From the IMG/VR virus record IMGVR_UViG_3300009285_002434, positions 1 to 29,759 of that record: a stretch of DNA of 29,759 bases. One strand, given 5' to 3'. The notes beneath the pieces were generated by a model. That model worked only from the letters and a program-made list of their open reading frames with translations, had not been told where the DNA came from and ran no database searches. Shown here one piece after another: positions 1 through 29,759 of this stretch (positions within the stretch are counted from its first letter, which is position 1; each line of letters starts with the position of its first letter). Both the position numbers and the translations under genes were made by a program. The stretch is from a virus.

Positions 1-324
1 ATTGCGCTGGCGCTGCCGCTCCTGGCGATTCCTCTCGCCTTCGTCTTGGAGTGGTTTCCTGGCAATTCGACCCGCCTCACCCTCGCCCACTTGCGGTGGT
101 ATCGGTGGAGCCTCGCGGTCGGCGTCGTGGTGGTGGGGCTGAACGTGGCCCTCTGGTTGGCCGTGCCGTTCTTTGTGGAGCGGTACGTCCAGGCGACCCT
201 CGAACAGCAATGGGCGGCGAAGCAGCAGAGTCTTGACCGCCTCACCAGCACCGTGAACGACCTCCAAACCCATGCGGATGCGTGGCGATTGCGGTTTGAT
301 GAATGGGAGGCGTTGTCCCCATGA
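1..324 (+). CDS. Small inner-membrane protein, 5' end outside window
   Basis: The frame is open from base 1, so the true start lies upstream; the first usable start inside the window is TTG at 46. The visible protein begins with a hydrophobic stretch (IALALPLLAIPLAF), then a short polar link, then a second membrane segment (about WSLAVGVVVVGLNVALWLAVPFF), and ends in a polar, Gln/Leu-rich tail of about 45 residues that looks like a short coiled coil. Two membrane helices plus a coiled tail fit a small phage membrane protein (holin, Rz-like or superinfection type), but no family motif decides between them. The stop overlaps the next start (ATGA at 321), which ties it to the accessory operon that follows. 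Confidence 0.6.
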   Translation: MALALPLLAIPLAFVLEWFPGNSTRLTLAHLRWYRWSLAVGVVVVGLNVALWLAVPFFVERYVQATLEQQWAAKQQSLDRLTSTVNDLQTHADAWRLRFDEWEALSP

Positions 325-437
325 CCCTCCATGAGGTGCTGGCGTTTCTGTGGTGCTGGCTTCGGCACCGTACTTTCTGGTACCGGCACGACGGGACGTG
401 GGTGTGTTCGAGGTGCTGCACCTGGCGACCGACATGA
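321..437 (+). CDS. 38-aa Trp/Cys-rich micro-protein
   Basis: This short ORF starts at an ATG that overlaps the upstream stop (ATGA) and its own stop overlaps the next ATG at 434 in the same way, the linkage used throughout this operon. The protein is rich in Trp, Arg and His, with one Cys near residue 12 and a CSRCC cluster near its end, suggesting metal binding. Function is unknown. The longer GTG-initiated reading across 350-592 lies in another frame; the overlap pattern supports this ORF and a later start for its neighbour. Confidence 0.5.
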   Translation: MTLHEVLAFLWCWLRHRTFWYRHDGTWVCSRCCTWRPT

Positions 438-592
438 CGTACTACGCCTTCATGGACGCCGCCGACGCCTTTGTTGCGACTGACGCCTTTCAGGACGCCA
501 AGGCGACGCTGTTCGTGAGTGCCCTCGTGGTCGGGGCATTCGTGTGGCTCTGGCAGCACTTCAACAGCGGCAAGCCGGGAGGGATGGGATGA
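434..592 (+). CDS. 52-aa single-pass membrane protein
   Basis: The start at ATG 434 was chosen over the upstream GTG at 350 because it overlaps the previous stop by ATGA. The product has an acidic/aromatic N-terminal part (MTYYAFMDAADAF), one clear membrane helix near residues 27-41 (ATLFVSALVVGAFVWLW) and a short Gly/Lys tail. Size and topology resemble phage micro-membrane proteins such as pinholins or host-modifying peptides, but nothing specific identifies it. The stop overlaps the next start at 589. Confidence 0.55.
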   Translation: MTYYAFMDAADAFVATDAFQDAKATLFVSALVVGAFVWLWQHFNSGKPGGMG

Positions 593-927
593 CCGTCTTC
601 GCCACCTGTGAACACCATGGTCTGCCTTTAGGAGCGTGTCCCCAATGTTGGGACGAGGAGCGGACGCGGTTGGAAAAGCGCCTCGTAGAGGTGACGAAGG
701 AGCGGGATGCGGCCACGCAGATTGCGGACGCCTGTTGCAAACCGGCGATGGAAGGGCTAGTGCAGGCCGAAGCACGCCTCGCCACCCTCGACGCGGCCTT
801 GCGGAAGTACGGACGCCATGTGGAGCGGTGTGCGTGGGGCGAGATGGACAAAGATGGAAACCCCACCCTTGCGTGTACCTGTGGCTTCGCCACTACCCTG
901 GAGGGACGGGATGATGGCAAGGCATAG
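589..927 (+). CDS. Cys-rich coiled-coil protein with putative zinc sites
   Basis: Starts at ATG 589 in an ATGA overlap with the gene before; the GTG at 544 is less likely. The 112-aa protein carries CEHHG...CPQC (about residues 7-20), a charged helix of heptad-like pattern (about 22-60), and a C-terminal group C...CTCGF (about 83-101). The Cys/His spacing suggests one or two zinc ribbons separated by a coiled coil. No catalytic motif is seen. It overlaps the next gene by 17 bases. Function unknown. Confidence 0.6.
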   Translation: MTVFATCEHHGLPLGACPQCWDEERTRLEKRLVEVTKERDAATQIADACCKPAMEGLVQAEARLATLDAALRKYGRHVERCAWGEMDKDGNPTLACTCGFATTLEGRDDGKA

Positions 928-1300
928 CGACGAGGACTTGAACCGCATGATTGAAACGGTACGGACAGGGAGCGTCCCCACCCCCACCGAGGCGTTCGAG
1001 GCGTGGTGGAATGGAGTAGCAACATCACCACCGCACTCTAGCCAACTTGTCCAGGAAGGGATGCAGTACGTCAAGGACTTTGGGAAGGAAGCCTGGCTCG
1101 CCGCCTATACCGCCGGGCAGCGGGCGGCGCAGATGCCTGATGACGTACCTGTAATCAAAGACAGGCTATGTCCGCATTGCCACGCGCCAATCGAGGTACG
1201 GAATCCGACAGGCTACTGCGACCATTTGTACTATCCAGATTATTGTGATGAATGTCGTCGCCGCGCCACGCCGCCCGACCACCAGGAGGGGAGGGGATGA
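911..1300 (+). CDS. Putative zinc-ribbon protein, 129 aa
   Basis: The start was set at the ATGATG at 911 behind GAGGGACGGG, well inside the longer open frame from 818, because residues before it read as the shadow of the upstream gene. The N-terminal part is mostly helical and ends in a motif common in phage proteins (AFEAWW, then Ala-rich 'AWLAAYTAGQRAA'). The C-terminal part has CPHC near residue 86 and CDEC near 120, a four-Cys zinc ribbon. It is a likely small DNA- or RNA-binding accessory protein. It ends in an ATGA overlap with the following gene. Confidence 0.65.
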   Translation: MMARHSDEDLNRMIETVRTGSVPTPTEAFEAWWNGVATSPPHSSQLVQEGMQYVKDFGKEAWLAAYTAGQRAAQMPDDVPVIKDRLCPHCHAPIEVRNPTGYCDHLYYPDYCDECRRRATPPDHQEGRG

Positions 1301-1479
1301 GAAAGAAGGAATTAGTCGCGTTGTTCGAGTCTAAGTATCTCGCGGGCACCTGTTTCGATTTGTTCAAGGACTTGATGAAGGACAAGACCGACTACCGGGT
1401 GAATGTTTACCGAGCATTCATCGCCATCGAACTCAAGGGCGTATGGCGAGGACTACAAGAATTGCTGAAGAAGCCATGA
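1297..1479 (+). CDS. 60-aa basic helical protein, unknown
   Basis: The ATG at 1297 follows GGAGGGGAGGGG, a strong ribosome binding site, and overlaps the upstream stop. The product is short, Lys-rich and predicted mostly helical (MRKKELVALFESKYL... GLQELLKKP). No motif is recognised. It sits directly before the cytosine methyltransferase, with the stop overlapping that start, so the two are likely translated together. Confidence 0.55.
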   Translation: MRKKELVALFESKYLAGTCFDLFKDLMKDKTDYRVNVYRAFIAIELKGVWRGLQELLKKP

Positions 1480-2063
1480 CCCTCTCCTCTGACCTCGCGG
1501 CCAACCGCTACAAGGTGATTCTCGACCTCTGCGGGGGCACTGGCGCATGGAGCCGTCCGTATGCCGAGGCGGGATATGATGTGCGGGTGGTGACGTTGCC
1601 GGATGTTGATGTTCGACTCATGACCTACGGGGAAGTTGCCGTAACTGGGATTCTTGCGGCTCCACCCTGCACGATGTTTGCCCAAGCCGGGTATCGCTGG
1701 CAACGAACGAATGCACAGATGCTGGAGGCGCTCTCGGTGGTGGATGCTTGCCTCCGGGCGGTCGTGGCCTACACACCCAAATGGTGGGCGCTGGAAAATC
1801 CTGTCGGGAAGTTGGTGCGGTATCTCGGCAAGCCGCGCCTCTACTTCAACCCGAATGATTATGGCGATCCGTGGACGAAGAAAACCTGTTTGTGGGGCAC
1901 GTTTACGCCACCGACCAAGCACCCTGTTCCGGCTACGCGCCAGTGCAAGCACAACACCTATGAGGGTCATTGCGCGGTGGGGGGCAAGTCAGCGGCGACG
2001 ATGGCGTATCGCTCGGTGACACCCCCCGCCTTTGCCCACGCCTTCTTTAAGGCCAACCCATGA
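1476..2063 (+). CDS. Orphan C5-cytosine DNA methyltransferase
   Basis: This 195-aa protein has the ordered motifs of C5 methyltransferases. DLCGGTGAWS near residue 17 matches motif I (SAM binding), APPCTMFAQAG near 66 matches motif IV with the catalytic Cys, and ALENPVGK near 108 matches motif VI (ENV). It is shorter than restriction-linked Dcm enzymes (usually over 300 aa), with little room for a target recognition domain, as in many phage orphan enzymes. No restriction endonuclease partner is next to it, so self-protection from host restriction is the likely role. The start at ATG 1476 overlaps the upstream stop; the further-upstream start at 1443 is a shadow. Confidence 0.8.
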   Translation: MTLSSDLAANRYKVILDLCGGTGAWSRPYAEAGYDVRVVTLPDVDVRLMTYGEVAVTGILAAPPCTMFAQAGYRWQRTNAQMLEALSVVDACLRAVVAYTPKWWALENPVGKLVRYLGKPRLYFNPNDYGDPWTKKTCLWGTFTPPTKHPVPATRQCKHNTYEGHCAVGGKSAATMAYRSVTPPAFAHAFFKANP

Positions 2064-2278
2064 GCAACCTAGCAACCGACCTCGCGGCGATGAAGATTCC
2101 CGTCTATCGTCATTTAGGTGTACGGGAACTTTTACATACGCTTTATGTGCCAGAACGTACACCAAAACAAGACTATTTCGTTTATGTCGAGGGTGCCCAT
2201 GTGCGTTGCCAAGTGCATCTTCTAAGAACAGGAGCCTTTATTGCCGTTGCTGAAGACTGGCCTCAAGATGAAACCTGA
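2060..2278 (+). CDS. 72-aa protein with shared 'DLAA' leader
   Basis: Starts in an ATGA overlap with the methyltransferase. The first ten or so residues (MSNLATDLAAMK) resemble those of the genes on both sides, encoded by the shared string GACCTCGCGGC. The rest reads as a compact alpha/beta domain (VYVEGAHVRCQVHLL). No known family is recognised. Base composition in the middle is more AT-rich than in its neighbours, hinting at separate acquisition. Confidence 0.55.
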   Translation: MSNLATDLAAMKIPVYRHLGVRELLHTLYVPERTPKQDYFVYVEGAHVRCQVHLLRTGAFIAVAEDWPQDET

Positions 2279-2426
2279 CCTCCCCTCCGACCTCGCGGCG
2301 ATTCGGGCACGGTGTGAACAAGTGACGATTTATGCTGAGTGGAAACAACGCTGTGAGATGGCATCACGATTTACCACGGGGATTGTCGGGAGATTTTGGA
2401 GGAATTGCCTATCGTTGACGTGGTGA
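2268..2426 (+). CDS. Short ORF with Ea22/Ead-like N-terminus, probably truncated
   Basis: The ATG at 2268 lies inside the end of the previous gene. The N-terminus contains DLAAIRARCEQVT, close to the 'DLAAIRARCEAAT' leader common in phage Ea22/Ead-like proteins, but the usual following TPGPW is absent and the frame drifts into residues with no protein character before stopping at 2426. Just where it loses sense, the adjacent frame begins to read as the N-terminus of an adenine-type methyltransferase. It is therefore either a remnant or a leader peptide disrupted by a small indel near 2358. Confidence 0.4.
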   Translation: MKPDLPSDLAAIRARCEQVTIYAEWKQRCEMASRFTTGIVGRFWRNCLSLTW

Positions 2427-2998
2427 TAACCGACCCCCCATACGGCATAAAAATGGACAAGGGCTTTGAGGGCTTTGGGGGCTTTGGGACTCCGATTGCA
2501 CGGAGGCAATATCCTGATGCTTGGGATAAGCAACGTCCAGACGCTACTACATTCTCGATGATTTTACGTCGTTGCAACCTTGCGCTCATTTTTGGCGGAA
2601 ACTTCTTTGCAGATATTTTGCCCATGAGTACGCATTGGGTGGTGTGGGACAAGCTGAACACCATGCCCTCTTTTGGAGACTGTGAACTCATCTGGACTAG
2701 TTCTGGACGTAAGTCTGTTAAGAAGGAAACGATTGAGTATAACGGACTGTTGGGCAAGGAAGAGAGTCGAGTCCATCCTACACAGAAACCAGTTCGGCTC
2801 TTGCGATTATTGATCGCAGATTACAGCAATTCTGCTGACACCATCCTCGACCCCTTCATGGGTTCCGGCACCACCCTCCGCGCCGCCAAAGACCTCCGGC
2901 GCAAAGCCATCGGCATCGAAATCGAGGAGAAGTATTGCGAGATTGCGGCGAAGCGGTTGGAGCAAGAGGTGTTTGATTTTACGGAGTCCACGCCATGA
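2396..2998 (+). CDS. Beta-class N4/N6 DNA methyltransferase
   Basis: The motif order is DPPYG near the start (motif IV, catalytic) and DPFMGSGTT near residue 155 (motif I, SAM binding), followed by an IGIEIEEKYCEIA helix; this IV-before-I order defines beta-class amino methyltransferases. The listed start is TTG 2396, the first accepted start in frame, but the family's N-terminal strand continues upstream in the same frame to 2357 (ITIYHGDCREILEEL), with only a stop and no ATG/GTG/TTG before it. One added G at about 2360, giving ATGGGCATC from ATG 2358, would restore a normal start. So the gene either starts on a rare codon, is entered by a frameshift, or is damaged. No restriction partner is seen. 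Confidence 0.75.
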   Translation: MEELPIVDVVITDPPYGIKMDKGFEGFGGFGTPIARRQYPDAWDKQRPDATTFSMILRRCNLALIFGGNFFADILPMSTHWVVWDKLNTMPSFGDCELIWTSSGRKSVKKETIEYNGLLGKEESRVHPTQKPVRLLRLLIADYSNSADTILDPFMGSGTTLRAAKDLRRKAIGIEIEEKYCEIAAKRLEQEVFDFTESTP

Positions 2999-3120
2999 CC
3001 CCTGACCGCGCCATGACCCCCACGCGAAAGGACATCTGGGCGGCGATTGACCGGCTGGAACGGCATTGGAAGTGTTCGCAGAAAAAAGTTTCTGGCAAAA
3101 AAAGATGCGCCCCACGCTAG
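2995..3120 (+). CDS. 41-aa basic micro-protein, doubtful
   Basis: Starts in an ATGA overlap with the methyltransferase and ends at TAG 3120. The tail is Lys-rich (QKKVSGKKR) because it is read through the A-tracts that, on the other strand, form the U-run of the small RNA terminator. The coding case rests on the start overlap only; the RNA structure explains the 3' half equally well. Confidence 0.35.
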   Translation: MTPDRAMTPTRKDIWAAIDRLERHWKCSQKKVSGKKRCAPR

Positions 3121-3133
3121 CGAGTAGGGCGCA
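3097..3133 (-). terminator. Intrinsic terminator of the small RNA
   Basis: Read on the minus strand, TGCGCCC (3133-3127) pairs with GGGCGCA (3112-3106) across a 14-nt loop, followed by TC and seven T (3103-3097). Confidence 0.6.
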
Positions 3134-3172
3134 AGAGGGCGGTTTGGAGCACGCTCCGACTAGGCCACTCTT
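3097..3172 (-). ncRNA. Putative 76-nt small RNA
   Basis: The minus strand has a near-consensus sigma70 promoter (TTGACC, 17 bp, TAATAT) whose predicted start, seven bases after the -10, is A at 3172. From there the RNA reads AAGAGUGGC, which pairs with GCCCUCUU further on (8 bp with one bulged U). Inside that stem is a small hairpin GGAG-CGUG-CUCC. An intrinsic terminator follows: UGCGCCC, a 14-nt loop, GGGCGCA, UC and seven U. Promoter, start, fold and terminator line up without slack. No coding frame fits. It is antisense to the end of the 2995-3120 ORF and could act on that transcript or in trans. It is not a recognisable tRNA or known phage RNA. Confidence 0.55.
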
Positions 3173-3178
3173 GGCGAG

Positions 3179-3207
3179 ATATTACTATCTTTATGGGTAG
3201 CGGTCAA
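3179..3207 (-). promoter_or_regulatory. Sigma70-like promoter of the small RNA
   Basis: On the minus strand, -35 TTGACC (3207-3202) and -10 TAATAT (3184-3179) are separated by 17 bp. The spacer contains AAAGATAGTA, which recurs 46 bp upstream. Confidence 0.6.
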
Positions 3208-3243
3208 GTGGCTTTCAGGTTCAAGAAATACTATCTTTGATGG
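3182..3243. repeat. Imperfect direct repeat around the small-RNA promoter
   Basis: TACTATCTTT followed by (g)ATGG occurs at 3183 and again at 3229, 46 bp apart. The first copy overlaps the -10 and spacer of the minus-strand promoter; the second lacks a good -35. A regulator site or remnant duplication are both possible. Apart from the RNA and this repeat, 3121-3366 shows no gene. Confidence 0.5.
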
Positions 3244-3366
3244 CGAAGCTCGGTTATCACCACACCCCCCACGATACGCGTCATGTGGAGGGGGTGAGTA
3301 AACCCTGCCAGAAAGGGCAACATTCCAACTGTTACGCTTTAACCTGTACGTGCTGGTGCCACCCCC

Positions 3367-3630
3367 ATGTCGAGAAGCCTGACCCCGAAGCTCTGTCGTG
3401 AACTCGTCGAAGCCATGCCGCCGGACTTCCTGAAGTTCCACATCCTGCGGCTCCTGACGTGGCAAATCGAGAAAGGGAATCTCCACACCAACCGCTTCGG
3501 GTGGTTTGTGTCCCTCATGGAACACCACCGGCAGAAGAACGCCCACGCCCAATTAGAGCAGGCTCCCGCCACCATGAAAGGCGATCCGCAAGATATGGCC
3601 TCGCTGTTGGCGCAGTATATCGAGGGATGA
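3367..3630 (+). CDS. 87-aa helical protein, unknown
   Basis: This is the first gene after the non-coding stretch that holds the small RNA. It starts at ATG 3367 without a strong ribosome binding site. The protein is predicted mostly helical (LVEAMPPDFLKFHILRLLTW... WFVSLMEHHRQ) with no cysteine pairs and no recognised motif. Its stop overlaps the ATG of the next micro-ORF. Composition fits the surrounding phage genes. Function unknown. Confidence 0.6.
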   Translation: MSRSLTPKLCRELVEAMPPDFLKFHILRLLTWQIEKGNLHTNRFGWFVSLMEHHRQKNAHAQLEQAPATMKGDPQDMASLLAQYIEG

Positions 3631-3692
3631 CGAAGGCGCAAATCCACACCCTTGACCGCTTCGTCCGTGAGCAAATGGAGAGGGAAAGATGA
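3627..3692 (+). CDS. 21-aa micro-ORF
   Basis: Linked by stop/start overlaps (ATGA) to the genes on both sides. The peptide (MTKAQIHTLDRFVREQMERER) is helical and charged. It could be a real peptide or simply a translational bridge that carries ribosomes to the next gene. Confidence 0.35.
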   Translation: MTKAQIHTLDRFVREQMERER

Positions 3693-3901
3693 GTAAAGTT
3701 GCGCGTGAATGGTGCCAACACATTGCGTTGGATTTTGGGGGGCTGTTTGGCCGTTGGGGATGCGACTGGGTGTTGAAACGCCAGTCGGGCCATCGCAGCT
3801 TTAGTATGGATGGTTGGGACTATTGCCCCTATTGTGGAATCCAGCGACCGCTGTATCCATCGTGGTGCAAAACTTGTGGGCATGAGTTACGAGTGAAGTG
3901 A
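3689..3901 (+). CDS. Zinc-ribbon protein, 70 aa
   Basis: The start at ATG 3689 follows GAGAGGGAAAG. The N-terminal half is aromatic and basic; the C-terminal half is a classical four-Cys zinc ribbon, CPYCG near residue 46 and CKTCGHE near 60. Such proteins often bind nucleic acid or modify host polymerases, but no partner is indicated. Its stop shares bases with the next ATG (TGATG). Confidence 0.65.
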   Translation: MSKVAREWCQHIALDFGGLFGRWGCDWVLKRQSGHRSFSMDGWDYCPYCGIQRPLYPSWCKTCGHELRVK

Positions 3902-4014
3902 TGACCCGCGCGGAGATGTGTTCTTGCAACCGTTGGGCGTTTCACGAAGCTATCTTTTGGTGTCCGTGGTGCGGAAAACGCCCAGCACACCGACGACAAG
4001 GCGTTATTTCGTGA
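3901..4014 (+). CDS. 37-aa CxC/CxxC micro-protein
   Basis: Found between the previous zinc-ribbon gene and the HNH gene, joined to both by overlaps (TGATG before, GTGA after). It contains CSC at residues 7-9 and CPWCGKR at 21-27, enough for one zinc site. The N-terminus has MTRAEMCSC. Function unknown; the tight coupling and the four Cys argue that it is expressed. Confidence 0.5.
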   Translation: MTRAEMCSCNRWAFHEAIFWCPWCGKRPAHRRQGVIS

Positions 4015-4376
4015 CCCGCAAAGACCAGAAGCGACTAGGGAATGAATTTCGCAAGATGGTTCGGACGCGCATTCCTCGCTGTGAAGCGTCGGGGCAGGGA
4101 AATAAGCGGTGTGGCGGGGTGTTGCAATGCTCGCATATCATTTCCGTTGGGGCGAAGAAAAATCTAGAATTGCATCCCTGGAACGCTACGACGATGTGCT
4201 ATGCCCATCACTTCTACTGGTGGCCGAAAAGTCCGACGCTGAGTGGTGATTGGGTGAAAAGTTATCTTGGGAAGTGGTATACGAAGTTGGACGCCATCAA
4301 AGACACCTTTACGACGAAGACGTGGACGCCGGAGGAAGTAAAACAATTTTGGCGCAACACAAAGGGTTGGTGGTGA
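4011..4376 (+). CDS. HNH-type endonuclease, phage small form
   Basis: Starts at GTG 4011 in a GTGA overlap; the upstream open frame from 3918 is the shadow of the 37-aa gene. The 121-aa protein has a basic N-terminal helix, paired Cys (CEASG, CGGVLQC) near residues 24-45, then SHIISVG, HPWNATTMC and YAHHFYWW. This C...CSHI...N...C..HH pattern is the beta-beta-alpha metal fold of HNH nucleases seen in phage NinG-like and related proteins. The likely role is structure- or site-specific DNA cleavage in recombination or packaging, with metal-dependent hydrolysis by the His/Asn residues. It is far from terL here, so a packaging role is less supported. Confidence 0.7.
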   Translation: MTRKDQKRLGNEFRKMVRTRIPRCEASGQGNKRCGGVLQCSHIISVGAKKNLELHPWNATTMCYAHHFYWWPKSPTLSGDWVKSYLGKWYTKLDAIKDTFTTKTWTPEEVKQFWRNTKGWW

Positions 4377-4609
4377 TGCTCGGTCTCGCCCTCTTAACCG
4401 GTCTTGCTCTTTGGATTTGCTGTTGGTGGGTCTGGTCAGACGCCAACCGCAACCCCTTTCAGGCGGCGCGAGTGCTCTCGTTGTTAGCGGTGGGGGCGCT
4501 GGTCGTGGCGGTGGTCTTGGGGATCGCCTTGAAGCATCGGCGGGATGACCGCGTGTTGCTCTTGGAACTACGGAATCAGGTGGTCGAGGCGTGCCGTGGA
4601 GGAGAATAA
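4376..4609 (+). CDS. Two-helix membrane protein, 77 aa
   Basis: The ATG at 4376 shares its first base with the HNH stop (TGATG). Two membrane segments are clear: LGLALLTGLALWICCWWVW near residues 2-20 and VLSLLAVGALVVAVVLGIAL near 33-52, followed by a charged tail of about 25 residues. A hairpin topology with a cytoplasmic tail fits class II holins, but the gene is far from the lysin. It could also be a superinfection-exclusion protein. Confidence 0.6.
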   Translation: MLGLALLTGLALWICCWWVWSDANRNPFQAARVLSLLAVGALVVAVVLGIALKHRRDDRVLLLELRNQVVEACRGGE

Positions 4610-4782
4610 TGTGTCAGCCAACAGAAGATAAAATCGCGGGGTTGTCTGAGCCAGCGCAACGGTTGCTAGAGTTTGCGGAGGCAAGCTACGTCTTTTTGTT
4701 GGCGAATCATCCGTCCTTGCCGCTCACGGAGTTTAACCGTCGTGTTTTGACTGAAATTACCGGCATGGAACCGGTTATCTAG
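4609..4782 (+). CDS. 57-aa protein, unknown
   Basis: TAATG overlap with the membrane protein upstream and GGAGGAGAA just before the start. The product is short, with a hydrophobic centre (AEASYVFLLAN) that is too weak to be a membrane helix. No motif is recognised. Confidence 0.5.
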   Translation: MCQPTEDKIAGLSEPAQRLLEFAEASYVFLLANHPSLPLTEFNRRVLTEITGMEPVI

Positions 4783-4814
4783 TGGATGACGCGATGAGAT
4801 GGTGAGGACGTGTC

Positions 4815-5018
4815 GTGGAATACGCTAAGACCCTGCCGGAGGGGTTGCTTGACCGCTTTCGCCTCGAAGTCTTGGCCGGGTGTACCCATGTGGAGCAAAA
4901 TGGAGAGGCGGTTGAGCTGACCGTTCGCCTCTACCGCCATCCCCCCAATACTCCCACACAGTGGAAAATGAAAGTCGCAAAAGATATTCGCCAATCTACC
5001 CCGGCTTCCTCGTTTTAG
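4815..5018 (+). CDS. 67-aa protein, last gene of the left operon
   Basis: Starts at GTG 4815 behind GTGAGGACG, with an in-frame stop at 4803 ruling out an earlier start. The sequence reads as a compact domain (LDRFRLEVLAGCTHVEQNGEAV) with beta-strand character in the middle. It converges with the leftward operon, overlapping the 3' end of 4996-5196 by 23 bases. No intrinsic terminator is visible between them. The antisense frame 4779-5057 is less protein-like. Confidence 0.5.
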   Translation: MEYAKTLPEGLLDRFRLEVLAGCTHVEQNGEAVELTVRLYRHPPNTPTQWKMKVAKDIRQSTPASSF

Positions 5019-5196
5019 CCCTGTTCCAATACGGACTCCGACACGTCGTCTTCGCACATCTCACTGGTAATTTTTTCGCCAACCACGTATACCCACAGCG
5101 CAGACAGGTGTAGAGGGTGCGGGGGAGTGCGGCGATTGTTTTCGCCCCCTCCCGAAGGACACGAGCGACGCGCTTATCTTGGGGGGTGATTTTCAT
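4996..5196 (-). CDS. Zinc-ribbon protein, last gene of leftward operon
   Basis: The start at 5196 was chosen because GGAGGGAAA precedes it and the previous stop overlaps it (ATGA). The 66-aa product ends with CLRCGYTW, then CAKTTCRSPYWN; this 'C-x2-C-G-x-x-W ... C-x-x-x-C-x-S-P-x-W-N' layout is a zinc-ribbon common in phage and bacterial small proteins, usually with CPxC where this has CAKTTC. The N-terminal half is basic and helical. It is a likely nucleic-acid-binding accessory protein. Confidence 0.65.
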   Translation of the reverse strand: MKITPQDKRVARVLREGAKTIAALPRTLYTCLRCGYTWLAKKLPVRCAKTTCRSPYWNRAKTRKPG

Positions 5197-5315
5197 TTTC
5201 CCTCCTGGTGGAACATCCGTCTGAGCTTCCAGCAACGGACGCAAGTTTCTTCTTCCAAATCGCATTGCGCCCAAGCATGACCAAGTAGCCAACACCACCA
5301 TTGCCTTACTCTCAT
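5193..5315 (-). CDS. 40-aa Cys/Trp micro-protein
   Basis: ATG 5315 follows GGAGGGACGGAC, and both ends overlap neighbours by ATGA. The peptide (WWCWLLGHAWAQC... CVRCWK) has the 'LGHxW...C..C' layout of short phage proteins of the DUF1660 kind, consistent with one zinc site. Residues upstream of 5315 in this frame lie inside the next gene and are a shadow. Confidence 0.55.
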   Translation of the reverse strand: MRVRQWWCWLLGHAWAQCDLEEETCVRCWKLRRMFHQEGK

Positions 5316-5446
5316 GTCCGTCCCTCCGCGTGGGTGTGAACGGTGCAGTTTGGTGCGCAACAGATGGGATGGCAGGGACACCCGCCCCAATTACCTGTGA
5401 GGCCGTGCCAACAACGAAGACGGCGTGTTCGTTTTGTTCGTTTCAT
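5312..5446 (-). CDS. 44-aa Cys-rich micro-protein
   Basis: Read directly from the minus strand: AGGAGGAAAG precedes ATG 5446, and the stop overlaps the next start (ATGA). The peptide has an Arg/Lys/Thr-rich N-terminus (MKRTKRTRRLRC) and then six more Cys in a short stretch including CPCH and ICC. It links the genes on either side without a gap, so it is likely translated. Function unknown. Confidence 0.5.
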   Translation of the reverse strand: MKRTKRTRRLRCWHGLTGNWGGCPCHPICCAPNCTVHTHAEGRT

Positions 5447-5709
5447 CTTTCCTCCTGTGCGTTAGCTATACAGCGTCTAAGGCTTTCGAGTGATACATGG
5501 CTCACATGAGCCTGGGGTTGTTCCAGCGTCCAAATGACTGCTTTGAGATTTTCCACGCACTCCTTGAAGGCGGCAGGGTTCAACCCCGCACAGCCGTCCA
5601 TGTTCTTGACCACCCGTGCGTTCCTGTCAGGGTCAGTAGGACGGTAGCGTAGCGGTTGGTAACACAGGTGGCATAACGTAATAATGGGTTCCATGTCCGC
5701 TTGGCTCAT
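5443..5709 (-). CDS. 88-aa protein with N-terminal CxxC
   Basis: A strong ribosome binding site (GGAGGGG) lies before ATG 5709. The N-terminal part has CHLCYQPLRY, a half zinc ribbon; the central part has two more Cys (CAGLNP, CVEN). The C-terminal half is helical (ENLKAVIWTLEQP). No family is recognised. The stop overlaps the next start by ATGA. Confidence 0.6.
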   Translation of the reverse strand: MSQADMEPIITLCHLCYQPLRYRPTDPDRNARVVKNMDGCAGLNPAAFKECVENLKAVIWTLEQPQAHVSHVSLESLRRCIANAQEER

Positions 5710-5719
5710 TTTACCCCTC

Positions 5720-6013
5720 CTATCCGGTGGCGTGGGTGATTAGACGGCTGTTTTCGAGGCAGAGCGCATGAGTACACTTTTCCATATCATGTGTTGGGCA
5801 TCCAGCGTGAAAATCGCCTGCCATGCGCTTGACTGCCTCCAACAGTTCGGGAGCCGCCGCAATCAAGCGGGCGTTGGCTTCTTTGGTATCGGGATGCCCA
5901 CCCACTTGGGAAATCTGTTGCACGACTCCTGAGCGAATCTCTTTGGTGGTATCAATCATCCAAACACCGCTTGCTTGATGTTTGGTAGCTGTCCACGGCC
6001 CTGGGGTGTGCAT
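5720..6013 (-). CDS. Ea22/Ead-like phage protein
   Basis: The start at ATG 6013 is preceded by AGGAGG at ideal spacing and gives the family's usual N-terminus MHTPGPW; an ATG six codons earlier (6031) overlaps the upstream stop and may also be used. The protein then has the hallmark helix EANARLIAAAPELLEAV near residues 50-66, found in many phage early proteins of the Ea22/Ead group. The tail has CPTH...C...C, a possible metal site. Function in the family is not established; it is typically an early accessory protein. Confidence 0.75.
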   Translation of the reverse strand: MHTPGPWTATKHQASGVWMIDTTKEIRSGVVQQISQVGGHPDTKEANARLIAAAPELLEAVKRMAGDFHAGCPTHDMEKCTHALCLENSRLITHATG

Positions 6014-6027
6014 GGTGCCTCCTGGGG

Positions 6028-6483
6028 TCATTGAGCGTCCTCCCGTACTGACAGCGCGTCAATCCAAACCTTCACACGATGCTGTTTTGGTAACCGGCGT
6101 TTCCGCAAGCGTCCTTCCACAAAGGCGCTAACGTATTTGTTACTGGTGGACTCTATGCCTGCCTGGTTGCCCTTCTTGTATGCCTGGTAGATGGCGTACA
6201 TGGTGAGATAGCGGTTGTCTGAATCTAGAAGGGCAAGGGCAGGCAAGATTTTTCCCAGCAGGTAATCCGTCAAGCATTCCTGTCCCCCTCCGTGTTTGAC
6301 AAGCAGACTAATCGAGCCGTATTTCCCACGGACAACCCGAAAATAGTGGGAGCGATAACAGACGTTACCCAACACGCGCCCGTGCTCAGAAAACAAGATG
6401 GTGTCTCCGTCCTCGGTCGCTGGCGCTCTCCACGCTTCTGCGCCCCAATTCTCGGTACGGGGTTCCATCGTGCTAGTAGTCAT
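6028..6483 (-). CDS. 151-aa protein, possible DNA-binding accessory
   Basis: AAAGGAGCCGAGG precedes ATG 6483. The protein is the longest of this operon. Its middle reads as a folded alpha/beta domain (LGNVCYRSHYFRVVRGKYG, LLVKHGGGQECL) and the C-terminus is strongly basic (GRLRKRRLPKQHRVKVW). A central helix has YLTMYAIYQAYKKG. No motif that names a family is seen; the basic tail suggests nucleic-acid binding. Confidence 0.6.
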   Translation of the reverse strand: MTTSTMEPRTENWGAEAWRAPATEDGDTILFSEHGRVLGNVCYRSHYFRVVRGKYGSISLLVKHGGGQECLTDYLLGKILPALALLDSDNRYLTMYAIYQAYKKGNQAGIESTSNKYVSAFVEGRLRKRRLPKQHRVKVWIDALSVREDAQ

Positions 6484-6502
6484 CCTCGGCTCCTTTCGGG
6501 GG

Positions 6503-6670
6503 TTACAAGTCGTTCAAGTAGTCCTGCCGCATACTGACAAGGTTCCGTGCCGCTTGTTCGCTCATTGGTCCTTCGGCTTGAAAGTAGGCCACGATTTGTT
6601 CGTCCGTACTGTTTTCGTCATTGGCGAGTACCGCTTCCCACCATCGGCGCTGCAGGTCTACGTCAGTCAT
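6503..6670 (-). CDS. 55-aa acidic helical protein
   Basis: Read directly from the minus strand: ATG 6670 follows AAAGGAGCAAGGACG and overlaps the stop of the gene before (ATGA). The peptide is acidic and helical (MTDVDLQRRWWEAVLANDE... MRQDYLNDL). It ends at TAA 6503, twenty bases before the next ATG, with AAAGGAG between. Function unknown. Confidence 0.6.
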   Translation of the reverse strand: MTDVDLQRRWWEAVLANDENSTDEQIVAYFQAEGPMSEQAARNLVSMRQDYLNDL

Positions 6671-6867
6671 CGTCCTTGCTCCTTTCGGATAGTTAATTCT
6701 GCGTCTTTGGTAATGTCGCCATCAATGCGGACAATATACCTTGTCTTGTCGGTGATGCGCCCTTCTTTTCCCCTCTTGCCGTTGTGTTTCCATGGGATAA
6801 ATGTGTCCATGAGGTACTCTGCGCCGCCATCGGTTTTGTGATGGTAGAGCTTCATTGTAGTGCTCAT
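6667..6867 (-). CDS. 66-aa beta-rich protein, unknown
   Basis: GGAAGGAGCAAGGAGA precedes ATG 6867. The protein alternates short hydrophobic strands with Lys/Asp turns (AEYLMDTFIPW, TRYIVRIDGDI), suggesting a small beta barrel. The stop overlaps the next start. No family is recognised; it is Lys-rich and without Cys. Confidence 0.6.
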   Translation of the reverse strand: MSTTMKLYHHKTDGGAEYLMDTFIPWKHNGKRGKEGRITDKTRYIVRIDGDITKDAELTIRKEQGR

Positions 6868-6899
6868 TCTCCTTGCTCCTTCCCGCGCTGGGGCGGGGG

Positions 6900-7058
6900 T
6901 TACTCTTGATCCGTCGTTTGTTGCACGTAGGCGTTGACTTCCTCATCCGTCATTTCGACTAGCCATCGGTGCAGCTTGTTTTCCACGTTCGCAATCAACT
7001 GCTCGTACCGTTGTACCGTCTGATACATCAGGACGGCTTGCCCCACCTTTGCGTTCAT
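6900..7058 (-). CDS. 52-aa helical protein, unknown
   Basis: GCAGGAGGAGGACGAT precedes ATG 7058; the frame upstream of it is the shadow of the next gene. The peptide is a likely single long helix with coiled-coil spacing (YQTVQRYEQLIANVENKLH) and an acidic end. It could be a dimeric adaptor or anti-host protein. No family is recognised. Confidence 0.6.
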   Translation of the reverse strand: MNAKVGQAVLMYQTVQRYEQLIANVENKLHRWLVEMTDEEVNAYVQQTTDQE

Positions 7059-7086
7059 ATCGTCCTCCTCCTGCTTAGGGCAGGGG

Positions 7087-7218
7087 TTAGCCGTCAATCT
7101 CTTTTTTGCAATCATCACAGTAAAGCAATACCGTGATTGCCTCAAGCGATTCTGCCCATCCGATGCGTTCCCCACATTCGCTACAGAAGACGCATTCGAG
7201 CTTTCCCGCTTTCGTCAT
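7087..7218 (-). CDS. 43-aa zinc-finger protein, first gene of leftward operon
   Basis: Read directly from the minus strand: ATG 7218 lies about 46 bases downstream of a clear -10 box, with GAGACGAGG just before it. The peptide has CVFCSEC at residues 9-15 and CDDC at 34-37, a compact four-Cys zinc finger. As the first gene behind a strong promoter it should be expressed early and highly, which would suit a host-takeover or regulatory peptide. Confidence 0.6.
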   Translation of the reverse strand: MTKAGKLECVFCSECGERIGWAESLEAITVLLYCDDCKKEIDG

Positions 7219-7263
7219 CCTCGTCTCACCCCCTCTCGCGGTTTCTCTGCTCTACCCATGTCA

Positions 7264-7291
7264 AGGATACCACAATCTACCAAGAAGTCAA
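7264..7291 (-). promoter_or_regulatory. Leftward early promoter
   Basis: Minus strand: -35 TTGACT (7291-7286), 16-bp spacer, -10 TATCCT (7269-7264). It drives the ten-gene leftward operon. It has the same -10 and spacer as the rightward promoter 7328-7355. Confidence 0.7.
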
Positions 7292-7296
7292 GAAGT
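7281..7296. repeat. Tandem CAAGAAGT repeat over the leftward -35 box
   Basis: CAAGAAGT occurs twice head to tail (7281 and 7289), covering the -35 of the leftward promoter. This is a good place for a repressor or activator site. Confidence 0.5.
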
Positions 7297-7327
7297 ATTT
7301 TTTGCCCAAAACGTCCGTTAAACCCCC

Positions 7328-7355
7328 TTGACATCTCAGTCAGTTGTAGTATCCT
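7328..7355 (+). promoter_or_regulatory. Rightward promoter upstream of terS
   Basis: -35 TTGACA (7328-7333), 16-bp spacer, -10 TATCCT (7350-7355). The transcript would start near 7362 and carry a leader of about 45 bases before the terS ribosome binding site. It is the mirror image of the leftward promoter. Confidence 0.7.
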
Positions 7356-7406
7356 AGCAGCGTCGGGACTCGACTGTGCGTCGCTCCCTCACCCGTGAGG
7401 AGGCGC

Positions 7407-7946
7407 ATGACGAGTCCCGAGCCTGTTGTGAGTGGGGAAAAAGAAGTTTTGCCCCAAGCGGTTCCTGCCCAAACGCCTCCTACCCGTCCATGCGGTAGTC
7501 CTCCGGGGGGTCGGGGGTCGGCCAAAACAAAGTTTTCCGCCCTCAAGCCCTCTCAACAAGTTGTCGTTCAGTCCTTCCTCGATCCCGCCAATCCTGGCTA
7601 TTTGAATCAGACCAAAGCCTATCAACAAGCCCATCCTCGCACTACGGTTGGCTCTGCGCGTGTCGGGGGACATGACACGCTAACGAATCCTAATGTGCGG
7701 TTAGCGGTGCTGGAGGAATCCGAGCGGTTGGGGTATGACAAAGATTCAGCAGTCGAAGACTTGCTGTGGAACAAGAACCGCTCCAGGGAGCTCGACCGTC
7801 TCGGAGACCATCGTGAGGCCGTGATTGCTTGGGCGAAGCTGACAGGCAACCTCATCGAAAAGCGTGAAGTGAAGACGTTAACAGACGACGCCCGTGACGA
7901 AATCCGTCGTGTCGTGTCAGAAACCCAACGCAACGGCAACCACTAG
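7407..7946 (+). CDS. terS: Terminase small subunit
   Basis: Start at ATG 7407 behind GAGGAGG; the GTG at 7395 is part of that binding site. The 179-aa protein has a Pro-rich N-terminal leader of about 40 residues, then the Terminase_2-type DNA-binding segment (VQSFLDPANPGYLNQTKAYQ ... VGSARVGG ... LTNPNVRLAV), matching the 'A-Y-x-x-A-x-P ... SA ... L-x-N-P-x-V' pattern. The C-terminal part is charged and helical, as expected for oligomerisation and contact with the large subunit. It recognises phage DNA and starts packaging. It is the first gene behind the rightward promoter. Two palindromic A-tracts lie in its 5' coding part and could belong to the packaging site. Confidence 0.85.
   Translation: MTSPEPVVSGEKEVLPQAVPAQTPPTRPCGSPPGGRGSAKTKFSALKPSQQVVVQSFLDPANPGYLNQTKAYQQAHPRTTVGSARVGGHDTLTNPNVRLAVLEESERLGYDKDSAVEDLLWNKNRSRELDRLGDHREAVIAWAKLTGNLIEKREVKTLTDDARDEIRRVVSETQRNGNH
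7433..7541. repeat. Two palindromic A-tract elements inside terS
   Basis: At 7433-7456 GGGG and A-runs mirror TTTTGCCCC, and at 7520-7541 GGCCAAAAC mirrors GTTTTCCGCC, each around a central AAG. Similar elements occur at 3079, 8338 and 8476. They are unusual in otherwise GC-rich DNA and are candidates for bent or protein-bound sites. Confidence 0.4.
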
Positions 7947-8271
7947 GGGTGGTGTTGACTCTTGAAACAGGTGTCTACTACTACCGCGTAACCCATCATG
8001 CACGTTGAGGTTAGCACGAAACCGCAGGTTCACTCTCTGCATATTATCAGACATTCCATGCTTGGCACCCCCACAGTTGCGTCAGGAGGGTCACCACGCC
8101 TCGATGCGGCCTTGAGCTGGTGTCGGATGCGGGTTGAGGCGAGAACGAGGCTGGAGGGGGTTCCCAAGGGCGCAGGAGAGGCCAGGGGGCGCACCCCACC
8201 GCTCCCGTCTGTCTCTATAAGCCTTTCACCCCCATCTCCGCGCGGCCACCAAAAATCGGAACGTAACTAAC
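7947..8271. other. Non-coding stretch after terS
   Basis: About 325 bases without a convincing gene. The open frame 7998-8270 reads as low-complexity Ser/Pro/Arg sequence with no ribosome binding site. A weak promoter-like pair lies at the left end (TTGACT 7955, TACTAC 7976, 15-bp spacer). The position beside terS makes it a candidate for part of the packaging site, but no clear repeat or hairpin supports this. Confidence 0.5.
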
Positions 8272-8496
8272 ATGAGCTTTACCAAGTGTTCCCGCTGTGG
8301 CGTGGAACATAATCCCTTTCAAGCGTGTCCTGATTTGGCAGAAAAAGTTTCTGCTGACGTAACTAACCCCGCGAACACAGCAACTAACCCTGCAACTAAC
8401 CGCGTGTATGCGTGGAGAGCGAAGCACCTCGACCGCTACCGAACCACCCAACGGGAGTTAATGCGGAAGCATCGTGGGGCAAAAAAAGTTTCCTGA
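8272..8496 (+). CDS. Zinc-motif protein with Asn/Thr-repeat linker
   Basis: The 74-aa protein opens with CSRCGVEHNPFQAC (about residues 6-19), a Cys-rich knuckle, followed by a linker VTNPANTATNPATN encoded by repeated ACTAAC strings, and then a basic helix (VYAWRAKHLDRYRTTQRELM) of the 'YxWRxxNxxRYxxYxRxYM' kind often seen in phage DNA-binding micro-proteins. The ribosome binding site is weak (GGAACGTAAC). The stop shares its last base with the next ATG. Confidence 0.6.
   Translation: MSFTKCSRCGVEHNPFQACPDLAEKVSADVTNPANTATNPATNRVYAWRAKHLDRYRTTQRELMRKHRGAKKVS
8338..8354. repeat. Perfect palindromic A-tract
   Basis: GCAGAAA and TTTCTGC flank a central AAG, a perfect 7-bp inverted repeat. It lies inside the coding part of 8272-8496 and resembles the elements in terS and at 3079-3094. 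Confidence 0.5.
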
Positions 8497-8639
8497 TGGA
8501 ACCCCTCCTCGGCAAAGAGTGTTGTCGGGTACGGTGTCTGACCCCCGCGTGCCCGGAAGTCGGGGTCGCCTACGACACCCTCTGGCCGCTGCCCCCCACC
8601 GGGGTCGTCTGTCGGAGTTGTGGAGCCCCCACCGCATGA
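8496..8639 (+). CDS. 47-aa zinc-ribbon micro-protein
   Basis: Joined to the genes on both sides by overlaps (TGATG before, ATGA into terL). The peptide has CCRVRCLTPAC near residues 9-19 and CRSCGAPT at the end, a four-Cys zinc ribbon. The in-frame start at 8412 would read through the previous gene and is rejected. Its position next to terL suggests a packaging or late-regulation accessory, without proof. Confidence 0.6.
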   Translation: MEPLLGKECCRVRCLTPACPEVGVAYDTLWPLPPTGVVCRSCGAPTA

Positions 8640-10210
8640 CCCTCACCCCCGCGCAGCTCGAACAGGCGAAAAACTTTACCCGCTGGGGGGCGTCCCTCTC
8701 CGTCTTTTGCCGCGAGGTCTTAGGCTACGCCGACCTTTTGCCGATCCATGACGAGTTCTGTCAGTTCATCCAAGACCCCACCCACCACTTCAAGCTGGGG
8801 TTGCTCCCGCGCTACTCGTTTAAGTCCTCCCTGGGGACAATCGGCTACACGCTCTGGCGGCTCGTCAGGGACGACGCCCTGCGCGTCTTGATTTACTCCG
8901 ACGCGACCGAACGAGCCCAAGCCTTCTTGACGGAAATCAAGCATCACCTCTTAGGCCAAAAGCCAGGGTCGCGCTTTCGGGAGGTCTACGGCGCGTGGGA
9001 GGTTGACCCCAAACAGGGGGTGTGGAATCAGAGTCAGATTGTCGTGCGACCGCGACAGACCGCCCACGCCGAGCCCTCAGTGGATACTGCTGGGGTGGAA
9101 TCGTCAAAGGTCGGAGCCCACTACGACCTCATCGTCTTCGATGACCTCGTGACCAAAGAGAACGTCACGACGAAAGACCTCATGGATAAGGTCTCTGACT
9201 GTTACCGCACGGCGCTGTCCCTCTTAAAACCCGGCGGGGAGGTGGTGCTCTGGGGCACCCGGTGGCACTTCGGGGATTTGTACGGACGCCTCGTGGCGGA
9301 AAATCTTGTGTCGAAGCGGTATGCGACGTTCATTCGGGATGCGGAGGTCGGAGAGGACGGGACGCCGTACCCCTTTGCGAAGATTGGCTTGACCAAACAC
9401 TTTCTCGCCCAACAGAAAGCGGAGCAGGGGAGCGCGAGATTTTCCTGTCTCTATCGCAACAACCCCGTCGATGACGAAACCGCCACCTTCAAGGCGGTGG
9501 ACTTTCGCTTCTACCAACCGGCGCAGAGCGATGCCTTTCAGTCCTGGTTGTCCACCCTCTACATCACGGCCGTCTTGGACGCGATTCCGCCGCCCACCTC
9601 CGACCACGGGGACGATGCGGCGATTGTCGTGGTCGGCACGGACTCGGAACACACGATGTTTCTCTTGGATGCCGTCGCGGGACGCCTCACTCCTGACCAA
9701 CAAATCGACACCTTGATGGCGATGCACCGCACATGGACGCTGCGGGTCGTGGGCCTGGAAACCAACGCCTTTCAACGGATGATTAAATCCGCGCTGGAAC
9801 GCCGGGTGCAGGAATCACGCAGTCAGCGCGACTTCCACCCCTTCTCGATTGTGGAGTTCACCGGCATTACCCAAGGCAACAAGGAGCAGCGGATTCAAGG
9901 CTTGCAACCGTGGCATGAACGGGGAGCCATTCGGTTTCCCGGCACCACCCTCCACACCCTCTCAGGCGTCTGGAGCCAACTTGCCTATCAAATGTTGCAG
10001 TTTCCCCACAGTCCCAAGGACGATTTGTTAGACAGCCTGAGTTATCACCTTAAATTGAAACAACCGGGAACGCCCCACGAGGTCAAAGAGGAGTTCCCCC
10101 GCACCTCGGCGGCCTGGTACGAGCGGGAGTGGTTCAAAAAGCAAATCAGAGAACGGGCACGGATGCCGAGGTGGAACCGGCCCCCGATGCCCCAGTTGGC
10201 GTTTAGTTGA
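8636..10210 (+). CDS. terL: Terminase large subunit (ATPase and nuclease)
   Basis: Start at ATG 8636 in an ATGA overlap; the frame from 8474 covers the upstream gene and is rejected. The 524-aa protein has an ATPase domain with an atypical Walker A (PRYSFKSS, about 58-65), Walker B (DLIVFDD, about 164-170) and the coupling motif (LWGTRWH, about 205-211). The C-terminal half is the RNase H-like nuclease: a strand ending in VLDAIPP, the acidic site GLETNAFQ, and DDLLDSLSYH near the end. This order is usual for tailed-phage packaging motors. It cuts concatemers and pumps DNA through the portal. Length is normal. Nothing looks damaged. Confidence 0.92.
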   Translation: MTLTPAQLEQAKNFTRWGASLSVFCREVLGYADLLPIHDEFCQFIQDPTHHFKLGLLPRYSFKSSLGTIGYTLWRLVRDDALRVLIYSDATERAQAFLTEIKHHLLGQKPGSRFREVYGAWEVDPKQGVWNQSQIVVRPRQTAHAEPSVDTAGVESSKVGAHYDLIVFDDLVTKENVTTKDLMDKVSDCYRTALSLLKPGGEVVLWGTRWHFGDLYGRLVAENLVSKRYATFIRDAEVGEDGTPYPFAKIGLTKHFLAQQKAEQGSARFSCLYRNNPVDDETATFKAVDFRFYQPAQSDAFQSWLSTLYITAVLDAIPPPTSDHGDDAAIVVVGTDSEHTMFLLDAVAGRLTPDQQIDTLMAMHRTWTLRVVGLETNAFQRMIKSALERRVQESRSQRDFHPFSIVEFTGITQGNKEQRIQGLQPWHERGAIRFPGTTLHTLSGVWSQLAYQMLQFPHSPKDDLLDSLSYHLKLKQPGTPHEVKEEFPRTSAAWYEREWFKKQIRERARMPRWNRPPMPQLAFS

Positions 10211-10230
10211 TGTGGAACCGTGGAGGACGC

Positions 10231-10377
10231 ATGGCGGAGGACGCAGCAGAGAAAGCGCGGGCCAAGTTTGCGGAGGCCCAGGCGAAGGCGGCACGGAATG
10301 CGGAGTTGGCGCGTCGGGCGGTCGTGAAGAAAGCGCAGGACGCGGGGAAGACCCATACCCCCCTGGTCGGTAACTAA
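10231..10377 (+). CDS. 48-aa Ala/Lys-rich helical protein
   Basis: GTGGAGGACGC precedes ATG 10231; an earlier ATG at 10210 overlaps the terL stop and would add seven residues. The peptide is one long helix dominated by Ala, Lys and Glu (KARAKFAEAQAKAARNAEL). It is short and between terL and a coiled-coil gene; a head-assembly accessory is possible. The stop overlaps the next ATG (TAATG). Confidence 0.55.
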   Translation: MAEDAAEKARAKFAEAQAKAARNAELARRAVVKKAQDAGKTHTPLVGN

Positions 10378-10760
10378 TGCCCGCCCTCGAAACGGTCGTC
10401 AGCGACCAGCGGCTCGACGGGTTGGCCCGCGAAGCCCAGGTCATTCGTGTCCGCGATTACATCGCGCAGTATCGGGCGAAGCTCGAGGCGGGGTGTGCGG
10501 GGTCAAAGACCGTACGCCCTGAGGCGGAACGCGCCCTCATCGAAGCGCAGTTGACGACGTGGGAAGTCGAATTGCAGGAGGCGCTGCATCCTGGCAAGGC
10601 GCCGACCGCCGAACCGCCGGGGGCCATGAACGCCCTCGTGACGATGGTGCAACAGTTGACGAATGAACTCGCCGAGTTGAAGGCGAAGTTCCTCCCGGCA
10701 AAGGAGCCGCATGGTCGAAGCGTGGCCGAGCCTCAAACCCCTGCCCACCCCCAAGCCTGA
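10377..10760 (+). CDS. 127-aa coiled-coil protein, unknown
   Basis: TAATG overlap at the start. The first half is helical and charged (LAREAQVIRVRDYIAQYRAK), the second half has a heptad pattern (MVQQLTNELAELKAKFLP), and the tail is Pro-rich. One Cys is present. It sits between terL and portal, where small head-completion or packaging accessories are common. The gene overlaps the next by 50 bases. Confidence 0.6.
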   Translation: MPALETVVSDQRLDGLAREAQVIRVRDYIAQYRAKLEAGCAGSKTVRPEAERALIEAQLTTWEVELQEALHPGKAPTAEPPGAMNALVTMVQQLTNELAELKAKFLPAKEPHGRSVAEPQTPAHPQA

Positions 10761-10851
10761 CGTCGAGAAGGTCGAAGTCCGCAAAGGCCAGGTGCGGGAG
10801 CAGGACTATAACCGTAAAGCGTTTCGGGAGTTGTTCACGAAGAAAGGCTAG
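10711..10851 (+). CDS. 46-aa basic micro-protein before portal
   Basis: AAGGAGCCGC precedes ATG 10711, which lies inside the end of the previous gene in another frame. The peptide has a Pro-rich start and a Lys/Arg-rich end (QDYNRKAFRELFTKKG). Its TAG is directly followed by the portal ATG, and the AAAGGC before it serves as the portal ribosome binding site. The 'DYNRKAF' ending is a feature seen in small phage proteins that precede portals, but the function is unknown. Confidence 0.55.
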   Translation: MVEAWPSLKPLPTPKPDVEKVEVRKGQVREQDYNRKAFRELFTKKG

Positions 10852-12789
10852 ATGCTTTCGCTCAGTGCTGACGAGCTCGCCAAGTGGCGGGCGGAAATTG
10901 ATTTAGGGGTCGAGTTCCGCGACCGGGAGTTTGGCACCTATCGCCAACAGGCGATGGGGTCGGCTCCGACGACGACGTTGGCGGGACGGAACCTCGATTA
11001 CTTTGAGCAGGGGGGACGCTCCGATGGGGTGGAACCCCCGCTCAATATCGCCTTTCCCATCATCAAGAACGTCGTGCCCACACTGCTCTATCAGTACCCC
11101 CGCGCCTCGGCCACCCCCGCCCCAGGGTATCGGGAGATTGCGGCAGCCGATGACGCCTTCTACGCCTCCCAACTCATTAACCAGGATTTGCGGGATACGG
11201 ACTTTCGCTTCAAGGATACCGGCCAGCAAATTGTGTTTGATTCGTATGCCTTGGGGTTCGGGGTGGGGAAGGTCGGGTATGCCACGGAGTTCGGCCCTGA
11301 TATTCTCCCGACCGACCAGGAGAACCGCCAGAAGCTCCGCGACCGCTTGACGGCCATCAAGAACAAGGTCTTGGAATCCTTGGGGATGCGTACCCCAAAG
11401 CCGGAGGAGGTCGAGCCGGAAGCGGTGCAGGCCGACTCGACCATTCGTTCCGAGCGCCCCTATTTTCAATGGATTTCCCCCTTTGATTTTGTCATTGACC
11501 CTCGCGCACGGGATTTGACGGATGCGCGATGGGTCGCCCAACGGATTCGCCGCACCCTCGGAGAGATTAAGCGCGACCGACGTTACAGCCGCGCCAAGCA
11601 TGAACTGCTCGCGGAGGCGGTGGATGATGACCGCGTCCCGTCGTCCTACGTCGAGGACTTCCAGACCGCCGATGTGTGGGAAGTCCACTACAAGACCCCC
11701 GATTCTCCCACGGGGATTACCGTCCTGACCTTTGCGGCGACGCAAGACCAGACGAAAGCGTTGATGCACGACCATTCGGTGTATGACTTGGGCGGGTGGC
11801 AGTTTGAGTGGCTGACCCTGAACAAGCACGGCCACCGGCTCTATCCCGTGTCGACCCTGTCCATCATCCGTCCGTTGCTTGACCGCGTGAACAGCACCTT
11901 TGAATCGATCTTGGAGCAGATTGACAAGTTCCAAGCCAAACTCGCCTTCAACGACCGCGTCAGCAAGGACGGGCAGGCGGCCTTGGATGCCAATGAGTTG
12001 GGAACCCGCGTGAAGGTGGATGGGACGGAGGACGTGCGTGGGGCGATAGCCGTCATCTCCATGAACCAGGTCTCCTCGGAACTCATGAACTTCGTTGACC
12101 GCGTCATGGATGTCATCATCCTCATCACCGGCCTCACCCGCGCTCAACTGACGGGGATGAGTACCGTCCAAACCGCCACCGAAGCCCAAATCGGCCAGTC
12201 GGGACAGACGCTCCGCCGGACGGATGAGGCCAATTTGGTGGGGGCGTGGGTGAATCGCGTCGTCACGAAACTCTGGCGCATCAAGGCGCAGTTCCAAACG
12301 CTGACGGAAGTGGATTTGCCGATGGAGGCGGCGGAGTTCAACGCACAGACCGGGGTGAACGCGACACAGTGGTATCCCCCGATTGATGAAGACCGCGCCG
12401 CGCGATTACGCAAGACGCGGTTTAAGTTCTTCATCGAGGTCGGCTCGATGCAAAAGCCGAACCTGGATATTCTCCGTGAGCAGTTCCGGCAGTTTGTCTT
12501 GGCGATGATGCAACCCGTCGTGACGAACGGCTTGGCCTTGGAAGGCAAGCGCCTCTCGGCCTCGGAGATCATCCGTCAGTGGTCGCAGTTCTTCGTGGAG
12601 GGGGGCTTGGAGTTGGGCTTTTCGAAGATGGTCGTGCCGGTCAACGACCCCGCGCAACTCCAATCGCTGATGCAGTTCGGCCAGAAACCCGAAGGGCAGA
12701 ACGGCAACCCCACGCAGGGGGTGACGAACCGCGCCGACATGATTTCTCGCGCCGCCGGGGAAAAAGGCATGGGGATGAGTCCTGTATGA
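10852..12789 (+). CDS. Portal protein
   Basis: The 645-aa protein fits podovirus-type portals: an N-terminal wing (NIAFPIIKNVVPTLLYQYPR), the clip-proximal text FDFVIDPRARDLTDARWVAQ near residues 210-230, and a long stem/crown helix series (RPLLDRVNSTFESILEQIDK, then TGLTRAQLTG near 425). It forms the dodecameric ring through which DNA enters and leaves. It follows the terminase genes and precedes the head genes, as usual. It contains no Cys. The large minus-strand frame across it is a codon-bias shadow. The stop overlaps the next start by ATGA. Confidence 0.85.
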   Translation: MLSLSADELAKWRAEIDLGVEFRDREFGTYRQQAMGSAPTTTLAGRNLDYFEQGGRSDGVEPPLNIAFPIIKNVVPTLLYQYPRASATPAPGYREIAAADDAFYASQLINQDLRDTDFRFKDTGQQIVFDSYALGFGVGKVGYATEFGPDILPTDQENRQKLRDRLTAIKNKVLESLGMRTPKPEEVEPEAVQADSTIRSERPYFQWISPFDFVIDPRARDLTDARWVAQRIRRTLGEIKRDRRYSRAKHELLAEAVDDDRVPSSYVEDFQTADVWEVHYKTPDSPTGITVLTFAATQDQTKALMHDHSVYDLGGWQFEWLTLNKHGHRLYPVSTLSIIRPLLDRVNSTFESILEQIDKFQAKLAFNDRVSKDGQAALDANELGTRVKVDGTEDVRGAIAVISMNQVSSELMNFVDRVMDVIILITGLTRAQLTGMSTVQTATEAQIGQSGQTLRRTDEANLVGAWVNRVVTKLWRIKAQFQTLTEVDLPMEAAEFNAQTGVNATQWYPPIDEDRAARLRKTRFKFFIEVGSMQKPNLDILREQFRQFVLAMMQPVVTNGLALEGKRLSASEIIRQWSQFFVEGGLELGFSKMVVPVNDPAQLQSLMQFGQKPEGQNGNPTQGVTNRADMISRAAGEKGMGMSPV

Positions 12790-13115
12790 GCAAGGTCTTT
12801 GTCTTTCTGAAGGACGTGGACACCTCCCACATGGCGGAGGATAAGCGCGAGGCGTGGATGCCTTCTGGTGGCGGCTCCTATTTCGACAAAGCGGCGAAAC
12901 GGACGTTTACGTCGCGCAAAGAGAAGCGCCAGTGGCTCAAGACGAACGGGATGCGGGAGTGTGGGGAGTTGATGAACCCCGACAAGCACATCTTGGGTCG
13001 GGAGAAGTCGAAGCCCTCTCCCCACAGGGAGGCGATTCAACGCTACCTCCACTCACAGGGCGGCACGGAAGGACTCTTGCAGCGGATTCAGGAACGACGG
13101 GGGAGCTTTCTCTAA
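12786..13115 (+). CDS. 109-aa protein following portal
   Basis: ATGA overlap with portal. The protein has RTFTSRKEKRQWLKTNGMRE near residues 41-60, a pattern frequent in small phage genes after the portal, which often carry instructions such as 'SRKEKRxWLKENGL'. The tail is Arg-rich and helical (LLQRIQERRG). A minor head or chaperone-like role is possible, but no function is established. A single Cys (ECGEL) is present. Confidence 0.6.
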   Translation: MSKVFVFLKDVDTSHMAEDKREAWMPSGGGSYFDKAAKRTFTSRKEKRQWLKTNGMRECGELMNPDKHILGREKSKPSPHREAIQRYLHSQGGTEGLLQRIQERRGSFL

Positions 13116-13384
13116 TGTCCGATGATGCGGCGAAGCATTTTGAGGTAGAGAAGCCAGGGGAAGAAATGCCCCAAGGTGGTCGGAGTGTCACGATGACGAT
13201 TACGCTCCATCCGAACGGGCAGATGGATTTTTCGCTCCCCACGGGCAATAAGATTTTAGGGTACGGGATGCTCGAGTGCGCCCGTGCCAAACTCGACGAA
13301 CTGCATCTGATCGAGAGCGCGAAGAAAGCACAGGCATCCCGTGGTGGGGTGGAGGGGTTGTTGAAGCGGATGAACGGGAGGTAA
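13115..13384 (+). CDS. 89-aa protein, unknown
   Basis: TAATG overlap at the start. The centre is a short beta hairpin (TMTITLHPNGQMDFSLP), followed by a helix (ARAKLDELHLIESAKKAQ) and the same 'GGVEGLLKRM' style ending as the previous gene has (GGTEGLLQRI). This shared tail suggests the two genes are related or share a partner. No function is recognised. Confidence 0.6.
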   Translation: MSDDAAKHFEVEKPGEEMPQGGRSVTMTITLHPNGQMDFSLPTGNKILGYGMLECARAKLDELHLIESAKKAQASRGGVEGLLKRMNGR

Positions 13385-13387
13385 GCG

Positions 13388-13558
13388 ATGCCAGCAGGCG
13401 GGAGTTATAGCGGTGGGAAAGTCGGGGATTCGGTGGCGAAGACGTTGAAGCGCAGTCCGGCAACGCGGGTAAGTTACGTCAACACCCGGCGGAGTCCAGC
13501 GATTGTGCCGGTGCAGGGGACGAAAGCGGGGACGGTGAAAGACCTGCCGAAGCCGTAA
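13388..13558 (+). CDS. 56-aa basic protein
   Basis: GGTAAGCG precedes ATG 13388. The product is Gly/Ser/Thr/Lys-rich with little hydrophobic core (MPAGGSYSGGKVGDS at the N-terminus). The N-terminal MPAG resembles that of the capsid protein, suggesting a shared translation start context. The stop overlaps the next ATG (TAATG). Function unknown. Confidence 0.5.
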   Translation: MPAGGSYSGGKVGDSVAKTLKRSPATRVSYVNTRRSPAIVPVQGTKAGTVKDLPKP

Positions 13559-13758
13559 TGCCCACCCCGCCAACCGACTGGAAGAACATGAAGAAAGTGT
13601 CGGATTGGTTCCAGCGGTCGATGGACAAGGAACGCGAGCGGCTGACCAATGCGCCGAAACCCCACAAGGGCGACCCCTTGAGCGTGCCGACGGCGTTTTC
13701 TAACTTTGCGCCGCCGTTACCCCCGGTGAAAAAGACCCATGCCCGTCGTCACCGTTAA
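13558..13758 (+). CDS. 66-aa helical protein, unknown
   Basis: TAATG overlap before and a 20-base overlap with the next gene. The N-terminal half is a charged amphipathic helix (MKKVSDWFQRSMDKERERL), the C-terminal half is Pro-rich and basic. It is one of a series of small head-region genes with no recognised family. Confidence 0.5.
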   Translation: MPTPPTDWKNMKKVSDWFQRSMDKERERLTNAPKPHKGDPLSVPTAFSNFAPPLPPVKKTHARRHR

Positions 13759-14188
13759 CGTCCCAGAGGCCAAAACTGACCCCGCGCTGAAAGCGTTGGT
13801 GCGGGAGTTTTCCGAGGCGGTGAAAACCCTGCGGGGCATGAAACCGCCGAAAGCGGATGCCCACGCGACGATGATGATGAAGTCGCAAGACCGCCTCCTG
13901 GCCTCGATTGAGCGGATGCTGGCGGTCGTCGGGAAGCTGGCGAAGCAGAAGCCCGAACCGGCGCACGACTTCACGGGGATGAAGACGTTGTTTTCCGGCA
14001 TTGCCAACGACCTCAAGGACGCGATGAAATCGGCCTACAAACCGTCTTCAGTCCGTCCGAACGTCACGGTGAAACCGCAAGTGACGGTCTCCTTGGGCGG
14101 GTTGGAAAAGAAGTTTGACCGCCTCGAAACCGCGATGCGGGAGAGCGGTGCGCGGGGACGCAACCGCACCTTTGGGTCAAACTTCTGA
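13739..14188 (+). CDS. 149-aa helical protein with basic tail
   Basis: The start lies inside the end of the previous gene. The centre is helical with repeated hydrophobic spacing (LVREFSEAVKTLRG, LLASIERMLAVVGKLAKQ), and the C-terminal part has a short beta element (VTVKPQVTVSLGG) followed by a helix and Arg/Gly tail. It has no Cys and no signal peptide. It may be a minor virion or assembly protein. The stop shares a base with the next ATG (TGATG). Confidence 0.55.
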   Translation: MPVVTVNVPEAKTDPALKALVREFSEAVKTLRGMKPPKADAHATMMMKSQDRLLASIERMLAVVGKLAKQKPEPAHDFTGMKTLFSGIANDLKDAMKSAYKPSSVRPNVTVKPQVTVSLGGLEKKFDRLETAMRESGARGRNRTFGSNF

Positions 14189-14496
14189 TGTGGGTGGTCG
14201 TGTTCTTGCTCTTCGCGCAGAACGCCTGGGCAGGGAACTTTCCTGGCGAGCAACCCGTCTATGGCCGCGACCAAGGGCGCACCACGCTGCTCTTTTATGT
14301 CGCAGCGGGAAACGGGGCGGGGAAAGTCGAATACATCTGCACCGCCGATGCGGGGACGGCGAGTTCCTCGGCGCGGTGGCAAATCTCTCGCCTGACCTAT
14401 GACAGCAGCGACCGCGTGTCCGAGATTGAATGGGCAGGGTCAACAGACAATTTTACGAACATTTGCGATAACCGTGCCAGCCTGACGTTCAACTGA
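14188..14496 (+). CDS. Exported virion-type domain protein
   Basis: The first 15 residues (MWVVVFLLFAQNAWA) are a short but clear signal peptide with an AWA-type cleavage site. The rest matches a small domain common in tailed-phage structural genes, 'KVEYIxxAxxGT...WQIxRLTYDS...I-W-A-G...F-x-x-I-x-D-N-R-A-S-L'. Here the positions after EYI and NI are Cys (CTADA, CDNRA), the only two in the mature protein, which could form a disulfide after export. Known family members are usually not exported. Role in the virion is unknown. Confidence 0.7.
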   Translation: MWVVVFLLFAQNAWAGNFPGEQPVYGRDQGRTTLLFYVAAGNGAGKVEYICTADAGTASSSARWQISRLTYDSSDRVSEIEWAGSTDNFTNICDNRASLTFN

Positions 14497-14612
14497 TGCC
14501 TGCGAACAAGAATTGGAACGCGCAGCAAACACGCACGCAACCCAAGTTTGAGGGACGACCAGCCTTCATGGTCAACAAGAAAAAGACCAAGAAAAAGAAA
14601 CAGTCGTACTAG
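14496..14612 (+). CDS. 38-aa Lys-rich micro-protein
   Basis: TGATG overlap with the previous gene; ends at TAG 14612. The C-terminus is KKKTKKKKQSY, strongly basic. It is the last gene before the strong terminator at 14659. It may bind DNA or RNA. Its reality rests on the overlap and on the lack of any gap in this gene series. Confidence 0.5.
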   Translation: MPANKNWNAQQTRTQPKFEGRPAFMVNKKKTKKKKQSY

Positions 14613-14617
14613 TTTGT

Positions 14618-14645
14618 AGGGTTTCGGCTCGCTACCGAAATCCCC
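14618..14645 (+). other. RNA hairpin upstream of terminator
   Basis: GGGTTTCGG pairs with CCGAAATCCC (one bulged base) around a 7-nt loop. It sits just before an outer pairing CCAACGA (14644-14650) with TCGTTGG (14698-14704) that would enclose the terminator. This could be an antitermination or processing signal. Confidence 0.45.
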
Positions 14646-14658
14646 AACGAGGTTTGAG

Positions 14659-14698
14659 AGCGGCTATTGGGAGCCCAATCTCCTGATAGCCGCTTTTT
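14659..14698 (+). terminator. Strong intrinsic terminator within the structural region
   Basis: AGCGGCTAT (14659-14667) pairs with ATAGCCGCT (14686-14694); the stem continues inward through two wobble pairs to GGAG/CTCC, about 15 bp, with loop CCCAAT, followed by five T. It separates the terminase/portal gene block from scaffold and capsid. No clear promoter is visible in 14699-14778. Confidence 0.88.
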
Positions 14699-14778
14699 CG
14701 TTGGTGTTCAGCGACGGACGCACCCGCCCCCTCGTCCAGGGCATGACGTAGCCGACCTCGTCACGGCAAGGAGGCACC

Positions 14779-15654
14779 ATGCCAGTCGAAGACGAGGCCC
14801 AGCGTGAGACCTTCGGGGACGCCCCCGGCTGGTCGGATCGAGAAACCACGACGGAGCCTCAAAAGAAGGGTGTAGCGGGAGCCTCGCCCACTCCAGACGC
14901 AGAACCCGCCCCGTCAGCGGAACCCTCTCAGGATGAGGGGTCATCGGTCGAACCGGCACCGGAGCAGGCACCTCCGACACCAAGCCAGCCGGAACCCGCC
15001 GATGTGCCGTTCAACCAGCATCCACGGTGGATTGAGCGGCAACGGGAATTGGAAGAGGCTCGGCGACAGCGGGATGAGGCCATGCGCCTCGCGCAAGAGG
15101 CGGTCTCGCGTCCTGTCCAAGCCGTTCAGCCGTCGGCTCCGCAGGTTGACCCGTGGGAGCGGTTGGTCAACGACCCCGACCCCGTGACCGCGCAGGGATG
15201 GAGAAATCTCCAGTCCCTTATGCAACACGAGCGGCGTCAAGCGAAGCTGGAGGCGGTGCAAGAACTCCAGCCCGTGATTCAAGCGGGCATGGAGAAGTTG
15301 GCGCAATTTGACCTGCGGGACTTCCGCAAGGAGAACCCCGACATCAAGCCGGGGTCGGCGGACGAGCAGCAGATTGTGTCCTACATGAACGGACAGGTGG
15401 ACGGGGTGCGGCACCCCTTGGAAAGCGCAAAGCGCAATGTGCTCTTTGACCGGCTGAAAACCGAAGTCACTTCCCTGAAAACGAAACAGGCCGCGATTCC
15501 CCAGAAACGGGCCGCGGCGTCCTCAGAGTCCTCGGCGGGCATCCCTGCCGGGGCGGGACTGCCCCCGAAACCCGGCGATTGGCGCGAACGCGCTGGCGCG
15601 GTGGTGGATAAGGGGGGTTCCATGATGGACGCGGCGAAAGCCATTTTTGGGTGA
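14779..15654 (+). CDS. Probable scaffolding protein
   Basis: GGCAAGGAGGCACC gives a strong start at 14779. The 291-aa protein has an acidic, Pro/Glu-rich N-terminal third, a long charged coiled coil near residues 85-110 (ERQRELEEARRQRDEAMRLA), and a helical C-terminal part (ELQPVIQAGMEKLAQFDLRD). No Cys is present. Composition, size and the place directly before the major capsid gene are those of a head scaffold. It would line the inside of the procapsid and leave or be cleaved before packaging. No protease gene is seen nearby. Confidence 0.75.
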   Translation: MPVEDEAQRETFGDAPGWSDRETTTEPQKKGVAGASPTPDAEPAPSAEPSQDEGSSVEPAPEQAPPTPSQPEPADVPFNQHPRWIERQRELEEARRQRDEAMRLAQEAVSRPVQAVQPSAPQVDPWERLVNDPDPVTAQGWRNLQSLMQHERRQAKLEAVQELQPVIQAGMEKLAQFDLRDFRKENPDIKPGSADEQQIVSYMNGQVDGVRHPLESAKRNVLFDRLKTEVTSLKTKQAAIPQKRAAASSESSAGIPAGAGLPPKPGDWRERAGAVVDKGGSMMDAAKAIFG

Positions 15655-15677
15655 CACGGCATACCTAGGAAGACGCG

Positions 15678-16628
15678 ATGCCAGCAGGGACAAACTTTGC
15701 GACGGCACAGACATCGCGTACGCAACCGAACTTCGGCGACGAAGTCTTTGACGGAATTTCCAGCAATAACGCGCTCGTCTGGGTGCTCCGTCAACAGGGG
15801 AACATCAAGGTCTCGGACGGGGGGCGCACCTTTACCCACCCGTTGCACTTCGCCTTGAACTCCTCGTTTGCGGCGCGCAATCACGACGCCACCATTCCGA
15901 CCCCCGACCCGCAGACCCACACGCACTCGGAATGGAATGTTCGCACGATTAGCGGGTCGATTACGCTCTACAAGCTCCACCAGGCGATGAACCAGGGCAA
16001 GGCGGTTATCCTGAAGTACCTGGAGGAGAAGCGGCAGTCGTCCACGGTCTCCGTGACGGAGATTTTGGGCGACGAGCTCGTGGATGGCTCCGGCACGGCC
16101 CCCTCGTGGGACTCGCTGGAAACCATCATTTCCGGCACCAACACGACCACCGTGGGCGGGATTGCGGGCTCGGATGCCACGTGGCAGAACTATTCGGCGG
16201 CCACGGGTGGGGCGTTTAACACAAGCAACAACGGCATTACCGCGTGGGATGCGGCTGTCCGAGGCACCACGTTCGGCAACCAAAGCCCCACGGTCGTCCT
16301 GACCACCTCGGCGGTGTTCGGGCTCTATTACATCAGCCAAGCAGGAGCCATCCGTTACTACAACGAGCAGTTGGCCGACGCCCACTTCGAGCACTTGAAC
16401 TTCGGGCGGCGACCGGTCTTGTGGGACGACAACATTGACGCCGGGTTGACCTACTTCGTCAACACGCGAAGCCTGTGGCTTCAGGTGTTGCGGCAGGGCA
16501 ACCTCGTGACGACGGAGTTCGAGCCTGCCGTCACACAGTTGTCGAACGTGGCGCTGATGTATCTCTTTGGCAACCTGACGACCGGCAACCGACGCACGCA
16601 AGGCGTCGTGACCGGCCAAACCAGCTAA
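15678..16628 (+). CDS. Major capsid protein (HK97-type)
   Basis: The 316-aa protein has the features of a common podovirus/siphovirus capsid family: the N-arm (FDGISSNNALVWVLRQQGNI), an early 'GGRTFTHPLHFALN' element, the helix-rich middle (LYKLHQAMNQGKAVILKYLEE), 'SPTVVLTTSAVFGLYY' near residue 210, and the C-terminal ending VALMYLFGNLTTGNRRTQGV. These fit the HK97 fold. There is no Cys and no delta domain or protease nearby. It is the main shell protein and follows the scaffold. The large minus-strand frame across it is a codon shadow. Confidence 0.85.
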   Translation: MPAGTNFATAQTSRTQPNFGDEVFDGISSNNALVWVLRQQGNIKVSDGGRTFTHPLHFALNSSFAARNHDATIPTPDPQTHTHSEWNVRTISGSITLYKLHQAMNQGKAVILKYLEEKRQSSTVSVTEILGDELVDGSGTAPSWDSLETIISGTNTTTVGGIAGSDATWQNYSAATGGAFNTSNNGITAWDAAVRGTTFGNQSPTVVLTTSAVFGLYYISQAGAIRYYNEQLADAHFEHLNFGRRPVLWDDNIDAGLTYFVNTRSLWLQVLRQGNLVTTEFEPAVTQLSNVALMYLFGNLTTGNRRTQGVVTGQTS

Positions 16629-16640
16629 GAGGAGATGACG

Positions 16641-17153
16641 ATGCAGAAACTTCTTTTCGCACTCGCCCTCCTTTTGGCAGGGAGTGGCGTCGCCTTCGCG
16701 GACAGCATCCCGACCGTGGTGGATGCGCAGGCGGGGGGTGGACGGAACGTCTGGACGATGACGGTGTTCAACGACTCCGGCGAAACGATTCAGTCGGGGG
16801 AAATTGCTGTATGGGATCAAGCGGATTCAGACGTAGAAGATGGTGGGCTTCCGTATGTCACCCTTGCTGCGGTGAATTCCAGTCCCTATACGGCTGGGGT
16901 CATCTTGAACACCTGCGCCAACCAGACGCAGTGTGAAATGGCCGTTATGGGCATTACCAAGGTGCGGTGTCTGGACTCGTCTGCCGCAGTTACGGAAGGC
17001 GACTTGGTTGGCACCACGAGCTTTGATGCAGGCTTGTGTGGCGACCATACCGCCGGGGCAGACAACCGAGCCGTTGGGATTGCCTTGGAAGCTGGGAACA
17101 CGACCGATTATGAGTATATCGACGTGTTCGTTTACCCAGGCGACGGGCAGTAA
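16641..17153 (+). CDS. Exported decoration-like capsid protein
   Basis: ATG 16641 is used because AAGAGGAG lies at good spacing; ATG 16635 touches that site. The N-terminus MQKLLFALALLLAGSGVAFA is a textbook signal peptide. The mature part has the beta-rich 'V-T-E-G-D-L-V-G-T-T-S ... R-A-V-G-I-A-L-E-A-G' ending found in DUF2190-like capsid decoration proteins. Four Cys (TCANQTQC, RCLDSS, LCGDH) are in the mature part. Location right after the capsid gene supports a head decoration role. Export is unexpected for such a protein. Confidence 0.7.
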   Translation: MQKLLFALALLLAGSGVAFADSIPTVVDAQAGGGRNVWTMTVFNDSGETIQSGEIAVWDQADSDVEDGGLPYVTLAAVNSSPYTAGVILNTCANQTQCEMAVMGITKVRCLDSSAAVTEGDLVGTTSFDAGLCGDHTAGADNRAVGIALEAGNTTDYEYIDVFVYPGDGQ

Positions 17154-17157
17154 GTGA

Positions 17158-18339
17158 ATGCGATGGCGGCAGGCGGGCTGGGGGCTCTTCCTGGCTGGCC
17201 TGCCGCTGTCGCCTCTTTTAATCGGGCCGTTGACCGGCCACAAGATTGATTTATGGCACAGTCAAGCATGGTGGACGCACCTCTGGCTCATTCTCCTCGT
17301 GGGGATGTCGCTCTCATCGGGGACGTGTCAGGTTGTCCGCAATCTGCCCCTAGCGTGCTGGACGGTCTGGATGGGGGGCTGGTGGGCGGTGTCGTTTCTC
17401 CGCTCCATCATGTCGTCCCAGGGCTACGACCTAGCCCAGATGCTGGGAATCCTGCACCTCGCAACGGGATTGGTTGCGTACCTTCTTGCGACCCAAGTGA
17501 CCCGCGAGGAGTGGCCGACCATCCTCCGATGGGTGGCACGAACGGGCGTCGTGTTGAGCGTGTATGGGCTCTTGCAGGCGGCAGGCTTTGAGCAGTTTTT
17601 CACGGATATCATTCATCATGCGAAGAACCGCCGGGTCTTGGGGACGATTGGCAACCCCTCCCACTACGCGGCGTACCTGTCATGCGTCCTGCCCTGTGTA
17701 TTAGGACAGTCCGGCAGACAGTGGAAGGTTGGCGCGGGTCTTGTGCTGACGGCGATTGTCGTCAGCCGGTCGTTGGGCGGCATGGTGGCGGCGGCCCTCG
17801 TCCTGCTGGTGTGGTGGTGGTGCCGCAACCGAAAACTCTTTTGGTGGGGGCTGGCGGGTATCGGCGGGTTGGCAGGGCTTCAGTACGCCGTGGATGTGTG
17901 GGGCTTACAGCATGGGCACAGCACCCCGGTCTTTAGCATGAGCGGACGGCTCTTGCGGTGGGGGCTGTTTCTCGACCTCTTTCGTGAGCGGCTGATTACC
18001 GGCTCCGGCCCAGGAGCGATTTTGGCGCTCTCACAAACGATACCCAATGATGAAAAGCACCCGTTATACCACTGGCGGCATTGTCATAACGAGTATCTGC
18101 AACTGCTTATCGAGCAGGGCGTGGTGGGCTTGGCTGCGGTGGGGTGGATGCTGACGGACTGGTGGCGTAAGGCGTGGGCGTTTCGATATGACCGCACCGC
18201 GCTCATGTTGACCTTAGTCGGAGTCGCCTTTCTCTGCAACGCGGTCTACAACTTTCCCGCCCATTTGTGGATCATGGCCTCGTTGGGGCTGGTGGCCTAC
18301 GGGGGCATCTATGGATATTGGAGTGAACGGACGGCATAA
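17158..18339 (+). CDS. O-antigen ligase/polymerase homologue (Wzy_C)
   Basis: The 393-aa protein has around ten hydrophobic membrane segments and the WaaL/Wzy_C signature: GTIGNPSHYAAYL (about 162-174), SGRLLRW (262-268), TGSGPG (281-286) and HCHNEYLQLLIEQGVVGL (308-325), with the conserved HNEYLQ on the large periplasmic loop. Such enzymes join or polymerise O-antigen at the periplasmic face. The gene is sandwiched with no gap between the decoration gene (4 bases before) and the adaptor (its TAA is directly followed by the next ATG). So it is a settled member of the virion operon rather than a loose insertion. It likely alters host LPS, for superinfection exclusion or to release progeny. Confidence 0.82.
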   Translation: MRWRQAGWGLFLAGLPLSPLLIGPLTGHKIDLWHSQAWWTHLWLILLVGMSLSSGTCQVVRNLPLACWTVWMGGWWAVSFLRSIMSSQGYDLAQMLGILHLATGLVAYLLATQVTREEWPTILRWVARTGVVLSVYGLLQAAGFEQFFTDIIHHAKNRRVLGTIGNPSHYAAYLSCVLPCVLGQSGRQWKVGAGLVLTAIVVSRSLGGMVAAALVLLVWWWCRNRKLFWWGLAGIGGLAGLQYAVDVWGLQHGHSTPVFSMSGRLLRWGLFLDLFRERLITGSGPGAILALSQTIPNDEKHPLYHWRHCHNEYLQLLIEQGVVGLAAVGWMLTDWWRKAWAFRYDRTALMLTLVGVAFLCNAVYNFPAHLWIMASLGLVAYGGIYGYWSERTA

Positions 18340-19332
18340 ATGGCAGCCCTGACGACCCTCAAGCAACTGCGAGACCACGTCGCCTCCACGGTGCGTGAGA
18401 CGCAAATTAGCGACTTGATTGATGCGTACATCAACCAAACCGCCCTCGACCTCTGGCTCTTTCATCCGTGGACATTTCGGCGCAAGCGCCTGACGTTTGC
18501 GACAGTCCTTGACCAAGAATTTTACAATCTCGACTCCGAGATTGACGAGATCGCGGTCTTACGGCAAATCTCCACCCCCGTCCGGCTCATCTACATTCCC
18601 GATTCATTGTTCTACAAGACCGTCCCGAACCCGGAAGACCAGGGCAGCGGGGTGCCGCGCTACTACCGCCGGTGGGAAGAAACGGGGTTTGGGACGAACC
18701 TTGCCGCCGCCGATACCGTCTATGTCAGCTCCTCCTCCACCTCGGACGGTTCCTCGTTTACGGTGCGGATTCGAGGACGCAATTCCAGCGGGGAAGTCAT
18801 CGAGGAAACCTTGACCCTCAATGGGACGACCTCGGTGACGAGCACAACGACGTGGGCGGCAGATGGGTTGTTTCAAATCTCCAAGTCTGGCACAACCACC
18901 GGCACCGTGACTTGTTACCGCACGACCGGGGCCACCGTCCTGGCGGAGATGGAGCCGAACAATCTTGCCCCCCGGTTTATCCGCATCGGGCTATTTCCCA
19001 TCCCCTCCTCGGCGGTGACGATGTATCTGGAATACTACGAGCGGTTCCGCTATCTCGTCCACAACACCGATGTCCCCCAGATGGATCACAAATGGAACGG
19101 GGTGCTGTTGGAAGGCACGTTGGCAAAGGCGTGGGAATACAAGCAAAGCGCCTCGCTCTCGACCCAACACTTGACGATGTACGAAGCGGGCAAGGTGCGG
19201 ATGCGGATGCAGGATGAACGGAACATGGACTATATCCCGGTCTTGGAGCGCCGGGTGCGGATGCGCCCGATGGTGCGCCGGTACAGCGATTCCGTGAGCG
19301 ACAACTTCCCGGTCTATGGCGTGGGGTACTAG
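18340..19332 (+). CDS. Head-to-tail adaptor with inserted Ig-like domain
   Basis: The N-terminus (LRDHVASTVRETQISDLIDAYINQTALDLWLFHPW) and the C-terminal part (VTMYLEYYERFRYLVHNTDVPQ, KAWEYKQSASLSTQHL) match podovirus adaptor proteins of the P22 gp4-like kind. Between residues of about 125 and 195 a beta-rich segment (FTVRIRGRNSSGEVIEETL, then a Ser/Thr-rich strand series) looks like an inserted Ig-like domain, of the type that often decorates phage virions. There is one Cys and no signal peptide. It would sit between portal and hub. It overlaps the hub gene by 17 bases. Confidence 0.65.
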   Translation: MAALTTLKQLRDHVASTVRETQISDLIDAYINQTALDLWLFHPWTFRRKRLTFATVLDQEFYNLDSEIDEIAVLRQISTPVRLIYIPDSLFYKTVPNPEDQGSGVPRYYRRWEETGFGTNLAAADTVYVSSSSTSDGSSFTVRIRGRNSSGEVIEETLTLNGTTSVTSTTTWAADGLFQISKSGTTTGTVTCYRTTGATVLAEMEPNNLAPRFIRIGLFPIPSSAVTMYLEYYERFRYLVHNTDVPQMDHKWNGVLLEGTLAKAWEYKQSASLSTQHLTMYEAGKVRMRMQDERNMDYIPVLERRVRMRPMVRRYSDSVSDNFPVYGVGY

Positions 19333-21172
19333 ATGCCTGGTCGCGCTACTGTTGGTAGCGACGCCGGTTTGGGCGCAGGACGAGTGGCAAACCTACCCGG
19401 CCACGGGCGGGGTCGTGCCGTTTCTCGGCTTGGACGATTCCTCCGCTCCCACCCAAGTCCAAGACGGACGCGCCCAAGACCTCCAGAACGTCGTACTCTC
19501 TGCCTCCCGCGACCTGCGGCAACGCTACGGTTCCAGCCGGGTCGGGCTGACGCTCGACATCGCGGGGGAAGACCCGCAAGCCGTCACGGGGCTCTACTAC
19601 ACGAAGTTCTCGGACGGTACCGAGCGGATTCTTGGCACGATTTCCAGCCGCTTCGTGCGGCTCTCCGGCTCGACCTGGGTGTCGAATACCGCGTCGGGGG
19701 CGGTGGCGATTACGGGCGGGCAGAACAATCAATTCGTCTTTACGACCGCCTTCGACAACGTAATTCTCACCAACGATGTCAACCCCCCCATCCGCTACAC
19801 GTCAGACAACAAATATACCGCCTGGGAGTTTGGGGGGTTGGGGACGGATACGCCTACAGCAGTCAAGGTTGTGGCCTTCTTCAAGAATTATCTCCTCGTC
19901 GCCAACACGGTGGAGAACAGTGTCGAGCATCCCACCCGCATCCGGTGGTCGAATGTGGGGGAGGTCAACGTCTGGACAGAGGACGACCGGGTCGATATTG
20001 CGGCCTTAGGCGGGCAAGAAATCAACTGTGTGGGGGAACTCTACGACAACCTCTACATCGGGTTGACCGATTCGGTCTACAAAGTCTCCTTGGTGGGGGG
20101 GGACGGGGTCTTTCAGATCAGCAAGGTGACGGACGATATCGGGTGTATTGCCAAAAACTCCGTGCAGTCCATTACGCTGACCAACGCCCAGAACGGGCTC
20201 ATCTTTCTCGACAAGGACAAGCGTATCTACTTCTTCAACGGGATTGTGGCGCAGGACGTGTCCGCACTCATCGAAACGACGATGACCGGCTTATCGGGGT
20301 CGCGGCTGCAATATGCAGTCAGTACGGATACCAACAGCGATTACCTGTTGTGCATAACAGACGCGACGGGGTCGGGCAACAATCTCTGCCTCGACTTAGA
20401 GTACGAATTGGGCGAATGGACGAAGCACGTCAACATCAACGCCAACGCGATGGCACACGTCTTGGACAGCAACGCCCAAGACCAGGTGTATTGGGGCAGC
20501 GACAAGGCGTTTGTCTATCAGTACGAGGACGCCGACCTGCGGGACGATGTGGGCTCGGCCACGGGGACGGTCAGCAACGTCGGGACGTACTCGACCCCCT
20601 TTCAAGCATCGGCCTCCATCCTTTATCTCACCTCCGGCTCCACGGCAATGGTGTCAGGAGAGTTGGCGGGAGCGCCGTTGGAACTGACCAGCGGGACGGG
20701 ATCGGGGCAGACGAATACCGTCATCTACAACACCACCTCCGGCCTCGTCGTGTCGGATGCGTGGGCAACGACCCCCGATGCGACGACCGTGCTGGAAGTC
20801 GGCGCGATCGACAGTTTCTACACGACGAAGTGGTACGACTTCGGCGAACCCGTCCGGCTCAAGCACTTCGGGGAAACGTACTTGTGGGGCGATGCGGATA
20901 TTCCCTCGACCCACTCGATTGCCTACGCCAACGATTTTTCCAGCGATGTGGAAACCGTGGTGGTGGCACAGTCCGCATCTGCGACATCTTCGGCTTGGGG
21001 CTCGGCGGTGTGGGGGGTGTCGCTGTGGGGGGATGTCGATGCGATTTTCCGGCAAGTCAAGGTGTCGGGGCAGGGGCGGTTTCACCGGTTGAAGTTCTCA
21101 GAAGATGACCCTGGACAGACGTTTCGTTGGTTTGGCTGGACTCCTTTGTATCGCGCTGGGGAGCGCAACTAA
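19316..21172 (+). CDS. Exported beta-propeller-like tail hub
   Basis: Starts at ATG 19316, inside the adaptor gene. Residues of about 1-20 (GTRCLVALLLVATPVWAQ) form a signal peptide with a VWA cleavage site. The mature part (618 aa in total) reads as repeated blades with 'DGRAQDLQNVVLSASRDLRQ', 'YDNLYIGLTDSVYKVSL', 'NGLIFLDKDKRIYFFNG' and 'VYWGSDKAFVYQYEDAD', in the style of P22 gp10-like hub/stabilisation proteins. Four Cys lie in the mature part (INCVGE, IGCIAKN, LLCITD, NNLCLDL). The signal peptide on a tail hub is unusual. It overlaps the next gene by 68 bases. Confidence 0.62.
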   Translation: MAWGTRCLVALLLVATPVWAQDEWQTYPATGGVVPFLGLDDSSAPTQVQDGRAQDLQNVVLSASRDLRQRYGSSRVGLTLDIAGEDPQAVTGLYYTKFSDGTERILGTISSRFVRLSGSTWVSNTASGAVAITGGQNNQFVFTTAFDNVILTNDVNPPIRYTSDNKYTAWEFGGLGTDTPTAVKVVAFFKNYLLVANTVENSVEHPTRIRWSNVGEVNVWTEDDRVDIAALGGQEINCVGELYDNLYIGLTDSVYKVSLVGGDGVFQISKVTDDIGCIAKNSVQSITLTNAQNGLIFLDKDKRIYFFNGIVAQDVSALIETTMTGLSGSRLQYAVSTDTNSDYLLCITDATGSGNNLCLDLEYELGEWTKHVNINANAMAHVLDSNAQDQVYWGSDKAFVYQYEDADLRDDVGSATGTVSNVGTYSTPFQASASILYLTSGSTAMVSGELAGAPLELTSGTGSGQTNTVIYNTTSGLVVSDAWATTPDATTVLEVGAIDSFYTTKWYDFGEPVRLKHFGETYLWGDADIPSTHSIAYANDFSSDVETVVVAQSASATSSAWGSAVWGVSLWGDVDAIFRQVKVSGQGRFHRLKFSEDDPGQTFRWFGWTPLYRAGERN

Positions 21173-21440
21173 TGTCGGCGCGTATCGGCCCGAACAGCCG
21201 GATACCTTTACCGACCTCGCGGACAGCAACCAACTCTCGAAGCTGAACAATGTCTTGCAGCAATTCTTCAACGTCACCAACGGACGCTACACGGTGGATG
21301 TCACAACGACCGACCCCGACGGGTCGCGGCGGTGTACGAAAGGAGAGCTGATTCTCTATGATCCTGGCGCGTCGGAGGAACTGTGCGTGTGTGTGGATGA
21401 AGCGACTAGTAATTGGGATTGCGCTCTTTTGTCTGACTGA
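21105..21440 (+). CDS. Exported Cys-rich tail protein
   Basis: ATG 21105 lies 68 bases inside the hub gene, so the signal peptide (FVGLAGLLCIALGSATNVGA) is read from DNA that also encodes the hub C-terminus. The mature part has a short helix (LADSNQLSKLNNVLQQFFN), then beta strands, and four Cys in the last third (RRCTKGE, ELCVCVDE, DCALL). The 'G-x-L-x-L-Y-D...C-V-C...W' end resembles small fibre or tail domains. Function unknown. It overlaps the next gene by 44 bases. Confidence 0.6.
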   Translation: MTLDRRFVGLAGLLCIALGSATNVGAYRPEQPDTFTDLADSNQLSKLNNVLQQFFNVTNGRYTVDVTTTDPDGSRRCTKGELILYDPGASEELCVCVDEATSNWDCALLSD

Positions 21441-22251
21441 CCCCGCGTGGGCGGCTTGTCCGTCGCGGTCGTTCACCTACACCGCAGGGCAAGCGATTGA
21501 ACCTGCGGAAGTGACGACCAACGAGCAGAACGCCTACGACTACCTCTGTGCAGGGGTGGATACCTACAAGAGCAACTCCATTACGTCAGCTACGCTCCAA
21601 GACGGGGCGGTCACGTCGGCCAAGTTGGGGACAGGCGCGGTGACGACCACCGTAATTCTTGACAATACGATTACGACCACCGACCTTAACGCGACCCTCA
21701 CGCTGAGTGACGCAGATTACCTCGACCTCTCGGCCATCCTGCATGACGATACGGCGCTTCAGGGGTTGCGGTTGCCGCAAATCGGCGCCACGCCTTCGAG
21801 CCCGACGAGTGGCGAAGGGCAGATCGGGTGGGATGAAACGAACAATATGCTGGAAGTCTACAACGGTACGAGTTGGGCGAATGTGAGTCCTGACCCCCTC
21901 ACCCTCACGACCGCTGGCCCCGCCACCCCCGTCGCCAACACCCTCTATACCGATAACATCGTCAAGGGGTGGTGCTACTTTGTGGATGGAGGCACCGCCG
22001 CCATTACCGATGACTTCAACGTGGCGAGCATTGCCGATAACGGGACGGGCGATTACACGATTACCTGGGAAACGGATTTGGCGAATGCGAACTATGCCGT
22101 GGCGGGGACGGCCACCGACGCCACCACTCCCGACTTTATCTTAGTCGAAATCTCCCGTACCGCAGGGACGACACGGGTGGGGGTGTCGAACAGCGGGGGG
22201 ACGGCGGTGGATGCGGCAGGCGGGGCGTCGGTTCTTGTGATAGGAGACTGA
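21397..22251 (+). CDS. Exported tail-fibre-like protein
   Basis: ATG 21397 gives a signal peptide (KRLVIGIALFCLTDPAWA) followed by AACPS; a lipobox is just conceivable but Trp at -3 is atypical. The mature part has fibre-type repeats (SATLQDGAVTSAKLGTGAV, TTTDLNATLTLSD), then 'SSPTSGEGQIGWDETNNMLE' and a C-terminal beta domain with LVEISRTAGTTRVGVSNSGG. This is the layout of tail fibres and capsid fibres. Three Cys are in the mature part. The frame upstream of 21397 is the shadow of the previous gene. It may contact the host surface. Confidence 0.65.
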   Translation: MKRLVIGIALFCLTDPAWAACPSRSFTYTAGQAIEPAEVTTNEQNAYDYLCAGVDTYKSNSITSATLQDGAVTSAKLGTGAVTTTVILDNTITTTDLNATLTLSDADYLDLSAILHDDTALQGLRLPQIGATPSSPTSGEGQIGWDETNNMLEVYNGTSWANVSPDPLTLTTAGPATPVANTLYTDNIVKGWCYFVDGGTAAITDDFNVASIADNGTGDYTITWETDLANANYAVAGTATDATTPDFILVEISRTAGTTRVGVSNSGGTAVDAAGGASVLVIGD

Positions 22252-22252
22252 A

Positions 22253-22648
22253 ATGCGCTACCTCTGGATGTGCTTGCTAGTCGGGATGGGCACGGCATCT
22301 GCCGACCCCGTAACGGTGTGTGCAACCTCACAGGGGACTGTGACTGTCATCTCTCTCAGTCCCCGACCAGGACGACCAGGCGAAACCTTTGAGCAGACGG
22401 CGGCGCGTCGTCTCGCGGACACCTTAGCTGGTCGTGCGGACATTGACCCCGCCGACTGCGTGGCAATGGATGATACGACACTCCCGACGACGAGGCGTGA
22501 GGCGTGGAAACTCCAAGGCAAGCGCGTGGTGATTGACCCGACCGTCCCCGACCCGCAGAACGCGAAAGACGCCACAGAAGCGCGGGTGAAGGCGGCGTTG
22601 GGACTCACCGATAGCGAACTAGCGGATTTGAAGGATGCTCTGCGTTAA
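22253..22648 (+). CDS. Exported 131-aa protein with two cysteines
   Basis: GGAGACTGAA precedes ATG 22253, and the start follows the fibre stop by one base. The N-terminus (MRYLWMCLLVGMGTASA) is a signal peptide with ASA cleavage. The mature part has Cys at VTVCATS and ADCVAMD, a possible disulfide, and a charged helical C-terminus (ALGLTDSELADLKDALR). It is a likely minor virion or assembly factor; no family is recognised. The last 14 bases overlap the next gene. Confidence 0.6.
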   Translation: MRYLWMCLLVGMGTASADPVTVCATSQGTVTVISLSPRPGRPGETFEQTAARRLADTLAGRADIDPADCVAMDDTTLPTTRREAWKLQGKRVVIDPTVPDPQNAKDATEARVKAALGLTDSELADLKDALR

Positions 22649-22952
22649 GCGGGATGCTACGGGACGGCTTGAAGCGGCGATGGAAGTCCGTTTGGTGGAT
22701 GAGAGCGGGCACCTCGACCCCCAGGGACAATGGGCGTGGGTGGAGCAGGTAGAACTGAATCCTGGCGTGAATGCCCGCGAGGTCTTTCGTTACTTCATGG
22801 TTTATGGGGCGCAGTGGTTGCCTACGGCGATATGGTGTTATTGGCTTCGGAAAGGGAAAACCGGCCAGCGGATTCACGGGCCGTTTTCCCGTCAACGGAT
22901 TGAACAGAACTTGGTGAAAGGGGGGAGGCGCGATGTGGTCATGGCTAGTTAG
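22635..22952 (+). CDS. 105-aa protein, unknown
   Basis: Starts inside the end of the exported gene. The protein has no signal peptide; it has an alpha/beta look (AMEVRLVDESGHLD, VEQVELNPGVNAREVFRYF) and an aromatic centre (WLPTAIWCYWLRKGKTGQ). It could be a tail-assembly or host-contact accessory. The end overlaps the next gene by 20 bases. Confidence 0.5.
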   Translation: MLCVKRDATGRLEAAMEVRLVDESGHLDPQGQWAWVEQVELNPGVNAREVFRYFMVYGAQWLPTAIWCYWLRKGKTGQRIHGPFSRQRIEQNLVKGGRRDVVMAS

Positions 22953-23631
22953 GGTGGGGAATTGGGTGGCGGATGAGGTGTGTTGGGTGCTCGCGGATGA
23001 AACGGGCGGTGGCAGCCAGCCCCAACCCCCCCAAGTCATCCCCGCGCCTGCGGCCCCCGATTACGGGGAAACAGCGGGGGATGTGGCGAAGGCGCGGTTG
23101 GAGTACGACCCCCAACTCACCAAACAGCAGTACGATTTATCCGCGCAGTACGGCCCCCTCTACAAAGCCCTCACGGAACAAATGTTTCCGCAACTGCCCA
23201 TCTTCTCGCAACAGGTCATGCAACAGCTCCAATCCCCGTCAGGATTGACGCCCGAACAGCAAGCGGCCCAAGATGCGATTCGTGGACGGGCGTTTCAGCA
23301 ATCCGAACGGGGGATTCGCACCGCCGCGAATCTGGGCGGGGGGCTGTTTAGCGGCAACCGCGAACTCCAAGAGAATCGCTCCCGCAACGAGATGGCGCAA
23401 TCCTTTGCCAATCAAGACATTGCTCTCAACGACGCGCGGCGACGCTCGACCGTGGGCGACCTCCAAACCCTCTTGCAGTTGGCGTTTCCGAACGTCCAGA
23501 ACTCTACGATTGGGGGGAGCCCTGATGCGTTGTATAACGCGCTCGTTGCCAATCAAGGAAACTATACGGTCACTAGTGGAATCCCAGGGACGCCAGGATT
23601 CTTGTCGAGTTTGGCGGGAGCCTTCCGATAA
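22933..23631 (+). CDS. Probable DNA-ejection/internal virion protein A
   Basis: The 232-aa protein starts with an amphipathic, Trp-rich helix (MWSWLVRVGNWVADEV) that could insert in a membrane, then a Pro/Gln-rich linker and a long helical part (LTPEQQAAQDAIRGRAFQQS ... GGGLFSGNREL). These features, the Gln/Ala-rich helices and the position after the hub and fibre genes fit podovirus ejection proteins. A single Cys is in the N-terminal helix. It would leave the head with DNA to form a channel. No lytic transglycosylase motif is seen. Confidence 0.55.
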   Translation: MWSWLVRVGNWVADEVCWVLADETGGGSQPQPPQVIPAPAAPDYGETAGDVAKARLEYDPQLTKQQYDLSAQYGPLYKALTEQMFPQLPIFSQQVMQQLQSPSGLTPEQQAAQDAIRGRAFQQSERGIRTAANLGGGLFSGNRELQENRSRNEMAQSFANQDIALNDARRRSTVGDLQTLLQLAFPNVQNSTIGGSPDALYNALVANQGNYTVTSGIPGTPGFLSSLAGAFR

Positions 23632-23960
23632 TGCTTCCTTTTCAATCGCTGATGGGACAAGGGAACCAATTTGATCCAGGGGGACAAACGGCACTGTTAC
23701 AGGCTCTCCTCCAACAACTACGAGCCCAGCAACCACAGTGGACACCACAGTGGCGACCCCCCACCCCCGCTCCATCACCACAGATGTCCGTGACGCAATT
23801 ACCAATTCCGCGAGGGCCGCGTTTGATTCAGCAGCCACCGCCCCTTCCAGGGCAAGCGATTGATGAGGCTGGCCGGGAAGCCTGGAACTGGGTCAAGGAG
23901 AATCCTGAAGTGGTTTCAGCCCTCACCGCGATGTTGTCGGGCATTCCCGCGCCTGGATAA
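23631..23960 (+). CDS. 109-aa Pro/Gln-rich protein
   Basis: Starts with the previous stop overlap (TAATG). The N-terminal part is Gln/Leu-rich (ALLQALLQQLRAQQPQW), the middle is Pro-rich with WTPQW/PPTPAP text, and the end has a short helix (EAWNWVKENPEVVSALTAML). No Cys and no signal peptide. It is likely an internal virion or assembly protein, in the ejection module. No family is recognised. Confidence 0.55.
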   Translation: MLPFQSLMGQGNQFDPGGQTALLQALLQQLRAQQPQWTPQWRPPTPAPSPQMSVTQLPIPRGPRLIQQPPPLPGQAIDEAGREAWNWVKENPEVVSALTAMLSGIPAPG

Positions 23961-23969
23961 GGAGAACCC

Positions 23970-24848
23970 ATGCCTACGGTAATTGATACCTCACACTTAA
24001 CGCCACGTCAAAACATTGGGGAGGCGTTAGGCACCTTGAGCGGGGCGGGTTTGAAGATGCTCTTGAAGCTCTTTCTTGAAGGGAAGATCGGCCAAGTGCC
24101 CACAGGGAAATCAACTCTGCAACTTCCCGGCGGAGCTAAAGCGACCCCAGGGCCAGGACTACAATCCCAATTAGACGCAGGACAGCTCCCAGCCTTAACT
24201 CAAGCAGGACAGTTTCCTCAAGGGACGACGGCCAGCCCCCAAACGCGGTTGGGGATTCTCCCTGATCTCTCTCGGCCACTCCAGCAAGCGCAGTTGACCC
24301 AAGCCAACCAGAGCATCGCCAACGCTCCTCTCGAAGCCGAAAAGTTGAGAGAAGACGTTCAGCGTTTGAAGTCGCAATCCGATTTAGAATCTCAGAAGTT
24401 CAACTTTGAGATTCGCAAGACTGCCGTGGAAAACGCCTCTAGGGTTTTACAGGAAGGGGTCATTAAGCCCGAACAGTACGAAGACTTTTTGGCAAAGAAT
24501 GAAAAGTACCTACGGAGTAAGGCGGGAGAAGTTTCTGCCGAGGTCGCTTCTCCAGAACTGAACCAGAGCCGCGTGCGGTCGTTCAATGCGTTAAGTGATG
24601 AAGCGAAACGCAATTTCCTTTCTCAGGCGAGAACGACCAATGATGTGGAAACGCTGGCCTTTCTGGAAGCGAATAAAGACCAACTCGGTCTTCCTGCAAG
24701 CGCCCGCGCTGGGGGGCAATCCCTCTCAGGACTCCCGCAGCGGCTTATGTTGCGGGCGCTCTTAGCACCATTTAGTCCCGTTCAGACCCCGATGGAGCAA
24801 GCTGCACCACAGCTACCAGACCTCTTGAGGTTATTGCGGGGGCAATAA
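23970..24848 (+). CDS. Probable internal virion protein B
   Basis: AAGGAGAACCC precedes ATG 23970. The 292-aa protein has an N-terminal hydrophobic patch (LSGAGLKMLLKLFLEG), a Gln/Pro/Thr-rich linker, then a long coiled coil near residues 115-160 (LEAEKLREDVQRLKSQSDLE) and a helical end. No Cys. The layout is close to other podovirus ejection proteins and it lies just before the 887-aa protein. It is AT-richer than the head genes, as is the next gene. Confidence 0.55.
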   Translation: MPTVIDTSHLTPRQNIGEALGTLSGAGLKMLLKLFLEGKIGQVPTGKSTLQLPGGAKATPGPGLQSQLDAGQLPALTQAGQFPQGTTASPQTRLGILPDLSRPLQQAQLTQANQSIANAPLEAEKLREDVQRLKSQSDLESQKFNFEIRKTAVENASRVLQEGVIKPEQYEDFLAKNEKYLRSKAGEVSAEVASPELNQSRVRSFNALSDEAKRNFLSQARTTNDVETLAFLEANKDQLGLPASARAGGQSLSGLPQRLMLRALLAPFSPVQTPMEQAAPQLPDLLRLLRGQ

Positions 24849-24851
24849 TCT

Positions 24852-27515
24852 ATGTCGTTGTTGGACGAACTTGACCAGCAGACCACTCCAAGTTTGCTCA
24901 ACCAACTTGACCAACCCGCGTCCTTACTCTCCCAGCTTGACCAGCGCGACATTGAAGAAGCGAAGAAGTCTAATTTCCAGCGGGTATTAGAGCAAGTCAA
25001 CCGCACGGGCTACGGCGGGGTCAATCTGGTGCGGAACGCCGTGCAGTCCGTCCAAGGACGAGCTTCTTTCGATCCTGTTCAAGCGTTTACACGCGGAGCG
25101 TCCCTGAAAGATACGCCCACCTTTGGGGAAGTGCTGACGAAGGATTTGGGGTTTAACGATTTCCTCACGTCTGTTGGTGTCCAACCCTCATCCACGACAG
25201 GACGTGTTGCGACGGGCGTCTTGGGGTTTGCTGGGGACGTGCTCGCTGACCCGCTGACCTATGTGCCCGCAGGGGTGTTTGTAAAGATTGCGCAAGGCGC
25301 TGGGCGGGCGATGGGAGTGGCGCGGGGTGTTAAAGCCTTGGCGCAGACCGAAATGGCACAACAGGCGGGTCGGGCACTTATCCCTGGGTTTGGGCTCAAA
25401 CAGGCCGGATTTGGGAGGTTATACGAAGAGTCTTTGCACTATCAGGGATTACTCCAGAAGCGTCAAGCCGATGTTATCCAAGACACGCTTGACTTGGCAA
25501 AGGGTTTTTCGCCGCAAGAGGCATCAACCATCCGTCGCATTTTGGATGAACCTGGGTTTCTGACGGAAGGAGTCGAACCAAAATTGGTGGAAACCGCTGA
25601 GAAGATGCGGGAGAAGTTCGCCGCCTTTGCCGATATAGAACAGCAAGCAGGGATTCTGCCGCGTATTCGGGAGTTTTATTTTCCGCACATCCGCAAGGAC
25701 GTAGAGCAGACGATTGGTTCCGCGACGACCGCCCTACGAAAGATCACCCCTGGATTTGCGAAACCCCGGACGATTGAGGAGAGCATTACCTCGGTCAACC
25801 ATGCCCTCGCCCGCGAGTTCTTCGAGGAAAACGCCTTTAAGGGGCTGGGGATTCGTGGATTAGCCCACGCCCGCGCTGTTACCGCGAATGAGTTTTTGAC
25901 CAAAACGCTAACCGAATATGGCCGTCCGGCCAAACTAGGGGATTCGGTTTTATCGGGAGAGGGCGTGTATGTTGCCCGCGATCTGTTTAAGCGGGCTCCA
26001 GAGCAATTCTTGAAGCAGAACCTCCAAGCCTTATCGAGCGGAAATGAACTCGTTGAAATCGGAACAGAGGCCGCCCAGCACCTTATCGGTTCGACGAAGG
26101 GGGCCGAGGTCTGGGTCTTGCCGAAAGAAATCGCAGACCACCTTAATACCTTCCGCAAGACCGTCCAGAATCAAGGCGAAATGCGGACGTTTCTCAAGGG
26201 GTATGACGGGGTACTGAATCTCTGGAAAGGGTATCAGACGGGGGCGAATCTCGCCTTTCATAGTCGCAATGCCATTTCTAACTATTGGTTGAATTATCTC
26301 CGACACGGTGCCAAAGCGTTTGACCCCGCAGCCAATCATCGGGCGCTGGGGGTGTTGTTGGCAAATAGTGACGCCGTGCGTGAGAAGCTCCCTCTCTTCG
26401 CACAGCGATTAGAACAGTCCGTTATCCAAACTCCAAACGGGCCGCTCTCCTACAAACAAGTGTTTGGCCTCATGCAGGAGTATGGGATTGCGGGACGTGG
26501 GTGGGTGGGGACGGATATTCCCATGCTCATCGACCAGCAACTGTCCGTCGGCTTGGCGGGGACGGCGAAGAAGCTCTTAACGCGGATGAATCCTGCGTCG
26601 CAGCACAACGCCCTCTTGACCATGGGACGGGCTGTCGGGCAAAACGTGGAGAATCACGCACGGGCGTTGAGCTTTCTCTTGGGGTTGGAACGGGGTGAAG
26701 ATGTCGTGACCGCCGCCATGCAAACCCGCAAGTACCTATTTGACTATGCCGAACTCACAGGCTTTGAGAAGCAGGTCATGAAGCGGATTGTCCCCTTCTA
26801 TACCTGGATGCGGAAGAACATTCCGCTCCAGTTTGAACAGATGCTTCGCCAGCCCTCCAAATACACGACGTTGACCAAGGCCGAGGGGGAAATTGAGCGC
26901 GGGGTGCGTCAACCCACCGAGATGCCTGATTGGGTGCGGGCAAGTGTCCCGATTTTCGTTGGAGAAACTCCTGACCATAAAGCATTGGCGTTTTCCCTGC
27001 GGTCGTATATTCCTGCCGCCGACATTGAATCCATCATTGGGGGTTCGACCCCGCTAGGTAGCCAACGTGTGCCAGAAATCATCCGCACCCTCCTAACTAG
27101 TGTTTCCCCCCTGATTCGAGAGCCTGTCGAACAGGCGGTGAATTACGATACGTTCTTTAACCGTCCGATTGAATATTTCCCTGGGGAACGGAGAACTGTT
27201 CTAGGACAGAGCGTTCCGAATCGCCTTGCCCGACTGATTCCACGCCCAGCCCAAGATGTGTCTCGATTGGTAGGAGACCAAGGTCGTGAATCGCAGTCAG
27301 GTTCGTTGCCATTTCCTGCGCGGGCGGCTCGTTTTGTGACTGGTGGGAGATTGACAGCGGTAGATGAAGACCGGCAACGTAAGCGGAGCAAGTTTGAACG
27401 CGACCGACTGGAGCGCCAAGCGAAGTTTAGTCTTAAGCTGGCGCGGCAACACGGGGATACGGCAAATATCGAAGCTGCCGAACGCGCCTTGACGCGGATA
27501 CGAGAGTCTCGTTAG
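24852..27515 (+). CDS. Large internal virion/ejection-type protein, 887 aa
   Basis: The N-terminus repeats LLxxLDQ three times (SLLDELDQQ, SLLNQLDQP, SLLSQLDQR) within 35 residues. Later segments have amphipathic helices, a region GYQTGANLAFHSRNAISNYW near residues 458-477 and FEKQVMKRIVPFYTWMRKNI near 638-657, text shared with very large phage proteins packaged in the head or ejected. No lysozyme or transglycosylase motif was found. There is no Cys in 887 residues. It is likely the main ejection protein, forming part of the conduit through the cell envelope. The C-terminus is basic. It overlaps a minus-strand micro-gene by four bases. Confidence 0.65.
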   Translation: MSLLDELDQQTTPSLLNQLDQPASLLSQLDQRDIEEAKKSNFQRVLEQVNRTGYGGVNLVRNAVQSVQGRASFDPVQAFTRGASLKDTPTFGEVLTKDLGFNDFLTSVGVQPSSTTGRVATGVLGFAGDVLADPLTYVPAGVFVKIAQGAGRAMGVARGVKALAQTEMAQQAGRALIPGFGLKQAGFGRLYEESLHYQGLLQKRQADVIQDTLDLAKGFSPQEASTIRRILDEPGFLTEGVEPKLVETAEKMREKFAAFADIEQQAGILPRIREFYFPHIRKDVEQTIGSATTALRKITPGFAKPRTIEESITSVNHALAREFFEENAFKGLGIRGLAHARAVTANEFLTKTLTEYGRPAKLGDSVLSGEGVYVARDLFKRAPEQFLKQNLQALSSGNELVEIGTEAAQHLIGSTKGAEVWVLPKEIADHLNTFRKTVQNQGEMRTFLKGYDGVLNLWKGYQTGANLAFHSRNAISNYWLNYLRHGAKAFDPAANHRALGVLLANSDAVREKLPLFAQRLEQSVIQTPNGPLSYKQVFGLMQEYGIAGRGWVGTDIPMLIDQQLSVGLAGTAKKLLTRMNPASQHNALLTMGRAVGQNVENHARALSFLLGLERGEDVVTAAMQTRKYLFDYAELTGFEKQVMKRIVPFYTWMRKNIPLQFEQMLRQPSKYTTLTKAEGEIERGVRQPTEMPDWVRASVPIFVGETPDHKALAFSLRSYIPAADIESIIGGSTPLGSQRVPEIIRTLLTSVSPLIREPVEQAVNYDTFFNRPIEYFPGERRTVLGQSVPNRLARLIPRPAQDVSRLVGDQGRESQSGSLPFPARAARFVTGGRLTAVDEDRQRKRSKFERDRLERQAKFSLKLARQHGDTANIEAAERALTRIRESR

Positions 27516-27649
27516 TAATCATGTTCAGACCACGAGGCGTTGCGCGGGTCGTTGCCTAACGGCCATTGCCATCCGCCCGTTTGGATGGCGAACCAAAAAA
27601 TGAATAGCATCACAATGGCTGTGAACGTGTTAATCGCAAACTGTTTCAT
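27512..27649 (-). CDS. 45-aa single-pass membrane protein on opposite strand
   Basis: Read directly from the minus strand: AAGGGAGAC precedes ATG 27649 at good spacing. The peptide has one membrane helix (FTAIVMLFIFWFAI, about residues 9-22) followed by QTGGWQWPLGN and a polar tail. It is the only minus-strand gene in the late region and lies beside the lysin, so a holin, antiholin or lysis regulator is plausible. Its stop overlaps the end of the 887-aa gene. No clear promoter is seen upstream; the hairpin GCCATCC/GGATGGC inside it has no U-run. Confidence 0.55.
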   Translation of the reverse strand: MKQFAINTFTAIVMLFIFWFAIQTGGWQWPLGNDPRNASWSEHDY

Positions 27650-27666
27650 GTCTCCCTTGTACCCCT

Positions 27667-27837
27667 ATGCCTGAGCAAAAGCAAGCAAAATCGCTCCCCC
27701 CCGACATCGTGGCCCGCATTATCCTGGGCGAAGCGGCGGGGGAGGGGCCAGCCGGGATGATGTTTGTGCGGGATGTGCTCGCCAACCGCGCCAAAACGCA
27801 GAAGAAAACCCTCGAAGAAGTGGGCCAGCCGGGATGA
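27667..27837 (+). pseudogene. SleB-like cell-wall hydrolase, N-terminal part (split by duplication)
   Basis: The 56-aa frame has IVARIILGEAAGEG, the Hydrolase_2/SleB catalytic helix with the active-site Glu near residue 22, and then VRDVLANRAK as in the family. It stops at 27837 because a 77-bp tandem duplication shifts the frame. Removing one copy joins it to 27834-28169 and gives a normal 141-aa enzyme that would cleave peptidoglycan glycan strands. The start has no good ribosome binding site. As drawn, the product would lack the C-terminal half of the fold. An assembly error is possible. Confidence 0.7.
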
Positions 27838-27898
27838 TGTTTGTGCGGGATGTGCTCGCCAACCGCGCCAAAACGCAGAAGAAAACCCTCGAAGAAGT
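27745..27898. repeat. Perfect 77-bp tandem duplication
   Basis: 27745-27821 and 27822-27898 are identical, beginning GGGCCAGCCGGG and ending GAAGAAGT. Seventy-seven is not a multiple of three, so it breaks the hydrolase frame. Confidence 0.95.
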
Positions 27899-28169
27899 TG
27901 CGACGGCTCCGAAGCAGTTTAGCGCCTATTCCCGTCCCGACCTCGAAGCCTTTTATTCCCGCCAGCCAGCAATCCTCCGCAACTTGGCGAATGCATTGGT
28001 CGCGGAAGCGCGCCGTCCCGACTTTGTGCCTCAGTATGAAGGCATTGAGCACTTTGAAAATATCCGTAACTGGGAACGCCGACACGAACTTCCGGACACG
28101 CATTGGTTCAACCGCATGGAAGAAGTGGGACGGGTGGGAAACCATGTGGCGCTACGCCCTCGCCGTTAG
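27834..28169 (+). CDS. SleB-like cell-wall hydrolase, C-terminal part
   Basis: ATG 27834 overlaps the stop of the first part (ATGA), so ribosomes could restart and make a 111-aa protein. It carries the family's downstream text (VATAPKQFSAYSRPD, then NLANALVAEARR and HWFNRMEEVGRVGNH) but not the catalytic Glu. Active only if joined to the N-terminal part by loss of one repeat copy. It could otherwise be a non-catalytic partner. The 3' end overlaps the signal peptide of the next gene by 26 bases. Confidence 0.7.
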   Translation: MMFVRDVLANRAKTQKKTLEEVATAPKQFSAYSRPDLEAFYSRQPAILRNLANALVAEARRPDFVPQYEGIEHFENIRNWERRHELPDTHWFNRMEEVGRVGNHVALRPRR

Positions 28170-29759
28170 CTTCCTTGTGTCGGGGGTGGCCTTCGCGGAC
28201 AACACCCTCGAAGTCAACCCTGTCACCAAAAAATTAGACCTTGTACTGGATAACTCGTCTGCGGGGGTAATTACTGGCATTACCGCCACCTTCACGGGGT
28301 ACGACTGTACCCTTAATTCAAACGGGGGAGCCTTGACGACCGACAGCGCAGGCAACCTCCGCTGTTCGGATGACGACACGGGCGGGGGCGGCGGCAACTC
28401 CTTTGAAACCATCGCCGTGCCTGCCGGAGCCAGTGTCGTGGCCGATTCCTCCACCGACACCCTCACGCTCACCGAGACAACCTTCCTGACATTTACGGGG
28501 ACGGCTGCGACGGATACCATTGACATCACTCAGGTTACGACGGACATCGGGACGGACGGATTGATTGCCGCCAATGCCGTCGCCCTCGGCACCGACACGA
28601 CCAACGCCTATGTCGCCGATCTTGCTGCTGGAACGTACATCGATGTGTCCGGCGGGGGGGCGGAAACCGCCACGGTCACCGTCACCCATGACCCGACGGA
28701 GATGGAAGCCGTCACGTTTGGGGCGGGCGGGAACGCCTCGAACGTCTGGACGAACAACCTCTCTGGCACTGACCCGACGCTGACGTGGGGGAGCGCCTTG
28801 GTGACGATCGGCGGGGCGCTCCCGTCCACCGGCACCATCACGGGCGTGGCAGGGACTTTCAGCGGCCTCTTGACAGGCAACGCCCACCTGCAAGTCGGCA
28901 ACGGGGCCACGACCGCAGGCATCATCGCCATCCGCGAAGACACCGATGCGGGGACGAATGAGGCGACGTTCACGGTGCCTGCGTTGGTGGCCGATACGGA
29001 CTATACCTTGCCTGCCGATGATGGGACGGATGCCACCACCGAACTCCTGACGACCAACGGCGCGGGGACGCTCGATTGGATTACCTGTGCGATACTGACC
29101 GGCTCAGCGGACTTGTGCGATGGCACGGATGCGACGGGGGCGGGCGGGGGCGACCCGGTCTTGGTCAATACGACGGCGGTGGCAGATGCTGCCGGAGTGG
29201 ATATCACCGACGGCGATCTTGATTGGACGCTCAATGCCGGGGTGTCGCCGGACACCTTGACGGCCACGGTGGCCTGTACAGGCTGTGTGGATGCAACCGA
29301 CCTGGCCTCCGCGAGTGTCGCCGCCGCCGAGTTGGCGTCGGGGGCGCTTCCTCCGCGCGTGATTTGGATTCCCTGCGCGGCGATGCTTCCTCTCGAAGCG
29401 GCGGATAGTATCCCGCCGTTGACTAAAGATGCGGGCACCAATATTGACCAACTCGCGTGTTCATTCGATGCGGCCGTCGATGAAGGCCGCACCGGAAACT
29501 TTCTGGTGAATGGACGGATTGAGGCGGGGTCAACCGTGACCTTTACCGTCGTCTGGTATTCCCTGGCCGCGACGACCGGCGCTGCGGTGTGGAACATCCG
29601 GCATAACTCTGGCACCGCCGCTGACGTAGACCCCGATGTGGCGTTGACCACGCTCACGGCCACCGACACGACCGCAGGCACGGCCGGCCAAGTGAGCCAA
29701 ACGGCGATTACGGAAACACAAACCAACCTCGCGTGGGTGTCTGGTGATTTGGTCTACCT
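28144..29759 (+). CDS. Exported large tail fibre/receptor-binding protein, 3' end outside window
   Basis: The frame is open from ATG 28144 to the window end (538 codons visible) and so has no stop here. The first 18 residues (MWRYALAVSFLVSGVAFA) are a signal peptide. Then follow DNTLEVNPVTKKLDLVLDN, a Gly-rich linker (DDTGGGGGN), many Thr/Asp/Ala beta repeats, and near the end a domain starting VIWIPCAAMLPLEAADS with DAGTNIDQLACSFD and TVTFTVVWYSLA, which resembles the 'IPAGAM...VTFxxxW' head domain of phage fibres. Eight Cys are visible in the mature part. A receptor-binding role is likely. The minus-strand open frames across it are shadows. Confidence 0.72.
   Translation, partial: MWRYALAVSFLVSGVAFADNTLEVNPVTKKLDLVLDNSSAGVITGITATFTGYDCTLNSNGGALTTDSAGNLRCSDDDTGGGGGNSFETIAVPAGASVVADSSTDTLTLTETTFLTFTGTAATDTIDITQVTTDIGTDGLIAANAVALGTDTTNAYVADLAAGTYIDVSGGGAETATVTVTHDPTEMEAVTFGAGGNASNVWTNNLSGTDPTLTWGSALVTIGGALPSTGTITGVAGTFSGLLTGNAHLQVGNGATTAGIIAIREDTDAGTNEATFTVPALVADTDYTLPADDGTDATTELLTTNGAGTLDWITCAILTGSADLCDGTDATGAGGGDPVLVNTTAVADAAGVDITDGDLDWTLNAGVSPDTLTATVACTGCVDATDLASASVAAAELASGALPPRVIWIPCAAMLPLEAADSIPPLTKDAGTNIDQLACSFDAAVDEGRTGNFLVNGRIEAGSTVTFTVVWYSLAATTGAAVWNIRHNSGTAADVDPDVALTTLTATDTTAGTAGQVSQTAITETQTNLAWVSGDLVY

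Follow-up and report, generated by a model that had tools for sequence, protein, structure and literature searches.

The outer parts of the virion of this uncultured short-tailed phage and its relatives are encoded as predicted Sec preproteins, whereas portal, scaffold, capsid, adaptor and ejection-type proteins begin without leaders. The sequence-only reading had noticed this division in a single genome; it proves to be conserved and to follow virion topology. Export of the outer parts is well supported by the sequence data, and we consider it probable that the virion is assembled in two compartments. The window, by which we mean the whole stretch of DNA analysed, is an IMG/VR virus record of 29,759 bases, and all the genes discussed below lie on its plus strand.

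Leaders were first read directly in the sequence and then scored with a rule-based Sec/signal-peptidase predictor. Calibrated against 50 kb from E. coli K-12, the scorer recovered 12 of the 14 proteins known to be exported; of 41 others it flagged 2, each of them borderline (3.31 and 3.36), a false-positive rate of about 5% in E. coli. Among the virion proteins of T7 and P22 its sole wrong call was T7 gp14, and the outer parts of both phages were scored as leaderless.

Seven N-termini in the window have the n-, h- and c-regions and the small residues at -3 and -1 expected of substrates of Sec and signal peptidase I. Direct reading bears out the positions and cleavage motifs first reported for them, and the scorer rates them at 4.1-5.0. 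The predicted cut is marked here by a slash. A small exported protein (14188..14496) has its leader at 14188-14232 (MWVVVFLLFAQNAWA/GNF), the weakest of the seven, with no positive charge and absent from half of its homologues. The capsid decoration protein (16641..17153; leader 16641-16700, MQKLLFALALLLAGSGVAFA/DSI) probably starts at 16641 and not at 16635, because an AGAGGAG ribosome-binding site lies about 6 nt upstream of the second ATG. The tail hub, or head-closure protein (19316..21172; leader 19316-19375, MAWGTRCLVALLLVATPVWA/QDE), is followed by a small tail-region protein (21105..21440; leader 21105-21182), for which the scorer alone placed the cut after residue 21, while family alignment backs the cut originally read, at VGA/YRP. 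Next come a tail-fibre-like protein of PHROG 11355 (21397..22251; leader 21397-21453, MKRLVIGIALFCLTDPAWA/ACP) and a small protein (22253..22648; leader 22253-22303, MRYLWMCLLVGMGTASA/DPV). Finally, a fibre-like protein (28144..29759, cut by the window end) has a leader at 28144-28197 (MWRYALAVSFLVSGVAFA/DNT).

The genes without leaders include those for the terminase large subunit (TerL; 8474..10210, phrog_38), the portal (10852..12789, phrog_1216), a scaffold-like protein assigned by position and composition (14779..15654), the major capsid protein (MCP; 15678..16628, phrog_9953, that is, PHROG 9953) and an SU10-type adaptor (18340..19332, PF24175). Five internal/ejection-type or unassigned proteins between 22635 and 27515 (starting at 22635, 22933, 23631, 23970 and 24852) are likewise leaderless. 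Upstream of the fibre gene lies a cell-wall-hydrolase-like gene (27667..28169) with a weak PF07486 match below cut-off, broken by a 77-bp tandem duplication; a gene of this kind fits lytic release.

The names given to the two main exported proteins rest on structure as well as family. The 16641 product itself matches no family, and one of its homologues matches the head decoration family phrog_122. An AlphaFold model built with 32 homologues (pLDDT 86.6) matches the head-fibre base gp8.5 of phi29 and capsid proteins of HFTV1, Pam3 and TW1, with E values from 2e-5 to 1e-3. This decoration/head-fibre-base fold, in a gene beside that of the MCP, bears out the earlier naming of the product as a capsid decoration protein. 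The 19316 product belongs to the virion protein family PHROG 3287, and is encoded after the adaptor as expected of the hub of a short-tailed phage. The match of its family in PDB 9nwi is a phage chain with six copies, which is what a tail hub should show; the first assignment of the product as hub is thereby strengthened. Taken together, these matches place export leaders on the tail hub and on a protein that decorates the capsid.

Conservation in related genomes had been proposed as a check, and it gave a clear result. Scanning IMG/VR with hub and MCP profiles yielded about 40 related contigs, with MCP identity down to 38%; leaders were counted over distinct proteins, with identical freedom of start-codon choice for every family. 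The hub had a leader in 33/33 relatives, the decoration protein in 32/32, the 21105 family in 20/20 and the 21397 family in 22/22, making 107/107. The seven control families gave 0/178 (TerL 0/19, portal 0/28, scaffold 0/33, MCP 0/34, adaptor 0/33, 22635 family 0/15 and 22933 family 0/16). Under equal freedom of start choice, such a pattern is far beyond chance. The 22253 family was leadered in 4/4 relatives, three homologues of the 28144 protein (in L002, L004 and L005) also had leaders, and the distal fibres of relatives likewise start with leaders. The decoration gene of L003 is truncated by the contig end, and misses in L016, L006 and L028, traced to incorrect open frames or to secondary hits, were excluded from the counts. 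The hubs of L024 and L031 were considered as leaderless and rejected as such, their leaders beginning at an ATT behind a ribosome-binding site. Two scans of genome contigs for a host found no relative.

In three of the four families leader conservation (24-27%) is lower than that of the mature start (33-42%), and in the decoration family the order is reversed (leader 44%, mature start 33%). Judged from these alignments, the leader sequence drifts with its design retained.

A second line of evidence comes from cysteines. An even-count rule was near perfect in the first set and weaker in the larger one (even to odd, 36:12 for the three small families that are exported, 14:13 for the MCP and 10:12 for the portal), so we relied on the co-occurrence of cysteine pairs, in counts that are all uncorrected for ancestry. 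Of the 32 decoration proteins, the 9 with a cysteine in column 72 are also those with one in column 78, and two further columns are likewise filled together, in 6 proteins. Among the first nine members of the 21105 family the cysteines of a pair are gained and lost together. Within the 14188 family, 5/5 leadered members have the same pair and 0/5 leaderless ones have it. This pairing is the trace that disulfide formation would be expected to leave, and it suggests, independently of the leaders, an oxidising compartment.

As an outgroup we took seven phages with a distantly related MCP or hub (Bradyrhizobium phage ppBjS10J-1, Mx9, BroderSalsa, CRP-207, ct52p938, ctMlz233 and BUCT555). No leaders were found among some 100 of their structural-region proteins. 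The hub of CRP-207 begins MATQWQTFP, which approximately aligns with the predicted cut of the window hub, /QDEWQTYP. Together with the leaderless outgroup, this fits the gain of a leader ahead of an ordinary hub. Homologues starting past the leader had been named in the sequence-only reading as evidence that would count against it; within the clade there are none outside the small 14188 family, and they do occur outside the clade, at about 27% identity.

Between the decoration and adaptor genes lies a gene that the earlier reading had overlooked and that may provide a reason for export. It encodes a polytopic Wzy_C-family ligase (17158..18339), WaaL- or O-oligosaccharyltransferase-like, which matches PF04932 at 64.2 bits against a curated cut-off of 31.7. 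A homologue with 21-37% identity to the window protein occupies this position in 37/37 loci, and the domain was found in 31/31 homologues at E<=0.01. R264, W268, three glycines and H310 are invariant in the 31 sequences; with its domain, polytopic form and conserved Arg and His, the protein belongs to the Wzy_C/O-antigen ligase superfamily. The closest PDB fold to its model (pLDDT 90.6) is WaaL 7TPG, and the oligosaccharyltransferase 9rmk is a weak match in the profile search. One of the 31 members, not the window protein, matches the TfpM model NF058641; three members match a model of exosortase-linked O-ligases, and four match that of IctB. None of the 31 was found to have PglL_A or Wzy_C_2, the domains that would mark PglL or PglS. 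Ser/Thr content was uninformative, with no sign of glycosylation sites.

Wzy_C-family enzymes act at the periplasmic side of the membrane; among O-oligosaccharyltransferases (O-OTases), target-specific ones such as TfpO, TfpM and PglS are often encoded next to their acceptor (PMC12645811; PMC3643930). The phage enzyme shares PF04932, the conserved Arg and His and a WaaL-like fold with WaaL ligases and with PglL, PglS, TfpO and TfpM, and, like TfpO, TfpM and PglS in many cases, its gene lies beside that of an exported candidate acceptor. It differs from them in being phage-borne, inside a virion gene cluster, and in lacking PglL_A or Wzy_C_2. We advance protein glycosylation as a hypothesis because simple sequence analysis cannot tell WaaL from O-OTases (PMC3643930), and we rate it as quite possible, at somewhat under an even chance. 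The same inseparability, together with WaaL being the closest solved fold, lends weight to another role, in which the ligase modifies host surface polysaccharide, by O-antigen change or superinfection exclusion, and is unrelated to the exported virion proteins. Phages that alter the host O-antigen are known (P22 gtrABC), and this role too is a serious possibility, if one that falls a little short of even. However, the fixed position of the gene between decoration and adaptor, the lack of a Wzy_C match in the sampled outgroup loci, the weak matches to the O-OTases TfpM and 9rmk, and the tendency of the family to adjoin its own acceptor gene argue against it. A host-polysaccharide role touches the glycosylation part only and is compatible with two-compartment assembly.

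The scheme that we favour would run as follows. TerL, portal, adaptor, scaffold, capsid and ejection proteins would remain in the cytoplasm and produce DNA-filled heads. The decoration protein and the hub, the products of 21105, 21397 and 22253, and the distal fibres would be made as Sec preproteins and, after cleavage by signal peptidase I, would fold in the periplasm with disulfides. There the phage-encoded ligase may glycosylate one or more of these proteins, the likeliest acceptor being the decoration protein, whose gene is adjacent. The cytoplasmic and periplasmic sets would join once lysis opens the inner membrane. Of these steps, cleavage in vivo, periplasmic residence, glycosylation and the time of joining are the ones that we infer. 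Filled heads of the P22 type require hub-type proteins to retain their DNA; thus, a hub kept outside until lysis would call for a different plug, perhaps the adaptor. The fullest version, in which the whole exterior is exported, an O-oligosaccharyltransferase adds a host lipid-linked glycan in the periplasm and lysis completes glycan-coated virions, is rather doubtful.

The requirement of head closure for a hub at the portal vertex would also be satisfied if assembly were tethered to the membrane. Hydrophobic leaders would target their proteins there, and could bring the outer parts to the inner membrane, where heads would dock and receive tails and decorations during infection, by uncleaved anchors or local passage, and not after lysis. 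We regard this as unlikely, since every exported family has canonical short signal-peptidase-I sites and the paired cysteines suggest complete translocation. Another possibility is that the leaders function but the virion draws on a cytoplasmic fraction, left by inefficient export or made from internal starts, with the exported fraction serving, for example, to block superinfection or reinfection of debris. An in-frame start codon does lie near the mature end in 18 of the 33 hubs, but none of the 18 is preceded by a ribosome-binding site in the 33 hubs examined, no second hub copy was seen in a 39-kb relative, and leaders occur on every outer-part family, beyond the receptor binders, so that this explanation, too, is unlikely. 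That the leaders are an artefact, either of mis-called starts or of chance hydrophobic N-termini serving as virion arms, is extremely improbable even with hub and 21105 starts that lack a ribosome-binding site, the scorer's error rate in E. coli and its call of T7 gp14, since wrong starts are rejected by the relatives and by the controls at equal start-choice freedom (107/107 against 0/178), unrelated families have the n-h-c design in common, with sites of AxA type, and in the 14188 family the cysteine pair goes with the leader.

Two-compartment assembly would set this clade apart from the systems that it otherwise resembles. With short-tailed phages of the P22, LUZ24 and SU10 types it has the order of modules in common, and its adaptor (PF24175) and hub (PHROG 3287) belong to related families, but the outer virion proteins of those phages have no leaders, and no Wzy_C gene was found in the sampled outgroup loci. 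Filamentous phages (Inoviridae) also have leadered virion proteins, whose destination is the inner membrane or the periplasm; their coat proteins are inserted by Sec/YidC. The present clade differs in having a dsDNA head and leaders on outer parts only; TerL, portal and MCP, which would be missing along with the icosahedral capsid in a phage released by filamentous-type extrusion through the membrane, are all present, and release looks lytic. In the open-access papers searched we met no tailed phage whose decoration, hub and fibres are exported, and the papers checked on RcGTA, LUZ24-like phages and SU10 contain no description of exported outer virion proteins.

Completion of tailed-phage virions is assumed to take place in the cytoplasm. 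If the scheme proposed here is true, the last assembly steps of a tailed phage can occupy a separate compartment, and a route by which disulfides or host glycans reach the phage surface would be explained. It would also raise the question of how unplugged heads retain their DNA. The combination of leaders on hub, decoration and fibre genes with a linked ligase is a simple signature by which further members may be found.

For two successive exported genes in the window, those of the small tail-region protein (21105-21440) and the tail-fibre-like protein (21397-22251), the predicted leader of each lies within the 3' end of the preceding gene. The overlaps amount to 68 nt at the start of the former and 44 nt at the start of the latter, so that part of each leader's coding sequence also encodes, by overprinting, the final stretch of the upstream gene.

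The fibre-like gene at 28144 is adjoined on its upstream side by a cell-wall-hydrolase-like reading frame, which is broken by an exact 77-bp tandem duplication (27745-27898). The related contig L002 has a homologue that is not interrupted in this way; the duplication in the window could be either genuine or an assembly error. In the 39-kb relative L040, a laminin-G/concanavalin-like lectin protein (6041-6748) is encoded beside the leadered fibre genes. Elsewhere in the window, a PF01555 match (2405-2998) marks an N6/N4 DNA methylase gene or a fragment of one.

In some relatives, a small lipoprotein-like ORF is found between the genes for the decoration protein and the Wzy_C ligase (L029, 10512-10712; L032, 2580-2849), and L108 has two decoration genes in tandem (703-1623), both with a leader.

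The hub genes of two other relatives, L024 (near 8943) and L031 (near 4732), apparently start with ATT, in each case preceded by a ribosome-binding site. ATT would be a rare start codon for an essential virion protein.

Follow-up and report, generated by a model that had tools for sequence, protein, structure and literature searches.

Bacteria use membrane enzymes of this family to transfer sugar chains on the outer side of the inner membrane, and phage enzymes of the O-antigen type are known as optional, serotype-converting genes. The locus described here raises the question of what such an enzyme does as an invariant member of a virion operon, where it is linked to virion proteins bearing export signals. 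The window, that is, the whole stretch of DNA that was analysed, is a complete IMG/VR virus record of 29,759 bases. It contains an intact open reading frame (ATG start, 393 amino acids) whose product matches the Pfam family PF04932 (Wzy_C) over residues 194-327 with a score of 64.2 bits (E 1.5e-17, cut-off 31.7), and PHROG and NCBIfam searches with this protein gave no match. Its loop reads CHNEYLQLLIEQGVVG. The gene is separated by 4 bases from the one upstream, and the adaptor gene begins at the base after its end, a gap of 0 (Table 1). When the region 14500-22300 was scanned for promoters and terminators, such signals were no commoner than in shuffled sequence. Judged from the spacing, late co-expression of Wzy_C with the virion genes is likely.

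The initial annotation had described a WaaL/Wzy-type enzyme packed inside a virion operon between a decoration gene and an adaptor gene. The enzyme type is borne out by the Pfam score and by the match to the WaaL fold presented below, and the packing by the coordinates of the reading frames. The upstream gene is adjacent and its product carries a predicted signal peptide; "decoration", the name used below, is a guess from position. This small protein had no Pfam match above cut-off, no PHROG match and no credible PDB sequence match (best E 0.35), and its AlphaFold model was poor (pLDDT 53.6).

Table 1. Features of the window, and the gene interposed between decoration and Wzy_C genes in related loci (locus given before the coordinates).
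Feature	Coordinates	Strand	Basis
Large terminase	8474..10210	+	phrog_38, E 1.4e-74
Portal protein, no signal peptide	10852..12789	+	phrog_1216, E 3.4e-8
Small protein, possible weak signal peptide (no positive N-region)	14188..14496	+	by eye
Major capsid protein, no signal peptide; bait for finding relatives	15678..16628	+	phrog_9953, E 1.7e-29
Small Cys-rich protein with predicted Sec signal peptide (first 22 aa), head-decoration slot	16635..17153	+	position, signal rule
Wzy_C / WaaL-fold polytopic membrane protein	17158..18339	+	Pfam, AlphaFold, PDB 7tpg, 24-member alignment
Head-tail adaptor, no signal peptide	18340..19332	+	PF24175 SU10_adaptor, 45.2 bits, cut-off 27
Tail nozzle/stabilisation-type virion protein with N-terminal signal-peptide extension	19316..21172	+	phrog_3287, E 6.9e-30
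Small protein, signal-peptide-like N-terminus MTLDRRFVGLAGLLCIALGSATNVGA	21105..21440	+	by eye; homologues at same place in relatives
Tail-fibre-type protein, signal-peptide-like N-terminus, likely start ~21397	21358..22251	+	phrog_11355 tail fiber, E 1e-12; sequence
Small protein, signal-peptide-like N-terminus	22253..22648	+	by eye
Interposed lipoprotein gene	L059:6604-6867, L060:8315-8578, L062:8341-8565		pattern
Interposed lipoprotein gene	L068:9366-9593, L070:6749-6970, L071:10512-10712, and others		pattern

An AlphaFold2 model of Wzy_C, built on eight members of the phage group, contains about 12 transmembrane (TM) helices (pLDDT 78.5, pTM 0.83). Foldseek matched it to WaaL (7tpg) at E 1.2e-5, and VIA-align aligned 359 residues of the two with Z 22.5, an rmsd of 4.4 and 12% identity; WaaL was the best fold match, followed by SEDS proteins at Z 12.9 and lower (range 10-13). 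The model thus has a WaaL-like membrane fold with a periplasmic loop between late TM helices. PDB entry 9rmk was absent among the matches of the fold searches, and the best BFVD match of the model was weak (E 5e-3). All 24 aligned group members match PF04932 at E 1, and two of the seven Wzy_C records of the early set, one of them truncated, score below the PF04932 cut-off. Residues R264, W268, G282, G284, G286, H310, G321 and G324 are invariant in the 24 proteins, and H308, E312, E319 and H369 are kept in 23. The Arg equivalent to R215 of E. coli WaaL and R224 of PglL is lost, with R at position 204 in 1/24 members and at 206 in none. A structural comparison with WaaL had been proposed with the initial annotation, and conservation of the loop residues had been set beforehand as a test of it; both came out in its favour. 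From the family and the fold, a transfer of lipid-linked glycan on the periplasmic side would follow, and we are highly confident that the protein is a glycan transferase of the Wzy_C fold.

The comparison with individual enzymes is less one-sided. Three residues, R215, R288 and H338, are reported as important for E. coli WaaL in the accessible part of PMC3643930; the equivalents of R288 and H338 are R264 and H310 (24/24), whereas the equivalent of R215 is Arg in one member of 24, so that two of the three residues are kept. Likewise, R265 of 7tpg aligns with R264 and its loop His with H310, and the H-x10-G-x-x-G spacing is shared, but R191 (R215 in E. coli) is not conserved; moreover, WaaL is encoded in an LPS locus and the group protein in a phage virion operon. 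We infer that 9rmk is Neisseria PglL, as the residue numbers in the alignment fit those in the accessible part of PMC3643930. The equivalents of PglL R298, H349, G316 and G318 are invariant in the group, R298 and H349 corresponding to R264 and H310, whereas PglL has 610 residues and the window protein 393. PF15864 (PglL_A) matched none of the 24 members at E 1; of the PglL_A residues H400, E404 and P406, the group has no His at 361, no Glu at 365, and Pro at 367 in 17/24. Instead of the PglL_B residues Q178 and N180 there is a GNPSH-type motif, with Gln at the Q178 equivalent in 1/24. Searched against the PDB, an 8-member profile found 9rmk as its sole match (E 4.7e-4, about 300 residues), and a 24-member profile ranked WaaL 7tpg (8.2e-8) above PglL 9rmk (1.4e-6). 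The oligosaccharyltransferase models TfpM (E 1.1e-7) and PEP_O_lig_1 (E 2.6e-4) each matched one member, both far below cut-off. By these family tests the protein is a member of the Wzy_C superfamily that is strictly neither a WaaL nor a PglL, and it may work like either. In its placement it resembles pglL, which often adjoins the gene of its target protein in the same orientation (PMC3643930, accessible part): a gene for a signal-peptide protein lies upstream of Wzy_C in all loci with both genes, directly or across a lipoprotein gene, although such a neighbour is common for pglL rather than required and the upstream protein is only a candidate target.

PF04932 is present in 26 of 33 related IMG/VR records (the window, 7/8 capsid relatives, 0/4 portal-side fragments and 18/20 further records); the other seven records all stop short of the slot. 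The eight relatives found through the capsid, at about 70-87% identity, include seven in which Wzy_C is flanked by the signal-peptide protein and the adaptor, or is so as far as the contig reaches; the record of the eighth (L009) stops inside the capsid gene. A broader capsid profile yielded 26 loci, 23 of them with Wzy_C and three (L009, L069 and L073) ending before the slot; two more loci with the gene, L057 and L060, came from an adaptor profile. The portal-side fragments L027, L031, L032 and L034 lack it and, by their length and portal position, stop before the slot. The order capsid, decoration, Wzy_C, adaptor holds in 21 of the 21 loci that have all four genes, a count, like those of identity, from which L005 and L064 were removed beforehand; near-duplicates within the counts are L005/L006, L063/L064/L066 and L077/L078. 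The loci span a GC content of 36-58% (window about 0.58), and capsid identity to the window falls to about 38%. Thus the gene occurs in every relative whose record covers the slot, the presence that the initial annotation had named as a test, and the gene order that it had suggested looking for in other phages is kept. Wzy_C is almost certainly a core gene of this phage group.

Outside the group, tblastn with the window protein found nothing among 50,697 phage records, and searched alone the protein had no close relatives in viral contig or plasmid sets. The Wzy protein of L007 had no match in the phage records, and that of L070 had one weak match, to Halomonas phage YPHTV-1 (L079), in which an O-antigen ligase gene (8203-9462) lies among tail genes and adjoins the O-acetyltransferase gene oatA, in a context unrelated to that of the group. 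Capsid and portal profiles found no match and no prophage in the genome contig set, and tRNA genes were absent from the window and from 11 loci.

Most low-GC relatives have a predicted lipoprotein of 66-89 amino acids with two CxxC pairs encoded between decoration and Wzy_C. It was found by pattern in 11 of 15 loci and by eye in L050; the pattern search did not find it in L065, L066 or L075.

The neighbours of Wzy_C bear export signals, as had been noted initially. Signal peptides were predicted by one simple mechanical rule rather than by SignalP. By this rule, a cleavable Sec signal peptide is present on 25 of 26 decoration proteins, the remaining one being cut by the contig end, and on 20 of 23 nozzles, as against none of 27 capsid, 23 portal and 23 adaptor proteins. 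The three nozzles missed by the rule (L045, L059 and L075) look signal-like by eye, and two of them lack a standard start codon. Residues 33-371 of the window nozzle match positions 8-344 of the phrog_3287 profile; because this profile starts about 25 residues into the protein, the signal is a head added N-terminally to a known virion family. The fibre-type genes of G005 and G025 carry signals too. In distant named phages, where it was applied to annotated starts only, the rule flagged two proteins out of 124 and none of the 12 nozzles; in the group, all in-frame starts within the first 100 codons were considered. PF04932 is likewise found in none of 14 distant named phage records (two sets of seven), so that Wzy_C and exported virion proteins appear to come together. 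For example, the podophages Mx9, BUCT555 and ppBjS10J-1 resemble the group in their capsids (23-25% identity) and in a similar order of portal, capsid, adaptor and nozzle, but lack Wzy_C, and their post-capsid and nozzle proteins bear no signal peptide.

Cysteine content points the same way: with L005, L009, L064 and genes cut by the contig end left out, Cys per 100 residues was 2.29 in the mature decoration protein and 0.84 in the nozzle, compared with 0.51 in capsid, 0.28 in portal and 0.22 in adaptor. The content of Ser plus Thr, counted on the same set, is no marker of the exported proteins (decoration 0.194, nozzle 0.200, capsid 0.189, adaptor 0.187). Judged from these sequence features, the neighbours of Wzy_C are very probably truly exported. 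Given signal peptides on decoration, nozzle and fibre proteins and none on capsid, portal and adaptor, it is possible that the tail is assembled outside the cytoplasm.

Mean pairwise identity is 0.34 for Wzy_C and 0.35 for decoration, compared with 0.55 for capsid and 0.50 for adaptor. The dN/dS of Wzy_C is about 0.12 (L004/L045), 0.10 (L071/L074) and 0.17 (L077/L078); by these estimates the gene diverges fast but is under purifying selection. In a mirror-tree comparison, Wzy divergence showed a stronger correlation with that of portal (r 0.89) and of adaptor (0.83) than with that of decoration (0.73), and the analysis therefore does not single out the upstream protein as a partner. The mosaic locus L045 (IMGVR_UViG_3300009285_003301) is identical to L004 at 86% in Wzy_C and 92% in the nozzle, and at 55% in decoration and 40% in capsid, which indicates that the block from Wzy to nozzle can move between capsid types.

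The reading that we consider most likely, and hold tentatively, is that Wzy_C takes a lipid-linked glycan of the host and attaches it to virion proteins that are exported. Made together with the virion genes, Wzy_C would be an inner-membrane protein whose catalytic loop faces the periplasm, and would act there as a phage O-oligosaccharyltransferase. The donor would be a glycan that the host builds on undecaprenyl lipid, and the acceptor would be one or more of the exported virion proteins, beginning with the small Cys-rich product of the gene just upstream and followed by the nozzle and fibre proteins. Tail and decoration parts would join heads made in the cytoplasm only after export, around the time of lysis. 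The fixed coupling to virion proteins with signal peptides is the reason why the acceptor could be these proteins rather than LPS. A virion acceptor is favoured by this constant linkage, considering that genes for oligosaccharyltransferases adjoin those of their targets (PMC3643930, accessible part), by 9rmk as the sole PDB match of the 8-member profile together with the weak TfpM and PEP_O_lig_1 matches, and also by the signal added to the nozzle and the Cys enrichment of the exported proteins. Against it stand the higher rank of WaaL over PglL with the 24-member profile; the absence of PF15864 and of H400 and E404 equivalents; the loss of the R215-type Arg; divergence rates that do not mark the upstream protein as a partner; the L045 mosaic, in which Wzy travels with the nozzle and not with decoration; and the lipoprotein gene interposed in most low-GC relatives. 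Neither a glycosylation site nor a glycan was noticed. Taken together, the data suggest, without proving, a virus that sugar-coats its own parts. The fuller picture, in which a lytic-looking podophage group sends decoration, nozzle and fibre proteins out by Sec, adds host glycan to them in the periplasm by means of a dedicated oligosaccharyltransferase that it encodes itself, completes its virions only after export and releases particles coated in host sugar, is one that we put forward with some doubt.

Alternatively, the enzyme might modify the host surface. An O-antigen polymerase or ligase made late in infection could alter nascent LPS or capsule, which would keep exported fibres and progeny from being caught on the dying cell, or shut superinfecting phages out of it. 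This is the main alternative, possible if somewhat doubtful. Phage phi297 reportedly carries a Wzy-beta/O-antigen ligase moron. According to the accessible part of PMC9658991, D3-like Wzy-beta, from a temperate phage, has a known or proposed O-antigen role, and VG_p25 of the temperate phage VarioGold is a Wzy_C protein of the O-antigen type with about 10 TM helices, whose gene lies next to the lysis genes and opposite to the late genes. WaaL is both the best fold match and the best sequence match of the larger profile, fast divergence of Wzy_C would suit variable host glycans, and in YPHTV-1 the O-antigen ligase gene adjoins oatA within the tail genes. However, the known cases are morons of temperate phages, and although the genes of D3, phi297 and VarioGold are also phage-borne Wzy_C genes, that of the group is universal and lies inside the virion operon. 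A moron belongs to a temperate phage, varies in presence and has its own transcription unit; the group gene does not fit this description, because it is universal in its slot, its gaps are 4 and 0 bases, and no PF00589 integrase, the one recombinase family searched, was found in 29 group records, many of them fragments. The contrast that the initial annotation drew with lysogenic-conversion genes therefore holds, and we regard Wzy_C not as a moron but as a fixed gene with a function in this uncultivated group of podophages. In addition, late synthesis cannot strip LPS that is already displayed, which weakens the idea that the receptor is hidden, and an unsystematic look through the genes that were read noticed no Wzz, flippase or glycosyltransferase partner.

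Another scenario is that Wzy_C serves as a membrane platform for assembly. With its fold related to SEDS proteins (FtsW/RodA), it might bind exported tail proteins or the lipid carrier, or block the synthesis of an envelope polymer, and transfer no glycan to a specific acceptor. The position of SEDS folds next in the list, the universal linkage with exported virion proteins and the loss of the R215 equivalent are compatible with such a role, but R264, H310 and the GxGxG motif are invariant in 24/24 members, as expected of a working transferase, and we consider the scenario improbable. The idea that the gene was acquired recently by chance, or that cellular DNA was mis-binned as viral, has nothing but the rarity of the gene in named phages in its favour. 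It can be dismissed in view of the presence of the gene in 26/33 records in the same slot, over a GC range of 36-58% and under purifying selection; synteny likewise rejects a chance insertion.

The finding goes beyond what was first stated: Wzy_C belongs to the core genes of a phage group whose tail parts carry export signals. If the virion is the acceptor, as in the glycan-transfer reading that we prefer, these phages would have a pathway of their own for protein glycosylation, and part of tail assembly would take place outside the cytoplasm, against the textbook picture. If the acceptor is a host glycan, the enzyme would perform a late, universal step of receptor editing. A virus-borne O-oligosaccharyltransferase and extracytoplasmic tail assembly would, if true, each be a novelty among tailed phages, to judge from the open PMC literature; nothing matching signal-peptide virion proteins or phage oligosaccharyltransferases was found in it, and the accessible part of the StenR_269 phage paper held no parallel.

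Three further observations concern other genes of the group. The best named relative of the window terminase is that of the ANMV-1 virus (uncultured archaeon), with 28% identity. In G005, a signal-peptide protein (L017:12413-12892) has a DPBB_1 (RlpA-like) domain at 38.5 bits and perhaps acts on the host wall. In G025, a signal-peptide protein (L080:4204-5049) has a Laminin_G_3 lectin domain at 87 bits and, judged from these features, is likely to be an exported glycan-binding tail protein.
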